Shown here: one piece after another, positions 1-64,000 of the stretch
Layout of the letters: the number at the start of each line of letters is the position of its first letter
Position numbering within the stretch: the stretch's first letter is position 1
Assembly (NCBI RefSeq): GCF_001904745.1
Contig: NZ_MRCD01000001.1
Location: 124,001 to 188,000, forward strand
Source: Calothrix sp. HK-06
GTDB taxonomy: Bacteria; Cyanobacteriota; Cyanobacteriia; Cyanobacteriales; Nostocaceae
Length of the DNA: 64,000 nt
Reading direction: 5' to 3'
Notes under the pieces: model-generated
The model's database searches: none
Told to the model about the DNA's origin: nothing
What the model saw: the letters and a program-made list of their open reading frames with translations, nothing else
Made by a program: the position numbers and the translations under genes

Positions 1-389
1 TTGGGAACCATGTAATCAACACCAGGTTGCAGCGCAAAGCTAATTTTGTTACCAACAGGAGAAGGGTCACTACCACCAGCAAGTACTAACCCGGCGCCTA
101 TATAAGCATCAGTTTGCCAGTTCAAAGGAATATCATAAGATACTGTAGGTACAACTGCTGTACTTTGACCTATCAAAGCTTGTGCGCGAAATGATATTGG
201 TGTTTCTAACAACTTATAACGCGCTGCTAAAACTCCTCCTACTTGGATACCATCCGAAAGACCAACAGCAGGTCCAACACCTACATAACTTCCATATGCA
301 ACTTGTGCAGAAGCGGGTTGAGCAAACTGCGTCAATCCCAATATCGAACCAGCGAATACAAGTGATGTCAAATACTTAAGATGCCTCAT
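1..389 (-). CDS. Outer-membrane/porin-like secreted protein, 3' part cut by window edge
   Basis: The reading frame starts at an ATG at 389 and runs off the left edge, so only the N-terminal ~129 residues are visible. It opens with a signal peptide: a basic start (MRHLKY), a hydrophobic stretch, then a cleavage-like PASAQ. The mature part is glycine-rich with alternating residues (YGSYVGVGPAVG, then YIGAGLVLAGG), as expected of beta-strands in a small outer-membrane beta-barrel. The barrel assignment is inference from composition; the family is not identified. It lies upstream of no visible partner, since the next gene (474-2618) shares its strand and precedes it. Confidence 0.6.
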   Translation of the reverse strand, partial: MRHLKYLTSLVFAGSILGLTQFAQPASAQVAYGSYVGVGPAVGLSDGIQVGGVLAARYKLLETPISFRAQALIGQSTAVVPTVSYDIPLNWQTDAYIGAGLVLAGGSDPSPVGNKISFALQPGVDYMVP

Positions 390-418
390 TGCCCTACTCC
401 TCACATAATTTTGAATTA

Positions 419-456
419 GGGGTAAAGGGTTATTTTTCTTACTCTACCCTTTCCCC
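419..456 (-). terminator. Possible intrinsic terminator downstream of the RDD/pentapeptide gene
   Basis: GGGG-T-AAAGGGT (419-430) pairs with ACCCTTTCCCC (446-456) with one bulge. It begins 18 bases beyond the stop at 474 on the minus strand. There is no clean T-run after it, so termination strength is uncertain. Confidence 0.35.
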
Positions 457-473
457 ATTCTTCATTTATAACA

Positions 474-2618
474 TTACGGGCATCGTGGATGAATGCCGCC
501 TTGAGTACAAATGTAGGCTAATTGCTTGGCATCTAGATTTCTGGCTTGGCTAAAATCAACACCTTTTACTACTGCTGACTGAACACCTATTTGAGGTTTC
601 TGTACAAATTGCTCAGAAGGGTCTTGACCGGAACTAGATAAAATTGCTCCTTGAAAATCGGCGCCTGCTACGTTTGCACCTTGTAAGTCTGCTAGACTCA
701 AATCGGCATTTCGCAAACTCGCATTTTCTAAGTTCGCTTTTCGCAATATTACGTTTGTCAACCTAGTCGCATTCAAATTTGCACTACTTAAATTTGCATG
801 GTCTAAATAAGCACCTGATAAATCTGCTGCTTGCCAGTTCGTTTTGGTTAAGTTGGCATAAGATAATTGGGTGCCAATTGCAATTGACCTGCCTAGTTGG
901 GCGCCAAACATTTCGGCATCATTCAATTTAGCTTCGCCAATATCAGCACCTGTAAGGCTAGCATTTTCTAAAATAGCACCGCGCAAATCGGCGCCTACAA
1001 GTTGAGCGCTGCTAAGATTGGCACTTAATAACCGCGCGGAAGATAAATTAGCTTTGTTGAGAGTGGCACCACTCAAGTCGCTTCTATTTAACAAAACCCG
1101 ACTTAAGTTAGCTTCGGTAAAATTTGCCTGCTTCATAGACGTAAACCGCAAATCCGCTGTCCAGTCATCATATGTATCCCAGCGACCATCTGGGCCTGGA
1201 CCCCGAAAACGAGTGTTTTTAAAACTAGCTTGATTCAGATTGGCGCCTCTAAAATTGATGCCCCACAAATTTGTTTTGTCAAGTACCAAATTAAAGAAAG
1301 CGGTTGGACTAGAAACTGTTTGTGATAACTTAGAACGGCTTAAATCAACGTTAACTAATTGACCACTATAAGTTCCGACAATTTTGTTAATCGCTTGCTG
1401 GTTAACTTGTAACTCCTGTTGGTTTTTCAATTGTTCGTTTCCAGAACTTGTATCAACTCCAGTTGCAAGTTGTAAATTTTTACGCTTTAAATAAGGAATC
1501 GCATCAGCACCAACATTAACTAAAGCTTGCTGAATTGTATTAAGAAGAATTGGGTTTTTCTCTTCTGCCAACAAATCTACTAAAAACTGTGTAGCTTGCG
1601 AGTAATTTAAAGTGCCCATCGTCATGATGGTACTTTGACGCTCATCAACACTGGCATTGGAACTTGCTTTCAAACGTTTCTCTAAATCGATAAACTGCTT
1701 ACGATTACCTTCTTCGGTCGTTCGATAATTTTCTTGCGACTGAATATATACTTGGGTACCTACTAATGTCCCTAAAACCGCAGTCATACTCACTAGCGCA
1801 ATGCTAAACAGAGTAATACTAGGGTTGGAAACCATCCAACGCCATAGTCCTGAGCGTCGAATTGTGTCTGGAGACATTACCACTGAGGCAATTGCAGCTT
1901 CTTCATCTGATTCGTTCCACTGTTCCCTAGATTGCTTTAAGCCAGTGTTTGGTGGTATAAAGGGTTTTGTTGCGTCAATTGTATAAGTCCCTGCAATCTG
2001 GTCGTGGAACGCACGACGATTACGCTTTAAAGAAAATCCTGTTGCTTCGCTTAATATTGCAATCCCAGCTAAACCAGTTAAAATTACTAAATTGGGAAAC
2101 GCTGGACTATAACGCCATAATATATAAGCAACAGACATTGGTACACCCCAACGCCCAATTCCTTCGCGTACTAAAATAGGCGCCAAACCCGGTGGTGTTC
2201 CTTGTTCAGAAACAACCCGCACTGCAAACCAACGCTTGGGAATAGTACTGCCTGTCTTTGCGAGTAAATATAACTGCCAACACGAAAGCGTTAAAGGTGC
2301 AATTGCAGCAATCGTCCACAAAATATTTGTGGGTAATGAAACGTTTCGATTTCCATAGCTCACAGGCAATGCTAAAGGACGCGAAACTTCACGCTCAATT
2401 ACTCCAATTACCGGATTCAACGGTACTCTGCTAAATTCGCTTCTTGTATTCGCAAAAGCCCCTATTCCATACGGTATCAACCCACTTACAAACACAATAG
2501 CCACTTCTGCTGCCCAAGCTGCAAGGCGCCTTTTTTTTAAAGACATTACATTTGCCTGTTTGCCAGACTCTCGTGGCTTATTCTCGTTTGTCCCTCTCCT
2601 CACAATTGGGGTTGTCAT
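474..2618 (-). CDS. RDD-domain membrane protein with C-terminal pentapeptide repeats
   Basis: A protein of about 714 residues. The N-terminal ~220 residues hold several membrane segments and an RDD-like domain ending in the RRAFHDQIAGT signature. Another transmembrane helix follows (SITLFSIALVSMTAVLG). Next comes a soluble stretch with HEAT-like alpha helices and then about 230 residues of A(N/D)Lxx pentapeptide repeats, which fold as a right-handed beta-helix. It ends in a Cys-containing tail (AYICTQGGIHPRCP). The start chosen is ATG 2618 because AAGGA lies 8 bases upstream; an in-frame upstream start at 2651 lacks this. Function is unknown; RDD proteins are often transporters, and the repeat domain may bind a partner. 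Confidence 0.75.
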   Translation of the reverse strand: MTTPIVRRGTNENKPRESGKQANVMSLKKRRLAAWAAEVAIVFVSGLIPYGIGAFANTRSEFSRVPLNPVIGVIEREVSRPLALPVSYGNRNVSLPTNILWTIAAIAPLTLSCWQLYLLAKTGSTIPKRWFAVRVVSEQGTPPGLAPILVREGIGRWGVPMSVAYILWRYSPAFPNLVILTGLAGIAILSEATGFSLKRNRRAFHDQIAGTYTIDATKPFIPPNTGLKQSREQWNESDEEAAIASVVMSPDTIRRSGLWRWMVSNPSITLFSIALVSMTAVLGTLVGTQVYIQSQENYRTTEEGNRKQFIDLEKRLKASSNASVDERQSTIMTMGTLNYSQATQFLVDLLAEEKNPILLNTIQQALVNVGADAIPYLKRKNLQLATGVDTSSGNEQLKNQQELQVNQQAINKIVGTYSGQLVNVDLSRSKLSQTVSSPTAFFNLVLDKTNLWGINFRGANLNQASFKNTRFRGPGPDGRWDTYDDWTADLRFTSMKQANFTEANLSRVLLNRSDLSGATLNKANLSSARLLSANLSSAQLVGADLRGAILENASLTGADIGEAKLNDAEMFGAQLGRSIAIGTQLSYANLTKTNWQAADLSGAYLDHANLSSANLNATRLTNVILRKANLENASLRNADLSLADLQGANVAGADFQGAILSSSGQDPSEQFVQKPQIGVQSAVVKGVDFSQARNLDAKQLAYICTQGGIHPRCP

Positions 2619-2840
2619 AAATATTTCCTTTATTCTGAAATTTTTAAGCAATCACAACCTTTATAAATTAAAGGCTATTCAATAGTTAATAGCGAACGAG
2701 TTACAACTTAATATTTCTCAACATATAACTAATCTTTACGTGGGACGATTGGAACCTCTTAATAGTTGCCTTCGTCTATAAAATTAGTTTTTATCAACAC
2801 TTTATCGCTCGTGCGCTTTATGAAGGCGGGCATTATTAAA

Positions 2841-3272
2841 ATGAATATAGGTTTACTATTTAGGCTTGTTCCAGCTGCTTTAGCGATGAGTTTGTGTCTC
2901 ACCGTTGCCAAACAAGCAACAGCAGAGCAAGTAAAAATCAGTCCCAATTTCAAACCAGACCCTCTCACCCTAACGGGTAAATCAGGAGGTTCTAACAAAG
3001 GTAACTGCGGTAATATTGCACCTACTCCAAATCAGGTTATCCAAGTCACTGAGTCATTACCGTATTTACGGTTAACAGTCGAAGGTTCCGGACAACCAAC
3101 ATTACTAATTGATGGACCTGGGGGTCGTTTTTGTGTACTACCTGATAATTACTCAGGCAAGAAGCCCGAAATTACAGGGTTTTGGCAAGCTGGTAGTTAC
3201 TCGCTATATGTAGGTGAATTATCTCAGGGACAGTATAACTATACGCTCTCGATTTCGCAACAGAAGAAATAA
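2841..3272 (+). CDS. Small secreted protein of unknown function
   Basis: The ATG at 2841 gives 143 residues opening with a clear signal peptide (MNIGLLFRLVPAALAMSLCL, cleavage near ATAEQ). The mature part has two cysteines (GNCGN and RFCVL), probably a disulfide, and a C-terminal half rich in Gly/Tyr/Ser beta-strand sequence (GFWQAGSYSLYVGELSQGQ) resembling small pre-peptidase C-terminal-like beta-sandwich proteins. In-frame ATGs at 2820 and 2766 would put extra residues before the signal peptide and lack a good ribosome site. It is divergent from the RDD gene. Function not recognised. Confidence 0.6.
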   Translation: MNIGLLFRLVPAALAMSLCLTVAKQATAEQVKISPNFKPDPLTLTGKSGGSNKGNCGNIAPTPNQVIQVTESLPYLRLTVEGSGQPTLLIDGPGGRFCVLPDNYSGKKPEITGFWQAGSYSLYVGELSQGQYNYTLSISQQKK

Positions 3273-3343
3273 TCAATTGACAACTGTTTAACAAGACTAA
3301 GCTGTCAATTGTTAAAAATACCTACATTTATCATCCAAAATAA

Positions 3344-3715
3344 CTATTCTTCGAGTAATTTCGTAGGTACTTCAACTGCGGTAACATCGATGGTACCTGC
3401 GGGAGTTATGCGATGAAAATGTGAATTTTCCACCGATAATCCTTCTCCGCAGTTCGGACACTGTAATTGTGTATTATTTAATCCTGTAAATTCAAATTGA
3501 CATACTGGGCATTTATCTGCTACCAAGCTTCGTTTCAGCCACCACTGAAAGCCAAAAAAAGCAATAGCTGGCGCCACAAGCAGCAATCCAACGATAATTA
3601 AGACTGAATTAACCAACCAACTCAACCCTAGTGACCCTAGTAACCAAGCAATAGCCACTAGAGTAAGTACAGGACGGAGATTCGATAATTGATACTGGGG
3701 GGATTTAAAGCTCAT
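3344..3715 (-). CDS. Zinc-ribbon membrane protein
   Basis: About 123 residues. Two hydrophobic segments lie at roughly residues 14-60 (VLTLVAIAWLLGSLGLSWLV and the segment after it). A C4 zinc ribbon follows (CPVC at ~70, CPNC at ~89), then a short acidic C-terminus. ATG 3715 is preferred; an in-frame TTG lies two codons upstream at 3721. The layout (two helices plus cytosolic zinc ribbon) is common in cyanobacterial conserved hypotheticals. No function is inferred. It converges with the secreted-protein gene ending at 3272. Confidence 0.65.
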   Translation of the reverse strand: MSFKSPQYQLSNLRPVLTLVAIAWLLGSLGLSWLVNSVLIIVGLLLVAPAIAFFGFQWWLKRSLVADKCPVCQFEFTGLNNTQLQCPNCGEGLSVENSHFHRITPAGTIDVTAVEVPTKLLEE

Positions 3716-3815
3716 TGTCAAACTTATGAATTCAAACTTCTTTTTTGTTCTCTTCCTAGGATAACGATTTTGAAGAAGCGAAGTTATAATCCGTTATAGA
3801 ATAGTGGTAAAAACA

Positions 3816-4976
3816 TTAAAACTGTTTTCTGAGTCGCGCGCTAAAAGCATCAATACCAAAGTGTGATACAACCTGTTCACGTAACCACTCACCATTACAT
3901 CGTTGGTCATCACCCTTAAGTATTTCTATACAAGCTATTGCTACCGCTTTAACATCACGATGTGGAACACGCCAACCAAGCCTACCATTTTGAAGTGGGT
4001 CAGCAGAACCATCAGCATCACCTGCTACAACAGGCACACCACAAGCCATTGCTTCTAAGTACACAATACCAAATCCTTCTTGCGAAGGCATAACATAGGC
4101 ATCAGCCAAACGATAATGCTCAACTAATTCTTCATTTGCTACAAACCCGGCAAACACCACACGTTCTTCTACACCACAATCTACTGCTAAAGACGCTAAT
4201 CTTGGTTGGTCATCACCTCGACCAATCACTAAATATTTTACGTCTGGAAAAACTTTAGCGATTTCAGGTAAAGCTTGTATTGTTATATCTACTCCCTTAT
4301 ATCGGTCTCCCGACCATAGTCTTGCCACGGTCATCAACACCCTAGCATCCTTCAAGCCATAACGTTCTACAAGTGCCGCTGATTTTACTCCCGGCGTAAA
4401 ATAATTATTATTTACTGCACAAGGCAATATTTTTATTTTTTGTGCGTCTAGCTTCGACGCACCATTTACAATTTGGTCACGGGTATAATGGCTTACTGTC
4501 CAAATCGAACTTGCTTTTTGTAAACTTTTAACTGTGAGTGCTGGTAAAGGTTGCCAAACTTCTTTACCATGTGTCATCACCGTGTAAGGAATACCTAAAA
4601 AATTACAAAATATTCCAATTAAACTCGCAAGATTAACGTGTCCACAATAAACATGCTTTGGTCGATGAAGCAGCAAATGCAAAAATAATGCTGCTGCCAT
4701 TCGTATTCTGTCGATTTGAGGCCAATTCGTTTTGAAGTAACGAAACCGTAAGTTCGCAGATTCAAAGTTATTCACGCAATTAGCAGCATCCCGTAGCAAA
4801 AATACTTCTGCACGAATTGCTTCGTTCTTGTCTGTATAAGAGCGAAACACATCTTTTACATAAGATTGAATCCCACCCTCACGGGCAAAAATTTCTAAAA
4901 ATACAAATACGTGACTTGCTGCTTCGATTTTGTTCACAGCTAAATCGTTTATTTTTCTATAACTTGTTTTTAGCAT
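3816..4976 (-). CDS. Glycosyltransferase family 4 (GT-B fold)
   Basis: 386 residues, the usual size for a GT4 enzyme. The N-terminal Rossmann half carries the FAREGGIQSY glycine loop. The C-terminal half has the nucleotide-sugar site LMTVARLWSGDRYKGVD and the E-x7-E motif in EGFGIVYLEAMACGVPVVAG, where the two glutamates contact the donor ribose and catalyse retaining transfer. Donor and acceptor cannot be read from sequence. It is a lone gene with no neighbouring polysaccharide cluster, so a role in exopolysaccharide or lipid glycosylation is only inference. Confidence 0.85.
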   Translation of the reverse strand: MLKTSYRKINDLAVNKIEAASHVFVFLEIFAREGGIQSYVKDVFRSYTDKNEAIRAEVFLLRDAANCVNNFESANLRFRYFKTNWPQIDRIRMAAALFLHLLLHRPKHVYCGHVNLASLIGIFCNFLGIPYTVMTHGKEVWQPLPALTVKSLQKASSIWTVSHYTRDQIVNGASKLDAQKIKILPCAVNNNYFTPGVKSAALVERYGLKDARVLMTVARLWSGDRYKGVDITIQALPEIAKVFPDVKYLVIGRGDDQPRLASLAVDCGVEERVVFAGFVANEELVEHYRLADAYVMPSQEGFGIVYLEAMACGVPVVAGDADGSADPLQNGRLGWRVPHRDVKAVAIACIEILKGDDQRCNGEWLREQVVSHFGIDAFSARLRKQF

Positions 4977-5108
4977 TTGGTTTATATATAAAAGGGTTCG
5001 TTTGTAATACTAAAATGGTACGCACCCTAAATTTAAGTATTTATCCTGAATATTTTCTTAATTTTGACACAAATTTTACTTAACATATATAATTTTTCAA
5101 ATCATAGC

Positions 5109-5135
5109 AAAAAAAAACCGCAACTAGAAATGCGG
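5109..5135 (-). terminator. Intrinsic terminator after the anti-sigma factor gene
   Basis: Read on the minus strand: CCGCA (5131-5135 complement) pairs with TGCGG (5118-5122 complement), followed by nine consecutive T. It lies about 110 bases beyond the stop of the gene at 5247-5705. Confidence 0.7.
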
Positions 5136-5246
5136 CGTTTACGTAATTATTGATTTAATTTTATACAAATTCATTCAAAATTTACTCTTCAAATTTGCTG
5201 TGCTGTAAGTGAGGCGCCGAGTCTTGTCATGATTCGTTGACGTTGA

Positions 5247-5705
5247 TTATTGACCGATTAAAGCGTATTTAACTATGAGCAAACAATTTCGACCGTCGAG
5301 CGTGCGTTCGTAAACAACACGGTCAGCCAAACGTCGTAGTAAAAACCAACCATAACCTCCAACTTGAAGAGTACCTGGTTCCGGTTCCCTAATCGCATCA
5401 GGGTTAAAAGGTTTACCCCGGTCCCAAATTCTAATTTCGAGTCGGTCAAGAAACAAACAAACATCAATATCAATAGTTGTCTCTGGTGGTAAAGCGTGGT
5501 GAGCATGACGAACAGCGTTCGTAAAACCTTCTGCCAACGCGAGATTAAGACGGTAAAGTTGGCTTTCAGACCAACCTCCTGGCGATAGGTACTTCAGACA
5601 AAATTGTTCAAACCATTGTTGTACTTGGTTTAGAAGCTTTAGTTCGCTCTTTACCGTCAGATGGTCTTGCTGCTCCATGCCTAGCATTGACCTTGACTTA
5701 AACAC
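5247..5705 (-). CDS. Anti-sigma regulatory factor / serine-protein kinase (RsbW-type HATPase)
   Basis: 152 residues forming one GHKL ATPase domain. The N box is ALAEGFTNAVRHAHH, the G1 box is WDRGKPFNP, and a G2-like box is GGYGWFLLRRLAD. In this family the kinase phosphorylates an anti-sigma antagonist (STAS) protein or sequesters a sigma factor. No STAS partner or PP2C phosphatase is adjacent, so its target is elsewhere. An internal start at MLGMEQQ would shorten it by six residues. A structured RNA-like stretch (5838-5913) lies just upstream. Confidence 0.85.
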   Translation of the reverse strand: MFKSRSMLGMEQQDHLTVKSELKLLNQVQQWFEQFCLKYLSPGGWSESQLYRLNLALAEGFTNAVRHAHHALPPETTIDIDVCLFLDRLEIRIWDRGKPFNPDAIREPEPGTLQVGGYGWFLLRRLADRVVYERTLDGRNCLLIVKYALIGQ

Positions 5706-5837
5706 TATGCAGGTTAATCGTTATTTTCAGTTAGGATCGTGATGTACAGATTTTATACTAAATGATTGAAACTAATGTCAAATTTATTGAGGCAAATCTT
5801 ACCGATTCTTATTATTTTGCTTCATATTGACGACATT

Positions 5838-5913
5838 TTCCACAGAATACATGACGCCTGCGCTCATTTCGCTCTGTGGAATTATCCCACAATAACGAAA
5901 CTCACAGGCGTCA
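5838..5913. other. Two interleaved 9-bp stems (candidate pseudoknot) between anti-sigma gene and petD
   Basis: Stem 1: TTCCACAGA (5838-5846) with TCTGTGGAA (5873-5881). Stem 2: TGACGCCTG (5852-5860) with CAGGCGTCA (5905-5913). The 5' arm of stem 2 lies in the loop of stem 1 and its 3' arm outside, which is a pseudoknot order on either strand. It lies 33 bases past the petD stop and 133 bases before the anti-sigma start, both on the minus strand. The long open frame here (5766-5960, +) looks non-coding. Confidence 0.4.
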
Positions 5914-5945
5914 AACCGTTAGAAAACCATTATAAGGCTATTGGC

Positions 5946-6428
5946 TTAGAACAATCCTAAAGTCAAAGACTTGTCGATTGGGAAGGTGGCGCCAATACCA
6001 AGCCAGATTGTTACCAAAGTACCGAACAAGAATACAGCGGTAGCAACAGGACGACGAAATGGATTTTGGAATTTATTAACGTTCTCAATAAAAGGAACGA
6101 GTATAAGACCCAGTGGTACCGCAGCCATTAAGAATACGCCGATAAGTTTGTTAGGAACCGTGCGTAGAATTTGGAATACAGGGTACAAATACCACTCTGG
6201 TAAAATTTCCAAAGGTGTTGCAAAAGGATTTGCAGGTTCACCAGTCATCGCGGGGTCAAGAACTGAGAGTGCTACGATGCAAGCAAACGAACCCATGATT
6301 ACTACTGGGAAAATATACAGTAGGTCATTAGGCCATGCAGGTTCACCGTAATAGTTGTGACCCATGCCTTTTGCCAGCTTGGCTCTTAAAGTTGGGTCTG
6401 AGAGGTCAGGTTTCTTTTGTGTTCCCAT
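5946..6428 (-). CDS. petD: Cytochrome b6-f complex subunit IV
   Basis: 160 residues, exactly the family length, starting [20 protein letters not shown]. It has three transmembrane helices and the [13 protein letters not shown] segment of the quinol-oxidising (Qo) site. With cytochrome b6 it forms the quinone-binding core of the thylakoid b6-f complex. ATG 6428 is the conserved start; a GGAG lies about 12 bases upstream. An upstream open extension to 6611 overlaps petB and is not coding. petB lies 110 bases upstream on the same strand, the standard petBD operon. Confidence 0.97.
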
Positions 6429-6538
6429 TTTAGATATGCTCTCCTGCGTTACTGTTTGAGTTAAAGCATTTATTTGGCGTTGATTAGGTGCAACTAATGT
6501 TGCATCCAGTGTAACGAGCGAAAAAAATACGCTCGTTC

Positions 6539-7186
6539 TTACAGCGGACCTGAAATACCTTGCTTGCGAATCATCAAGAAGTGGAACAGCATGAATACTG
6601 CAATTAACCAAGGTAATACAAATGTATGAGCGCTGTAATAACGGGTTAAAGTAGCTTGTCCAACGCTGGCACCACCACGAAGTAAATCAGCGATTAAAAC
6701 GCCAACTACAGGAATAGCTTCAGGTACACCACTAACGATTTTTACAGCCCAGTAACCAACTTGGTCCCAAGGCAACGAGTAACCAGTTACACCAAATGAA
6801 ACTGTGATTACTGCCAAAATTACACCACTGACCCAAGTCAATTCGCGAGGCTTTTTAAAACCACCTGTTAAGTAAACTCGGAAAGTGTGGAGAATCATCA
6901 TCAGCACCATCATGCTGGCAGACCAGCGGTGAATGGAGCGAATTAACCAACCAAAGTTCACATCGTTCATGATGTGCTGTACAGAAGTATAAGCTTCGGC
7001 AACGGTTGGTCTGTAGTAAAAAGTCATCGCAAATCCAGTTGCAAACTGAATAAGGAAGCATGTCAGGGTAATTCCACCCAGACAATAAAAAATATTTACG
7101 TGAGGAGGTACATACTTGCTGGTTACGTCTTCAGCAATTGCTTGAATCTCCAAGCGCTCCTCAAACCAGTCGTAAACGTTAGCCAT
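6539..7186 (-). CDS. petB: Cytochrome b6
   Basis: 215 residues, the exact family length. Four-helix cytochrome b with the bis-histidine heme ligands in RSIHRW, MILHTF, SAHTF and FHFLMI. Cys35 (in NIFYCLGG) is the covalent attachment site of heme cn that is special to b6-f. It carries electrons from plastoquinol across the thylakoid membrane. It is first gene of petB-petD and divergent from ctpA, an arrangement seen in other cyanobacteria. The 370-base gap upstream must hold the promoters. Confidence 0.98.
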
Positions 7187-7556
7187 ACAATCTCTAGTTC
7201 CTAAAAATCGATACTTACTGTGATAAAGTTCCCAAACATCACTGCATGGGATATTGGCTTATAGAGGTTCGCTTGTTGTCTTGGCGCCCAATCGTGCTAA
7301 GACTCTTTACTAAACTTAACACTCTTCAAAGTTTGTTCGTATTATGGCGTACTTTGCACCCAATCTCGGAGGATGATAGACACAAAGTAAATTTTAGCGT
7401 TTATGAAGAAGGATGAACCACATCAACTGGTCGCCCGTTTGATGAGAAAATGCACCGCTCCTATAAAAAAAGTAACATAGTCGAGAGACATATTTCATCA
7501 AATCCGCACTTCTCCGCGCGATTAATTTAGCAATTGAGTTAAACGTGTTGCTTCTA
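7187..7556. other. Divergent petB/ctpA intergenic region
   Basis: No gene seen in about 370 bases. By position it must hold the petB promoter (minus) and the ctpA promoter (plus). I could not identify a convincing -35/-10 pair or an NtcA-type GTA-N8-TAC site. One GGCGCC palindrome lies near 7285. Confidence 0.5.
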
Positions 7557-8798
7557 ATGGTCAAAATGCAAAAGAAAACTTTTCGGGTGGTATTATCGCT
7601 GCTAATGGCGTTGGTTCTTACTTTTAGCTTCTGTCAAAGTGCAACAGCATTGACTGACGAGCAAAAACTCGTATCAGAAGTTTGGCGAATTGTCAACCGT
7701 ACTTATCTTGATGATAGCTTTAATCATCAAAATTGGGCATCCGTTCGGCAGAAAATCTTAGAAAAGCCCCTCCAAAACCAGCAAGCTACATACGCAGCTA
7801 TTCAGACGATGCTCAAGAGTCTAGATGACCCTTTCACTCGTTTTTTAGACCCAGAGCAATATCGTAGCCTACAGGTCAACACTTCTGGGGAGTTAACAGG
7901 AGTTGGATTGCAAATAGCGCTCAATCCTGAAACAGGTAAATTAGAAGTTGTGGCGCCAATAGCGGGTTCACCAGCAGAAAAAGCTGGCATTCAACCACGC
8001 GACCGTATCGTTACCATTGAGGGTATTTCAACAGAAAAATTAACTCTTGATGAAGCCGCAGCTAGGATGCGCGGACCAAACGGTAGCATTGTAACGCTCG
8101 TTATTGAGCGTGAAGGCGCCCCAAACCGTGAAATACAGCTAACACGCTCACGCATTGAACTCAACCCAGTTATTGCCCAACTACACAAAACAGAACTTGG
8201 TAAGTCAGTAGGTTATTTGCGCTTAACTCAGTTTAATGCTAATGCCCCAATGGAGTTAGCACACGCTATTAATAGTTTAGAGAAAAAAGGCGCCGACTCG
8301 TACATACTCGATTTGAGAAATAATCCAGGTGGTTTACTGCAAGCAGGAGTCGAAATAGCGCGTCTTTGGCTTCCAGAGGGTACGATTGTTTATACAGTTA
8401 ATCGTCAAGGCATCCAAGGAAGTTTTGAAGCATTTGGCTCGGCTTTAACTAACGACCCATTAGTTATTCTAGTCAATCAGGGTACAGCCAGTGCTAGCGA
8501 AATTTTAGCAGGCGCCTTACAAGACAACGGTCGAGCAACACTAGTAGGTGAAACAACCTTTGGAAAAGGCTTAATTCAATCACTATTTGAACTTTCCGAC
8601 GGTTCCGGGTTGGCAGTAACTATTGCCAAATACGAAACACCGCAACATCACGATATTAATAAAATTGGTATAAAACCTGACAAGGTAGTGAGTTCTGAAC
8701 CCTTAACACGCGACCAAGTAGCAACCAAGGACGATGCTCAATACCAAGCTGCGCTATTACTTCTACAACAACAAAACGTCGTCGTAGGAGCAGCATAA
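7557..8798 (+). CDS. ctpA: Carboxyl-terminal processing peptidase (D1 processing-type, S41A)
   Basis: About 413 residues. It has an N-terminal signal peptide (VVLSLLMALVLTFSFCQS, ATA cleavage), a PDZ domain at roughly 100-190 (GELTGVGLQIA; GSPAEKAGIQPRDRI), and the S41 core. The Ser-Lys dyad is Ser in GTASASEILAG and Lys in FGKGLIQ. The family cleaves the C-terminal extension of the D1 protein of photosystem II in the lumen, allowing manganese cluster assembly. Start is uncertain among GTG 7545, ATG 7557 and ATG 7566, since no clear ribosome site decides it. It is divergent from petB. Confidence 0.93.
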   Translation: MVKMQKKTFRVVLSLLMALVLTFSFCQSATALTDEQKLVSEVWRIVNRTYLDDSFNHQNWASVRQKILEKPLQNQQATYAAIQTMLKSLDDPFTRFLDPEQYRSLQVNTSGELTGVGLQIALNPETGKLEVVAPIAGSPAEKAGIQPRDRIVTIEGISTEKLTLDEAAARMRGPNGSIVTLVIEREGAPNREIQLTRSRIELNPVIAQLHKTELGKSVGYLRLTQFNANAPMELAHAINSLEKKGADSYILDLRNNPGGLLQAGVEIARLWLPEGTIVYTVNRQGIQGSFEAFGSALTNDPLVILVNQGTASASEILAGALQDNGRATLVGETTFGKGLIQSLFELSDGSGLAVTIAKYETPQHHDINKIGIKPDKVVSSEPLTRDQVATKDDAQYQAALLLLQQQNVVVGAA

Positions 8799-8805
8799 AC
8801 TGTAG

Positions 8806-8822
8806 GGTGGGCACTGCCCACC
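8806..8822. terminator. Bidirectional hairpin between convergent ctpA and MBL-fold gene
   Basis: GGTGGG (8806-8811) pairs with CCCACC (8817-8822) around a five-base loop, ending at the stop codon of the minus-strand gene at 8823. No T-run is seen. Confidence 0.4.
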
Positions 8823-9482
8823 TTACTCATAACTCATAACTTTTAACCGATTGTAGGCATTATCGATAATTCGTTTACCTCGAAGGAACCCTGTATTTGC
8901 ACCGGGACATAAGTATTGCAGCGTATCAGGGGAGAAACGTTCCAATAGTAACTGTAAACTTTTGATCTGACGTTTCCAATGAAAAGTTTTAGCGGTTCGC
9001 AATGGCATTGGTTTACCCGAACCGTCAGGAAGTATATGGCGCCCAGAAAATAATATCCCTCCAAAATCGCTATAGTAGAGACAAGAGGAACCAGGAGAAT
9101 GTCCAGGTGTCCAAAACAACTGTAAGCTTGAGTCCAAGCTTAAATCTTGATTAAAAGTAGTTAATTCTACTTCAGGTAACAAATAAGCTTCTTGTTCTTG
9201 AATAATGACTTCGCAGTTAAGCGCAAGTTTTAGTTCAGCAGTTTTACCAATCGCTGTGCGGTGAGTAATAAATAGCCAACGTACCCCACCATGTGCTTTG
9301 ATAAAATCCTGGTTTGTATCATCCCAGGCTGGACAATCGACTAATATGTTACCTTCATTTCTTACAATGAGGTAAGCAGTTCCTCCCAAAGTGTCCCGAT
9401 TCGGTGCAAAGGCATAAATGGTATCGAGTATAACCCGTGGTTGCTTGACTGTTTGGTTTTTGTCTTGATTCTCTTGAGACAT
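8823..9482 (-). CDS. Metallo-beta-lactamase-fold protein with lost metal ligands
   Basis: 219 residues with an MBL-fold outline: LGGTAYLIVRNEGNILVDCP (first strands), a motif-2 position, FWTPGHSPGSSCLYY (motif 3) and a C-terminal half. The usual HxHxDH (or HRDDxxDH) metal motif reads THRTAIGKTAEL. The later Asp of LFSGD reads LFSGRHIL and the final PGH reads CPGA. Only the motif-3 His remains, so hydrolytic activity is unlikely and a structural or binding role is inferred. The frame is intact and other conserved segments persist, which argues against plain decay. It converges with ctpA. Confidence 0.75.
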   Translation of the reverse strand: MSQENQDKNQTVKQPRVILDTIYAFAPNRDTLGGTAYLIVRNEGNILVDCPAWDDTNQDFIKAHGGVRWLFITHRTAIGKTAELKLALNCEVIIQEQEAYLLPEVELTTFNQDLSLDSSLQLFWTPGHSPGSSCLYYSDFGGILFSGRHILPDGSGKPMPLRTAKTFHWKRQIKSLQLLLERFSPDTLQYLCPGANTGFLRGKRIIDNAYNRLKVMSYE

Positions 9483-9563
9483 GGGAAGAACTTATTTAAG
9501 AGGAGTGTTTGTGTAAATGTTGCTTTTATCAGGTTATAACGATTCAAAATATATAAAAATAAG

Positions 9564-11039
9564 ATGACATTTTGGTTTCTCGTTTTACTGGGAATAATTA
9601 CTTATTTCATGGTGCAGCGGAGTGTTGCTCGAATCACCAGAACACCCGTTTGGCTGCTATGGTTGGTACTAATGGCACCACCACTCATATGGACTGCATG
9701 GTCTGCTGTGTATGGTGTACAAGTCCGTCCACCTAGGGCATTAATGATTGCTCCTTTGGTAATTAGCCCTATTTTATACTGGGTATTATTTCAAATAGGG
9801 CGCCGTCCGAGTGAAGTCACCCAAACTGAATCAGCAACACCTCAACCTCAATTAGCTATTCATCAAGTAGCAGAATCGTCTGTATCAGTACGTCCAATTA
9901 AACCAGGCGAAGAAGCTCAATTAAGAAATTGTTTTCCTTGGTCGTTATATTACCTTCAAGATATTGAATATCGACCACAAGCAGTGATTTGTAAAGGTCA
10001 ACTGCGGACAGATGCAACAGCAGCTTACCAACAAATTAAAGAAAACGTCGAAGCAGAATTTGGCGACCGTTTTTTAGTAATGCTTCAAGAAGGTTTTAAC
10101 GGAAAACCAATATTTGTATTAGTACCTAACACTCAATTAGCCAAATATCAGAATAGTTCAGAAAAATTAACACGACCTGGATTAGCGTTAGGCTTACTAT
10201 TTGCAACCCTAATGACAACTACTTTGGTAGGAGCAAGAATTGCTGGAGTTGAAGCACAACAACTAAGACAAAACTCAGGTATATTGTTACAAGGATTGCC
10301 TTACGCTCTAGCATTATTAACAATATTGGGAATTCACGAATTAGGTCACTATATTACAGCCAGACGCTACAAAATTCGTGCGACACTACCATACTTTATA
10401 CCAATGCCCCTATTCTTGGGAACTTTTGGCGCCTTTATTCAAATGCGGAGTCCAGTTCCTAACCGCAAAGCATTATTTGATATCAGTGTAGCTGGGCCAT
10501 TAGCTGGCTTTATCGCGACTTTGCCAATACTCGCATGGGGATTAGCAAATTCAACGATTATTCCTCTAACCGAACAATCAGGATTATTTAACCCAGATTC
10601 TCTCAACCCCAGATACTCAATACTGTTAGCATTAATATCAAAATTAGTCTTGGGCAGTCAATTAATTACCAAAACAGCTATTGATTTACATCCAGTTGCG
10701 TTTGCTGGGTTATTAGGTTTAGTAGTAACAGCATTAAACTTAGTACCAGTAGGTCAGCTTGATGGTGGTCATATTATCCACGCCATGTTTGGACAAAAAA
10801 ACGCCATTATTATTGGTCAAATCGCGCGTTTCTTACTGTTATTACTGGCATTGGTACAACCAGGATTTTTACTGTGGGCAATCATTTTGATATTTGTACC
10901 CTTAATTGACGAGCCAGCATTAAACGATGTAACAGAACTTAATAACCAACGTGACATTTTAGGAATTCTTTCAATAGCTTTACTAATACTTATTGTGTTG
11001 CCGTTACCAAACGTCTTTGTACGACTTTTGGGTCTTTAA
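9564..11039 (+). CDS. Site-2 protease family metalloprotease (M50, EGY-like)
   Basis: 491 residues with multiple membrane helices. Two helices at the N-terminus are followed by a soluble segment (~95-205), then the membrane protease core. The zinc motif is HELGHY (around residue 258). The third ligand Asp is in NLVPVGQLDGGHI. This layout with a long N-terminal soluble insert matches the cyanobacterial/plastid EGY-like site-2 proteases that cut membrane proteins within the bilayer. Substrate is unknown; no anti-sigma target lies beside it. Confidence 0.88.
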   Translation: MTFWFLVLLGIITYFMVQRSVARITRTPVWLLWLVLMAPPLIWTAWSAVYGVQVRPPRALMIAPLVISPILYWVLFQIGRRPSEVTQTESATPQPQLAIHQVAESSVSVRPIKPGEEAQLRNCFPWSLYYLQDIEYRPQAVICKGQLRTDATAAYQQIKENVEAEFGDRFLVMLQEGFNGKPIFVLVPNTQLAKYQNSSEKLTRPGLALGLLFATLMTTTLVGARIAGVEAQQLRQNSGILLQGLPYALALLTILGIHELGHYITARRYKIRATLPYFIPMPLFLGTFGAFIQMRSPVPNRKALFDISVAGPLAGFIATLPILAWGLANSTIIPLTEQSGLFNPDSLNPRYSILLALISKLVLGSQLITKTAIDLHPVAFAGLLGLVVTALNLVPVGQLDGGHIIHAMFGQKNAIIIGQIARFLLLLLALVQPGFLLWAIILIFVPLIDEPALNDVTELNNQRDILGILSIALLILIVLPLPNVFVRLLGL

Positions 11040-11110
11040 TAATTTGGTAAAGTTGCTACGATTATTTTAAATGGCGCCTGTCATTCTACATCATTAATTT
11101 ACCGCACCAT

Positions 11111-11227
11111 ATGCTTTCTCCATTTCCGGGAATGAACCCTTACCTAGAAAACCCTGACCTCTGGGCAGAAGTGCATCATGGGTTAATTGCACTCATGGTT
11201 TATAGCTTAGTTCAAGGTTTAAGGTAA
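11111..11227 (+). pseudogene. DUF4058 N-terminal fragment
   Basis: An ATG at 11111 opens 38 codons beginning MLSPFPGMNPYLENPDLW, the hallmark N-terminus of DUF4058 proteins, which are normally about 250 residues. Homology stops in VHHGLIALMVYSLVQGLR and a TAA follows at 11225. The remaining gene is absent; a MITE-like inverted repeat begins 20 bases later, so insertion followed by deletion is a plausible cause. Confidence 0.7.
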
Positions 11228-11247
11228 GTATAAATTTTGAGATATGA

Positions 11248-11351
11248 ATCCCCCCTACTGCCCTTAATAAGGGGGAATAAGACTATTTTTTTAGAAAGAA
11301 TAAAATTATTTTTAGATTTTTAGCCCCCCTTATTAAGGGGGTTGGGGGGAT
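11248..11351. repeat. MITE-like inverted repeat, ~104 bp
   Basis: The left arm (11248-11275) and right arm (11325-11351) are imperfect reverse complements built on CCCCCTTATTAAGGGGG next to a GGGGGGAT end. The centre is AT-rich and codes nothing. Each arm is itself palindromic. This matches the style of non-autonomous elements or repeated intergenic palindromes of cyanobacteria; family membership is inference. Confidence 0.6.
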
Positions 11352-11359
11352 CATCTTTA

Positions 11360-11911
11360 TTAACTAGATGCTGAACTTGCGGTTTCAGGCGCCTTAGCAG
11401 GAGGAACACCCATACGTATCTCGGTAGTGAAAGAAGTAGTATTTACACCACCCGCTTGCTTAATGACATTAACGCGCATTCTCAAATTATCGCTGGCAAA
11501 CCATAAACGTTCTTCATAGGAAGTTGTACCAGATTCAAAGGATAGCGATAATGCTTCGTCTTCACCTAATTTATATTGACCCAGCGAAGGTTTATCTTCG
11601 TTACTAACCTGACGTAATAATTTACCTTCATCAGGACTATTGCCAGGAACTAAAACTAAAACTGTTGTACCTACGTTTTTTTGATTTAGTTTAGTTGTAT
11701 CATTCCAATTAACCTTAGCTGCGACAACAGAAGAATTGGAGTTTACCTGCAAAACTTCGCAAAGTTTCACTACATCAGGGTGAGTTGCTGGTAATTTTTC
11801 TATAACAATTTCTGATTTAGCTTCGTTTGCTTTATTGGCGCCTAAGTCTTGAACAGTACGATGGGCAAACCATTTTCCGGCACTTAACTCAAAAAAGTCT
11901 TGAATATTCAT
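11360..11911 (-). CDS. CpcS/CpeS-family phycobiliprotein lyase
   Basis: 183 residues beginning MNIQDFFELSAGKWFAHRT, the typical opening of the CpcS/CpeS/CpcU lyases, a lipocalin-like ten-strand barrel that attaches phycocyanobilin to phycobiliprotein cysteines. The barrel core continues through RLWFASDNLRMRVNV and ends in an Ala/Ser-rich tail. Whether it is the active CpcS or its partner CpcU cannot be decided by eye. The HEAT protein immediately upstream on the same strand (98 bases) supports a phycobilisome context. Confidence 0.8.
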   Translation of the reverse strand: MNIQDFFELSAGKWFAHRTVQDLGANKANEAKSEIVIEKLPATHPDVVKLCEVLQVNSNSSVVAAKVNWNDTTKLNQKNVGTTVLVLVPGNSPDEGKLLRQVSNEDKPSLGQYKLGEDEALSLSFESGTTSYEERLWFASDNLRMRVNVIKQAGGVNTTSFTTEIRMGVPPAKAPETASSASS

Positions 11912-12009
11912 CTTCTTTTCGCGTGATTTATGAATTTTAAAGCAGTTTTATCTAATGGTAGGACAAGCAATACACCTATCCTACGGGATAATTTATTTTT
12001 AGGAATATC

Positions 12010-12690
12010 TTAAACTGGATAACCTGCTTCTTCTAAACGTTTTAAAGAAATTTTAGCAGACTCAGAAACGTGATAATGACTGTCTTTTTCAAGATATTTC
12101 AATGCTGAAACGCTTTTTGGACTAGGAAGATTTCCTAAAGCTTCTGCTAGTCGTTGACGCACTAACCAATCTTCAGCTTGAGCAAAGCGAAGTATTTCAT
12201 CTACTGCGGTTACATCTTTAATTTCACCAAGCGCAGCAATTGCCGCTTGTTGCAATACTACTTCTGGCCCATCTAACGCACTAATTAATGTTTCACGTGC
12301 CCGTGGGTCTTTTAAATTACCCAATGCCACAGCAGCGCTAAATCTTACTAACCAATTAGTCTCTTCATAAAACACCCGTACCAACACTTCAAACGCGCGT
12401 TTGTCTTCTAAGTATCCCAAGGCGCCTGCCGCATCAGCGCGAATACTATAGTCGGGGTCGTTTTCAACGATATTCACCAAAATTGGATATGATTCAGCAG
12501 TTTGCTTGATACCAAGTGCAAAAACTGCCATCGCTCGAATTTGCAGCGATTCATCATTCAACACCTTCTTAATCAAGGGTACTGCTTCCTCAGCAGAAAC
12601 ATCGCGCAAATTTGCAAGGGCAACCATGCGGTCACGTAAGCTAGAGCTTTCTAGCTGGGCAGATAGTTCGTCTAAACTGGGAGTAGCCAT
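12010..12690 (-). CDS. HEAT-repeat protein, NblB/CpcE-like
   Basis: 226 residues made almost wholly of ~31-residue HEAT repeats (for example IRAMAVFALG, IRADAAGALGYL, VRFSAAVALGNL, LQQAAIAALGEI, VRQRLAEALGNL). Size and repeat style resemble NblB, which binds chromophores during phycobilisome degradation, and the CpcE/PecE lyase subunits. The adjacent CpcS-type lyase favours a phycobilisome role. Without alignment the exact name is uncertain, so no symbol is given. Confidence 0.7.
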   Translation of the reverse strand: MATPSLDELSAQLESSSLRDRMVALANLRDVSAEEAVPLIKKVLNDESLQIRAMAVFALGIKQTAESYPILVNIVENDPDYSIRADAAGALGYLEDKRAFEVLVRVFYEETNWLVRFSAAVALGNLKDPRARETLISALDGPEVVLQQAAIAALGEIKDVTAVDEILRFAQAEDWLVRQRLAEALGNLPSPKSVSALKYLEKDSHYHVSESAKISLKRLEEAGYPV

Positions 12691-12815
12691 CTAATATTTA
12701 CAGCGCTTTTGCTACTTATATTTAATATTCTAGTATTCTAGAATATTAAGTATTATTGCAATTTGTCTCATGTCATGAAAGGTGTATTTTTCCGCTTCCT
12801 GTAGAGAGATAACCG

Positions 12816-13412
12816 TCATTTACCGATTAACTCAAATAGCCCTAAATGCTCCTCTCCTTCACGCGATGGCACCGAGTTAGCCACACGATTTAAATAATGA
12901 ATCTTAAAATTATCCTGGAAATATTCTCTAATTTCCTCTGGTGTGGCGCCAAATGGAGGGCCACCAGAACGATTATGTGTAAAAAATAACCCAATTAGTT
13001 GACCATGTGGCTTAAGTATGGAACTTGCAACTTCTACATAAGAAAGGCGCCGTTCTATATCAATCGCACAAAAACAGGTATGCTCAAGAATATAGTCAAA
13101 ATAACCTATAAATTCTTTAGGTAAATCAAAAATATCACGCTGTAAAAACTTAATGTCAGAATTCTCTGACTTAGCGATTTGTTCTGCTTCCACAATTGCG
13201 GAAGTCGCAAAATCAAACCCAGTAACTTCAAAGCCATGTTTGGCAAATAGTACCGCATCATAACCGCGTCCGCATCCTAGTACTGCAATACGCCCAGGTA
13301 AAGGCGCCGAACCTGAAGATAGTAGACTAACAAAAGGTGGCGCCGCTTCTCCAATATCCCAACGAGTATTTTGCTCTTGGTACTTTTGTTCCCAATATTC
13401 TGGGTTTGGCAT
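12816..13412 (-). CDS. SAM-dependent methyltransferase, thiopurine S-methyltransferase (TPMT) family
   Basis: 198 residues. TPMT-type N-terminus YWEQKYQEQNTRWDIGEAAP, then the SAM site IAVLGCGRGYDAVLFAKHG, the acidic loop VTGFDFATSAI, and the conserved Cys pair region EHTCFCAIDIE. Family members methylate small thiol, selenium or tellurium compounds; the substrate here is unknown. Three bases separate its stop-proximal operon partner: the symporter gene at 13416-14861 ends just upstream, so the two are probably co-transcribed. Confidence 0.85.
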   Translation of the reverse strand: MPNPEYWEQKYQEQNTRWDIGEAAPPFVSLLSSGSAPLPGRIAVLGCGRGYDAVLFAKHGFEVTGFDFATSAIVEAEQIAKSENSDIKFLQRDIFDLPKEFIGYFDYILEHTCFCAIDIERRLSYVEVASSILKPHGQLIGLFFTHNRSGGPPFGATPEEIREYFQDNFKIHYLNRVANSVPSREGEEHLGLFELIGK

Positions 13413-13415
13413 ATA

Positions 13416-14861
13416 TTAATTCTCTTTTGCTTCTTGACGCTGTTTTAACTTTAATAATATTTCAGCGTGCATTTCGCGCGTGATGGGGTAGAAGTAAGTT
13501 AAAACCAAACCTAGTATTAATGAAACCAATGGCAGGGGACCAACCGCGATGCGTATAGCTTGAAGTGCTGATTCTGGTTGAACTGGTAAGGCGCCACTTC
13601 CAGCAGTTGCTGCTTGAAAACCAGACGCTTCGAGTGACAAACCCACAACAAATAAACCAAATGCTAACCCAAATTTTTGCAACAGCACCATAAAACCGTA
13701 GAAAATTCCCTCACGTCGCTGTCCCGTTTGAAGTTCATCGAGTTCAATCACATCAGGAATCATTGACCAGGGAACGAGATATGCTGTGGAAACACCAAAC
13801 CCTGCCATTACCGCCAAAACGTACATTAACCCAATTTGACCAGGCTGTAAAAAATATAATCCTGCTGCTGCTAATATCCACAAAGCCATCCCCGAAAAGT
13901 AAACGATTTTTTTACCAACACGCTTACTCAAAGCACTCCATACAAATAACATTAGTAAAGCTGTACCTTGCACGCCTATCATTACCGTTGGTACATCAGA
14001 TTCTTTCAAACCCATACACTCAACAACGAAATAGGGAATAATGCTAGCAGTGATTTGTACGGCAAGCCAGGAAAAAAGATATATACCAATTACATATAAA
14101 AAAGGAATATTAGTAAAAACGATTTTTAACTGCTCTTTTATTGAAATAGCAGATTCTTCTTCGTTTTGGATACGCTTTGCTTCAAAAGCCAAAACCCGTT
14201 CGCGTGTTCCAAACACACACCAATATAAAGAAGCTACAGAAATCACTCCACATACAGCAGCTAGAACAACATACTGCGTCTGACGGTCTGGAATGGCGCC
14301 AAAAATAATTCTTGCCAATATTAGCGAGAAAATACTACCGCCAATCGAAAACGCAAATCGATAACTATTTAAGCCTGTACGTTCATCATAATCTTGAGTC
14401 AGTTCGGGTGTCATTGCTGTATATGGCAAATTTACAACCGTGTAAAACACCTGCGAACATATCCCTATTGCCACATAGTACCAAAACAAACCCCAAGTAT
14501 TATTCTGACCACTACCAAATCGTGGTACTATCCATTGTAGAAAGAAAAATATTCCAAACGGAATTGCACCATAAAGCAACCAAGGTAAACGGCGCCCCCA
14601 TCGCTTTGATTTCGTCTTATCCGTTAAATATCCAACAAACGGGTCGTTTATAGCATCCCAAATTTTCCCTATCATCAAAATACTGCCAGCCATACCCGCC
14701 GGAATACCCGCAACGTTAGTAAAAAAAACCAGCAAGAAAAAAACCGAGATATTCGCAGTAATCGCTGGACCCAAATCTCCGGCACCGTAAGCTAGCTTAG
14801 TACTAAAATTGAGTTTCTCACTAGCCTTGCTCCTCATATAATCTAAATCAGAATCCTTCAT
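13416..14861 (-). CDS. GPH-family sugar:cation symporter (MFS)
   Basis: 481 residues with about 12 membrane helices. GPH hallmarks: KLAYGAGDLGPAI near the N-terminus, WDAINDPFVGYLTDKT in loop 2-3 and RWGRRLPWLL after it. The family moves glycosides, pentosides or hexuronides with Na+ or H+. ATG 14861 is preferred over an in-frame GTG at 14873. It precedes the TPMT gene by only three bases on the same strand; the two functions have no obvious link. It is divergent from the phosphoribosyltransferase. Confidence 0.85.
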   Translation of the reverse strand: MKDSDLDYMRSKASEKLNFSTKLAYGAGDLGPAITANISVFFLLVFFTNVAGIPAGMAGSILMIGKIWDAINDPFVGYLTDKTKSKRWGRRLPWLLYGAIPFGIFFFLQWIVPRFGSGQNNTWGLFWYYVAIGICSQVFYTVVNLPYTAMTPELTQDYDERTGLNSYRFAFSIGGSIFSLILARIIFGAIPDRQTQYVVLAAVCGVISVASLYWCVFGTRERVLAFEAKRIQNEEESAISIKEQLKIVFTNIPFLYVIGIYLFSWLAVQITASIIPYFVVECMGLKESDVPTVMIGVQGTALLMLFVWSALSKRVGKKIVYFSGMALWILAAAGLYFLQPGQIGLMYVLAVMAGFGVSTAYLVPWSMIPDVIELDELQTGQRREGIFYGFMVLLQKFGLAFGLFVVGLSLEASGFQAATAGSGALPVQPESALQAIRIAVGPLPLVSLILGLVLTYFYPITREMHAEILLKLKQRQEAKEN

Positions 14862-14931
14862 AAATCTTCGCACTCATAATAAGATAGTCAAAGCTCGACA
14901 ATTAGTATTATTAGCTATCACCAGGTTGTTT

Positions 14932-15459
14932 ATGCCAGACCTTTACGTTTCTTGGTCAGATTACCACCAAAAAATCGAACTACTCGCGGCTAAGATTTAT
15001 CAGTCTGGCTGGGAATTCAACCAAATTATTTGTCTAGCACGCGGAGGACTGCGAGTTGGAGATATCCTCTCACGCATTTACGACAAGCCCCTAGCAATTT
15101 TCGCTACATCATCTTACAGCGGCACGGGCAAGCAAGAAAGGGGGAACTTAATCTTTTCCCAACATTTAGCAATGACAACCGATACACTAGGCTCGCGGAT
15201 TCTACTAGTTGACGATTTAGTAGACTCAGGCGTTACCCTCAAAGAAACTGTCCCTTGGCTTAAACAATATAGCGTAACTCAAATCGAAGATATTCGTACC
15301 GCCGTACTTTGGTATAAAGCCTGCTCAGTAATTGAACCAGATTACTACGTTGACTACCTAGCAGACAATCCGTGGATTCACCAACCATTTGAACCATACG
15401 AAACAATGGCGCCAGCCGATTTAGCTACCAAATACGCAGCAGTAGCAAACGTAATCTAA
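14932..15459 (+). CDS. Phosphoribosyltransferase-domain protein
   Basis: 175 residues. The PRPP-binding loop is ILLVDDLVDSGVTLKET, with the diphosphate loop LARGGLRVGDIL near residue 38. The length and the NPWIHQPFEPYE C-terminus resemble the xanthine/hypoxanthine-guanine type PRTases used in purine salvage. Base specificity is not decidable. ATG 14932 is chosen; a TTG two codons upstream is less likely. It is divergent from the GPH symporter. Confidence 0.82.
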   Translation: MPDLYVSWSDYHQKIELLAAKIYQSGWEFNQIICLARGGLRVGDILSRIYDKPLAIFATSSYSGTGKQERGNLIFSQHLAMTTDTLGSRILLVDDLVDSGVTLKETVPWLKQYSVTQIEDIRTAVLWYKACSVIEPDYYVDYLADNPWIHQPFEPYETMAPADLATKYAAVANVI

Positions 15460-15564
15460 ACACAATTAACCATCTTGTAGGATAAGCATCTTTGCCTGTC
15501 CTATTCGGAACTATAGTGTCATGCCCAGGTAGAAGCATCTTCAATATTTTGCTCTACCAAACTC

Positions 15565-15948
15565 TTACAATCCTAAACTCGAAACAGCTTCTGCTAATTT
15601 GTGATTGGCAACCATACCAGACGCATTTAAGTCCTCAACACGGATTATGTAGTATTTCTTGCTAATGAGAGTTGTTGTTTTCTGCAAGAAGTCTCTGCGT
15701 ATGTTAGCGATGCGAGCATGTTTTGGTGCTTGTTTATCAAAAAACTTTTTCACATTTTTAGATGCGCGTATACATGTAACTCTATTACCTAACTGTCTTT
15801 TTCGATTCCGCCACTGAAACTTGTTTAGCTTGGTTTTTCCTTCGGATAACTTCGTTAACGCTTTCTTTAAAGTACTAGGAGCGCTCGTGTTCAAGATAAA
15901 GAATCCGGCGCCTATCATATATATATTTTGCACTAGAAGGTGAGCCAT
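15565..15948 (-). pseudogene. TnpB (IS200/IS605) remnant
   Basis: 127 codons, against 350-450 for intact TnpB. The C-terminal half matches TnpB well: HARIANIRRDFLQKTTTLIS, then YIIRVEDLNASGMVANHKLA with the second RuvC catalytic Glu. The N-terminal 50 codons are scrambled and partly recognisable (LKKALTKLSEGKTKLNKFQW). The first RuvC Asp block, the zinc finger and the third RuvC motif are absent. No TnpA or end sequences were found. It abuts another decayed gene (ppk2 remnant). Confidence 0.8.
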
Positions 15949-16080
15949 ATTACTTTGTAGTCGCAGTTTGATTCTTAGATCATCAATGTTCTGTTTTTGG
16001 GTCTTATATTGAGTTTGCTGTGCGTGTTTATTTACGTGTTAGTAGCGATATACTAGAACCTGAAGAAACAGTGATTTGAT

Positions 16081-16478
16081 GATATTAACAATTATGAAAA
16101 ATACTTGACAAACAATAGTACTGTTATTCTTAAATTTTTTCTAAAAATATCAAAATCTGAACAAAAAAGGCGGTTTTTGCGGCGAATTGAATTGCCTGAA
16201 AAAAATTGGAAGTTTTCTATGAGCGATGTTGAAGAACGCGCATGTTGGGACGATTATATGGAAGCGGATGCGTGGAGGACGTATTCAATGATACCAGCAC
16301 TGACTGGGCGCCTTGGTATATTATCCCAAGTAATCACAAGTGGTTTGCACGTCTTGCAGTTGCCGATATTATTTGTAGCAAGCTCAAACAACTCGATTTG
16401 GAATACCCAACTCTTAGCGACGAACACCGTCAGCAACTTCTCAAAGCCAAAGCTGTTCTGGAAAGCGAAGCATCTTAA
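16081..16478 (+). pseudogene. Polyphosphate kinase 2 (PPK2) C-terminal remnant, frameshifted
   Basis: Two overlapping frames join into one PPK2 C-terminus. Frame one gives [20 protein letters not shown], then [20 protein letters not shown]. After an indel near 16262-16276, frame two gives [20 protein letters not shown], then [23 protein letters not shown]2 enzymes (~270-300 residues) transfer phosphate between polyphosphate and nucleotides. The N-terminal Walker-type half is gone; a further scrap (VYLRVSSDILEP) may lie at ~16024. It lies 130 bases from the TnpB remnant. Confidence 0.8.
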
Positions 16479-16487
16479 ATTAAGTGA

Positions 16488-16643
16488 CTAGCTGGTTATA
16501 GTTTTTACAGATTCTAATGAAGATGCGTGTTTTTTCCAGATTAGCACGGGCATAACTTGGCGACAGTTACGACAGAACCAGTAAACTTCAGTCTTTCGGA
16601 CGTGTCGCAAAAGTCTGTCAGAACAACAGGGACAAGAATTCAT
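16488..16643 (-). CDS. Small zinc-ribbon protein
   Basis: From ATG 16643: about 51 residues beginning [20 protein letters not shown], with a C4 zinc ribbon (CPCC then CRNC). A TTG at 16694 in the same frame would add KKEILTHKNFVTYYTP; the YYTP part resembles homologues, so the longer form is possible. Proteins of this type are conserved small hypotheticals in cyanobacteria. It is divergent from the response regulator at 16879. Function unknown. Confidence 0.6.
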
Positions 16644-16878
16644 AGGTGTATAGTAGGTAACAAAATTTTTGTGAGTCAAAATTTCTTTCTTCAAAGCTAA
16701 CCGCCATTTCTTATCTACACCATAAAAAACTTAAAATCTTCAAATTTTCGCAATATATCTACATAATCTTCAACAGAAAAACAAAAATTAGTTTTAATAC
16801 ACGACTATTTAAGATTTATGGATTACAATGAAACCGCGATTTAAGACGCTGCCTTGTACAGAATTGCCTTAAACTTAA

Positions 16879-17586
16879 ATGGATATTTTAATTGTTGAAG
16901 ACGAAGCAGAAATTGCTCAGTTAATCCAACTGACTCTCGAAAAAGAAGGGTTTTCTTGTCGTGTCAGTCGCGATGGCATAACCGCGTTACGAATGTTTAC
17001 AGAACTTCCACCCGATTTAATTATTCTGGATCTAATGATTCCTGGACTCGATGGACTTGAGGTTTGCGCGCGTATTCGCCAAAAACCCGGCGCCAAAGAC
17101 CCATATATAATGATATTGACTGCTAAGGCAGAAGAAATTGACCGTGTAATTGGCCTTTCTACAGGCGCCGACGATTACATGGCAAAACCATTCAGCCCTA
17201 GGGAACTTGTGGCACGTGTGAGGGCGCTATTACGTCGCAGTATGCGATCGTCTGTACAGCGACAAGAACACCGCACTAAACATTTTTTAGTTGATTTAGA
17301 GCAACGCACCGCTAACCGTTTGCTTGACTCAAAACCAGTTGGAGAACTAGATTTAACAACTTTAGAGTTTAATCTTTTAAGTACTTTCCTCAGTAACCCT
17401 GGTCGCGTGTGGAACCGTAGTCAATTAATAGATAAGCTTTGGGGCGATAATTTCTTTGGAGATGAACGAGTTGTAGATACTCATGTAGCGCGCTTGCGAA
17501 AGAAAATCGAACCAGACCCCGCAAATCCAACTTTTATCAAAACTGTTGTTGGAGTTGGATATAAATTTGAAGATACCGCACCTTAG
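16879..17586 (+). CDS. OmpR/PhoB-type response regulator
   Basis: 235 residues. The receiver domain (1-120) has the acidic pocket VEDEAE, phospho-acceptor Asp in PDLIILDLMIPGLDG and Lys in MAKPFS. A winged-helix DNA-binding domain follows (~130-235: LTTLEFNLLSTFLSNPGRVW; VVDTHVARLRKKIEP). The histidine kinase begins 41 bases downstream and is its likely partner. The signal sensed is unknown. It could belong to the RppA/NblR-like group, but I cannot assign it. Confidence 0.92.
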   Translation: MDILIVEDEAEIAQLIQLTLEKEGFSCRVSRDGITALRMFTELPPDLIILDLMIPGLDGLEVCARIRQKPGAKDPYIMILTAKAEEIDRVIGLSTGADDYMAKPFSPRELVARVRALLRRSMRSSVQRQEHRTKHFLVDLEQRTANRLLDSKPVGELDLTTLEFNLLSTFLSNPGRVWNRSQLIDKLWGDNFFGDERVVDTHVARLRKKIEPDPANPTFIKTVVGVGYKFEDTAP

Positions 17587-17627
17587 AATTTTTACCCTAA
17601 AAATTAAAAATTAAACATTAAAAAATA

Positions 17628-18734
17628 ATGAAAGTGCGTAAGCGAAAATCTTTGCCTTTAGCATCGCGTCTGTTTTTCTCGCACCTTGTGGTCATGATAG
17701 TTGGGGTATTAAGTTATGTGGTTATTAGCAAAATTTCATCACCACACTTTTTTAGTCAGCATCTTGAAAGGTTACAGAGAGAAGGAACTGATATAGACGA
17801 TATCCGCTCTGAATTGGTACATTCCTTTGATTCTGCTTGGCGAAGCAGCACTCTTTGGTCAGTACTAGTTGGCGCCAGTGCTGCTGGAGGATTGAGTTAT
17901 TGGGTTTCTTTACGAATAATGCAGCAGCTAACCGAAATGGAGTTTATCACCCAAAAATTCGCTGCTGGACAATTTAATGAGCGACTACCCCTATCAGATA
18001 TTCCTGAATTTAACCGTTTGGGAAGTAGTTTTAATCGTATGGCTGCTAGTATCCAAGATGTTGAGGTTCGGCGCCGTGATTTAGTTAGCGATATGACCCA
18101 CGAACTTAGAACCCCACTTACAGTAGTACGTGGGTATTTAGAAGAACTTGCTGATGGACGTATCGATGAACAACAGCAAGTTTACCAACAGTTGATTAAA
18201 GAAACCAGGCGCCTGGAAAGGTTAGTTAACGATTTGCAAGAACTTTCAAAAGCAGAAGCAGGTTATCTACCAACTAATATCAAACCAGTTGATTTATATC
18301 CGTTACTTGAATCACTCGTACAAAGATTCAAAGACCAGCTACTCGAAGATGGCCCAGTTTTGCTTTTAGAGTCTTCGCCATCAATACCGCTTGTACTCGC
18401 TGACATCGACCGCACCGAACAAATATTAATCAACTTAATTGGTAATGCCATTCGTTATACTTATAGCGGTTCAATTTCTATACGTACATGGTTTGATGAA
18501 CAACTCTGGATTGCAGTGGTAGACACAGGAGTAGGAATTGCAACCGAAGACCTACCCCATGTGTTTGAACGCTTTTGGCGTGCGGATAAATCACGTAACC
18601 GTAACTCAGGAGGTACAGGTATTGGGCTTGCTATTACCCGTCGCTTAGTTGAATTACAAGGGGGTAAAATCGAAGTTGAGAGCGAATTAGGCATTGGCAC
18701 CACATTTCGCTTTTCTTTACTTCCAGCATATTAA
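17628..18734 (+). CDS. Membrane sensor histidine kinase, HAMP-HisKA-HATPase
   Basis: 368 residues. TM1 (LFFSHLVVMIVGVLSYVV), a short ~45-residue extracytoplasmic loop, TM2 (LWSVLVGASAAGGLSYWV), a HAMP linker, then the phospho-His in DMTHELRTPLTVVRG. The HATPase has an N box (LINLIGNAIRYT), G1 (VVDTGVGI), F (FERFWR) and G2 (GGTGIGLAI). The short sensory loop suggests sensing within the membrane or via a partner. It pairs with the regulator just upstream (41-base gap, same operon). Confidence 0.92.
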   Translation: MKVRKRKSLPLASRLFFSHLVVMIVGVLSYVVISKISSPHFFSQHLERLQREGTDIDDIRSELVHSFDSAWRSSTLWSVLVGASAAGGLSYWVSLRIMQQLTEMEFITQKFAAGQFNERLPLSDIPEFNRLGSSFNRMAASIQDVEVRRRDLVSDMTHELRTPLTVVRGYLEELADGRIDEQQQVYQQLIKETRRLERLVNDLQELSKAEAGYLPTNIKPVDLYPLLESLVQRFKDQLLEDGPVLLLESSPSIPLVLADIDRTEQILINLIGNAIRYTYSGSISIRTWFDEQLWIAVVDTGVGIATEDLPHVFERFWRADKSRNRNSGGTGIGLAITRRLVELQGGKIEVESELGIGTTFRFSLLPAY

Positions 18735-18892
18735 GTATCTTCAACCATCTCATCTACAAGCTATTGACATAAGGTGGCCATAGCGATGTCATATCTGATT
18801 GGTAGCTTGGGAATATAGTGCTAAAGAGAATTTAAAGATAGAACCAAAGCTTGGCACTAATTACCCATTACCTAATCCCCAAGGCTAATCGT

Positions 18893-18994
18893 ATGTTCAC
18901 TTTGTTCTTAGCTGCATTTTTAGTTAGTCTACTGACTGTATCTGGTTGGGTCGCCCTTGCCTACCTATTTCCCCACAACAACTATCACGATTAA
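18893..18994 (+). CDS. Putative 33-residue single-pass membrane protein
   Basis: ATG 18893 opens 33 codons (MFTLFLAAFLVSLLTVSGWV, then ALAYLFPHNNYHD). AAGG lies 8 bases upstream. One long hydrophobic helix with a short polar tail resembles the small subunits of photosynthetic complexes, but it does not match PetL, PetM, PetN, Psb30 or other small subunits that I know. It is 158 bases past the histidine kinase; a strong terminator lies at 19147. Confidence 0.45.
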   Translation: MFTLFLAAFLVSLLTVSGWVALAYLFPHNNYHD

Positions 18995-19730
18995 ACTGGC
19001 GCCTTTTTAGGAGCGTCAAGTCAACGCCATTACCGCGTGTAGCCTTGCTTCGTTCATTTTCAATACAAAAAATCTATAGTTAGTATTCATTATTACAAAC
19101 CTTTTTCAAGCTCGGCAAGAACTTGGACATATGATTGATTTTGTATAATACTATCAAGCAATTAACTTGATAGTATTTTTTATGTTGTGCAATTGATAAC
19201 CAAGGCAACAGCACACTGCATCTATAAGCATTACTAATAATTTCTGGCAAAGAAAAAAATATCTTTAATACTTTCTCAGGATGCGATTATAACTCTTATT
19301 TTCATCCTGTCTAGTCTCTTTATTTACGAAGAGAGAATTCAGTAACTACATATTATTACTATTTTTTGTGAAAACAAAATAATACAAATTATACAGGTTA
19401 TGCTGAATGAAATATAAAGCTAATATAAAGTATTTTGGCAATATAAGTCTTGTTACGTAATAATTTGACCGATTTTCATCCCAAACTAACCAGATAATGA
19501 TATTTACACTTTGGTCTTGTAAATTTTAGACGAAAAGTTAGTGAAGTATAAATAAATGAACAAGTATAATTGTGGATTGATGTATAGTGATTTAAAAATA
19601 AGTGAATGTACTGATTTCTTAGTCTCAAGAATTCTACTAACATCTATTCAATAAGCGCCTATATGTTCAATACAGCTAGTTTAGCCTCCTATTTGACATC
19701 AATATCATTTTCTTTTAAGGAGAGTCCACG
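18995..19730. other. Long non-coding interval
   Basis: 736 bases with no convincing gene. It holds one strong terminator (19147-19180) and one GGCGCC (~18998). Only short unsupported frames occur, such as a 32-codon one at 19556. An AT-rich stretch precedes the GTG-started gene at 19731, so its promoter must lie here. Confidence 0.5.
19147..19180 (+). terminator. Strong intrinsic terminator
   Basis: A perfect 12-bp stem, AATACTATCAAG (19147-19158) with CTTGATAGTATT (19166-19177), a seven-base loop, and a T-run. It is oriented for plus-strand transcripts from the kinase or the 33-residue gene. Confidence 0.8.
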
Positions 19731-20006
19731 GTGAACAAAACTGAACTGATTATGGTTATTAGTTATGTGCTAGTGACCTTCTGCTTTTTATTTAATTGGA
19801 TAATATTTGCGTTGCGTCACCCCAGTTCGTCTGTAGAAGACACTTTATTATCTTTCGTTATGTGCTGTATCACTACTATTCTGTGGCCCCTCATCATTCC
19901 AATCTCTGTGCTTGAGATTGTCAAAAAGCGTAGATTAGAGTTTGGTACCGCTGTTCCTGTTGCAGGCGCCATTCTTGCTTTAAGCTTGTCACTATATCTG
20001 AATTAG
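19731..20006 (+). CDS. Small hypothetical membrane protein
   Basis: 91 residues from a GTG start supported by AAGGAGAG seven bases upstream. Three hydrophobic helices: ELIMVISYVLVTFCFLFNWI, LLSFVMCCITTILWPLIIPI, and AVPVAGAILALSLSLYL. A charged KKRRLEF loop between helices two and three is probably cytosolic. No family recognised. It is isolated, with a long non-coding region upstream and the minus-strand Deg protease downstream. Confidence 0.65.
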   Translation: MNKTELIMVISYVLVTFCFLFNWIIFALRHPSSSVEDTLLSFVMCCITTILWPLIIPISVLEIVKKRRLEFGTAVPVAGAILALSLSLYLN

Positions 20007-20185
20007 CGATTTTATCTTTACACTCCCTTTCAGATTTTGCCCTGTCTTTTTACACTTTAATATCATTTATGACCCTATTAGTATACTGTAAAATTTAGAT
20101 TTATTTATTTTAAAAAATAAAATTTTGCTCAATTAAGCACTTAAAAAACCTCAAATCCTAGAAACCGGGTTCCTCTGAAATACAC

Positions 20186-20216
20186 AAAAAACCTCGATTC
20201 TTTGAGTGAATCGAGG
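20186..20216 (-). terminator. Intrinsic terminator of the Deg protease transcript
   Basis: On the minus strand, CCTCGATTC pairs with GAATCGAGG (20208-20216 and 20192-20200) around a seven-base loop, followed by six T. It is 220 bases past the protease stop codon. Confidence 0.7.
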
Positions 20217-20282
20217 TGATTGGGAGAAAACTGAATAATCTCAATAAAGCTTTTACTATATTTACAACTCAAAATCTTAAAA

Positions 20283-20315
20283 ATCCGGTTTCTGACAGCA
20301 ACCGGGTTTCTTTTG
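20283..20315. repeat. Degenerate paired AAACCGGGTTTCT palindrome
   Basis: A TCCGGTTTCT half is followed by ACCGGGTTTCTTTT; with the copy at 20159-20174 this is one member of the intergenic family also at 29268, 31484, 43431, 58068 and 59573. Confidence 0.6.
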
Positions 20316-20436
20316 TTAAGATACTAAAATTTTTGTAAAAATTTAGCAAGAGAACTTGACAATAAAAAACTAATACCAAATATCAGATTTACTTATCTAA
20401 TTCTCTTGCGTTCACGGAGTGTACCGTAGGTAATTG

Positions 20437-21693
20437 CTATTGTGGTTGTGCTTGAGTTGGGAAAGCTCCAGGACGAACAGAAATAACTACATTTTGACCA
20501 TTGCGACGTACATCCATACGTAAATCGGTGCCGATTTTGCTATCTTCGACAGCTTTTTGAACGCTGTCAGCATCAGCGACGGGTTGACCATTGAGTTTTT
20601 CAATAATGTCTCCTGCACGAATTCCTGCTTGTGCTGCGGGAGAGTTGGGAACTACCCGACGTATCAAAACACCTTTATCGCTGTCAACATTTAAACCGCT
20701 ATTTGGGTCAGAGTTAATATTTTCTTTTAACTCTGGGCTTAAAGCTTGCATTTGAATACCCAAGTAAGGATGTTGAACTTTGCCTGTTGCAATTAATTGG
20801 TTGGAGATGCGCTGTGCTGTGCCAATTGGAATTGCAAATCCTAAACCTTGCGCTCCTTGAATAATAGCGGTATTCATGCCAACAACTTCACCCCTAGAGT
20901 TGAGCAATGGACCACCTGAGTTACCTGGGTTAATTGCTGCATCGGTTTGAATGTAACTAACACGCTTATCTTGGGCGCCAATTGAATTACTACTACGACC
21001 AGTAGCACTAATTACCCCTGTAGTAACTGTATTATCTAAACCAAGCGGATTGCCAATGGCAATAGCTGATTCACCAGCTTGCAGTTGGTCGGAATTTCCA
21101 ATTGTCACCGTTGGTAGGTTGTTTGCCTGAATCTTTACAACCGCAACATCAGTTAATTCGTCTTTACCAATAACTTTGCCTTGAAAACTACGACCATCTT
21201 TTAACGTTACCTTTACTGTGTCGGCACCGTCAATTACGTGGGCATTCGTCAAAATGCGACCATCTGCACTGAGTATAAACCCTGAACCTGTACCGCGCTC
21301 GACTCGCTTCTGCTCAGGAATTTGTCCTTGGGCGCCAAAAAAGCGACGGAAAAACGGGTCATTGAATTCATCAGGTAACGAAGCTTTAACGGTACGCGAA
21401 GAATCTATCCTCACAACCGCAGGTCCAACTTTGTTTACAACGTTGGTTACAAAATTCCCCTCCCCAATGGGTGCAGAAGCAGCTTTGACCGACCCAACAA
21501 CAAGGTTCGATGCATCTTTTTGTTGGTGTCCAGCAATATAACCACCTGCAAGCGTCATACCTGACCCGACTAATACCAGGGATAGATTAAAAATAGCTCT
21601 TCCCCAGAGTCGATGACCCTTGGAGTTGAGAGTTTGATTATTTGATTCGTTACTTTCGTTATTATATTGGTCGTTTGGTTCTTTGTTTAACAT
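20437..21693 (-). CDS. Deg/HtrA-type serine protease with one PDZ domain
   Basis: 418 residues. An N-terminal membrane anchor or signal (IFNLSLVLVGSGMTLAGGYI) precedes the trypsin-like domain. The catalytic triad is His in LTNAHVID, Asp in ELTDVAVVK and Ser in NPGNSGGPLL. One PDZ domain lies at ~320-410 (GVLIRRVVPNSPAAQAGIRA). Cyanobacteria carry HhoA, HhoB and HtrA of this build, degrading damaged extracytoplasmic and photosystem proteins; which one this is cannot be decided by eye. The Gln/Asn-rich N-terminal 25 residues are variable. Confidence 0.92.
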   Translation of the reverse strand: MLNKEPNDQYNNESNESNNQTLNSKGHRLWGRAIFNLSLVLVGSGMTLAGGYIAGHQQKDASNLVVGSVKAASAPIGEGNFVTNVVNKVGPAVVRIDSSRTVKASLPDEFNDPFFRRFFGAQGQIPEQKRVERGTGSGFILSADGRILTNAHVIDGADTVKVTLKDGRSFQGKVIGKDELTDVAVVKIQANNLPTVTIGNSDQLQAGESAIAIGNPLGLDNTVTTGVISATGRSSNSIGAQDKRVSYIQTDAAINPGNSGGPLLNSRGEVVGMNTAIIQGAQGLGFAIPIGTAQRISNQLIATGKVQHPYLGIQMQALSPELKENINSDPNSGLNVDSDKGVLIRRVVPNSPAAQAGIRAGDIIEKLNGQPVADADSVQKAVEDSKIGTDLRMDVRRNGQNVVISVRPGAFPTQAQPQ

Positions 21694-21977
21694 TTGGTGT
21701 AAGCGATATATTTTAGAAGAAGTACTTCCAATCTAGATACTCGTTGTGAAGCTTTTGTTGCACGGGTATTAAGACTGTATGAACGGCGATAAGTATATTA
21801 GCTTCTACCTTAAGCCATACTTTGCCCAAATCCCCATGTCGTTTCATTATTTGAAACAACCCCCTCCCACACTCCCATACTCCCACACTCAATATTCACT
21901 CAGATGTGTATTTTGCTTAAAACCTGGGCACTCTATAAATAAGCTTTCATAGCAAAAAAATATTTGAGTGTGCTATT

Positions 21978-24167
21978 ATGTCTACCGAACTGCTTCATGA
22001 ATTAAATACTTTGCAAGCGCGCATTTCTGAGCTAGAAACTGCCTCAAGGCAGCAAACGCACTTAGAAGCAGCACTACGCCAGACAGAAAGTACATATCAT
22101 CAAATATTAGATGCTATCAATGACTTAGTTCTAATTAAAGGCGCCGATTCACAAATTATATGGGCGAATAAAGCATTTTGTGAATTTTATGGCATGACCA
22201 AAGAAGAGTTACAAGGTATTACTGATATACCTTTTCATGAACCCGAACATACGCAAAAATACATAAAAGACGACCAGTATGTTTTTGAAACAGGACAAAC
22301 TCTAGTTATTCCCAAAGAACGCGCGTTAAGACATGATAGAAAAGTTCGTGTCTTGAATACCACAAAATCTGCTGTACGCAACGCTCAGGGCGAAGTTGTC
22401 ATGACTGTGGGTATTTCACGTGATGTCACAGTCGAGATGGCAACGAAAAAAGCACTAGAAAAGAAAGCTATAGAATACCGTAATATTTTTGAAGCTGTCA
22501 CCGACGGAATATTAATTTTCGATATGGAAACAGCAAATTTAGTAGAAGTTAATCCTGCAACTTGTAAAATGCATGGTTATTCATACGACGAATTTATCCA
22601 ATTATCACCAACAGCATACATTCATCCTGACTCCCAGCATAAATTTGAGCAATTTATCGAAACTGTGAGAAATGGGAATGATTATAGGTGTCAAGCTGTT
22701 GATATACGTAAAGACGGTAGTAATTTTGATGTGGAAGTTAACGCTAGTAGATGTATTTATAGTGGAAAACCTCACCTTTTAGCAGTTGTGCGTGATATTA
22801 GCGAGCGTAAGCAAGCAGAAATTGCATTGAGAGAACGAGAACAGCGTCTGATTAATATCAATAGCTTAGTACCTGGAACAATTTATCAGCATGAGTTTGA
22901 CTTAAAAACTGGAGAATCACATTTTAATTATTTAAGCTCTAAAGCTCAAATGATATTTGAGTTAGATGAATCAGAGCTTACAGAAGGGAGTAATCCTATT
23001 TTGCCTTTGATTCATCCAGAAGATTTTACTTCACTAATATTTTCTATAAACTCTGCTGTACATCAACATGCACCTTGGGTTTCTGAATTTCGCATTATCA
23101 CTCGTTCTGGTAAGCAAAAGTGGATTTACTGTCAATCTGAACCAGTTGGAGAAAAATCTAGACATGTATTGCATAATGGTATATTTATTGATATTACCGA
23201 GCAAAAACTAGCGCAAGAGAAAATAAAGCAGCAATCACAAGAATTAGCAAATGCGCTTCAAGAAATACAACGTACACAAACCCAATTTATTCATAATGAG
23301 AAAATGTCATCTTTAGGACAACTCGTAGCAGGAATTGCACATGAAATCAATAACCCGATTAGTTTTATATATGGAAATATTGAACCTGCGCGTGAATATG
23401 TTCAATATTTATTCAACTTAATTGCCGCTTATCAAGAAAATTTCAATCATTCAAATATAGATAATCAAAGTATACCTCAAATTGAAACTACCGAATTAGA
23501 ATATATAATGGAGGACTTGCCCAAATTACTTCAATCTATCAAAATTGGGGCAGACCGTATTAAAAAAATAGTCCTTTCCCTGCGTAATTTTTCCCGAATG
23601 GACGAAGCAGAGTATAAAAAAGTTAATATACACGAAGGTATTGATAGTTCTTTAATGATATTAGAGCATCGTTTCAAACAAAATAATCGTCTCCATATTG
23701 AAGTAGTTAAAGAATACGGTGATTTACCTTTAATTGAATGTTATGCAGGACAGTTAAATCAAGTATTTTTAAATCTTTTAACTAACGCAATCGATGCATT
23801 TGATAAATCTTTAATTACCAACGCATCACTAGTAAACAACTTAATAAATAATAAACCGACAATATACATCGCCACTGAAGTTACAAACGATAATAACATA
23901 ACTATTTGCATTTCTGATAACGGAGTTGGAATCCCTAAAGAAGCACTAGCTAAAATATTCGACCCTTTCTTTACCACTAAACCAGTCGGTAAAGGTACAG
24001 GTATGGGTTTATCTATTTGTCATCAAATAATTACCCAAAAACATAATGGCTCTATACAATGCCTTTCGGCGCCGGGTGAAGGCACAACATTTATTATTAG
24101 AATTCCACCATCACAAGAACAATTAACTAATCATTCTTCAACCAAATTAAAATCAACCCGTGTGTAA
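21978..24167 (+). CDS. Soluble multi-PAS sensor histidine kinase
   Basis: 729 residues without membrane helices. A coiled start (~1-35), then three PAS domains at roughly 40-155 (VLIKGADSQIIWANKAFCEF), 165-280 (GILIFDMETANLVEVNPATC) and 285-415. A coiled linker leads to the phospho-His in LVAGIAHEINNPISF. The HATPase has an N box (FLNLLTNAIDAF), G1 (ISDNGVGI) and G2 (GKGTGMGLSICHQ). HEINNP and a wide spacer before the ATPase mark the HisKA variant common in cyanobacteria. No receiver is attached or adjacent, so it is an orphan kinase. Confidence 0.9.
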   Translation: MSTELLHELNTLQARISELETASRQQTHLEAALRQTESTYHQILDAINDLVLIKGADSQIIWANKAFCEFYGMTKEELQGITDIPFHEPEHTQKYIKDDQYVFETGQTLVIPKERALRHDRKVRVLNTTKSAVRNAQGEVVMTVGISRDVTVEMATKKALEKKAIEYRNIFEAVTDGILIFDMETANLVEVNPATCKMHGYSYDEFIQLSPTAYIHPDSQHKFEQFIETVRNGNDYRCQAVDIRKDGSNFDVEVNASRCIYSGKPHLLAVVRDISERKQAEIALREREQRLININSLVPGTIYQHEFDLKTGESHFNYLSSKAQMIFELDESELTEGSNPILPLIHPEDFTSLIFSINSAVHQHAPWVSEFRIITRSGKQKWIYCQSEPVGEKSRHVLHNGIFIDITEQKLAQEKIKQQSQELANALQEIQRTQTQFIHNEKMSSLGQLVAGIAHEINNPISFIYGNIEPAREYVQYLFNLIAAYQENFNHSNIDNQSIPQIETTELEYIMEDLPKLLQSIKIGADRIKKIVLSLRNFSRMDEAEYKKVNIHEGIDSSLMILEHRFKQNNRLHIEVVKEYGDLPLIECYAGQLNQVFLNLLTNAIDAFDKSLITNASLVNNLINNKPTIYIATEVTNDNNITICISDNGVGIPKEALAKIFDPFFTTKPVGKGTGMGLSICHQIITQKHNGSIQCLSAPGEGTTFIIRIPPSQEQLTNHSSTKLKSTRV

Positions 24168-24194
24168 ATATCTTTAAAGCAATTTATATCCCCC

Positions 24195-24226
24195 CATCCG
24201 TTACATCCGCTATATCCTTTGCCAGC
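24195..24226. repeat. Half copy of the ATCCGTTACATCCG repeat
   Basis: A single arm of the intergenic repeat found as a full inverted pair at 27305, 45798 and 48638. It lies between the convergent kinase and tyrA genes. Confidence 0.5.
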
Positions 24227-24236
24227 GTCTTAATAT

Positions 24237-25073
24237 TTACAAAAAATCCGGGCGCCAAAGTTGATTAGACTTTAATATATTCTCTAAGCTCTCCCAATTT
24301 TCTTGCTCAATTAAATTAATAATTTCATCAAACTTGTGGCGATATTGATGCATTGATGTTAATAAAGCTTCACGATTATATTTTGCCATCATTACGCCTA
24401 ATTCGGGATTACCCCCACCAACACGACTTGTATCTTTAAAACCAGAGCTTGCTAAGTTTTGCGCTAGTTGTAAAACTTGATTATCTGTTTCTCCCATGCA
24501 TGACGCTATTAACGAAGCACTTACCATTACGGGTAAATGAGAAATCCAACTGACCGCTCGGTCGTGCTGTTCTGGAGCGCAGTAGTAAATATTGGAGTTT
24601 AATTGTTTTACTAATTCGGATACTACCTCAACAGCTGATGCAGGTGTTGCAGATGTTGGTGTTAACACGTATGGTCTTTGTACGAATAAATTTTTTAAGG
24701 CTGCTTCAATACCACTATCAGCCGTTCCTGCCATTGGATGACCACCAACAAAGTTTTGCCATAGTGGTGATGCTGCTTCAACTATCGGTGTTTTTACTGA
24801 GCCGACATCCGTTAAAACAGTAGATTTTGGCAATATCGTTATCAATTGCTCAATACTGGGCACAATAAGTCCAAGAGGCGTACATATAAATACCACCTCT
24901 GCGGCGCCAAGTACATCAATGTCAACTGACGAAGAGTCAACACAACCGATGGCAACTGCTGTCTCTATAGTTGAAGCACGTCGCGACACACCAATTACAT
25001 GATGTCCGCAAGCTCGTAAATCTAAACCCAAGGAGCCACCAATTAATCCAAGTCCTAAAATACCGATATTCAC
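24237..25073 (-). CDS. tyrA: Prephenate/arogenate dehydrogenase
   Basis: 278 residues, typical of cyanobacterial TyrA. The NADP site is GLGLIGGSLGLDLRACGHHV. Then come TDVGSVKTPIVEAA and the catalytic region FVGGHPMAGT with the conserved His. It oxidatively decarboxylates arogenate (the usual cyanobacterial substrate) or prephenate on the way to tyrosine. It is alone, divergent from the pentapeptide gene. The DAHP synthase that opens the same pathway is 6 kb away. Confidence 0.9.
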   Translation of the reverse strand: MNIGILGLGLIGGSLGLDLRACGHHVIGVSRRASTIETAVAIGCVDSSSVDIDVLGAAEVVFICTPLGLIVPSIEQLITILPKSTVLTDVGSVKTPIVEAASPLWQNFVGGHPMAGTADSGIEAALKNLFVQRPYVLTPTSATPASAVEVVSELVKQLNSNIYYCAPEQHDRAVSWISHLPVMVSASLIASCMGETDNQVLQLAQNLASSGFKDTSRVGGGNPELGVMMAKYNREALLTSMHQYRHKFDEIINLIEQENWESLENILKSNQLWRPDFL

Positions 25074-25117
25074 AAGTTATAAAAAAAAAGTAAGTTGGCA
25101 ATTTAAGGGTAGCGCGA

Positions 25118-26683
25118 ATGAAGGCAGAGGAGTTCCTAGAAAAATATGCGATGGGGGTGCGAGACTTTAATGGTGTTGACCTCGGCGAAGCAAACTTAAG
25201 CGGCGCCAAGCTTAATGGTGTCAACTTGAGCCAAGCAAACTTAAGTGTCGTTAATCTATCAGGCGCCAATCTTAATACCGCGAATTTGAGATACGCCAAA
25301 TTAAATGTTGCGAGACTTAGCGGCGCCCATTTAATGGGTGCTGACCTTAAAGGTGCTAGCCTTAATGTTGCAAATCTGATTCGCGCTGACCTCAGTCATG
25401 CCATACTTCGTAAAGCTTCGCTAATTCGTACCGAATTAATTCGCGCGAATCTTAGTCATGCCGACCTAGTGCAAGCGAATCTCAAAAATGCTGACCTCCG
25501 CGAAGCGACATTGCGACAAGCAAACTTAAGTCGAGCAAACATGAGTGATGTTTGTCTTAGAGGTGGTTTTTTAACAGGAGCGAATTTAGAACAAGTAAGT
25601 TTAATTAATAGTGATTTATGTCGCACCGACTTAAGTGGCGCCAATCTTCGTGATGCTGAACTTCGGCAAGCTAACCTCAGTCGGGCAAATCTTAGTGGTG
25701 CAAATTTAAGCGGCGCCAACCTCCGTTGGGTAGATTTATCGGATACAGACCTAAGTTGGGCAGATTTAAGCAGTGCAAAATTGAGTGGTGCAAACCTGAA
25801 TAACGCTAATCTCAGTAACGCCAATTTAACAGGCGCCAGTTTAGTTCATGCGAATTTAACGAGCGCAAAATTAATTAAAGCCGAATGGGTAAGCGCTGAT
25901 TTAACGGGTGCAACATTAACAGGTGCTAAACTTTACGCTGCGACTCGATTTGGATTAAAGACAGATGGCATAATTTGCGAGTGGATTGATTTAAGTCCAA
26001 CAGGAGACTCTTCGATAATTCAATATTTCACTCCAGAAGGGTCACGTGATTTTTTTAACGCCACTTCGCCAACGATTAGCATTATCGTTGATAAACCACT
26101 TGACCATGAAGCAAACTTTGCCATATCGGGAGCTTACTTCCAAATTGCCCAGCAGTATTTAAAGCTAAAACAACCACCAAGCGTAGAAAATAGTAGACGC
26201 CGAACAGTTTTTACATTCCGAATAGATAGCGATGAATTGTTATTACCTACAGCCTGTATTGCAATTTTGCCCTTTCAAGATGCCAAAAGTACCCAGCGAA
26301 ATCTAATTTCTGTAGTCGAGATGATGAAGAGTGATGATACATCCAACGATGCCTCCATCCCATTCCATCGTATTCAAACTTTTAATCAACAGCTAGAAGA
26401 AGCACTTCACCAAGCTGATACAATTAAACAGGTCAAGAATATTCTTGCACTCACACAGCGCCTCTCTTTCTTTCAGGCGCCTACACAAGTGATTTTGACA
26501 AATTCGAGTTCGCAAAATCTTATAGTTCATGAACACCCTAATTTCGGCAAGCGTCTAATCAATCGTTCTGATGTTAGCGATGCTGTTTATGATGATAAAT
26601 ATGACGAAGCTGTAAAATTTATACCTTTCTCTGTAAATACAGTTATTGATTTTGTTAAAGGGTTTCACTATATAGGTCAATAG
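25118..26683 (+). CDS. Pentapeptide-repeat protein with a C-terminal unknown domain
   Basis: 521 residues. From about residue 15 to 280 it is an almost unbroken run of A(N/D)LSx/A(N/D)LxG pentapeptides, a right-handed beta-helix about 13 turns long. The remaining ~225 residues (from ICEWIDLSPTGDSS) are globular, with FNQQLEEALHQADTIKQVKN and no recognised family. It has no signal or membrane helix, so is probably cytosolic. The DUF1517 gene begins 22 bases after its stop, suggesting an operon. Many GGCGCC copies sit in the repeat codons. Confidence 0.85.
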   Translation: MKAEEFLEKYAMGVRDFNGVDLGEANLSGAKLNGVNLSQANLSVVNLSGANLNTANLRYAKLNVARLSGAHLMGADLKGASLNVANLIRADLSHAILRKASLIRTELIRANLSHADLVQANLKNADLREATLRQANLSRANMSDVCLRGGFLTGANLEQVSLINSDLCRTDLSGANLRDAELRQANLSRANLSGANLSGANLRWVDLSDTDLSWADLSSAKLSGANLNNANLSNANLTGASLVHANLTSAKLIKAEWVSADLTGATLTGAKLYAATRFGLKTDGIICEWIDLSPTGDSSIIQYFTPEGSRDFFNATSPTISIIVDKPLDHEANFAISGAYFQIAQQYLKLKQPPSVENSRRRTVFTFRIDSDELLLPTACIAILPFQDAKSTQRNLISVVEMMKSDDTSNDASIPFHRIQTFNQQLEEALHQADTIKQVKNILALTQRLSFFQAPTQVILTNSSSQNLIVHEHPNFGKRLINRSDVSDAVYDDKYDEAVKFIPFSVNTVIDFVKGFHYIGQ

Positions 26684-26705
26684 ATAATTTTTGAAAGGAG
26701 TATTT

Positions 26706-27287
26706 ATGTTCAACCGGATGCTAGGCAAGACTCGTTATGTAGTTTGCCGCTTGTTTGTACATTTAGCCGGGTCAGAAGTGGCGCCAATATTAGGTACATT
26801 AAACGATGTCGCGCGCTTCGTTTTGCAAAACGAAGGCGACATGGAAACAACAAGTGAAGGACTAGTAAGGGTTTGCGAGAGTTTGCTGCAATACGATGAA
26901 TATTGGACATCCGCAGCTAACGAAGGTGATGTATTTTGGAGTGAAGGGGAAGCAGGAGATTTTGTCAACGAACTATTTACAGACTCTGCCCAACGCTACC
27001 TGAGTGAACCTGATTATACTTCGCCAAATACAAACGAACCATTATCGGCACCTGCCACCCGCAACGTTGTTGTCATGCTAACAGCAGCTTTTGAAGGAGA
27101 AGTTCCTGAGCTTGAAACCGACTTATCCAATATCCAAGCATTAAAACAAGGTTTAAAAGCATTAATTAGCTTACATTACAAAAATAAAATCCGTGCAGCG
27201 CAAGTACACTTCTCACCCGCACAGTTCGGTGATGAACTTACCAACGACCAACTATTACAACATTACCCTGAACTAATCCCCCTTTAA
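26706..27287 (+). CDS. DUF1517-related protein
   Basis: 193 residues from ATG 26706, with AAAGGAG five bases before it (an upstream in-frame TTG at 26691 is not needed). The sequence (MFNRMLGKTRYVVCRLFVHL; VVVMLTAAFEGEVPELETDL) fits the cyanobacterial DUF1517 type, whose function is unknown. The ATEE-like acidic centre and lack of a signal peptide suggest a cytosolic protein. It is in operon with the pentapeptide protein. Confidence 0.6.
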   Translation: MFNRMLGKTRYVVCRLFVHLAGSEVAPILGTLNDVARFVLQNEGDMETTSEGLVRVCESLLQYDEYWTSAANEGDVFWSEGEAGDFVNELFTDSAQRYLSEPDYTSPNTNEPLSAPATRNVVVMLTAAFEGEVPELETDLSNIQALKQGLKALISLHYKNKIRAAQVHFSPAQFGDELTNDQLLQHYPELIPL

Positions 27288-27304
27288 ATTTGATAGGTTA
27301 ATTA

Positions 27305-27404
27305 GCAACAGATAGAACGGATGTAACGGATGACTTACTAGTTACAAGTAAAATAAAGTTGATTAAAATCACTTATCCGTTACATCCGTTCATCATCCGT
27401 TGCC
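27305..27404. repeat. Full inverted ATGTAACGGAT repeat between convergent genes
   Basis: The left arm (27305-27333: GCAACAGATAGAACGGATGT, then AACGGATG) pairs with the right arm (27372-27404). Its right arm overlaps the last codons of the minus-strand membrane protein, which therefore ends in repeat-derived sequence. It probably acts as a bidirectional terminator. Confidence 0.75.
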
Positions 27405-29132
27405 AGCTTTGATACATTCAGCCTTCAGCAAAAACAAATCCCCACTTTCAACCACACCACAAGACTTTATCAACCCAGGCAAAACAAAATCACTTCCTTG
27501 TAAAAGCTTTCCTGTAGCTATTTTTGCAGCAGGTTGATACTGTTGAATCCAAGTACTTTTACTTATATACTCAGGTTCAAAAGCATTACGCTCTAAAAGC
27601 CAATATTTAACACGGTATTTATCTATAAAATTAACCACCTGGTTAATATCTTGACTATATTGAGCATTAATCAAGTCAGTCATACGTTGACTAAACTGAG
27701 CATAATACTTTGTATGGAAAGGTAAAGCATATTCTTTACCTACTAAAATTGATTGCTTTGCAAAAGGTGGTATATTATCTGCTTCTTCTGCTAACGATGC
27801 AACTAAACTATTGGTCGGTTGTTTCTGTAAAAATTCATATAGTGCTGGTGCGCTACCTACTACATATAGAGTTTTGGGAAAAGTTTTTAGAGTCGTTGGA
27901 TATAAAACTAGTGCGGCGCCTATTATCGGGGTAACCAAATATATTAAAATTCGCTTAATACTTTTATTCGACTGCGTTTGTCTTACCCAATTAAAAGTAG
28001 ATTCTAACAACACACTTAACACAACTCCGGCACCAATCGCAAGTACCATCTTAAAGGTGTGATGGGTATATCGACTGGGAAAGTGCAGCTTAAATGATAA
28101 AGCATGAGCAATAAAAAACATCACTGTAGATGCTAAAAAAACCTGTAGTAATACTTTGACTTGATTCGTTATTTTTAACTTAGTCGAAAATCTTTGCTGG
28201 TATACAAGTATTACTGGTAACAAAAGCCCAATCAAAAGTTGAACCGGGTTTAGCAAAGCAAAAAGACCACTGTCTCTACCATCAAGCCAAAAACTGACAA
28301 TATTATCGTTATAATAACTGACTCTGCCACCTCTAAAATAGTCGGGCATCGTTCTTGCCATTGCATCACTAATTGTTGGGCCAAACTGTGAGGACTGCAA
28401 AGCATAAGGTGTAACTGTAATCAACCCAGCAGCCAAAGCAAACCCAAATAGTATATAATTTTGCCTCTGTTGCGAAAAGCGAAAACGCATGTTTTGCCAA
28501 TCCCATAGTCGCAAAAACAAAATTCCCAATTCGATAAATGCTATTATTGGGTAAATCAATGCTTGAATTATAAATGCTACTATAACTCCCGGCGCCGAAC
28601 CCCGCATTAAATAATACAAAAATGCTAAAAATAACGGGTAAGTAAAATCTCTGGGACAACCGGAGAATAAATCATCGTGAAGACCAAGACTTTGATTCAA
28701 TATTAAAGTTGCCAAAAATCCTGCTATAGGTACTGGCAATATTTGCATACAAACAGCAAACCCATAGCCTGTTGTAGTTAACCCTAATACGATTGGTAAA
28801 ATTTTAATCAGTACAATTGCATCAACGCCTAAACTCATCATCAAGCGATAAATTCCACCATATCCAATTGGTGTAACAGATTGAAAATAATCGGCAATTA
28901 AATCATTAGGGAATAACTCTGGGTTTAAATAACGATACATCCAAGATATATATTCCCGTGCATCATCTCCAATGACATACTCACTACTAAAACCTTGCCG
29001 TATTCCTAAACCAATATAAACAGCGGCAAAACACAAGCTTAAAATCAACCAAAATAATAAATATATTCTATTTTGTCTTTTATTTTCATTTAACTTTGCC
29101 GTTAAAAATCTTTCTAATTGAGGAATTAACAT
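27393..29132 (-). CDS. Polytopic membrane protein of unknown function (GT-C-like)
   Basis: 579 residues with about 10-11 helices. The first helix (IYLLFWLILSLCFAAVYIGL) is followed by an extracytoplasmic loop with acidic residues (YVIGDDAREYISWMYRYLNP). A C-terminal ~150-residue soluble domain follows (NSLVASLAEEADNIPPFAKQ; YWLLERNAFEPEYIS). Early DD motif plus many helices plus a C-terminal soluble domain suggest a GT-C-type glycosyltransferase, as an inference only. The stop codon lies in an intergenic repeat. Confidence 0.6.
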   Translation of the reverse strand: MLIPQLERFLTAKLNENKRQNRIYLLFWLILSLCFAAVYIGLGIRQGFSSEYVIGDDAREYISWMYRYLNPELFPNDLIADYFQSVTPIGYGGIYRLMMSLGVDAIVLIKILPIVLGLTTTGYGFAVCMQILPVPIAGFLATLILNQSLGLHDDLFSGCPRDFTYPLFLAFLYYLMRGSAPGVIVAFIIQALIYPIIAFIELGILFLRLWDWQNMRFRFSQQRQNYILFGFALAAGLITVTPYALQSSQFGPTISDAMARTMPDYFRGGRVSYYNDNIVSFWLDGRDSGLFALLNPVQLLIGLLLPVILVYQQRFSTKLKITNQVKVLLQVFLASTVMFFIAHALSFKLHFPSRYTHHTFKMVLAIGAGVVLSVLLESTFNWVRQTQSNKSIKRILIYLVTPIIGAALVLYPTTLKTFPKTLYVVGSAPALYEFLQKQPTNSLVASLAEEADNIPPFAKQSILVGKEYALPFHTKYYAQFSQRMTDLINAQYSQDINQVVNFIDKYRVKYWLLERNAFEPEYISKSTWIQQYQPAAKIATGKLLQGSDFVLPGLIKSCGVVESGDLFLLKAECIKAGNG

Positions 29133-29267
29133 ATTTTAAATTATGCAATTATAGAAATCTATATATATAGATATAGGCAGCAAAATTTTACCTTAACCAG
29201 AAAAAGGTAGCAAGAATACTACAACCAACCCCCTCTTCTTTTTGCTACTCATGCTCTTAAAATGAAA

Positions 29268-29335
29268 GAGAAACCCGGTTTCTTCGTTGAGATATTGTAA
29301 TAAAAACGATGATTTTGCGTAGAAACCGGGTTTCT
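29268..29335. repeat. Paired AGAAACCCGGTTTCT / AGAAACCGGGTTTCT palindromes
   Basis: Two near-identical 15-base palindromes at ~29268-29285 and 29321-29335 around a ~35-base spacer. The pair can form one long stem or two small ones. Confidence 0.75.
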
Positions 29336-29433
29336 AAATTAAAAACGTTGTTCGGTAGCCCACACTGAATAAAGAATGTAAAATTTTGTTAAGCTCAAAA
29401 TGGGATGACTATAATATGCTCCTGAATGTAATC

Positions 29434-30321
29434 ATGAAAGTTTTGCGTAAATTTACAGTCGTTGTTTTGGCGCTGTCGTTGTGTGTTACAACCGTAGGTT
29501 GTGGTGGTGGAGCTAATCAAGTTAGTTCACAGGCAACACCACAAGCTCGAAACCAGAGTGCAAACTCAGTTTCTCAGGTTTCGGCAAACCTTGCAGACGG
29601 TCAATACGAAGTACAACAAGCGAGCTACAACGATGGTGATGGTGTGTACACGCTGTTTTTGTTGAACAGCACACCACCAACATATAGAACCGAAAATTTA
29701 CAAATGGCACGCTTGACCGATGACGAAATAAAGCAAGGTAAGAAGAGTTACCTAAAAGTCGAAAATGGCAAACCGGCTTTATACATGACAGAGGATTTCA
29801 AAATTGAATACGTTCATAACGTTACCGAAAATCGCGTTAATCCTCAAACTGGACAGCAAGAGACTGTCGTTGTTCGTCAGCAAAATAGTTTCTGGGCGCC
29901 GTTTGCGGGTGCATTAGCTGGTCAAGCAATTGGCAGCTTATTATTTAGACCGCAGTATTACGTACCCCCTGCGTATCAACCAGGTGGTTTAATTACTGGT
30001 TACGGTGGTTATGGTCGTACATATGGCGATGCAGTTTCGAGTTATCGCACGCGCTATAACGCACCTCCTGCGGTAGAAAGAAATCGCACAGCATTCCGTA
30101 CCACAGGCAACTTACGAAGAAATTATCCGAATAACCCAACAGTAAGAACTCAACCACGAGTTAATACTGGTAGTCGTGCTACAGGTTCCGGTTTTGGTAG
30201 CAGTACTTTACGACCATCTGGAAATTCGAGTTCAGTAAGAAGAAATCCGTCGAGTGGTTTCGGAAGCGGCAGACCGGCGAGAGTTCCTCGTTCCGGCGGT
30301 TTCGGCAGCAGAAGAAGATAA
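29434..30321 (+). CDS. Lipoprotein with Arg/Ser/Gly-rich C-terminus
   Basis: 295 residues from ATG 29434 (in-frame starts also at 29416 and 29386). A lipoprotein signal (MKVLRKFTVVVLALSLCVTT, then VGC) puts the lipid-modified Cys near residue 23. A globular middle (~50-150) has YNDGDGVYTLFLLNSTPPTY. A hydrophobic segment (WAPFAGALAGQAIGSLLF) precedes a ~120-residue disordered tail rich in Arg, Ser, Gly (RNPSSGFGSGRPARVPRSGG). A positively charged tail could bind nucleic acid or surface polymer. No family recognised. Confidence 0.65.
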   Translation: MKVLRKFTVVVLALSLCVTTVGCGGGANQVSSQATPQARNQSANSVSQVSANLADGQYEVQQASYNDGDGVYTLFLLNSTPPTYRTENLQMARLTDDEIKQGKKSYLKVENGKPALYMTEDFKIEYVHNVTENRVNPQTGQQETVVVRQQNSFWAPFAGALAGQAIGSLLFRPQYYVPPAYQPGGLITGYGGYGRTYGDAVSSYRTRYNAPPAVERNRTAFRTTGNLRRNYPNNPTVRTQPRVNTGSRATGSGFGSSTLRPSGNSSSVRRNPSSGFGSGRPARVPRSGGFGSRRR

Positions 30322-30327
30322 TAATAA

Positions 30328-30388
30328 TTAGTTAGGAGTTAGGAGTTACAAATTCAACTCATAACTCCTAACTCACAACTCATAACTT
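30328..30388. repeat. Inverted STRR-type heptamer repeat acting as terminator
   Basis: Direct TTAGGAG heptamers (30329-30347) face CTCCTAACTCATAACT copies on the other side, followed by TTTTTT. It lies between the convergent lipoprotein and DAHP synthase genes. Confidence 0.65.
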
Positions 30389-30390
30389 TT

Positions 30391-31449
30391 TTAAACTGTT
30401 GCAGCAACAGGTTGGCGCCAACGTCCAACAGCTTTACCAACAACAGCTAATTCTTGCATGAGTCTGTCGAAAGCTTCAGGTGTTAAAGATTGAGGACCGT
30501 CAGATAATGCTTTTTTCGGGTTAGGGTGAACTTCTATCATTAACGAATCTGTACCTGCTGCAATTGATGCCATTGCCATTGAAGGTACAAATTCTGACCA
30601 GCCTGTACCATGACTAGGGTCTATCATAATTGGCAGGTGTGTTAGCTTTCGTAATACAGGTACTACCGATATATCAAGGGTGTTACGGGTATATTGACGG
30701 TCAAAAGTCCGAATACCACGTTCGCATAAAATTACGTTTGGATTTCCTGCTGCCAATATATACTCAGCAGCCATCAACCAGTCTTCAATTGTCGCCGCCA
30801 TTCCTCGCTTCAATAATACTGGCTTCGGTTGGGCGCCAACTTTTTTGAGCAAAGAGAAATTTTGCATGTTACGGGCGCCGACTTGGATAACATCGGCAAC
30901 CTCTACAATTTTATCTAGGTCAGCAGCATCCATCACTTCAGTAATAATTCCCAGCCCACTCGCTGCACGCGCTGCTGCCAAAAGTTCAAGCGCACTTTCA
31001 CCATGTCCTTGAAAAGCGTAAGGCGATGTTCTTGGTTTGTATGCACCACCACGCAAAAACTTGGCGCCTGCCGCTTTTACACGTAACGCCACATCAATAA
31101 TCATTTCCTCGTTTTCAACCGAACAAGGCCCCGCAACTACCGATATTGGATGATTTTCACCAATAATAACGGCACCATCAGGAGTATTAACTATTACTTC
31201 TGATGCCTCACCGTGACGATATTCCCGACTCGCACGTTTATAAGGTTGCTCAACCCGCAACACCTGTTCTATCCAAGGACTGACTTCTTGTATTTGTAAA
31301 GGGTCTAACTCAACAGTTTCACCAACCAAACCAATTACAATTTTGTGTTTACCAACAATTTTTTCGGGTGTCAGTCCCCAAGTCGTTAGTTCCTCATTAA
31401 TGCGGTTTATTTCCGCTTCTGGGGAACCCATTTTCATAACTACAATCAT
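30391..31449 (-). CDS. aroF: 3-deoxy-7-phosphoheptulonate synthase (type I-beta)
   Basis: 352 residues. An N-terminal ~70-residue regulatory (ACT/ferredoxin-like) domain (MIVVMKMGSPEAEINRINEE) is followed by a TIM barrel with VVAGPCSVENEEM, FLRGGAYKPRTSPYAFQGHG, VLLKRGMAATIEDWL and IMIDPSHGTGW, which hold PEP, E4P and metal ligands. It condenses phosphoenolpyruvate and erythrose-4-phosphate to open the shikimate pathway. The N-terminal domain suggests feedback control by an aromatic end product. It is monocistronic, with palindromic repeats on both sides. Confidence 0.95.
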   Translation of the reverse strand: MIVVMKMGSPEAEINRINEELTTWGLTPEKIVGKHKIVIGLVGETVELDPLQIQEVSPWIEQVLRVEQPYKRASREYRHGEASEVIVNTPDGAVIIGENHPISVVAGPCSVENEEMIIDVALRVKAAGAKFLRGGAYKPRTSPYAFQGHGESALELLAAARAASGLGIITEVMDAADLDKIVEVADVIQVGARNMQNFSLLKKVGAQPKPVLLKRGMAATIEDWLMAAEYILAAGNPNVILCERGIRTFDRQYTRNTLDISVVPVLRKLTHLPIMIDPSHGTGWSEFVPSMAMASIAAGTDSLMIEVHPNPKKALSDGPQSLTPEAFDRLMQELAVVGKAVGRWRQPVAATV

Positions 31450-31483
31450 GGTTATTTTCCCTGATTTAATAAATTTTTTACTA

Positions 31484-31566
31484 AGAAACCGGGTTTCGAC
31501 GCATTCATTGTCGCAGACAAATTGTCATTGTCATAACAGATTTCAACGACGAAACCCGGTTTCTAG
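31484..31566. repeat. Paired AGAAACCGGGTTTCG / CGAAACCCGGTTTCT palindromes
   Basis: Palindromes at 31484-31500 and 31550-31564. The left is followed by CGACG and the right preceded by CGACG, so the whole unit is an imperfect inverted repeat. It lies upstream of the DAHP synthase. Confidence 0.75.
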
Positions 31567-31591
31567 GATTTTATATCTATCGAAAATTATT

Positions 31592-31619
31592 GTAGAGACG
31601 TGATTAATCACGTCTCTAC
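31592..31619. repeat. GTAGAGACGTG palindrome
   Basis: A perfect 28-base palindrome, GTAGAGACGTGATT then AATCACGTCTCTAC. The same element with CGCG centre is at 62361-62388, and a longer form is inside the M16 peptidase gene (51941-52016). Confidence 0.75.
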
Positions 31620-31650
31620 TACTCAGCACTCATTACTCAGCACTATGAAA

Positions 31651-32136
31651 TTACACCTTTTTTTGCCTAGTTGCGCGCCAACCCTCCACCATTCGTCCCC
31701 AGTTGGTACTAAATTCGCTAAACCCAAATAAAGTTCCAGGATGTTCAGTGTCCCACGAAGCTGAAAGAACACCATAGGTAATACCCAACACTCCTAGACC
31801 AAATAAGCCCATATTGACCAACAAAACCGCGATGGGGGGCAGTTTGATATGAGCGTATGCAGAAAGCAAGTAGCTAACAACTAAACTGGCAATACCCAAA
31901 AATGTGGGAATACCAGAAAATGCCGCTACACGCTTGACCATGCGGTCACTAACTACTTTTGGAATAGCCATCTCCTCTTTTTTATAAGGAGCTTTTCTAT
32001 TTTCTTTTTTCTCAGATTGCTTTACAACAGCTTGTTTAACAGGTTGTTCTTTCTGTCCACTTGCTTTTTTGTTAGCTTTCTTTGGTTTGCTTTTCGGTTC
32101 AAATGGCAAGTTGTTACGTTCTGGTTCGGCACTCAT
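31651..32136 (-). CDS. PAM68-family photosystem II assembly protein
   Basis: 161 residues. A highly charged, Lys-rich N-terminal half (~1-70) precedes two membrane helices (FLGIASLVVSYLLSAYAH; IAVLLVNMGLFGLGVLGITY) and the conserved end WDTEHPGTLFGFSEFSTNWG, the PAM68 (DUF3464) hallmark. In plants and cyanobacteria it helps assemble photosystem II. It lies 18 bases past rpsO on the same strand, a neighbour order common in cyanobacteria. Confidence 0.9.
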   Translation of the reverse strand: MSAEPERNNLPFEPKSKPKKANKKASGQKEQPVKQAVVKQSEKKENRKAPYKKEEMAIPKVVSDRMVKRVAAFSGIPTFLGIASLVVSYLLSAYAHIKLPPIAVLLVNMGLFGLGVLGITYGVLSASWDTEHPGTLFGFSEFSTNWGRMVEGWRATRQKKV

Positions 32137-32154
32137 AGGCGTTCATTTTATACT

Positions 32155-32424
32155 CTATCCACGGATACCCAGACGAGCAATTAAAGCTTGGTAACGTTCG
32201 CGGTCTTCTTGCATGATATATGATAGAAGGCGCTTGCGTTGACCGATTAACTTCAACAAACCACGACGGGATGAATGGTCTTTTTTATTACCTTGCAAGT
32301 GTTCTGATAGACGCATTATGCGTGCCGTCAGCATTGCTACTTGAACATCAGAAGACCCAGTATCGGTTTCGTGTACTTGGTACTGTGTAATGATTTCTTG
32401 TTTTCGCTGTTGCGTCAGAGCCAT
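32155..32424 (-). CDS. rpsO: 30S ribosomal protein S15
   Basis: 89 residues, the exact family length, beginning [19 protein letters not shown] with the conserved core [16 protein letters not shown] and [20 protein letters not shown]. It binds 16S rRNA early in small subunit assembly. It is first gene before the PAM68 gene. Confidence 0.97.
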
Positions 32425-32536
32425 GATTGAATATTTTTAAATTGACAGTTTTGAGCTAATGCAGCAGTTTCTAATATTATCACAATGTATTGGCTTCGGG
32501 AAAAACAAACCCAAAAATCGGCGCCGACAACAAATT

Positions 32537-32567
32537 TATCTGTTACATCCGTTACATTTGTTGCCAA
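32537..32567. repeat. Half copy of the CTGTTACATCCGTTACAT repeat
   Basis: Single arm of the ATGTAACGGAT family, upstream of rpsO and of the divergent regulator gene. Confidence 0.5.
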
Positions 32568-32672
32568 GTGTTAACCTAAATTTATCATCCAGCAAGTATA
32601 TTGTTCATAAGTAAGTTTAAATACGAAGTATAAACGTGCCACTTTTACGCACGTACTAAGAACCGTAAAGTT

Positions 32673-34676
32673 ATGAGAATTCTAGTAGTAGAGGATGACG
32701 AACTTATTGTTCAATCGCTTGTTGCTACGCTCACTCAGTCGCATCATACGGTTGATACCACGTCTGACGGAGTATCAGGTTTGGAATTTACTCAAGTTTG
32801 TAATTATGACTTGATTGTTCTTGATGTGATGCTTCCCAAACTCGACGGTATTAGCTTGTGTCGTCAAATTCGCGCTAGTGGTACTAGTGTCCCGATTATT
32901 CTTTTGACTGCTCAAGACAGCAGCAATAATAAAATAATTGGTTTAGATGCTGGGGCTGATGACTATATCACAAAACCATTTAATTTACAAGAGTTAACGG
33001 CTCGCATCCGCGCGCTTCTGCGTCGAGGCAATACGTTAGTACGAACTTACCTAGAGTGGGAAAATCTACGATTAGACCCGTCAAGCTGTGAAGTTACCTA
33101 TAACGACCAATCAATACGTCTAACTCCCAAAGAGTATAGTTTACTTGAACTATTTCTTCGTAACCCTGCACGCACGTTTAGTAGTGGCGCCATTATTGAC
33201 CATTTGTGGTCACTCGAAGAAACACCTGGAGAAGATACGGTGCGAGCGCATATGAAAGGATTACGCCAAAAACTTCGTTTATCAGGAGTTACAAATGACC
33301 CCATCGAAAATGTTTATGGCATTGGTTATCGTTTAAAATCTCTGTTGGACGAAAAAAAGAAAAAGCCAAAGTCAAAAAAACCTCTTCAAAATACCACTTC
33401 TAGCAAAACTACAATATCAAATCCCCCATCCATCAAGCAGAGCCAACAAATTTCTGCAATTTGGCAACGCTCACAAGAAAAGTTAAGTAACCGAGTCACT
33501 AGCATCGAATTGGCAGTAGCAGCTTTACTTCAAGGTGTACTAGACTCGGAGATGATTAATAACGCTTATCAAGATGCTCACAAGCTGGCTGGTTCTTTGG
33601 GTATGTTTGGCTTTGAGTTTGCTTCGCGTTTGTCAAGTGAAATCGAACAATTGTTACAAGTTGTAACATCATTATCTCACAAGCAAAAACTACATTTATC
33701 AGAATTAGTTGTAAGCTTACGCCAAGAGTTACAGCAAGCCTCTACAATCAATTTAGGCGCCGAGGTTAAAGATAAATCATTACAAGGGCATTTAAATAAC
33801 TTTACAGAACTAACAACTACGCTTCAACAATCGCAAAGTAGCGCACGGGTACTAATTGTTGATGATGATATGCATATACTGGAAACCCTTTCAGAGATAT
33901 TAAAGCCTTGGGGATTAGAAATTACCACATTAGATAACCCACTTCAATTTTGGGATACTCTAATCGCCACAGCACCAGATTTACTCGTGTTAGACGTAGA
34001 AATGCCATTTATTAGTGGTATCGAACTGTGTCAGCAACTACGAAACGACCCGATACACAGTGGTTTACCAGTCCTATTTCTCACCGCTCATTCAAGTTCA
34101 GATATTATGCTGCGAATATTTGCAGCAGGCGCCGATGATTATGTTAAAAAACCTGTAGTTGGTCCCGAAATAGTCGCGCGTATCCTCAACCGTATCGAAC
34201 GAACTCGTCTGCTGCGAAACTTTGCCCAAATTGACCCTTTAACCGGACTTGCCAACCGCCAAAAGTCAATCGGCGAAATTAATCAACTCCTCAAAGAAGC
34301 CGAACGTCACAACCAAGCTTTATACTTAGTTGCCCTTCAAATCAATAATCTCCAACAAATCAACGATAAACATAATCATTCTATCGGCGACCAGGTATTA
34401 TCTTTAACAGCTAAAGTACTTAAACAAACATTTAATCAACAAGTTGTTTGCCGCTGGGCTGGTGCGGAATTTATATTGTGTTTGTATAAAACACCACTTG
34501 AAGATAGTAAAAATTTAATATTCAACTGTATAAGGGACATTAAGGAAAAAGTATTAAATATTAATAAAAGTCAAGAAGTAGAGGTATCTATTAATATGGG
34601 TATATCTCAGTATTCGCAAGACAGCACAAACTTAGAGGCGCTGTACCATATGGCAACATCCCGATGCAAAGGGTAA
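32673..34676 (+). CDS. Five-domain regulator: REC-wHTH-Hpt-REC-degenerate GGDEF
   Basis: 667 residues. REC1 (1-120) has Asp51 in YDLIVLDVMLPKLDG; an OmpR-type winged helix (~130-222) has LTPKEYSLLELFLRNPARTF. A Lys-rich linker leads to an Hpt domain (~265-345) with phospho-His in DAHKLAGSLGMFG. REC2 (~391-505) has Asp in PDLLVLDVEMPFISG. The last ~140 residues are GGDEF-like (DPLTGLANRQKSI), but the active motif reads AGAEF, lacking Gly and the metal-binding Asp/Glu, and the domain ends early, so cyclase activity is unlikely. The hybrid kinase begins five bases after the stop and is its likely phosphodonor. Confidence 0.88.
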   Translation: MRILVVEDDELIVQSLVATLTQSHHTVDTTSDGVSGLEFTQVCNYDLIVLDVMLPKLDGISLCRQIRASGTSVPIILLTAQDSSNNKIIGLDAGADDYITKPFNLQELTARIRALLRRGNTLVRTYLEWENLRLDPSSCEVTYNDQSIRLTPKEYSLLELFLRNPARTFSSGAIIDHLWSLEETPGEDTVRAHMKGLRQKLRLSGVTNDPIENVYGIGYRLKSLLDEKKKKPKSKKPLQNTTSSKTTISNPPSIKQSQQISAIWQRSQEKLSNRVTSIELAVAALLQGVLDSEMINNAYQDAHKLAGSLGMFGFEFASRLSSEIEQLLQVVTSLSHKQKLHLSELVVSLRQELQQASTINLGAEVKDKSLQGHLNNFTELTTTLQQSQSSARVLIVDDDMHILETLSEILKPWGLEITTLDNPLQFWDTLIATAPDLLVLDVEMPFISGIELCQQLRNDPIHSGLPVLFLTAHSSSDIMLRIFAAGADDYVKKPVVGPEIVARILNRIERTRLLRNFAQIDPLTGLANRQKSIGEINQLLKEAERHNQALYLVALQINNLQQINDKHNHSIGDQVLSLTAKVLKQTFNQQVVCRWAGAEFILCLYKTPLEDSKNLIFNCIRDIKEKVLNINKSQEVEVSINMGISQYSQDSTNLEALYHMATSRCKG

Positions 34677-34681
34677 AAGCA

Positions 34682-37600
34682 ATGAGAAATAGAAGTGCGA
34701 GAAAAAAAGTTAAAGAGCGAAAACTGTGGCTATCGATTTTGGTAGGCGCCTGTGTATTTATTCTGAATTTATTACTATGGCAGGGTTTATTATTTCAAGA
34801 ACAACTGCAAATCAAAAGAAATGTTGAAATAGTGACAGTAGATATAGGCGAAGATATTACTTCTGAAATTAAAACTCGAACTCATGCGCTTGAGCGAATG
34901 GCAGAACGTTGGGAGTTACGGGGTGGAACTCCTAGACATCAGTGGGAAGACGATGCAACAAATTATTTACGCGATTATAAGGGATACCAAGCACTTGAAT
35001 GGGTAGATAATTTAGGTTTTATACGTTGGATAGTTCCCCAAAAAGGTAATGAAGGAGTAGAAAACCGCGCTTTGGTGTTTGAATCAAATCGTCAAATTGC
35101 CATGAACACAGCAAAAAAAACTGGTAATCCAACTATGACGCGCGTAGTTTCTTTGTTTCAAGGTGGTAAAGGCTTTTTGATTTGTATACCTTTATTCTTA
35201 AAGAATGATACTCAAAAAAATACTCAAGTCGGCGCCTCTGAACAAAATTTTGATGGGTTCATTGTTGGTGTCGTTCGACCTCAACCTTTTTTGGATGCGA
35301 TTATCAATAAAAATTTGATGCAGGAGTACGCAATTGCAATTTTCGACAAAGACCAAGAATTTTACACCAACGAACTTTATCAGAACCTCAGTAAAGAATT
35401 TATTAATAAATGGAGCTTTTACATTGAAGTAAATTTAAATGGTGTAAATTGGCGCCTGCGCGTGGTCCCAACTTCATCGCTCCTCGCCCGACAGCATTCT
35501 CCTCTAACTGATATGATTTTAGTTGGCGGTTCGCTAGCTGCAATTTTAATTGCTGTAGTAGTATATATGACTTTTAATTTACGTATATATGCTAATAAAG
35601 TAGAACAAACTAATCTGAATCTATCCCATGAAATTACTGAAAGGCAAAAGGTAGAAGCATCGCTACAGCAATCTACCGCACAACTGGAAGATTTGTATAA
35701 TAATGCACCTTGTGGTTATCATTCTCTAGACAAAGACGGTAGATTTATTCAAATAAATAATACCGAACTTAATTGGTTAGGCTGTAAACGTGAAGAAGTA
35801 ATTGGTCAAAAAATCACTGATTATTTTACTACTGAGAATGCGCTCGATTTTGAAAATAGTTTTTCATTACTAAAACAGCGTGGTTTTCAAAGAGATTTAG
35901 AACTGCTATTAGTTCGGAAAGATGGCACAAAAATGCCCGTTCTGGTCAGCGCGAGTGCTGTTAAAGATGCAGCAGGTAACTTTATAATGAGTCGAAGTAC
36001 GCTTTTTGATATCAGTGAGCGTAAACAAACGCAAGACGCACTTTTAGAAAGTGAAGAGCGTTTTCGCGGTGCATTTGCAAATGCATCAACTGGAATGGCA
36101 TTAGTTTCACTCCAAGGTAAGTGGTTACAAGTCAATCAGTCATTATGTCAAATGATTGGTTATTCTGAGGAAGAATTACTGGCAACAACGTTTCAAGCAA
36201 TTACATATCCAGATGACTTGGATACTGATTTGAGCTATGTTCATCAAATGCTCAAAGGTGAAATTTCTACTTATCAGCTGTCGAAACGTTATTTTCACAA
36301 GCTTGGAAACATAGTATGGGTTTTACTAAGCGTCTCGCTAGTTTGGGATACAACAGGAAAACCATTATATTTTGTCAGTCAAATTCAAGATGTCACAGAC
36401 CGTAAACGTGCAGAAGTTAAGTTACGTAATCTTAGCAATGCGTTAGAAAGTGCCGTTGAAGGTATTGCTCAAATCGATACACGTGGATTTTATGTTGGCG
36501 CCAATCACGCATATGCAGAAATGCTGGGCTATGAACAAGAAGAAATAATTGGTAGGGAATGGCAAGTAAGCGTCCATCCAGAAGACTTAGAAAAAGTTAC
36601 ATATGCTTACCAAGAAATGCTTAATAAAGGTAAGTCAGAAGTCGAAGCTAGGGGATTACGTAAAGATGGTTCGATTTTTGACAGACAAATAGTGATGGTT
36701 AAAGACTGTAACCAAGAAAAATTAATTGGTTATTACTGTTTTGTTAAAGATATTAGCGACCGTCGCGAGGTCGAACGTCTTAAAGATGAGTTTGTTTCGG
36801 TGGTCAGTCATGAGTTACGCACACCTCTAACGTCTATTCGCGGTTCTTTGGGTTTGGTGGCAAATGGTGTTTTACAATCTCAACCCGAAAAAGCGCAACG
36901 AATGTTAGAAATTGCCGTAAATAACAGCGATAGATTAATTCGTCTCATCAACGATATTCTCGATATTGAACGTATCGAATCGGGTAAAGTGATGATGAAC
37001 AAGCAAATTTGCGATGCTACTTTACTCATGACTCAATCGACAGAAGTAATGCAAGCAATGGCAGAAAAAGCTGGGGTAAGTATAACACTTAATTCTGTTT
37101 CAGCAAGATTGTGGGCAGATGCTGACCGGATAATTCAGACTTTCACCAATTTACTTAGCAACGCGATTAAATTTTCACCCCCAGGTAGTACAATTTCGTT
37201 TACTGCCAAAGTTGGTAACGAGCAAACAGAGAATATCACCTACATTATTTTTGAAGTTAAAGACCAAGGACGCGGTATACCCGAAGACAAGTTAGAAGCA
37301 GTTTTTGGGCGTTTTCAACAGGTTGATGCTTCGGATTCTCGCAAAAAAGGAGGTACAGGTTTAGGGTTGGCAATTTGTCGTAGTATTGTGCAACACCATG
37401 ATGGAAATATTTGGGTAGAAAGCGTATTATCCCAAGGCAGTAGTTTTTATGTGTCCTTACCTGTATTAGTGGCGCCGAAACCGACTATTTTATCTAATGA
37501 TAGAAATACTCCGACAGTGCTTGTGTGTGATGATGATTATTCAGCTCGAACAGTTATACAAACAATGCTGGAAGAAGGAGGTTATCAAACAATAACGGCA

Positions 37601-38311
37601 GCATCGGGTTTAGAAGCGATTGAAATTGCCAAACAGTCATTGCCTGATGCGATTTTTCTCAACCTAATGATGCCAGGAATGAATGGTTGGGAAGCTTTGA
37701 CTATATTAAAACAACAGCCAGAAACCCAAGATATTCCTGTAATTATACTTAGTGGTTTTATGCCAGATGCGAAATTAGCTACAAACCATCCAGAAGTAAA
37801 CGATTGGATAGTCAAACCACCCAATGAAAGAAACCTGTTTGAAGCACTCGAACGTGCGTTATCAAAATCTGATGATAATTTAAATGATAATTTGAAAGTT
37901 TTGATAGTAGAAGACGATATCGACTTAGCGCAGGTTCTAATTGCGATGTTCGAGCGTTATGGTATAGAGACTCACCATGCTCGTAATGGACGCGAAGCTA
38001 TTCAGTTGAGTCAATCTTTAACACCTTATTTATTAGTCCTTGATATTGGACTGCCCGACGTTGATGGGTTTGCAGTTGTGGACTGGTTGCGACATCATAA
38101 CCATTTGCATCAAGTACCCTTAGTCGTATACAGTGCTATAGATTTAACTGAAGCTGACTGCGCGAGGTTAAATTTAGGGCAAACTTTATTTTTAACCAAA
38201 GCGCGTGTTACTCCCGAAGAGTTTGAACAGCGTGCTATCGGATTACTCAATTGTATAGTTTCTGGTAAAAAGGAAGGGCGCCGTAATGGCAAAGCGCATT
38301 CTCATCATTGA
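34682..38311 (+). CDS. CHASE-PAS hybrid histidine kinase with two receivers
   Basis: 1209 residues from ATG 34682 (AAAGGG eight bases upstream; an ATG at 34664 overlaps the previous gene and lacks a site). TM1 (~13-35), CHASE-like extracytoplasmic region (~60-265), TM2 (LVGGSLAAILIAVVVYMTFN), three PAS domains (~330-695), phospho-His in VVSHELRTPLTS (~710), and a HATPase (LLSNAIKFS; GGTGLGLAIC). Then REC1 (~965-1085) with Asn (~994) where phospho-Asp is expected (IFLNLMMPGMNG), and REC2 (~1088-1200) with Asp intact (LVLDIGLPDVDG). Its end overlaps the next gene by 26 bases. It probably feeds the Hpt/REC regulator upstream. Confidence 0.9.
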   Translation: MRNRSARKKVKERKLWLSILVGACVFILNLLLWQGLLFQEQLQIKRNVEIVTVDIGEDITSEIKTRTHALERMAERWELRGGTPRHQWEDDATNYLRDYKGYQALEWVDNLGFIRWIVPQKGNEGVENRALVFESNRQIAMNTAKKTGNPTMTRVVSLFQGGKGFLICIPLFLKNDTQKNTQVGASEQNFDGFIVGVVRPQPFLDAIINKNLMQEYAIAIFDKDQEFYTNELYQNLSKEFINKWSFYIEVNLNGVNWRLRVVPTSSLLARQHSPLTDMILVGGSLAAILIAVVVYMTFNLRIYANKVEQTNLNLSHEITERQKVEASLQQSTAQLEDLYNNAPCGYHSLDKDGRFIQINNTELNWLGCKREEVIGQKITDYFTTENALDFENSFSLLKQRGFQRDLELLLVRKDGTKMPVLVSASAVKDAAGNFIMSRSTLFDISERKQTQDALLESEERFRGAFANASTGMALVSLQGKWLQVNQSLCQMIGYSEEELLATTFQAITYPDDLDTDLSYVHQMLKGEISTYQLSKRYFHKLGNIVWVLLSVSLVWDTTGKPLYFVSQIQDVTDRKRAEVKLRNLSNALESAVEGIAQIDTRGFYVGANHAYAEMLGYEQEEIIGREWQVSVHPEDLEKVTYAYQEMLNKGKSEVEARGLRKDGSIFDRQIVMVKDCNQEKLIGYYCFVKDISDRREVERLKDEFVSVVSHELRTPLTSIRGSLGLVANGVLQSQPEKAQRMLEIAVNNSDRLIRLINDILDIERIESGKVMMNKQICDATLLMTQSTEVMQAMAEKAGVSITLNSVSARLWADADRIIQTFTNLLSNAIKFSPPGSTISFTAKVGNEQTENITYIIFEVKDQGRGIPEDKLEAVFGRFQQVDASDSRKKGGTGLGLAICRSIVQHHDGNIWVESVLSQGSSFYVSLPVLVAPKPTILSNDRNTPTVLVCDDDYSARTVIQTMLEEGGYQTITAASGLEAIEIAKQSLPDAIFLNLMMPGMNGWEALTILKQQPETQDIPVIILSGFMPDAKLATNHPEVNDWIVKPPNERNLFEALERALSKSDDNLNDNLKVLIVEDDIDLAQVLIAMFERYGIETHHARNGREAIQLSQSLTPYLLVLDIGLPDVDGFAVVDWLRHHNHLHQVPLVVYSAIDLTEADCARLNLGQTLFLTKARVTPEEFEQRAIGLLNCIVSGKKEGRRNGKAHSHH

Positions 38312-38663
38312 TGACGAAGATGATATTCGCGAAGTTGCTCAACTAACCCTAGAAGCGGTTGGTGGGTTCGAGGTCTTAACCGCAGAATCTGGGAAAGAAG
38401 GAATTATAAAAGCAGAAACAGAACAACCTGATGCCATCCTTCTTGATGTCATGATGCCAGAAATGGACGGTATCACAACTTTCAAACAGTTGCAAGCAAA
38501 CTCTCTGACTAGTAACATCCCCGTTATTTTACTTACAGCTAAAGTGCAAGCAAGTGACCAGCGTCGATTTGCAGAACTGGGCATTACCGGAATGGTTCCA
38601 AAACCCTTTGACCCCATGACTCTCACCGACCAAGTAGCGGAGGTATTAGGTTGGCAGTACTAA
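38286..38663 (+). CDS. CheY-like single-domain response regulator
   Basis: 125 residues, receiver only. Acidic pair IIDDEDD, phospho-Asp in DAILLDVMMPEMDG, Thr in LLTAK and Lys in VPKPFDPMTL. AAGGAAGGG precedes the ATG, inside the end of the kinase gene, so the two are translationally coupled. With no output domain it probably relays phosphate or signals by binding. A close paralogue lies 0.8 kb downstream. Confidence 0.9.
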   Translation: MAKRILIIDDEDDIREVAQLTLEAVGGFEVLTAESGKEGIIKAETEQPDAILLDVMMPEMDGITTFKQLQANSLTSNIPVILLTAKVQASDQRRFAELGITGMVPKPFDPMTLTDQVAEVLGWQY

Positions 38664-39076
38664 AAACCCTAGAAACCAGGTTTCTAGGTTTCTGGTTATC
38701 TTTATTCACAGCTTCTTCACTTTTATGCCTTAGTCTAAAAATATACCAGGTTGAGCAGGTGAATTTTAAAAAATTTATTATTAGCATAGCCTGATTTGAA
38801 ATCAAACGAAATTAGCTGTTTATTGTGTGTTCTTATTACGCTTAGTTTGATGTAATTCCCTATTATGGCTCTTTTATAGTGTTCTCATTTCTTGTTGGCT
38901 AAATATTCTCCTTCTTTATATCTAAGGTATTCTACTTTGTGGTTTCACAAGGTTAATGTATCTTAGATATTTTTAGTCTCTATCTATATAAACAGCACAT
39001 GTTAAAATACAGCAACTTCAACACCATTACTAACACATTTAATTCAGCTGCATTTTCATACGCATCTAGGGAAATA
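38664..39076. other. Gap between the two CheY-like genes
   Basis: 413 bases. A tight palindrome (38668-38688) directly follows the first CheY stop. The rest is AT-rich; a poorly supported upstream extension of the second CheY gene begins at 38999. No other gene seen. Confidence 0.5.
38668..38688 (+). terminator. Palindromic hairpin after the CheY gene
   Basis: CCTAGAAACC (38668-38677), one base, GGTTTCTAGG (38679-38688). It is a diverged member of the AGAAACCGGGTTTCT family, placed 5 bases past the stop. Confidence 0.5.
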
Positions 39077-39466
39077 ATGGCAGTGAAAGTTAAACATATT
39101 TTAATTATTGATGACGAAGAAGATATTCGGGAAGTTGTAGAATTGACGCTTCAAACAATGGGTGGTTGGCAAGTTTTTACTGCTGCTTCGGGAATTGAAG
39201 GTTTGGCAGTAGCAAAGACAGAACAACCAGATGCCATACTTTTAGATATGATGATGCCTGACCTAGATGGTATGGGTACTTTAGCTATTTTACGAGCAAC
39301 TCCAGAAACGCAGCATATTCCAGTTATTTTAATTACGGCAAAAGGAAAAAATGTTGACCGAGATAAGTTAGCTGAATTAGAAGTAAAAGCTATTATTGCC
39401 AAACCTTTTGACCCCATGACTTTAGTTGAGCAAGTATCTCAAAAATTAGGTTGGAGCAATATCTAA
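39077..39466 (+). CDS. CheY-like single-domain response regulator, paralogue
   Basis: 129 residues from ATG 39077, with AGGGA five bases upstream; the open frame to 38999 is not needed. Phospho-Asp in DAILLDMMMPDLDG, Lys in IAKPFDPMTL. It closely matches the receiver at 38286 (shared IDDEEDIREV-like start, KTEQPDAILLD, AKPFDPMTL), indicating tandem duplication. It ends before a terminator at 39615. Confidence 0.88.
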   Translation: MAVKVKHILIIDDEEDIREVVELTLQTMGGWQVFTAASGIEGLAVAKTEQPDAILLDMMMPDLDGMGTLAILRATPETQHIPVILITAKGKNVDRDKLAELEVKAIIAKPFDPMTLVEQVSQKLGWSNI

Positions 39467-39614
39467 AAAAACTAAGTAATAAAAGTCACCTTCACTGCTT
39501 CTTCACTTTTTCCCTGTAATTTAGAAACTGAAGGTACTAATTAACGAGATTAATCAATAACAAGTCTTTGGTTAGCTCTACGAACGGTATTTCATATCAC
39601 CAGAATTGTACTAC

Positions 39615-39655
39615 ATGGGAGATTATGAGTCTCTTATTGTCTCCCATTATTTTTT
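39615..39655 (+). terminator. Intrinsic terminator of the receiver operon
   Basis: ATGGGAGA (39615-39622) pairs with TCTCCCAT (39640-39647), followed by TATTTTTTTA. It ends the plus-strand signalling transcript. Confidence 0.65.
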
Positions 39656-39687
39656 TATCAATCACTTAATTATTGGGACGCTAAGTT

Positions 39688-40122
39688 ATGTATAATCAAG
39701 ATTTAGAGCAAGAGTTTAAAGATTTCGATACAGCAGTTAATTTACTTGTTAGTGTTTTAAAGCTTCAAGATAAAGATTTAGCCAAAATTTGCGAAGAAGC
39801 GTTAAGTCATTTACTTGGCAGCGAGGAAGCAACGCACATGCTCAATGCAGCAATGTTCCAACTTGCAGAAACTGCTCCCGAAACTTGTTATTGGACTTGG
39901 CATAATTTTCCAGAATTACAAGTATGTCTAGACTTAAAAGAGCATGTTTGTATGTTTGTTGCTCAAAAATTAATCAAAAAAGGTTTTATTTTAGGTAAAG
40001 ATTTCAGTACAAATATACATGGTGAAATTTTAGTTAGTCGGGAAACTAAAATTTCTATAATGCTTGACTCTGTTCCATCAGAATGGAAGTTTATCAAATC
40101 GGTGTTGCAAATTGCTGAGTAA
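39688..40122 (+). CDS. Uncharacterised 144-residue protein
   Basis: 144 residues, mostly alpha-helical by composition, with Trp-rich YWTWHNFPELQVCLDLKEHV, three Cys, and an end KISIMLDSVPSEWKFIKSVL. No signal peptide, helix or known family. It follows the receiver genes in the same direction but behind a terminator, so it may be its own unit. Possible partner of the signalling cluster; this is position-based only. Confidence 0.6.
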   Translation: MYNQDLEQEFKDFDTAVNLLVSVLKLQDKDLAKICEEALSHLLGSEEATHMLNAAMFQLAETAPETCYWTWHNFPELQVCLDLKEHVCMFVAQKLIKKGFILGKDFSTNIHGEILVSRETKISIMLDSVPSEWKFIKSVLQIAE

Positions 40123-40274
40123 TATTTCTAGTTTAAGTTTTCTATTTTATTGTTCCTATTTTCATTTTCTAAATTTCGTAACATAACTTTGCGTGTAGTG
40201 GCTTAAATGTGGTGAAGATGTGACTTTATATTGTTAATTTTACTTGAATTTTGATTTTCTCTAGATTATAAGGG

Positions 40275-40312
40275 GTTAGAGGTTAAAGGTAAATTTTATC
40301 TCTAACTTTTTT
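40275..40312 (+). terminator. Intrinsic terminator after the 144-residue protein
   Basis: GTTAGAG (40275-40281) pairs with CTCTAAC (40300-40306), followed by six T. Loop is 18 bases. Confidence 0.55.
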
Positions 40313-40528
40313 ATTTAAAACATTGCTATTCAATATGGTACGAACTCGTTTTTTCGTAACATTCGCCGTACCATAGTTAGTATGAAGCGGTTACCAATGA
40401 TTTTTGAGTTGTGAATTTCCGATTTTATTTAATATAACTTGAGTTAAATATTGCTGCTGATTATTTTTTATTCTCTTCTCTTTGTAAACTCTAGTGGTGT
40501 CTCTATGGTAAAAAAAATTATATGCACT

Positions 40529-40550
40529 GCACAGGCTTTCCGGCCTGTGC
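40529..40550 (-). terminator. Hairpin terminator after GH13 gene 1
   Basis: GCACAGGC (40529-40536) pairs with GCCTGTGC (40543-40550). On the minus strand a run of T begins about eight bases further on. The GH13 stop is at 40566. Confidence 0.55.
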
Positions 40551-40565
40551 TACAATTTGTCAAAG

Positions 40566-42257
40566 TTAATTAATGAAAACTTTTGCTTCGTATGGCTTTA
40601 ACTCTGTTATCAAAACATTTTGATTTTCTTCAGAGCTTGCTTCAACGTTGCAATCTGCCATAAAATCTTGCCATGTGCCAGTATCGGGGAAGTTAGTAAT
40701 TTTATACTCGCTAAAGTTTTGGTCTGAAAAGTTTAGTATTACTACCAGGCGCCCTCCCTGGTCATTCCAACGCACATAACCTAGCACTTTTCTATCAGGG
40801 TTTTCATGGAAGAATTCGATATTATCAGATTGTAGAATCGAATTATTGACTCGTAAGTGAATCAATTTTTTGTAGTATTCAAATAAATCTTTGTTTTCCT
40901 GGCGTTCTAATAATGCCCAAGCTATCTTTTTGGGCTGGGTAACAGTTTGACTCTTACGCTTGTGTTCTCCAAACTCTTCTCCCATCCACAACATTGGCAC
41001 ACCCATTGCCGTTATTAATAATACTGCTGCTAACTTGGCACGTGTAAATGCTGCTTCATCAAAAATGCCTCTATCCCCTAATTCCCGAAAAAGATGTTCT
41101 CGGTCGTGGGTTGCCAAATAATTTATGACGTTCACTGTGCTATCATACCCTTGTCTTCTAGGGTCTAACACTTGTTTGAGATTTTCTAAATCAAACTCTT
41201 CACCACAAATAGTAGGTACGGCAAAATAACGAAAACTTTCATGCCAGCACGCATCTAATGGACCATCTGGCTTTGTTACATCACTTGTATCGGGAATGTG
41301 TTCGGCAATATTATAAAACGGTTTCGGCGCCCCGTGAACTGTATAATTTTTCTTTGCTTGAGTGGCTAACCAATTCAAAAATTCAAAGTCAGCTAACTGT
41401 CGCACCGCATCAAAGCGAATTCCATCTATATGATATTCTTCTACCCAATATTTTACGATATCACCAACATATTTCCATGCTGGCTTGACATCTAACTTTT
41501 CATCGTAATTGCTGTAATTAAACTCTGGACCCCAGTAATTATCAGGGTCTTCTGGATAGTGCATGTGTTCGTAATACCAGTAATTACGGTCGATTAACAT
41601 TAATGGACATTCTTCATCGGTATGGTTATAAATTCCATCCATTAATACACGAATACCACGTTTGTGACACTCATCAATAAACCGTTTTAAATCTTCTGTA
41701 GAACCATAGCTTGATTCAGTCGCGAAAAAGTGACGTACTTTATAACCCCAACTATAATCACCAGGGTACTCATTTACAGGCATTAATTCAATTGCATTAA
41801 TACCTAGTTCTTTAAGGTAATCTAATTTCTCAATGGCATCTACATATTTACCACGTCTATGCTCGTCAACTTCTCCACCTGTAAAATCTGCGACGTGCAT
41901 TTCATATACTACTAACTCATGATTTTGAGGTAACGGTTGGTCATCGTACTGCCAAACATAAGTATCTACAATTCTTTCACCGTCTTTAATTCTAACTATA
42001 CCGACAGTACGCTCATCATCAACATCTGTAGCATAAGGGTCAATAACATCAATCCATTCATCTGGTTTAAAGTTTGGACTTTTGGTTTGTACTCTAAATT
42101 TATATTGATAAGTGCCGTCTTCTATATTTACTTGAACCCTGAAATAACCATCTTCTCCTTTTTGCATGGGTGTTTCTTTCCATTCAGAAAAAGACCCAAT
42201 TAAAGCTGCCCCATTGATGCGAGGAGCGAAAAGACTGAATTCGATTGAGCTTGCCAT
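40566..42257 (-). CDS. GH13 alpha-amylase-family enzyme with CBM48, copy 1
   Basis: 563 residues. N-terminal CBM48-like starch-binding domain (~1-95; IEFSLFAPRINGAALIGSFS, then KFRV), GH13 barrel (~120-470) and C-terminal beta domain. Catalytic residues: nucleophile Asp in GIRFDAVRQ, acid Glu in FYNIAEHIPD, third Asp in YLATHDRE; region I reads MDGIYNHT. ELMPVNEYPGDYSWGY resembles glycogen branching enzymes and trehalohydrolases (TreZ). Exact bond specificity cannot be read. A paralogue lies at 45882-47537; cyanophycin genes sit between them. Confidence 0.85.
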   Translation of the reverse strand: MASSIEFSLFAPRINGAALIGSFSEWKETPMQKGEDGYFRVQVNIEDGTYQYKFRVQTKSPNFKPDEWIDVIDPYATDVDDERTVGIVRIKDGERIVDTYVWQYDDQPLPQNHELVVYEMHVADFTGGEVDEHRRGKYVDAIEKLDYLKELGINAIELMPVNEYPGDYSWGYKVRHFFATESSYGSTEDLKRFIDECHKRGIRVLMDGIYNHTDEECPLMLIDRNYWYYEHMHYPEDPDNYWGPEFNYSNYDEKLDVKPAWKYVGDIVKYWVEEYHIDGIRFDAVRQLADFEFLNWLATQAKKNYTVHGAPKPFYNIAEHIPDTSDVTKPDGPLDACWHESFRYFAVPTICGEEFDLENLKQVLDPRRQGYDSTVNVINYLATHDREHLFRELGDRGIFDEAAFTRAKLAAVLLITAMGVPMLWMGEEFGEHKRKSQTVTQPKKIAWALLERQENKDLFEYYKKLIHLRVNNSILQSDNIEFFHENPDRKVLGYVRWNDQGGRLVVILNFSDQNFSEYKITNFPDTGTWQDFMADCNVEASSEENQNVLITELKPYEAKVFIN

Positions 42258-42416
42258 GTATCTTAATATGAGTGCAAATAATATTATATATTCTTAGAAT
42301 TATTAAAAATTTGATTCCTTCTATGGGTAGATGTAGGGGTATAAAAAAAGGAGGAGTAGGGTTAACTACTTCTCCAGTTGATGCATCTACTAAACTTTTT
42401 AGTATTTATAATTTAT

Positions 42417-43271
42417 TTAATTCACACTTGCAGCTAATTCATTACCTTCGTTATTTACCACAGAACGACCATCTAAAATTGGCTTGTGAGTTTTGAGGTC
42501 AAATTTATAACCGTGCGGTAATATATGAAGACGGGCGCCGCAAAATGCAAGAGGTTCATCGCGAAGTACTTCATCTACGTTGTTGTGGACTAATTCGTTT
42601 TCATCCACTACAGTGATAACACCTTCACCTACTACTTCCATTTTGTCACCTGTTATTACCATTGCGGTATTTTCATCGATGCCAAAACCTAATACTGCTG
42701 GTTGTTGGGCAAGTGCTGATATTAGGCGCCCTAAACGTCCGCGTTGTGAGAAGTGCTGGTCAATTACAACACCAGGTAAAAATCCCATACCGGGGCCAAG
42801 GTCTACAATATTTATACGAGGATTAGTTTCTGAGTCTCCCTCAACAATCATTATATCAGGCATTACCGCCGCGCCTGCACTCGTTCCTCCTACTACTATT
42901 CCTTCGGCATAACGTTTATGAATTGCAGCATCAAGGTCTGTATCTTTAAGAATACTAGTAATACGTGCTTGGTCACCACCTGTGAAAAATATACCTGTAG
43001 CTTCTTCAACAGCTTTTAATGCAGTAGATGAAGAAGCATCTTCGCGCGTTTCAGTATCAATAATGCGAGCTTGTTCGGCGCCAAGACGTTCAAAAATACG
43101 AATATAATTTTCGCCAACTTCTCTTGGTAATTCTGTCGCTGCGGTCATAATGACAATTTTAGCTTTTGTACCTCCAGCACGCCGCACAAATTCGCGAAGA
43201 ATAATACAATCTCCTTCCTTATCTTCTGCTCCTCCAATAATGACTAGTTGACGTTGAATTTCGTTTGCCAC
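42417..43271 (-). CDS. cphB: Cyanophycinase
   Basis: 284 residues. A serine peptidase-like hydrolase with the nucleophile Ser in VVGGTSAGAAVM, the GGDQARIT segment, and ILREFVRRAGG and GFGIDENTAMVI. It cuts cyanophycin (multi-L-arginyl-poly-L-aspartate) into beta-Asp-Arg dipeptides in the cytosol. The start MANEIQRQLVIIGGAEDKEG is conventional. It runs opposite to cphA2 (612 bases apart) with a 71-residue gene between. Confidence 0.93.
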   Translation of the reverse strand: MANEIQRQLVIIGGAEDKEGDCIILREFVRRAGGTKAKIVIMTAATELPREVGENYIRIFERLGAEQARIIDTETREDASSSTALKAVEEATGIFFTGGDQARITSILKDTDLDAAIHKRYAEGIVVGGTSAGAAVMPDIMIVEGDSETNPRINIVDLGPGMGFLPGVVIDQHFSQRGRLGRLISALAQQPAVLGFGIDENTAMVITGDKMEVVGEGVITVVDENELVHNNVDEVLRDEPLAFCGARLHILPHGYKFDLKTHKPILDGRSVVNNEGNELAASVN

Positions 43272-43430
43272 AGCATTGCTCCTGATAAATATTGATAATG
43301 CTTAATAAAATTGTTAAAAACTTTGGTTGACGACTACAGTTTGGCGCCTCGCCATTATATTGTCACAGATTGATGATATTTTGTTCTCATTCCAACGGCA
43401 CATTATTTGATTAAGTTTCATACAAACAGC

Positions 43431-43460
43431 AAACCCGGATTTCAAATTACCGGGTTTCAC
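43431..43460. repeat. Diverged AAACCCGGATTT / ACCGGGTTT inverted repeat
   Basis: AAACCCGG (43431-43438) pairs with CCGGGTTT (43450-43457) around a short AT loop. It lies between the 71-residue gene and cphB and may attenuate read-through. Confidence 0.6.
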
Positions 43461-43487
43461 TTATCTAATTAAATTTTATGAATTTTA

Positions 43488-43703
43488 TCACATTAATTCC
43501 TCAGCATCCCCATTACCTTCTAATAAAGCGTTTAAAAATGACTTGGCATGTTCTAATGTCAGATGTCTTGGCTTTCCCTCAATAACAATTTGATACTCCG
43601 ATACATCTGGACCATCACCATATCCGGAAATCAGTTTGCGATGAAAAGCTTCCTCAGCAAGCTGTCTGACTTCATTTCTGAGGCTAGCTTCTGTTGCATT
43701 CAT
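43488..43703 (-). CDS. 71-residue conserved-looking protein upstream of cphB
   Basis: From ATG 43703: MNATEASLRNEVRQLAEEAF, then ISGYGDGPDVSEYQIVIEGK, then RHLTLEHAKSFLNALLEG. A helix, a short beta-hairpin region and another helix are suggested. The open frame continues to 43793 but the added residues (KFISIERFYYTRIS) look non-coding. It is upstream of cphB on the same strand, divergent from cphA2. Family not recognised; a nitrogen-metabolism role is inferred only from position. Confidence 0.55.
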   Translation of the reverse strand: MNATEASLRNEVRQLAEEAFHRKLISGYGDGPDVSEYQIVIEGKPRHLTLEHAKSFLNALLEGNGDAEELM

Positions 43704-43882
43704 ACGCTGTGTCCCAACTTTTTTGTAGTATTTTAAAATTTTAACAGAAATACGTGTATAATAAAACCTCTCAATAGATATAAATTTTAACAAACCCGTT
43801 AGAGATGTAAAAACTTGATACTCACATTAATTTAAGCGGGTTATTATTGTGAAGGAAGGGTGTTTTGCCAAGGGTTTATACA

Positions 43883-45793
43883 ATGATTCAAGATAATACC
43901 ACCGAAGCAATTCGTGTTAACGCGCGTAAGACTGATGTTTTTGATATTTTCAACTTTCACAATTACGCTGGACCAAACCCTTATCTAGAGACAGGGGCAC
44001 TTGTATTCGATTTTGCTTTGACTGACGACCGAGAAGTGCTTGCTTTGGAAGATTACGTCAAAGCTATATCCGAACGCTACCCTGAGTTACGTGACGAAGA
44101 ATATTCTTCGCACGCTCATCTGTTTGCACGTACAGCTTCTGAAGTGGCAAAACTAGATATGGATTTGCACCTCAACGGTTGGAGTATTAGAGAAGACGGA
44201 AATCACCATAAAATTGCGATTCAATCACTATACACACGTACTACCCGTGGAGTGATTTATTTTGTTTGGGATTGGTTTGAAGCAATTACCCGAGATAGCG
44301 ATGTCGCTTTTGAAGAACAGTTGACGACACTGCAAAATCGTTTTCGTTCTTCTGTTTACGGTGGTCCGACTGTTTATGCTTTGCTGCGAACTGCTGATAA
44401 AAAAGGTATCCCAGCTTTTTATCTATGGGAAGAAGGGTTAATGCAATATGGTTTTGGTAAAAACCATGTTCGAGGTGTGGCAACAACTTTCGATGGTGAT
44501 AGCCATTTAGATTCTGACTTTACCACTCGTAAAGACGACTGCAAAGCGTTTTTAAAGACTTTAGGATTCCCCGTTCCCCAAGGTGACATTATTGTTAGCG
44601 AACGCGAAGCGTTATCTGTTGCGCGTGAAATTGGTTATCCTATTGCCATAAAACCTGTAGTAGGTCACAAAGGTATTGGTGTAACAGCAGATGTTCAGGG
44701 GCCAAAAGAGCTTGAGGCAGCATACGAACGTGCGCTCAAAGCAATACCCGAAGACCAACCAACTCGAATAATCGTTGAAAAAAGTATAAAGGGAAGTGAT
44801 TTTCGTTTATTGTGCGTCAACGGTAGGTTTGTTGCTGCTGTTGAACGTCGTCCTGCTTCGGTTATTGGTGATGGTTACTCAACAATAGACGAGTTGATTC
44901 AAAAAGAAAACCAAAGACCTGCACGTCGTGACACTCCTACTTCACCGATGAGTAAAATTCAATGCGACGAAGCAATGGAGCTTTACTTAGAAGAACAAGA
45001 GTTATCATTAGCTAGTGTCATTGAAAAGGGTAAGCGCGTTTTTCTACGTAAAGTAGCGAATCTTTCAGCCGGAGGAGTCAGTATTGATGCCACACCCACA
45101 ATGCACCCTGATAATATTATCTTGGCGCAGGATATAGCCCAGCATTTCCGTTTAACTTGTTTGGGTATTGATGTTATTTCTGAAAATTTAGGCAAATCTT
45201 GGAAAGAAGGCAACTTTGCCATTTTAGAAATTAATGCGGCGCCTGGTGTTATGATGCATCTCAACCCAGCGGTAGGTGACAGCGTTGATGTACCTTCTCA
45301 TATTTTGGAAACATTCTTTAGCTCAAGGGATGATGCCAGAATACCAATTATTACGTTTAATAAAGTTTCAATTCATGATTTGCAAGAGACTATCGACCAT
45401 ATTCTCTCACAACATCCTGACTGGACAATCGGCGCCGTTTGTCAAGATGCGGTGTTTGTAAATCGTTCGCGAAAGGTTTCAAACGCAGATTACAACACGA
45501 ATGTTCAAAGCTTACTGCGGAATCCCAAGCTAGATTTACTCATCGTTGAATACAACGATGAGATTTTAGAACGCGACGGTATGTTTTATTACGGTAGCAA
45601 TATGGTTGTTTTAGATAATCCTACTGAGACCGAAATGATGCTATCGCGTGATATTCTAGATGGCTCCCCATTAGTCGTGAAAAAAGGTGACAGTATTATG
45701 CTGCACCGCAAAGGACTAATTGAAGAGTATTCGCTAGGAGAAGATGAACCGTTTACACGGGTTTATTTGAAGGAAATTGGTACTATTGTGTAA
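43883..45793 (+). CDS. cphA2: Cyanophycin synthetase 2-type enzyme
   Basis: 636 residues, against ~870-900 for CphA1. N-terminal domain (~1-160), ATP-grasp domain (~200-480: AIKPVVGHKGIGVTADVQGP, then FRLLCVNGRFVAAVERRPAS, LEINAAPGVMMHLNPA), then a ~150-residue C-terminal part that lacks a Mur-ligase P-loop (GTNGKT). This is the pattern of CphA2, which is known to polymerise beta-Asp-Arg dipeptides, the product of CphB. Start ATG 43883 has AAGGG nine bases upstream; TTG 43865 is less likely. A GH13 paralogue is convergent behind a repeat. Confidence 0.87.
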   Translation: MIQDNTTEAIRVNARKTDVFDIFNFHNYAGPNPYLETGALVFDFALTDDREVLALEDYVKAISERYPELRDEEYSSHAHLFARTASEVAKLDMDLHLNGWSIREDGNHHKIAIQSLYTRTTRGVIYFVWDWFEAITRDSDVAFEEQLTTLQNRFRSSVYGGPTVYALLRTADKKGIPAFYLWEEGLMQYGFGKNHVRGVATTFDGDSHLDSDFTTRKDDCKAFLKTLGFPVPQGDIIVSEREALSVAREIGYPIAIKPVVGHKGIGVTADVQGPKELEAAYERALKAIPEDQPTRIIVEKSIKGSDFRLLCVNGRFVAAVERRPASVIGDGYSTIDELIQKENQRPARRDTPTSPMSKIQCDEAMELYLEEQELSLASVIEKGKRVFLRKVANLSAGGVSIDATPTMHPDNIILAQDIAQHFRLTCLGIDVISENLGKSWKEGNFAILEINAAPGVMMHLNPAVGDSVDVPSHILETFFSSRDDARIPIITFNKVSIHDLQETIDHILSQHPDWTIGAVCQDAVFVNRSRKVSNADYNTNVQSLLRNPKLDLLIVEYNDEILERDGMFYYGSNMVVLDNPTETEMMLSRDILDGSPLVVKKGDSIMLHRKGLIEEYSLGEDEPFTRVYLKEIGTIV

Positions 45794-45797
45794 ATTT

Positions 45798-45880
45798 GCA
45801 ACGGATGTAACGGATGTAACGGATAGTTGATTCGTATAATATCGAACTATTTATCCGTTACATCTGTTTTATCCGTTGCC
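45798..45880. repeat. Full inverted ATGTAACGGAT repeat, cphA2/GH13
   Basis: GCAACGGATGTAACGGATGT (45798-45817), further direct unit, then complementary arm ending ATCCGTTGCC (45871-45880). It lies exactly between convergent stops (45793 and 45882), so serves as a two-way terminator. Confidence 0.8.
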
Positions 45881-45881
45881 A

Positions 45882-47537
45882 TTATTGCCAAACGAAGACT
45901 TTGGCTTCGTATGGTCCCAAATCGGTCATAATTCCATCATCACCAGCTTCAACGTCGTAATTAGCTGTCCACTCGTGCCAAGTACCAGCTGATGGAAAAC
46001 CAGGTACATGGTATCCAGCGAGGAAGTTTTCAGAGAAATTAACTACAACAACCACTCGTGAACCTTCATCGTTCCAACGACTAAAAGCAAACACTTTTGC
46101 CTCTGGATTTTCGTGGATAAAGTCAATATTTTCTGTATATAGCGCGTGATTATTTTTACGTAAATTAATCAAGCCCTTAAAATACTCAAACAAACTACGA
46201 TTTAAATCATTTCCGAGCAGTGTCCAATCGATTTTCGATGCATCAGGTGTTTTTGGTTTATATTCGCCAAACTCTTCACCCATCCATATTAATGGTACAC
46301 CGACAGCAGTCATTAAAAGTGCGGCGCCTAGCTTAACCCGTCGAAATGCTTCTTCATCAAAAATCTGACGATTTCCTAACTCAACCATCAAATGGTCATG
46401 GTCGTGGTTGCTCAGGTAGTTTACTACATTTGTGGCGCCCATAAAACCTTGACGCTTACAGTCGATAACATCTTTGAGTTGTTCTAAGTCAAATTTGTCA
46501 CCACAAACATGTTCTTTTATACAGTGATAGAAACTATCATGCCAGCAAGCATCCATTGGACCATCAATATTGGTAATACTGGTAGTTTCAGGAATGTGTT
46601 CCGCAATATTATAAAACGGTTTGGCGCCAGCAGCGTTTTTAGCTTCTTGCACAATCCAATGCATGAAATCATAGTTAGCTATTTGCCGTGCAGCATCGTA
46701 ACGAATACCATCAAGATGAAACTCACTAACCCAATATCTTACTGTCTCCCCAATAAACTTACGTGCAGGATAAGTCTCTAATTTTTCGTCGTAAAACTCA
46801 TAGTTAAACTCTGGACCCCAGTTGTTGTCAGGGTCACGTGGTTCGTGATGATACCAAAAATCATGGTCGATTTGTGTTAATGGACTCCCTGCTTCTGAGT
46901 GATTATAAATACCATCGAGAATTACCCGAATACCTCTAGCATGACACTCATCAACAAAGCGTTTCAATTCTGCCGTTGAACCATAACTTGACTCGGTAGC
47001 AAAAAAGAAGCGTGGGTTATAACCCCAGCTATATTCACCTGGATATTCTTTGACTGGCATCAACTCTATTGCATTAATTCCTAGTTCGGTAATATAATCT
47101 AACTTCTCTATTGCGTGCTTATACTGTCCGCGTGGGTTAGGGTCATCTTCACCACCAGAAAAATCAGCAATATGCATTTCGTATATTACTAACTCATGGT
47201 CGGGAGGCAATGGTTTATCGTCGTGCTGCCAAACGTAAGTATCAAGAATTCGTTCTCCATCCTTTATTTTGACGACACCGTTATCTTGTCCTGTAGACTC
47301 ATCGATATCCGTTGCATAAGGGTCGGTTACGTCAACCCATTGGTCTTCTTCAAAGAACCAAGACTTTGACTGAACCCGAAATTTATATTGATACTCCCCG
47401 TCTTTTAATTCTACTTTTGTGCGGAAATAACCATCATCCCCTTTTTCCATCTCAATTGGTTCCCAATTTGAAAACGAACCAATTAAAGCGGCGCCTTTGT
47501 TATAAGGTGCAAATAGATTAAATTCAATGGATGCCAT
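45882..47537 (-). CDS. GH13 alpha-amylase-family enzyme with CBM48, copy 2
   Basis: 551 residues from ATG 47537 (MASIEFNLFAPYNKGAALIG), the same start as its paralogue at 42257; the open frame extends to 47591 without support. Catalytic Asp in GIRYDAARQ, Glu in YNIAEHIPE, third Asp in YLSNHDHDH. CBM48 at ~1-95. It has the same overall layout as copy 1, so is a clear duplicate, with cphB/cphA2 in between. Exact substrate unknown: glycogen-type glucan is the natural guess. Confidence 0.85.
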   Translation of the reverse strand: MASIEFNLFAPYNKGAALIGSFSNWEPIEMEKGDDGYFRTKVELKDGEYQYKFRVQSKSWFFEEDQWVDVTDPYATDIDESTGQDNGVVKIKDGERILDTYVWQHDDKPLPPDHELVIYEMHIADFSGGEDDPNPRGQYKHAIEKLDYITELGINAIELMPVKEYPGEYSWGYNPRFFFATESSYGSTAELKRFVDECHARGIRVILDGIYNHSEAGSPLTQIDHDFWYHHEPRDPDNNWGPEFNYEFYDEKLETYPARKFIGETVRYWVSEFHLDGIRYDAARQIANYDFMHWIVQEAKNAAGAKPFYNIAEHIPETTSITNIDGPMDACWHDSFYHCIKEHVCGDKFDLEQLKDVIDCKRQGFMGATNVVNYLSNHDHDHLMVELGNRQIFDEEAFRRVKLGAALLMTAVGVPLIWMGEEFGEYKPKTPDASKIDWTLLGNDLNRSLFEYFKGLINLRKNNHALYTENIDFIHENPEAKVFAFSRWNDEGSRVVVVVNFSENFLAGYHVPGFPSAGTWHEWTANYDVEAGDDGIMTDLGPYEAKVFVWQ

Positions 47538-47811
47538 AACAGAAATACTATTATATAATTGTAAACGATAAGCTAGGGTATAAATAAACACTTGCTAGGC
47601 TATTAAACCGTTAAACAACGGGAATAAAATAGCAATAATAGGCAAATTGAATGTTTATTTAATTACCCATAATTATTAATAGTATTTTCAGCTTTCGAGT
47701 GGGGATTTGCCTATCTCGCTGTAGAAAGAATTAAATTATGGTTGCCTCTATCTAGAGAAAAAAACAGGGTAGATGTGTGTAAAAAAGTTTAAATATTCAT
47801 AACCAGCACGA

Positions 47812-48183
47812 TTAATATTGAATACCATTAATTTGCATGTAACTTAGCAACCAATTAGCAGCAGTAGCTCTGCGTGTTTGTTTAGGTCCAAATTCACCGA
47901 TTTTATAACCTTTGAATCCCAGCTTTTCTTTAAGTAACTGTTTATTCTGTTGAGGAATTGAACGAGTTAGCTTCATTGCTGCGGGACGACTATCAAAAAA
48001 ATCTGGAGGTTCTGGAAAATCTTGGCGCCATTCTTCGGCATATGTAGGTTCCCAGCGACTTGATGCCTCATTGTATCTATAGCCTAAGTAATACCAAAGT
48101 AACTGGTTAACAGTAGCCTCATCGACTGTTTCATTTAGAATTGCCCAAAGTGTTTCGGTATTAAGAGGTGGTAAATCATTCAT
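47812..48183 (-). CDS. DUF1823 family protein
   Basis: 123 residues from ATG 48183 (MNDLPPLNTETLWAILNETV). The frame extends upstream to 48231 but homologues start here. The GYRYN-W-P and FPEPPDFFDSRPAAMKL segments and the C-terminal TRRATAANWLLSYM are typical of this conserved cyanobacterial/plastid family of unknown function. It lies alone between intergenic stretches. Confidence 0.8.
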   Translation of the reverse strand: MNDLPPLNTETLWAILNETVDEATVNQLLWYYLGYRYNEASSRWEPTYAEEWRQDFPEPPDFFDSRPAAMKLTRSIPQQNKQLLKEKLGFKGYKIGEFGPKQTRRATAANWLLSYMQINGIQY

Positions 48184-48341
48184 ACAATTCAAACTTATTA
48201 GAGGATTATAAACACAAATATTTACATCCAAAGGGAGAGTTGTAATTGATGGCTTGGATGCAAACTACATTTAGAAGCATTGCATTAATAGTGCTTTATT
48301 TGAATAAATTTTCAATTTTATTTAACTAAAACAGGAATATT

Positions 48342-48638
48342 ATGGGACTAGGCGATTTTTTTAGAAAAGCTGTTGGACGTGAAACCCGCGAACGTGACGA
48401 TTATCAAGACGAACGTTCGTACCGTCGTCGTGATGATGAGCGTGAAGATAATCAAGACGAACGTTACTACCGTGATAGAGACTACGATAACGAACGCGCG
48501 TCTAACTATCGTGATAGAGATAATGACCGTGATTATCGTGATTCTGATTATCGTCGTGAAAGAGATGATGACGATGATGATGATGATGAAGAGTATGGCC
48601 GCAGGTCAAAACGGCGCCATGATGATGATGATGATTAG
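48342..48638 (+). CDS. Low-complexity Arg/Asp/Tyr-rich protein
   Basis: 98 residues. Start MGLGDFFRKAVGRETRERDD, then an Arg-Asp-Glu-Tyr region of RDxD/YR repeats and a final DDDDDDDD acidic run. No hydrophobic core, so probably disordered. A short amphipathic N-terminus (DFFRKAVG) could be a membrane or partner anchor. A second long frame (48373-48666) exists only because codon repeats avoid stops. Function unknown; not a named family. Confidence 0.6.
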   Translation: MGLGDFFRKAVGRETRERDDYQDERSYRRRDDEREDNQDERYYRDRDYDNERASNYRDRDNDRDYRDSDYRRERDDDDDDDDEEYGRRSKRRHDDDDD

Positions 48639-48706
48639 CAACGGATGCAACGGATGTAACGGATAAGTTTTATAATACATGCGTTACATTTGTTTTATCC
48701 GTTGCC
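48638..48706. repeat. Full inverted ATGTAACGGAT repeat upstream of acyP
   Basis: GCAACGGATGCAACGGATGT (48638-48657), then GCGTTACATTTGTTTTATCC, then GTTGCC. It begins at the stop codon of the Arg/Asp-rich gene and ends 12 bases before the acyP start. Confidence 0.75.
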
Positions 48707-48717
48707 AAAGTAGCCCT

Positions 48718-49017
48718 ATGTCAAGTTCTTCATTACCAACAGATATAACGTGCGCTCATGTGTATATCTCTGGACGGGTTCAAGGAGTTGGTTATCGTTA
48801 CTCAACAGTTGAAACAGCAACACAATTAGGGTTAAAAGGTTGGGTACGTAACTTACCAGATAAGCGCGTTGAAGCAGTATTTGAAGGTAAACGTGAGATT
48901 GTAGAACAAATGATTCGCTGGTGTCATTCAGGACCACCAGCGGCACTTGTTGAAACGGTTAAAGTTGAGTATTTGGCGCCTGAAGGTTTTGAGAGATTTG
49001 AAGTCAAACGCTCTTAA
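48718..49017 (+). CDS. acyP: Acylphosphatase
   Basis: 99 residues from ATG 48718. The phosphate loop is [20 protein letters not shown] with the catalytic Arg, and the catalytic Asn is in [17 protein letters not shown]. It hydrolyses acyl phosphates. The open frame to 48679 runs through an intergenic repeat and is not coding. Its stop codon overlaps that of the map gene by the sequence TTAA. Confidence 0.92.
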
Positions 49018-49838
49018 AGATTGGTGCGGTCGGTTAGAATTTCATACCCGGTTTCAGTAACTAATACGGTATGCTCGAATTGTGCTGAGAGCGAGTTATC
49101 TACTGTTACTGCTGTCCAACGGTCTGCTAAGGTACGTGTAATTTTAGAACCGGCATTTAAAATTGGCTCTATTGCTAATGTCATACCCGCACGGAGTTTG
49201 ACGTTGGGCATTTCGCGAGTGCGATAGTTAAATACCGCAGGTTCCTCGTGTAAATTGCGTCCAACTCCATGTCCAGTAAAATCTTCTACTACACTAAAAC
49301 CATTCATTTTTACATGGTCTTCGATGGCGCCTGCTAAATCAAGTAAAGTTTTCCCCGCTTTTACTTGCTCGATACCTTTGTATAAAGCTTCTTCAGCAAC
49401 GCGAATTAACTTGGCTGCTTGTGGTGTTACTTCTTCAACGGCAATCGTTATACATGAGTCACCATGATAGCCTTCGTAATAGGCGCCTGTGTCAACTTTT
49501 AAAACGTCTCCAGCACGAATAATTTTTTTAGTGCTAGGGATACCATGTACAACTTCATTGTTTATACTCGAACAAATTGAAGCTGGGAAACCATGATAAC
49601 CCTTGAAACTGGGGGTTGCACCCATTTCGCGAATCCGCTTTTCTGCATGAGCATCCAAGTCTGCTGTCGTCATTCCTGGTTTGACCAGTTCAGAAATTTC
49701 TTTAAGTACAGTCGCCACAATTTTGGCAGATTGCCGCATAATCTCAATTTCACGCGGTGATTTAATTTCAATACCTCGACGTTGGCGTTTCGGAGCGGTT
49801 CTAACTGGTTGAGAAAGCAGATTGCTTAAAATGTTCAT
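49014..49838 (-). CDS. map: Methionine aminopeptidase, type I
   Basis: 274 residues from ATG 49838 ([20 protein letters not shown]). Five metal ligands: two Asp in [13 protein letters not shown], His in FTGHGVGRN, Glu in LAIEPIL and Glu in FEHTVLVTE. It removes the initiator Met from nascent proteins. The N-terminal ~25 basic residues are a variable extension. It converges on acyP with a 4-base overlap. Confidence 0.94.
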
Positions 49839-49968
49839 GATTACCAATAACTATCTTTTCTTTGCCACAGAAACTTTTTCAGTAAAATTCTGTAGTTAAG
49901 CAACAATATCATCTGTACTTAACTTAACTTATTTTGGGTGCTAATGTTTTGTGTGCTTGCAAGATGAC

Positions 49969-52896
49969 TTAATTTGACTGTATACCTTGCGTTGCTACAG
50001 CAGGACCAGCAGTGACGACGACAATTTTATCTGGATGCAGTAACTCGCGTGCAGCTTGGTTAACTTGAGAAAGACCCACCTGATTGATTTTTTCGGTAAA
50101 ATTACGTAATTCCTCTACATCTAACCCATAAACTTGATTCATCAAAATTTGGTGTACCAATTCTTCAGGATTTGCTAAAGACACAATATAGTTACTAACT
50201 ACGGTGCGTTTTGCAGTTTCAACTTCCTGTTCGGTTACACCAAGCTTGTGAATATCTTGAAGTAATTGACGTGTACTAGCAATAGCTTTCGCTGTGTCCT
50301 GGGGGCTGGTTTGCATTTCTATTAAAAATGTGCCAGAGTTTTTACCAGCTAGAAAATTACTAAAAATACCGTAAGTTAACCCTTGACGGTCACGTAATTC
50401 GGCGCCTAAGCGACTCGATAAAGTATCACCACCCAAAATTTGATTTAAAACCAGCGCAGAATAATAACGTGGGTCATTACGATTTATTGCAGTATTACCC
50501 ATGTAAGTAATTGCTTGGGCTTTACCTGGTAACACCGAATTGACGCGAATAACGTTATCAGGCATTGATACACTTGGATATAGTAATGTTTCTGCTTTGC
50601 CATCAACTGACCAGTCACCTAACTCAGTTTTAAGACGTGATTTTACTTCTGCTGGGTTAAAATCTCCAACTAAAGCCAATACCATTGCATCAGGACGATA
50701 ATACTTAGCTTTAAAATCAATTACATCTTTACGAGTAATTCGCCGTAAACTTTGCTTTGTAGGAAATTTGTGCAGTGGATGGGGTTTTGGATAGATGGAT
50801 TGTACAAATGTTCTTCTCGCTACTTCTGATGGGTCATCTAAATCTTGTTCTAAGGCACTCAAAGCATGTTTACGACTTAATTCGAGTTCTCGGTTTGGGA
50901 AAGTTGGATTTTTAATTACATCAGCTAAGGTATGAAGCAGTACAGATAAATCTTCTGCCAAGCTATCACCTTCAATGCGTACACCTTCGCGTGAGGGGTT
51001 AAAATCTAAAGAAGCTCCACGTTCTTCTAAAGCTTTGGCAAGTTCTAATACGTCTTTGGTTTTAGTGCCACTAAGTAAATTATCGGCAACTAACTCAGAA
51101 AGTCCGGCTTTGTTGTCACAGTCAAATTCTGAGCCTGCTTTAATATAGCCGCTTAGTGTCACCGTTGGAGTGCTTTTATCGGGCAACATCAATACTCGTA
51201 AGCCATTTGGAAACACTACTAGTTCTGGTACACTTTGTAAAGTCTCTGACGGCGCCTCAAACTGGGGTAAATATTTCAACACATCAGCTTTATCTAAAAC
51301 ACCACCACTTGACGAGGTAAAACTTTCGTGAGTTTGGTTTAAATTAATTTTATTATTACTACTACTATTATTCTTGGTACTTACTGGCGCCTGGGTAGGT
51401 AAAAAGTAACCAAAGGTTCGTGACTCAATATTAAGATAATGTTTAGCGACACGCTGTACATCCTGTGCTGTCACCTTGCGTACAGCATCCAAGTAATTAT
51501 TCATAAATAGATGATTACCTGTGACGACCTCATCATTACCCAACTGCATCGCTTGACTAGTAATATCGCGATTACCCAAAATTACAGAAGACTCAAACTG
51601 TGCTTTTGCGCGTTTTAACTCCGACTCGTCAACACCGTCTTTTGTCAATTTACTAATTACTTTTGTAACTATTGAATCAATTTTTTTTAAATCTTGCTTA
51701 GGAGTAGCCAATACAGTAATCTCATACCAACCAAAGTCTTTGAGACTTGCAACCGAAGCATCAATATCAGTTGCGATACCTGAATCAACCAACGCTTGAT
51801 AAAATCTGGAATTTCTACCATCTGACAATATATAGTCCATTACATCTAACGCAGGTGCATCTGGATGTTTTATATCTGGCAGGGGATAAACACTTTGCAA
51901 TATTGATGCGGCACCTGGTTCTTTTAGAATAATAGGGCCTGTAGAGACGCGTAAACCGTAATGCGGAGCATTTCCCGTAGGGTAGGTTTTCCCGGAGGGA
52001 TAAATCGCGTCTCTACGTATATTTTTTTTATACTCATCACTCAGCACTTTCTTCTCAGTACTGTTATTAAATATTCTTTTAACGTCAGCGATGGCTGATT
52101 CGGTTTGAAAATCACCAACAATAACTAAAATGGCGTTATCTGGTCTATAAAATTCCTTATAGTACTTTTGAACTTTATCAACTGTAAATTTTTCAACATC
52201 AGATTTTGTACCCCCTACCGATAGTCCATAAGGATGGTCAGGGAATGCAGCGTGCATTATAGCATGGCTTAGACGGTATTCGGGACTATTTTCATAACCT
52301 TGTAATTCAGAAATGACAACTCGTTTTTCGCTTGCGAGTGCAGGAGCATCAATGAGAGAGTTGTGCATTCTATCTGCTTCTAATTCGAGCAAAGCGTTTA
52401 ACTTTGTACGTTCAACAGTGTTGTAGTAAGCTGTTTGGTCATAACTTGTAAAAGCGTTAGAGTCGCTACCGAGCGTACTAAATAATCTTCCAAATTGAAT
52501 TGGGCGCCGGACAGTACCTTTAAACATCATATGCTCAAGTTGGTGAGCAATACCATTGACACCGTGTTCTTCGTTTCGGGAACCAATTTTATACCAAACT
52601 TGCACCGTTACGACTGGAGCGGTGTGAACTTCTTTCGTTATTACAGTAAGACCATTTTCTAATACTATTTTACGTGCATCTTCATTCATTGATTGTTTCT
52701 GTAAATTATTTATATTTAAACTTTTAAAGTTAAATGTTATTTCTTTACGTGTATATACTTGATTAGATATTTGATTAGACGCAGCATTTGATTTGCCACT
52801 AACAGAATAATTGTTTAGTAGCACAACCACAATCAACCAAAGACTTAATAGTAGCAGTGGAAAACGATATTGGTATAATTTATAAAACACGAACAT
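49969..52896 (-). CDS. Two-domain M16 metallopeptidase with an in-frame repeat insertion
   Basis: 975 residues. Membrane anchor at the N-terminus (FPLLLLSLWLIVVVLLNNYS). First M16 domain (~75-500) has the zinc motif HQLEHMMFKG (~118) and the downstream Glu region; second domain (~560-970) is inactive-type, as in most pitrilysin-like halves. Between residues ~294 and 318 lies sequence (RRDAIYPSGKTYPTGNAPHY) encoded by a small intergenic-type repeat element at 51941-52016. The family degrades or processes peptides, here likely extracytoplasmically. A serine-rich low-complexity linker follows domain 1 (NNSSSNNK). Confidence 0.88.
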   Translation of the reverse strand: MFVFYKLYQYRFPLLLLSLWLIVVVLLNNYSVSGKSNAASNQISNQVYTRKEITFNFKSLNINNLQKQSMNEDARKIVLENGLTVITKEVHTAPVVTVQVWYKIGSRNEEHGVNGIAHQLEHMMFKGTVRRPIQFGRLFSTLGSDSNAFTSYDQTAYYNTVERTKLNALLELEADRMHNSLIDAPALASEKRVVISELQGYENSPEYRLSHAIMHAAFPDHPYGLSVGGTKSDVEKFTVDKVQKYYKEFYRPDNAILVIVGDFQTESAIADVKRIFNNSTEKKVLSDEYKKNIRRDAIYPSGKTYPTGNAPHYGLRVSTGPIILKEPGAASILQSVYPLPDIKHPDAPALDVMDYILSDGRNSRFYQALVDSGIATDIDASVASLKDFGWYEITVLATPKQDLKKIDSIVTKVISKLTKDGVDESELKRAKAQFESSVILGNRDITSQAMQLGNDEVVTGNHLFMNNYLDAVRKVTAQDVQRVAKHYLNIESRTFGYFLPTQAPVSTKNNSSSNNKINLNQTHESFTSSSGGVLDKADVLKYLPQFEAPSETLQSVPELVVFPNGLRVLMLPDKSTPTVTLSGYIKAGSEFDCDNKAGLSELVADNLLSGTKTKDVLELAKALEERGASLDFNPSREGVRIEGDSLAEDLSVLLHTLADVIKNPTFPNRELELSRKHALSALEQDLDDPSEVARRTFVQSIYPKPHPLHKFPTKQSLRRITRKDVIDFKAKYYRPDAMVLALVGDFNPAEVKSRLKTELGDWSVDGKAETLLYPSVSMPDNVIRVNSVLPGKAQAITYMGNTAINRNDPRYYSALVLNQILGGDTLSSRLGAELRDRQGLTYGIFSNFLAGKNSGTFLIEMQTSPQDTAKAIASTRQLLQDIHKLGVTEQEVETAKRTVVSNYIVSLANPEELVHQILMNQVYGLDVEELRNFTEKINQVGLSQVNQAARELLHPDKIVVVTAGPAVATQGIQSN
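51941..52016. repeat. GTAGAGACGCG-bounded repeat inside the M16 gene
   Basis: A 76-base element with perfect 11-base ends (GTAGAGACGCG and CGCGTCTCTAC) and an inner palindrome (CCCGTAGGG / CCCGGAGGG). The ends match the small palindromes at 31592 and 62361. It leaves the frame open. Confidence 0.8.
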
Positions 52897-53156
52897 GCAT
52901 CTTACTATATTATCTGTAAACTCAACTACAGATTTTTTTATGACTATAGTATAATCCTAAAGAGTGATTATGTCGCCTTGGCAACATTACAGATAAGATT
53001 ATTCTAAAGACAGATGAACAAACGAAATACGGTTAAATTCGAGTTTATCGCGATATTTAGCCCATTAACACCTATCTAACAAAATTATAATAACAAACTT
53101 AATAACAGTGAAAACACGCAAGTAAAGTTATCTTTATCACTTGAATCTAGTCAAAT

Positions 53157-53606
53157 TTACTGGAAATTTGCCTTTGAAAGAACACGAATAAATTCCAAAG
53201 GCAAACCATCTGCATCGGCAATAAAAGTAACTTCGTAGATGCTGCTGCCTATTTGCTGCTGTGTTGGTTCTAAAAGGACTTTAAATGGTAATAGTCCATC
53301 AGGATAACTTTGAGAAGGTACAGCAAAGCGTTCTTGTAACGAAGCCAACCAACTGGGCAAATCAGGCGCCAATTCAGTTAAATCGAATGAGAGATGATAA
53401 TACCCTACATAGTGTTCGTCTGCAAATGCATCTGGAGCAGGATTTGGTTCAGGAATTTGAATTAATTCAATTCTGCTACCTAATCCTTCCATCCAACAAG
53501 CCAATGTGTAACCAGTAGTAAAGCGTTCAGCAATAGAAAAGCCCAACTGCTCGTAGAAAGCAATAGCGCGATGAATATTTGCTGTCCGAATCGAAGCGTG
53601 GTGCAT
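53157..53606 (-). CDS. VOC-family (glyoxalase/dioxygenase fold) protein
   Basis: 149 residues. Two beta-alpha-beta-beta-beta modules, beginning MHHASIRTANIHRAIAFYEQ, then LGFSIAERF; a second module around YYHLSFDLTELAP and FIADADGLPLEFIRV. Metal-ligand His (HH near start, HLSF) and Glu (IEL, EFI) are present. VOC members act on small molecules or resistance substrates; the reaction is not identifiable. Confidence 0.85.
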   Translation of the reverse strand: MHHASIRTANIHRAIAFYEQLGFSIAERFTTGYTLACWMEGLGSRIELIQIPEPNPAPDAFADEHYVGYYHLSFDLTELAPDLPSWLASLQERFAVPSQSYPDGLLPFKVLLEPTQQQIGSSIYEVTFIADADGLPLEFIRVLSKANFQ

Positions 53607-53608
53607 AA

Positions 53609-53749
53609 GAGTTAAAAGTGCTGAGTGCTGAGTTAGAAATCAGGAGTTAGGAGTTAGGAGTTAGCAGGGGAAATGCTCAAGTTGCTTATACTTTCAGAAG
53701 TTATTAAGTTAACTCATAACTTATTACTCAGCACTTAGCACTCTTAACT
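53609..53749. repeat. STRR heptamer cluster with inverted arms
   Basis: Left arm: AGTGCTGAGTGCTGAGTTA (near 53617-53635) and AGGAGTTAGGAGTTAGGAGT (53642-53661). Right arm: AACTCATAACTTATTACTCA, GCACTTAGCACTC (53709-53745). Repeats of 7-base units typical of heterocyst-forming cyanobacteria. It ends at the stop of the TIGR02652-type gene. Confidence 0.65.
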
Positions 53750-54270
53750 TATTCAAACAATCGGAAATATGGATACCTAACAGGAACTCCTGGTTCTTTT
53801 TCTAAATCAAAATTAATAACTTCCCAACAAGGTTCAGTATCTGGGTCGGGGCTAAACTCAACGGGTAAACCGTAAAGTCGCGCTGATGCTCCCTCTGACT
53901 GTCCAGAACGCCAGGGAGTACTTCGCTCTAAATACCCACCCATTAATTCCTGATAACGTCGGGCGATAATAACTCGTGTTGCCCGATAACCTTGTGTATA
54001 AAGTTTATCTAAGGCTTCATGAATTTCAAAACGAATTCCATCTGGGTGCGTGTGCTGGCGATACCATTCGTTGTTCCATCGGCGCCAGTGTCGTCCTGAC
54101 TGGAGATGGATAAGTTCTCCTGTTTTGGGGTTGGCTTCAAATGCACCATGTCGAGGGCACAAATAGGTGTCAGTAAGTGTCAGTGCCGGAATAGTTTGAC
54201 GGCAATGAGGACACTGAATTTCGGGACCAAATATTGGGTACTGCAAAGCTGAGTTCATCATGAAGTGCAT
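53749..54270 (-). CDS. TIGR02652-type cyanobacterial protein
   Basis: 173 residues with a zinc-ribbon start (FGPEIQCPHCRQTIPALTLT, then CPRHGAFEA), then RHWRRWNNEWYRQHTHPDGI and GYRATRVIIARRYQEL, and a C-terminal YPYFRLFE. This matches a conserved family restricted to cyanobacteria, of unknown function. The likely start is MNSAL (three or four codons in) rather than MHF. It is alone, with STRR repeats downstream. Confidence 0.75.
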   Translation of the reverse strand: MHFMMNSALQYPIFGPEIQCPHCRQTIPALTLTDTYLCPRHGAFEANPKTGELIHLQSGRHWRRWNNEWYRQHTHPDGIRFEIHEALDKLYTQGYRATRVIIARRYQELMGGYLERSTPWRSGQSEGASARLYGLPVEFSPDPDTEPCWEVINFDLEKEPGVPVRYPYFRLFE

Positions 54271-54546
54271 TTAAACATATTTTTTTATCACCAGTAATCA
54301 CCAGCATTGAATAACACTAGTTATATTTTTAACTTACTACATAAGCATAATCACCAATATAAAAGTAATTAACTGGGGTGGAAGAAGTTGCGAACGTAAC
54401 ACACATATAGCATTTCATGGTTTTGGTTCGTCAGTTTTTAGCTTTAAGTTTAGATTTACAAATAAAAACTGTAATCTGATACTTATAACTAATTCTTCCC
54501 ACTTGGCTGTCAGCACTTTCGTTCCTTAATTTACCTATATTCTATC

Positions 54547-55074
54547 GTGTCAACATCTTCCTACTGGTCTTTAAGCGACATTTCTCAAGCTTCTTTCGTT
54601 GCTCCCAGCGCTTCGGTTATTGGTTCTGTAACAGTGAAAGCGGGTGCAAGCATTTGGTACTCTGCCGTAGTGCGGGGAGATGTCGAGCGAATTGAAATTG
54701 GCGAATGTACGAACATTCAGGACGGAGCCATTTTACATGGTGACCCAGGAAAGCCAACGATATTAGAAGACTATGTTACCGTTGGGCATCGTGCGGTAGT
54801 TCACTCAGCTTATATTGAGCGGGGCTGTTTGATTGGCATTGGCGCCATTGTTTTGGATGGTGTAAGGGTGGGAGCGGGCAGTATTATCGGTGCTGGTGCT
54901 GTTGTAACAAAAAATGTACCACCGCAGTCACTCGTTATGGGAGTTCCCGGAAAAGTCGTGCGGGAGGTTTCTTCTTCTGAAGCAGCAGAATTAATCGAAC
55001 ATGCCGAACGTTACAAAAAGTTAGCTTTGGTACATGCAGGTAAAGGAATAGACTTGGATTTTAGGAAATTGTAA
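54547..55074 (+). CDS. Gamma-carbonic anhydrase-like hexapeptide protein
   Basis: 175 residues from a GTG start. Left-handed beta-helix repeats (VIGSVTVKAGASIWYSAVVR, then GDVERIEIGECTNIQDGAIL). Zinc-ligand His are in LHGDPG and TVGHRAVVH, as in gamma-CA (CamH/YrdA type). It could hydrate CO2 or be an inactive relative. It is next to psbY in the same direction (114-base gap). Confidence 0.85.
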   Translation: MSTSSYWSLSDISQASFVAPSASVIGSVTVKAGASIWYSAVVRGDVERIEIGECTNIQDGAILHGDPGKPTILEDYVTVGHRAVVHSAYIERGCLIGIGAIVLDGVRVGAGSIIGAGAVVTKNVPPQSLVMGVPGKVVREVSSSEAAELIEHAERYKKLALVHAGKGIDLDFRKL

Positions 55075-55188
55075 ATATTCTTTACATAAAACCGAGGAAG
55101 AATTTGAAAAATTTACCATTTTAGCTAAAAATAAAATGAGAAGAATTGACAAAACTTAAATCTTTAACTTAAAAGAGGGGACTTGATA

Positions 55189-55314
55189 ATGGATATCGAT
55201 TATCGTGTAGCAGTAGTGTTGGCGCCTATCGCAGTTGCAGCAGGTTGGGCAGCATTCAACATCGGAGCAGCTGCACTAAGACAAATTCAAACCTTTTTGA
55301 ACAGAGAAGCATAA
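55189..55314 (+). CDS. psbY: Photosystem II protein Y
   Basis: 41 residues, too short for most gene finders: [20 protein letters not shown], then [17 protein letters not shown] and a short NREA end. The one-helix composition and ALRQIQ end are those of PsbY, a small subunit near cytochrome b559. AGAGGGG lies eight bases upstream. It is followed by a cluster of hairpins. Confidence 0.9.
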
Positions 55315-55346
55315 ATTACCGCTCCCAAGGAAACGATACCTCGGAA

Positions 55347-55469
55347 GCGATACCCTTGAGGGTATCGCTATATCAGCAAAGCCTGCCTATGCAGGCTACA
55401 TATACCACGTATATTAAAGCCTGCGTAGGCAGGCTTTGTTTGTATAGCCCCAAGCTTTTGCTTGAGGGC
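55347..55469 (+). terminator. Four tetraloop hairpins in series after psbY
   Basis: A: GCGATACCC-TTGA-GGGTATCGC (55347-55368). B: AGCCTGC-CTAT-GCAGGCT (55380-55397). C: AAAGCCTGC-GTAG-GCAGGCTTT (55416-55437) followed by GTTTGT. D: GCCCCAAGC-TTTT-GCTTGAGGGC (55447-55469). B and C are near copies. C is the best terminator; folC begins only 23 bases after D. Confidence 0.6.
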
Positions 55470-55491
55470 TTGAGGTAATTCATTATAAATT

Positions 55492-56799
55492 GTGAACATT
55501 GACGCCATAATCAAACCATTTCAACGCTTTGGGGTACATCTAGGACTCCAAAGAATACATAAGCTTTTAGAGAACTTAGGAAATCCTCACCTGCAAGTTC
55601 CATTTATTCACGTAGCGGGAACTAACGGTAAAGGTTCAGTTTGTGCTTACCTGTCTTCGGTTCTTACAGAAGCAGGTTATCGAACAGGACGCTATACTTC
55701 TCCTCATCTTGTTGATTGGACAGAGCGTATTACCCTAAACCAAGAACCAATATCAAAGCGAGATTTATCTAGTGTGATACTTCAAGTACAAGCCAAAATT
55801 GACCCGAATGAAGAATCACCCACACAGTTTGAAGTAATTACCGCAGCCGCTTGGTTATATTTTGCCCAGCAAAACGTTGATATTGCCATTATTGAAGTCG
55901 GGTTAGGAGGGCGCCTAGATGCAACTAATGTTAGTTCTCAACCATTGGTATCTATAATTACATCTATAAGTAGAGAACATTGGCAGCAGCTTGGCCCGAC
56001 TGTTGCTGACATCGCGCGCGAAAAAGCAGGAATTATCAAAGCTGGTTGTCCTGTAGTAGTGGGACAATTACCGTTTGATGCCAAAGAAGTAGTGCTGAAG
56101 CGCGCTCAAAAACTAGATTGTCCTACTTATGTACTGCAACCCGCTTTGCAGCTACATGAAGGATGGGCACAATATTCATCAATCTTTGAGTCAAAACCAA
56201 TTAAATATCCTTTGCCATTAGCAGGACAAATTCAGCTATTTAATTCTGCCCTTGCATTAGCCGCATTAGAAATTTTACAAAAACAAGGCTGGCAAATTAC
56301 AGAAGGTGCCATTATTCAAGGAATGGCTTTAACAAAATGGCCAGGTCGAATGCAGTGGACTCAGTGGCAATATAACAACACAACCTATAAATTGCTGCTT
56401 GATGGCGCCCATAATCCAGCTGCTGCTGTAGTATTACGTAATTACATAGATTCGCTAAATGTCAAATCAGTGAGTTGGGTAATGGGGATGCTTTCGACCA
56501 AAGAACACGACGAAGTATTTAAAGCATTATTACGACCGAATGACCTATTATATATAGTGCCAGTACCTGACCATAGTTCAGCACAACCTGAAGAGTTAGC
56601 ACAACTTGCTAATCAAATTTGCCCATTAAAAAGTTGCCAAACTTATACAAATTTACAATCAGCACTTAATGCTGCTTTTGCCTTACCTGAACTAAATTAT
56701 TTTGACTTCGATAATTTTACAGATAAGGCGCCGAAAGATTTAGTAGTTCTGTGCGGTTCGCTGTATTTAATTGGTTACTTTTTAGGAATGCCCGAATAA
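55492..56799 (+). CDS. folC: Dihydrofolate/folylpolyglutamate synthase
   Basis: 435 residues from GTG 55492. P-loop HVAGTNGKGSVCAYLSSVL, then ALAALEILQKQG, and LLDGAHNPAAAVVL near the C-terminus, diagnostic of the Mur-ligase-like FolC. It adds glutamate to dihydropteroate or folates in the cytosol. It starts right after hairpin D, and the MFS gene begins seven bases past its stop. Confidence 0.93.
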   Translation: MNIDAIIKPFQRFGVHLGLQRIHKLLENLGNPHLQVPFIHVAGTNGKGSVCAYLSSVLTEAGYRTGRYTSPHLVDWTERITLNQEPISKRDLSSVILQVQAKIDPNEESPTQFEVITAAAWLYFAQQNVDIAIIEVGLGGRLDATNVSSQPLVSIITSISREHWQQLGPTVADIAREKAGIIKAGCPVVVGQLPFDAKEVVLKRAQKLDCPTYVLQPALQLHEGWAQYSSIFESKPIKYPLPLAGQIQLFNSALALAALEILQKQGWQITEGAIIQGMALTKWPGRMQWTQWQYNNTTYKLLLDGAHNPAAAVVLRNYIDSLNVKSVSWVMGMLSTKEHDEVFKALLRPNDLLYIVPVPDHSSAQPEELAQLANQICPLKSCQTYTNLQSALNAAFALPELNYFDFDNFTDKAPKDLVVLCGSLYLIGYFLGMPE

Positions 56800-56805
56800 A
56801 CGAAA

Positions 56806-57972
56806 ATGAATAAACCAGTAAATGCGCTACCTGTTCGTTTAACTTTACTATTTGTTAGTACGCTTACGGTTATGGCAGGCGCCACTATTGCCCCATCGTT
56901 ACCTGCGATGCGGCAATTTTTTGTTTCGGTTAATAATGCTGATTTTCTTGTGAGGTTAGTTTTAACGGCACCTGCTTTATTTATTGCTCTTGGCGCCCCT
57001 GTTGTTGGTGTACTAATTGATAACTTTGGACGCAAGCCATTATTAACAGTTGCTTTAGCAATATATGGTATAGCTGGAAGTTCTGGGTCGTGGATAGATT
57101 CTTTAGGATTTATTTTAGTTGGACGTGCGCTACTGGGAATGAGTGTGGCAGGTGTGATGGTAACAGCTACTGCTTTAATTGCTGACTATTATGTAGGCGC
57201 CGCACGGGGACAGTTTTTGGGTTTACAAGCTGCGTTTATGGCATTGGGAGGAGTTGTATTTCTGACTTTCGGTGGCTTTTTGGCTGATGTTAATTGGCGC
57301 CTGCCGTTTTTAATTTATTTGGTTGCTTTAGTTTTAATTCCCTGTGTTGTTTTTCTATTGCCTGAGCCGATAAAAAATAATTCTGGTGATATTACAAGTG
57401 AAGAAATTATAACAAAGTTACCGATAGCTGTAATAGCTACTACTTATATTGCAGCATTTTTATCACAAATAGTGTTTTATATGACACCAGTGCAATTGCC
57501 GTTTTATCTTAAAGATTTAGTGAATGCAAATGCGTCTCAGAGTGGATTAGCAATTGCTTTTGCCACGTTTTTTTCGGCGGTAACTTCATTACTTTATCAA
57601 CGTATAAAATCACGTTTTATTTTTTTAAGTATTTATGCAATCGCTTTTCTAAATATTGCTGTTGGATATGGGTTTATTAGTTTGGCAAAAAGTTTTCCTG
57701 TTGTGATGGGTGGGTTAGCAATTACGGGTTTGGGGCTTGGAGCGCTGATGCCGAATATGAATTTTTGCCTTACTTCTATAATACCTCGGATGGCGCGGGG
57801 ACGAGTTTTAGGTGGGTTGACGACTAGCTTTTTTCTGGGACAATTTTGTTCTCCTTTGATTAGTCAACCTTTAAGTTTAAAAGTTGGGTTGAGTGCAACT
57901 TATGGCGCGGGAGCTGTGATGATGTTGGTGATGAGTTTGATTACTGTGGTTATGTTGGTGCGGTGGAAGTAA
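56806..57972 (+). CDS. MFS transporter
   Basis: 388 residues with 12 predicted helices. Motif A is GVLIDNFGRKPLL after helix 2. Resembles Bcr/EmrD-like or sugar-type drug exporters, but the substrate is unknown. It starts seven bases after folC, so is co-transcribed. The CDS is followed by a palindrome pair that ends both this and the convergent lipoprotein gene. Confidence 0.85.
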   Translation: MNKPVNALPVRLTLLFVSTLTVMAGATIAPSLPAMRQFFVSVNNADFLVRLVLTAPALFIALGAPVVGVLIDNFGRKPLLTVALAIYGIAGSSGSWIDSLGFILVGRALLGMSVAGVMVTATALIADYYVGAARGQFLGLQAAFMALGGVVFLTFGGFLADVNWRLPFLIYLVALVLIPCVVFLLPEPIKNNSGDITSEEIITKLPIAVIATTYIAAFLSQIVFYMTPVQLPFYLKDLVNANASQSGLAIAFATFFSAVTSLLYQRIKSRFIFLSIYAIAFLNIAVGYGFISLAKSFPVVMGGLAITGLGLGALMPNMNFCLTSIIPRMARGRVLGGLTTSFFLGQFCSPLISQPLSLKVGLSATYGAGAVMMLVMSLITVVMLVRWK

Positions 57973-58067
57973 TTTATTTAATGTTGTAGGTTATAAAATT
58001 TTGTGGGATGGGCTTTTTCTTGCCCCGTCCTTTGAAATCGGTTATTCGAGTTTTTGCGTTGAGTTTG

Positions 58068-58133
58068 AGAAACCGGGTTTCTTTTTCTTTGGTTGAAGAT
58101 TGTTTTGTTTAGTGTGAAAGAAACCCGGTTTCT
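58068..58133. repeat. Paired AGAAACCGGGTTTCT palindromes
   Basis: Copies at 58068-58082 and 58119-58133 around a T-rich spacer. The second ends six bases before the stop of the minus-strand lipoprotein gene (58139). Confidence 0.75.
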
Positions 58134-58138
58134 GGGTT

Positions 58139-59443
58139 TTAAGTTTGTTGACTATTCCATTCTTTTTCGGCATCAGCGATTGCTTGGTCTACGGTTTTTT
58201 CATTTAGCATTGCTGCTTGGAGATTGTCGTAGATTGCTTTTTGTAGAACGTTGAAGTTCTTTAATGTTGGTGTTAGTACTTCTGCTTGTTGTAGTTGGGT
58301 GGCACTGACTGTGCGTGCTTTATCGTAGGTTTCAGCATTTGCTGGTACTTCTTTAAAGTAGCTGTCAGCTAGAGCTTTTACGGTTGAGGGTAAGACGTTG
58401 GCTGCTTTGGCAAAAGCTAATTGGTTTTGGTCGTTGGTTAGATATAGGGCAAATTTTACTGCTGCGTCAGGTTTTTTGGTGTCGCGGGGGATAACAACGT
58501 TCATGACTGCGACGTTTTTCTTGCCTGTTTCACCTGTAAGCTGAGGTGCTATGGAACTTGCTTGAGCTATTTTAGGCGCATTTTGGGCAATTGTTTTAAG
58601 AAATTCTGGGCCAGAAGTTAACATTGCTGTTTCTCCTGACTGGTACAAATTTATGCCGTGTCGGTGTCCTTTCGTAAGTGCTTCTTTGGGAAGACTGCCG
58701 TTTTTATACAAGTCTACCCAGTACTGAAATGCTGCTTTGCCTTGGGGGCTGTTAAAGGCTGCTTTGTTCGATGCATCTAGCAAGTTTACTCCCATTTGTA
58801 CGAAAGACTCAAGTACTTCCCCTGAATCTTGTGGGACAAATGTTACAAAAAAGGCATACTTACCTGTTTTGTCTTTAATTTGTTTAGCAACTTGTGCGAG
58901 TTCAGTATATGTACTGGGCACTTTTGCTATCTCTGCCTGTTTTAATAAATCAGTGTTATAAATGGTTAACCGAGTCGTGAGGTACCAGGGTATACCGAAA
59001 CTCTTGCCGTTTAACGTACTCGCTTTCCATATGTTGGGAAGATAGGAGGAACGAACATCAGCAGGAATCTTCGCGTCTAAGTCTAACCAAGCGTTTCGTC
59101 CAGCTAATTGCGATGCGAAGCCAGGATTTAGATTCACCACATCAGGTGGCGTTTTCGCGGAAACAGCTGTTAAGATTTTGTTCTCCATTCCATCCCAAGG
59201 TATATCTACCCAGTTAACCTTTATACCTTGATTTTGCGATTCAAAACTCGTAATCAAGTTTTGAAAGTAGTCGTTAAACTTTGGTTTCAACGACATAGTC
59301 CAAAACTCGATTTTGGCGCCGCTTTCTGAGGTTTGGCTTGTGGTATTGGAGGTGTTGCCTGTACTACAACTGACAATCCAGGTTGTCAATAAGCCAAGTA
59401 AGGCACACACTGTTAGTTTTTTAAACTTTTGGACAGGAATCAT
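58139..59443 (-). CDS. Sugar-type ABC transporter substrate-binding lipoprotein
   Basis: 434 residues. Lipoprotein signal with LTTWIVSCSTG, then the family-1 fold (KIEFWTMSLKPKFNDYFQNL; DVVNLNPGFASQLAG; TAMLTSGPEFLKTIAQ). It would deliver a carbohydrate to an ABC importer in the periplasm. No permease or ATPase lies next to it, so its membrane partners are elsewhere. Confidence 0.88.
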   Translation of the reverse strand: MIPVQKFKKLTVCALLGLLTTWIVSCSTGNTSNTTSQTSESGAKIEFWTMSLKPKFNDYFQNLITSFESQNQGIKVNWVDIPWDGMENKILTAVSAKTPPDVVNLNPGFASQLAGRNAWLDLDAKIPADVRSSYLPNIWKASTLNGKSFGIPWYLTTRLTIYNTDLLKQAEIAKVPSTYTELAQVAKQIKDKTGKYAFFVTFVPQDSGEVLESFVQMGVNLLDASNKAAFNSPQGKAAFQYWVDLYKNGSLPKEALTKGHRHGINLYQSGETAMLTSGPEFLKTIAQNAPKIAQASSIAPQLTGETGKKNVAVMNVVIPRDTKKPDAAVKFALYLTNDQNQLAFAKAANVLPSTVKALADSYFKEVPANAETYDKARTVSATQLQQAEVLTPTLKNFNVLQKAIYDNLQAAMLNEKTVDQAIADAEKEWNSQQT

Positions 59444-59572
59444 TGTAAGAGATGGTTTTTGGGTTAATAAGGGTAAAAGACGAATACAGAATTGCGGTGA
59501 TTATAGGTTAAATAAATTAATTCGTAAGTGGGTATGTGTAACTAAATCATTATTTGAAAGCAAAGAAACCTA

Positions 59573-59639
59573 AGAAACCGGGTTTCTGTTCCGAGATTTT
59601 TGGTTTTTATGTAGACCTTTACAAAGAAACCCGGTTTCT
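59573..59639. repeat. Paired AGAAACCGGGTTTCT palindromes upstream of pilM
   Basis: Copies at 59573-59587 and 59625-59639 around a short spacer, in the divergent promoter region of the lipoprotein gene and pilM. Confidence 0.75.
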
Positions 59640-59700
59640 GAATAGTTCGTACTTTAATCATAAAAATATTTCATAGTTCTTCAGTTCTGCGGTCAAAACT

Positions 59701-60807
59701 GTGCTTAAACGCTTTAACAGTCCATTTGGGAAATCTAATAAAGGGGTGGGCATCGAGCTGGCGCCACAACGGGTTAATATTGCCCGCATTCGCAAACAGC
59801 GTCAAGGTCTAAAACTAGATGCTTTAGCATCGGTTCCTGTTCCCGAAGGTGTCTTCGTTGATGGTCAAATTGCCGACCCACCAGCGATGGCACAAATTAT
59901 CCAGCAGGCACTTGCCGAAAGTAAAATCAAAGTTTCTAAAGTAGCAACTGCCGTACCTGGTCGTGATTCTATTGTGCGTCTAATACCTGTGCCAGCAGAG
60001 TTAGACGATAAAGAACTGCGAGAAATGGTGCTTAACCACGAAGCAGGGTTGTATTTGCCATATCCTCGTGAAGAAGCTGATGTAGATTATCAGAAACTTG
60101 GTTACTTTGTCGATGAAGATGGCATTGAAAAAGTTCAGGTGTTACTTGTAGCAACGCGCAAGGATGTTACTGATACGTATATCAGGACATTTGAGCAGGC
60201 AGGGTTACAAGTCGATGTTCTAGAGATAAGCAGTTTTGCGCTGATTCGGACGATTCGTGAACAATTACGGCAATTTGGTCCACAGGAAGCAGCTGTGTTA
60301 GTTGATATTGAGTTCGACAGCACGGAAATTGCCATTATTGTCAACGGTGTACCGCAGTTCTCGCGAACAGTACCAATTGGTACGTATCAGATGCAAATGG
60401 CGTTATCACGTGCGATGAATTTACCAGCATCGCGCGATATGGAACTCTTACAAGGGATGACAATTCCTTCGAGCGGAATGGATGGTGGTAAAACTGGGCA
60501 AACCGCTGTTAACCCTGGTATGGCAGCGATGATGAGGGTTTTAGGAGAACTTACCGATGAATTGCGTCGTTCGATAGATTTCTACTTGAATCAAAGTGAA
60601 AACCTAGAAGTCGCGCAAATATTGCTCGCAGGACCTGGTGGTGGACTAGCACAGATGGATGAGTTCTTCACTCAACGCTTGAGTTTGCCTACTACCCAAA
60701 TTGACCCAGTTGGCGCCAATTCTCTTGCTATCGACGATGAAAAATACCCAACAATGCAACGTCCTGGACTAGGGATAGTTCTTGGTCTTGGAATGAGGGA
60801 GGTATAA
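59701..60807 (+). CDS. pilM: Type IV pilus assembly ATPase-like protein PilM
   Basis: 368 residues from GTG 59701. Actin-like fold: GVGIELAPQRVNIARIRKQR (phosphate 1), AVLVDIEFDSTEIAIIVNGV (phosphate 2), then ILLAGPGGGLAQMDEFF. In the family PilM is cytosolic and binds the PilN tail. It opens the pil operon; pilN begins four bases after its stop. Confidence 0.93.
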   Translation: MLKRFNSPFGKSNKGVGIELAPQRVNIARIRKQRQGLKLDALASVPVPEGVFVDGQIADPPAMAQIIQQALAESKIKVSKVATAVPGRDSIVRLIPVPAELDDKELREMVLNHEAGLYLPYPREEADVDYQKLGYFVDEDGIEKVQVLLVATRKDVTDTYIRTFEQAGLQVDVLEISSFALIRTIREQLRQFGPQEAAVLVDIEFDSTEIAIIVNGVPQFSRTVPIGTYQMQMALSRAMNLPASRDMELLQGMTIPSSGMDGGKTGQTAVNPGMAAMMRVLGELTDELRRSIDFYLNQSENLEVAQILLAGPGGGLAQMDEFFTQRLSLPTTQIDPVGANSLAIDDEKYPTMQRPGLGIVLGLGMREV

Positions 60808-60811
60808 GCAA

Positions 60812-61594
60812 ATGTACAGTTTAGATATTAATTTTCTCAAAGACCGGGCGCCAACTCCAAAGAATGATGGCACCAGAATCAAGAAAGCTCCCATGTCACC
60901 AGGAGATTTAACTCCTTTGTACATAGGTGGAGCAGTTGCAGCTTTTAGCCTAGCGATAGTTGGAACTGGATGGTGGATTTTACAAGGACAGAATGAGCAG
61001 TTACAGCAAAATATTGCCAAATTAGACCAAGAGAACCAACAATTAGAAGCTCAAATTGGGAATATTAATAAAATCAGACAAGAAATCACTCAAGTTAAGA
61101 GTGAAACCCAAGCTCTGGTGACAGTATTCGACCAAATTCGTCCTTGGTCTGCCATACTCCAGGATGTTCGAGAGCGTATTCCTGCCTCAGTACAGTTGGA
61201 AAACGTTAAACATATTGCGGCTTCCTCGGCGCCTGCGGCAGCATCAACACCTCCAGCAGCAGGACAAACACAAAGCCAAGCAGGAGCAATCGAACTAGGA
61301 GGATTTGCGCGTTCTTTTGCTGATGTCAATGACTTTTTGGTGACATTACAACAATCGCGATTCTTAAAAGCTAAAGAAGTGCGAATCACGAATGCCGAGT
61401 TAGCAGAAGCTCCAACACCTCCAGGTGGACTCCCCCAAGGAGCAAAGCTACCAAAGGTAGTGAAATACACTATCCAATCTAGTCTGAGTGATGTTCCAGC
61501 ATCCGAACTAATGCGCGAATTAGAACAAAAAGGTACAGTTGGACTAGTGGCTCGTATTCGTAGTTTGCAACAAACAGGAGCGCTTCAGCGATGA
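60812..61594 (+). CDS. pilN: Type IV pilus inner-membrane protein PilN
   Basis: 260 residues. A short cytosolic tail (MYSLDINFLKDRAPTPKNDG) with the conserved LDINFL PilM-binding motif, one membrane helix (~35-57), a coiled coil (~58-105) and a periplasmic ferredoxin-like domain. An Ala/Pro-rich loop (ASSAPAAASTPPAAGQTQSQ) interrupts it. It overlaps pilO by four bases (ATGA). Confidence 0.92.
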   Translation: MYSLDINFLKDRAPTPKNDGTRIKKAPMSPGDLTPLYIGGAVAAFSLAIVGTGWWILQGQNEQLQQNIAKLDQENQQLEAQIGNINKIRQEITQVKSETQALVTVFDQIRPWSAILQDVRERIPASVQLENVKHIAASSAPAAASTPPAAGQTQSQAGAIELGGFARSFADVNDFLVTLQQSRFLKAKEVRITNAELAEAPTPPGGLPQGAKLPKVVKYTIQSSLSDVPASELMRELEQKGTVGLVARIRSLQQTGALQR

Positions 61595-62364
61595 CTTATA
61601 GTGAAGATTTAGATTTTGAAGGTGGTGGGTTTGAAGAAGCCGCTCCTCCGTATCCCGTCGTTTTTGGTATAACTTTTACACCAAAAATCGGCGGTATCTT
61701 AATCGGGTTGCTAGGACTTGGTGGAGCAGCTTTTGTAGTTATGAACATGGTTTTACCAAGTTGGGAAACATTCCAACAGCAGCAAACCAAGCAAACCGAC
61801 TTACAAGGTCAAATTCAGCAGAAAAAAGACAGCATCAAACAAATTGACAGTGTAAAAAAAGAACTAGCTCAAGCTAAAGTTCAGCAAACACAGGTATTAG
61901 GCTTATTTGCCAACGAAAATACCTTAGACACACTGCTAATTGATTTGAACCGACTAGTAGAATCAGGTAACGATTTGCTACCAGGAAACGCCGTCAAAGC
62001 CAAAATGCGGAAATACACACCCGACGCTCAAAAGACTGAAATCATTAACGATGGAACTTTTGGTCCATTAGTCAACGGCAAATTAAAACGTAGCAAAATA
62101 AACATTGAGTTTACGGGTACATACGATCAAACCCAGTCAATTCTTCGCAATATCGAGCGATTACAGCCATTATTGCTAGTTAAAGACTACGACTCAAAAC
62201 TCAACCAAGAAGTAGCTAACGACGCACTAGGAAAACCAATCCGAATGATTGGCCCAGTCCAAATTTCTACAAACTTCCAACTACAAGCGCTAATGCCACT
62301 CACACCCGAAGAAACAGCAGCAGCGCAAGCAAAACCAGCACCCGCAGAGGCGCCGAAACAGTAG
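61591..62364 (+). CDS. pilO: Type IV pilus inner-membrane protein PilO
   Basis: 257 residues. A cytosolic start, one helix (IGGILIGLLGLGGAAFVVMN), a coiled coil and a ferredoxin-like periplasmic domain (NLDELIDLNRLVESG-type). It heterodimerises with PilN to bridge the motor to the secretin. Its stop codon TAG lies within a GTAGAGACGCG repeat that starts at 62361, so the last codons were set by repeat insertion or the repeat landed exactly on the stop. Confidence 0.9.
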   Translation: MTYSEDLDFEGGGFEEAAPPYPVVFGITFTPKIGGILIGLLGLGGAAFVVMNMVLPSWETFQQQQTKQTDLQGQIQQKKDSIKQIDSVKKELAQAKVQQTQVLGLFANENTLDTLLIDLNRLVESGNDLLPGNAVKAKMRKYTPDAQKTEIINDGTFGPLVNGKLKRSKINIEFTGTYDQTQSILRNIERLQPLLLVKDYDSKLNQEVANDALGKPIRMIGPVQISTNFQLQALMPLTPEETAAAQAKPAPAEAPKQ

Positions 62365-62388
62365 AGACGCGATTAATCGCGTCTGTAC
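62361..62388. repeat. GTAGAGACGCG palindrome at the pilO stop
   Basis: GTAGAGACGCGATT (62361-62374) with AATCGCGTCTGTAC (62375-62388), one mismatch. STRR-like AGGAGTTAGGAGTT follows at 62389-62403. Confidence 0.75.
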
Positions 62389-62547
62389 AGGAGTTAGGAG
62401 TTGTAACGTCCCTCTATTTCTATATACGTAAAAAAAACACGCGAACAGGTTCAATTCAAATAATGGCAGCAATGTGAAATTTTGATTCAAATCTAACGCC
62501 CCACAAAACTAAACAAACTTTTACTTTATTTTCAGTGAGGAATGAAC

Positions 62548-64000
62548 GTGAAACTTCACGGTAATATAAATAGTGCTTTCGTCCTTGGCGCCACTGCTGC
62601 AATCTTCGCAGCACAGCCAGTTTTCGCGCAAACCACGCAAGTAACCCGCGTAAAACTAAACCCCGTTGATTCAGGAGTCAACCTAGTATTAGAAGCATCT
62701 TCTGGAGAACGCGCCCAAGTATTTACAACCAAACGCGGCAACACCCTAGTAGCCGACATAATTAACACCCAATTACGTTTACCAGAAGGTAACAACTTTC
62801 GTCAAGATAATCCTGCCCCTGGTATTGCCTCAGTAGCAATTAACCAACTCGATGCCAACAGCGTTCGCGTCGTAGTTACAGGTAGCAATGGAACTCCAGG
62901 CACCCAACCAGTAGCACGCAGTCGCGACGGTTTAACCCTCAGTTTCACACCTGGCGACGGAACAGTAGCAGCAACACCTCCCACAGTACCCACAGCACCA
63001 CTGGCGCCACCTGCTGGCATTAGCAACGCTCAAACCGCACCCACAACAGGCCCCGGTCAACCTTCCAACGTTGCACCGCCATTCTTACCACGTGCAGTGG
63101 CGCCACCAGTAGGAGACATTGCAATTTCCGCAATAGACGCATCACCCAGCGTAATTGATTTAGGAACACAAGAACGAGTACCTCGCTTAGTACTACGCGA
63201 TGCACCAGTTCGTGAAGTCCTATCATTACTTGCGCGCGCAGCCAACATGAACTTGGCATACTCATCAGTAGACCCAACCGCAGCAGCAGGTGGACAACCA
63301 GCAGCTTCGGGACCTGGAGAAGGACTCAAAGTATCGCTCGACATTCAAAACGAACCCGTACAAGACGTATTTAATTATGTTTTACGCTTAAGCGGACTAG
63401 AAGCAAACCGCAGTGGACGTACAATCTTCGTAGGTCCCAGACTGCCAAACTCTAGCCGCGATACAGTAATGCGGAACTTACGACTTAACCAAGTAACAGT
63501 CGATGTAGCATTGAACTTCTTAGTTGGTTTAGGCGCCGAAAGTGCCATTAGCAGAGAGCGTCAAGTTACCAGCGTTAGTGCAGTACCTGTAGGACAAGGC
63601 GCCAACCCTGTAACTCAGACTCAAACCACTACAGAAACAAGAGTTGAACGTTTATCATTAGAAGACTCTAAATACTCTTCACCTTTACTTCGAGGTTTAC
63701 AAGCACTAGGAGACCAACGTACTAACTCTCTAACTTTAATTGGTACGCCAAAGCAAGTTGAATTAGCAATGGCACAGTTAAGTCAGCTGGATGTGAGGCG
63801 GCGCCAAGTGGCAGTCAACGTCAAAATTGTTGACGTTAACTTGTCAGGAATAAAGGATTTTAACACCAGTTTCTCTTTTGGTATTGGGAACAATTTCTTC
63901 ACTAGTGATGGTGGTTCTGCAAATTTAAACTTTGGCGGTTCCAGACCTGCAACCAGCGCTGAAGCAAGCGGTAGTTTAACTAGCACACCAACAATTGCTA
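62548..64000 (+). CDS. pilQ: Type IV pilus secretin PilQ, 3' end cut by window
   Basis: Open to the right edge, about 484 codons seen. Signal peptide (MKLHGNINSAFVLGATAAIF, AQA cleavage), an AMIN domain (~35-125) for peptidoglycan binding, a Pro/Thr-rich linker (~140-185), then a secretin short N-domain (VLRDAPVREVLSLLARAANM) and N-domain repeats; the secretin pore itself lies beyond the edge. GTG 62548 is preferred because GAGG ends seven bases before it; ATG 62542 lies only one base past the same GAGG. No pilP gene lies between pilO and pilQ. Confidence 0.92.
   Translation, partial: MKLHGNINSAFVLGATAAIFAAQPVFAQTTQVTRVKLNPVDSGVNLVLEASSGERAQVFTTKRGNTLVADIINTQLRLPEGNNFRQDNPAPGIASVAINQLDANSVRVVVTGSNGTPGTQPVARSRDGLTLSFTPGDGTVAATPPTVPTAPLAPPAGISNAQTAPTTGPGQPSNVAPPFLPRAVAPPVGDIAISAIDASPSVIDLGTQERVPRLVLRDAPVREVLSLLARAANMNLAYSSVDPTAAAGGQPAASGPGEGLKVSLDIQNEPVQDVFNYVLRLSGLEANRSGRTIFVGPRLPNSSRDTVMRNLRLNQVTVDVALNFLVGLGAESAISRERQVTSVSAVPVGQGANPVTQTQTTTETRVERLSLEDSKYSSPLLRGLQALGDQRTNSLTLIGTPKQVELAMAQLSQLDVRRRQVAVNVKIVDVNLSGIKDFNTSFSFGIGNNFFTSDGGSANLNFGGSRPATSAEASGSLTSTPTIA

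Follow-up and report, generated by a model that had tools for sequence, protein, structure and literature searches.

The Alternate HIP GGCGCC of Calothrix sp. HK-06: Genus-Wide Abundance, a HindV-Type Methylase without Its Nuclease, and a Mutation Footprint at the Third Base

Results

The stretch of DNA analyzed here, referred to as the window, consists of 64,000 nucleotides of the Calothrix sp. HK-06 genome (contig NZ_MRCD01000001.1, positions 124,001 to 188,000). Over its whole length (1..64000) it carries 114 copies of GGCGCC, a palindrome and hence without strand, whose first bases lie at 93, 660, 900, 990, 1242 and so on to 63532, 63598 and 63800. A preliminary description of the window had put the number at about 110, which the count bears out; base composition predicts 3.9. 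The expectation of a maximal-order Markov model is 60.7, a value inflated by GGCGCC itself because 114 of the 122 GGCGC words in the window begin a copy of GGCGCC. The octamer HIP1, GCGATCGC, is missing from the window (0 copies), as had been described, while CGATCG occurs once and GATC seven times. Within open reading frames (ORFs) of at least 100 codons there are 104 copies, with codon phases of 58, 20 and 26 (phase 0, the first, reads Gly-Ala), and 10 copies lie outside, so that the earlier statement that the word is found in genes and gaps and in all three phases also stands.

The excess is not limited to the window, since GGCGCC occurs 15,449 times in the 9,990,453 bases of the genome, or about 1,546 per Mb. 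GGCGCC reversed, CCGCGG, is found 6 times in the whole genome and HIP1 88 times. The Markov comparison that the preliminary description had called for was carried out on a 464-kb sample of the same genome, formed by the window and 20 stretches of 20 kb. The sample contains 760 copies of GGCGCC, and 15-20 are expected from Markov models in which GGCGCC and HIP1 were masked; in unmasked counts the word ranks first among the 4096 hexamers, at 21x. The density in the whole genome lies in the range that characterizes an alternate HIP (about 1000-2000 per Mb, genome-wide), and HIP1 is nearly absent from the same genome, as is also characteristic. The over-representation of GCGATCGC that defines HIP1 itself is not seen here.

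Of the copies in the 464 kb, 677 fall within ORFs of the same minimum length (phases 357, 135 and 185) and 83 are outside ORFs, where the density is 0.93 per kb. The mean spacing is 586 bases with a coefficient of variation (CV) of 1.05, compared with 0.95-1.10 for random placement, and 3.2% of the gaps exceed 2 kb, compared with 3.3% for a Poisson process. Counts per 20 kb are over-dispersed with respect to Poisson (variance 57.9, mean 32.3). Regular spacing, which selection for strand marks might produce, was looked for over the 464 kb and not seen. The uneven spacing lends no support to selection of evenly placed strand marks, and the mismatch-repair or strand-marking role raised in the preliminary description keeps the standing of a conjecture.

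The HK-06 genome (G000) was compared with relatives in a set of 150 genomes: 7 of the genus, including Calothrix PCC 7716 (G002), Calothrix NIES-4105 (G003) and Calothrix PCC 7103 (G005), 83 of the rest of the family and 60 of other families. All 7 genus genomes in this set carry 7,475-20,380 copies of GGCGCC, about 1,150-1,710 per Mb. In the rest of the family (83 genomes) no count is above 603 and there is no excess, so that the abundance of the word is a trait of the clade. Among the other families, the counts reach 9,489 in G146, 2,493 in G097, 1,106 in G090, 1,062 in G147 and 1,031 in G125. HIP1 numbers 31-163 per genome in the genus and thousands in most other genomes; counts below 700 outside the genus are those of G086 (30), G146 (74), G096 (134), G107 (206), G028 (535) and G109 (673).

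The preliminary description had suggested that the switch of word may reflect a different solitary methylase. The C5-methylase (PF00145) matches of the 7 genus genomes, 9-17 per genome, were listed; those of full length, along with the majority of the partial matches, were retrieved and grouped by similarity. Two families are present in all 7, L003 (mostly 302-335 amino acids) and L004 (370-398 amino acids). L003, a HindV-type C5-methylase, was found in 41 of the 150 genomes. At 22 of the 27 L003 loci read outside the genus the neighbor belongs to one protein family, which was identified through the one member scanned as the nuclease RE_HindVP (PF09519, E 5e-156). RE_HindVP is present in 27 of the 150 genomes, all among the 41 with L003, and a genome-wide search found it in 0 of the 7 genus members, all of which thus have the methylase without the partner nuclease of a HindV restriction-modification system. 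The specificity of HindV is GRCGYC. The 27 genomes with methylase and nuclease have 0-88 GGCGCC each, and the pooled loci of 22 nuclease-bearing genomes (352,791 bases, six extra stretches included) contain 3 GGCGCC, 2 GGCGTC (both strands) and 1 GACGTC where 21, 36 and 16 are expected. This near-lack of GRCGYC words indicates that GRCGYC is the specificity of the pair. A plasmid relative with 53% identity is annotated hindVM, and the target-recognition stretch hardly differs between solitary enzymes and those linked to a nuclease; 4 of the 7 genus enzymes show one G-to-S difference there. Judged by these sequence relationships, the HindV-type gene appears to encode an enzyme that could methylate GGCGCC, a gene that is expected alongside an alternate HIP, and this part of the earlier suggestion is supported.

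In G001-G006 the methylase gene is found at the same conserved locus, and the nuclease is missing there. In HK-06, one end of contig C29 carries the first 85 codons of the copy at this locus, which are 94-98% identical to those of G004-G006; a C-terminal methylase piece at an end of contig C207 (80% to L003) may be the other part of the same copy. HK-06 also has an intact HindV-type methylase gene on contig C60. G001 and G004 have a single HindV-type match each at E 1e-30, so the word can be kept up with one methylase copy. Outside the genus, a HindV-type gene without RE_HindVP accompanies 3-277 GGCGCC in G027, G050, G067, G075, G074 (split gene) and G009 (fragment), and such a methylase is insufficient for the excess.

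L004 is present in 77 genomes, of which 70 belong to other genera. It was rejected as a marker of GGCGCC, as it is too widespread and has no tie to the word. PF02086, searched with the loss of a GATC methylase in mind, has matches in 150 of 150 genomes, with its methylase types pooled. A DmtC-like C5-methylase family, presumably specific for CGATCG, is common to four HIP1-rich genomes and its cluster has no member from the genus. Counted at E 1e-60, it has a match in 132 of the 150 genomes and in 0 of the 7 of the genus. Because the family was chosen for its absence, the 0 of 7 is not an independent test; the independent part of the search is that 132 of the 143 other genomes have it. Eight genomes without a DmtC-like match (G026, G037, G074, G089, G119, whose assembly is 61% complete, G127, G137 and G149) have 2,514-8,259 HIP1, and they speak against a simple rule.

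G146, from the same order but another family, was considered as an independent second origin. It looked like a second case, with its 9,489 GGCGCC, few HIP1, a HindV-type methylase and no DmtC-like match. The words enriched in its DNA are CGGCGCCG, CAGCGCCG and AGCGCC, with GGCGCC at merely 2.7x (219 kb); since these words differ from GGCGCC it is not a clean second origin, and the case was left as ambiguous. Its C5-methylase L268 clusters with no other compared genome. In the genus of G146, G124 has kept HIP1 and a DmtC-like match and G096 has neither; no comparable replacement word was found in 80 kb of G096.

Changes at single sites were followed in a 72.6-kb alignment of three species (G000, G002 and G005), which has 151 GGCGCC sites in at least two genomes and 99 in all three. 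Of the 52 site differences, 38 are GGTGCC or GGCACC, the forms produced by C-to-T change at the third base (C3). When a five-species set (61 kb) and the three-species set were taken together, the C-to-T rate at C3 was 2.30 (1.92-2.59), compared with 0.89 for cytosines with the same neighbors. In the five-species set, C3 changed on a single branch in 27 cases and was unchanged in 120; the controls gave 48 and 620, respectively (Fisher p = 1e-4). Changes at position 2 are rarer than in controls (0.26 vs 0.57), as are transversions at C3 (0.06 vs 0.28). A footprint of this kind points to 5-methylcytosine at C3 of GGCGCC and lends further weight to the tie between the word and a solitary methylase.

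Counts of the deaminated words are less direct. Under a trinucleotide model GGTGCC/GGCACC reach 1.83x and 1.87x in the genus and 0.34-0.38x in the nuclease-bearing genomes and in 76 other cyanobacterial loci; under a tetranucleotide model the values are 1.06x and 1.09x in the genus and 0.25-0.28x in the comparison sets. Likewise, the 139 found in the 464 kb compare with 76 expected from the trinucleotide model but amount to 1.06x under the tetranucleotide model. The footprint accordingly rests on the alignments, because the excess in counts depends on the background model. In the window, word matching located 17 of these words, of which 14 are GGCACC on the + strand and 3 are GGTGCC on the + strand, at 870..875, 20527..20532 and 56305..56310. 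They have the form expected from deamination at C3, and any one of the 17 may have another origin. The other GRCGYC words are scarce in the genus (GACGTC 0.07-0.12x, GGCGTC 0.46-0.52x) compared with other cyanobacteria (0.42x and 0.87x). As both are depleted, methylation by itself fails to protect a site.

Among the close relatives, GGCGCC was lost 52 times over all positions when 73 losses were expected (0.71), practically the same as 45 control hexamers (476 vs 661, 0.72). The proportion intact in all three species, 99 of 151 or 0.66, matches that of GC-rich hexamers (0.66-0.67 by class). Overall loss equals that of the controls; frequent change at C3 makes up for the scarcity of changes at the other positions. 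The picture at larger distances is different. At about 83% identity (83-84%), 49 of 60 site comparisons with G001 were intact and 3 of 60 deaminated, in a comparison of 11 kb per genome whose five pairs all use the same G001 sites; with G003, the intact sites numbered 62 of 71 and the deaminated ones 3 of 71. In the deep pairs, 34-45% of the GC-rich control hexamers were kept. Without return or purge, arithmetic from the measured C3 rate gives about 0.4 deaminated at the G001 distance. Given this expectation and the 3 of 60 observed, deaminated forms seem to be short-lived.

Six gains could be traced, compared with 1.1 expected, and each came from a deaminated word; they may include parallel losses. 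A further 12 single-species copies are of untraceable origin. Where T is the majority base, T-to-C change was seen in 4 of 9 cases and in 54 of 742 controls (p = 0.003), and gain at position 2 of GGCGCC was not elevated. The maximum-likelihood rate of T-to-C return is 10.8 (4-21), compared with 0.70, assuming that all sites mutate alike, and when an invariant class of sites is allowed return rates from 0.3 to 30 fit nearly equally. Loss by deamination varies with coding phase (26/82, 1/24 and 9/33, with 2/12 outside ORFs), so the heterogeneity of sites is real, and the raised return rate was set aside as not robust to it.

Discussion

GGCGCC as an alternate HIP is already known, and it is confirmed and extended here. 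It was reported in this capacity for Calothrix PCC 7103 and D253 (Elhai 2015, PMC4390886), and a literature search on GGCGCC in Calothrix or cyanobacterial methylomes, with most subscription journals outside its scope, found this report alone. According to it, PCC 7103 has two GRCGYC methylases, a broken CGATCG methylase gene and possibly a GATC nuclease, and its GATC words stand at 16% of the number expected (PMC4390886). The two descriptions agree in the word, the replacement of HIP1, the genus, the GRCGYC methylase and the depletion of GACGTC and GATC. To what that report sets out, the present analysis adds a further genome, the presence of the word in 7 of 7 genus members where alternate HIPs were said to be sporadic rather than clade-wise, a second methylase copy that is unneeded where its gain was suggested to have possibly been critical, and measurements of the C3 footprint and of site turnover (PMC4390886).

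Like HIP1, GGCGCC is a GC-rich palindrome that occurs about once in 650 bases, within genes as well as between them, and has a published tie to solitary methylases. Unlike HIP1 it is another word without a GATC/CGATCG core, in genomes where HIP1 itself is scarce. The enzyme is of the same family as that of the HindV restriction-modification system and has nearly the same target-recognition stretch, but here the nuclease is missing and one HindV site is enriched instead of avoided.

The explanation that we prefer, to which we give an even chance, is that GGCGCC is an alternate HIP methylated at C3 by the HindV-type enzyme and kept by biased repair or conversion. The ancestor of this Calothrix-type genus would have lost HIP1, probably along with the CGATCG methylase, while the HindV-type C5-methylase (GRCGYC), its partner nuclease gone, would have been left to mark the DNA. 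Methylation would fall on the third base of both strands, GG(m5C)GCC, and the methylated C3 would turn into T faster than cytosines with the same neighbors, with the deaminated words failing to build up over longer times. Their failure to accumulate, together with the rarer changes at position 2 and rarer transversions at C3, argues for a process that would favor the methylated word over its one-base neighbors; such a process would keep the roughly 1,500 sites per Mb and presumably built them. In our view the best candidate for this process is methyl-directed mismatch repair of heteroduplexes, which may arise from replication errors or from recombination among the several chromosome copies of a cell. 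With the G-m5C strand as the template for repair, GGCGCC would spread by biased conversion. The bias has a parallel in the Dcm/Vsr very-short-patch repair of E. coli, in which C5-methylated sites are hot spots of C-to-T change and repair is biased back towards the site. The likeness extends to the hot spot and, presumably, to C5-methylation and a return towards the site. It does not extend to the protein: no Vsr (PF03852) match was found in the 150 genomes at E 0.001, in a search whose control was positive in 5 of 14 known genomes, and Vsr was discarded as the source of the repair bias.

The published model also has G-m5C directing mismatch repair and requires that the inner C be methylated, and the same report states that the methylated base is known for no GRCGYC enzyme (PMC4390886). 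It further remarks that cyanobacteria of this group tend to polyploidy (PMC4390886). A bolder form of the reading, which we consider unlikely, is that the solitary methylase makes its own target self-spreading: methylated GGCGCC would win the repair of heteroduplexes in cells with many chromosome copies, and some 15,000 sites would be kept genus-wide, as old positions that the genomes share, in spite of the hot spot at C3.

Among other explanations, the one that survives best is ordinary selection, a possibility that we nonetheless regard as doubtful. Each GGCGCC would be kept for a function, as a strand mark or as a recombination or segregation signal, and the C-to-T changes on terminal branches would be young harmful variants on their way to being purged. 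Conservation at depth is what such selection would produce: 11 of 14 sites were kept between G001 and G002, compared with 104 of 285 GC-rich controls (p = 0.003), and 17 of 18 between G003 and G002, compared with 190 of 425 (p = 3e-5). The deaminated forms, 27 on single branches and 1 shared by sisters, are also skewed in that direction with respect to controls (48 and 11, p = 0.09). Yet conservation among close relatives is overall no better than that of controls, the copies are irregularly spaced, and about 15,000 sites would each need selection for a function without a known candidate.

It is improbable that a methylase other than the HindV type, such as an N4-cytosine enzyme or another C5 family, marks GGCGCC. 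There is room for one among the 9-17 PF00145 matches per genus genome, L004 is also present in all 7, and the search for N4/N6 enzymes was limited to PF02086. Against it, L004 occurs in 70 genomes outside the genus and no other genome of the family has the excess, the HindV type alone has a partner nuclease and a pattern of site avoidance that connect it with GRCGYC, and the C-to-T footprint favors C5 over N4 methylation.

Very improbable is that the sites are the decaying relic of a past expansion with no current upkeep. A relic would account for the 52 of 151 sites that differ in one of three close species, no fewer than in controls, and for a record of gains in which all 6 traceable ones come from the deaminated word and the other 12 copies are untraceable. 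It does not agree with the retention of the word above controls at 83-84% identity, where 3 of 60 are deaminated, or with the densities retained in all 7 genomes.

Finally, codon usage, protein demand or base composition has practically no chance of being the cause, even though the Gly-Ala phase accounts for 53-56% of the copies in ORFs. It is already refuted by the counts of the relatives, with 13 GGCGCC where 125 are expected in 76 loci (1.42 Mb, 41% GC) from other cyanobacteria, as well as by the copies in every phase and outside ORFs, in agreement with the preliminary description.

Conclusions

Few DNA words described in bacteria are as abundant as the HIP words. For GGCGCC, this study adds that it is a genus-wide trait, that the HindV-type methylase, which probably marks it, stands without the nuclease, that C3 carries a mutation footprint, and that sites turn over. 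The footprint points to the inner C, as the published model for GGCGCC requires (PMC4390886). The question of what keeps the word is sharpened, not solved, and the closely spaced genomes of the genus allow the gain and loss of single GGCGCC sites to be counted.

GGCGCC and the HindV-type methylase

At three loci carrying additional copies of the HindV-type methylase, the C5-methylase proposed to mark GGCGCC, this palindrome was found at 3.0–3.7 copies per kb (L118, L120 and L121), about twice the density in the genome sample of Calothrix sp. HK-06 (1.6 per kb). Densities of 1.2–1.75 per kb were observed at three further loci that also have additional copies (L119, L122 and L124). The additional copies present in G003, a genome of the same genus, are plasmid-borne. 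The conserved methylase locus is adjoined in six genomes (L112–L117) by the gene for a RuBisCO-like protein, an assignment based on PF00016 in a scan of one member.

GGCGCC occurs 1,031–2,493 times per genome in four of the other genomes compared (G097, G090, G125 and G147), and a search of these genomes for the HindV-type methylase produced no match at E 1e-30.

Other over- and under-represented words

In G146, which belongs to a different family, CGGCGCCG and CAGCGCCG are further HIP-like words, enriched 14–17-fold, and AGCGCT showed no enrichment (L281–L292). Another relative, G096, has 134 copies of HIP1 and was counted as a genome without it; no replacement word was evident in 80 kb (L293–L296), where just weaker words of the GGCCCTGG type, enriched at most 5-fold, were detected.

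Many hexamer palindromes are almost missing from the Calothrix sp. HK-06 genome, as determined in the window (1–64000) and 400 kb more. TTCGAA, CCATGG, GTGCAC and CGTACG were observed 0 times versus 168, 64, 62 and 51 expected, respectively, and GATC 118 times versus 1,117. TTCGAA and GCATGC are comparably scarce in other cyanobacteria (76 loci).
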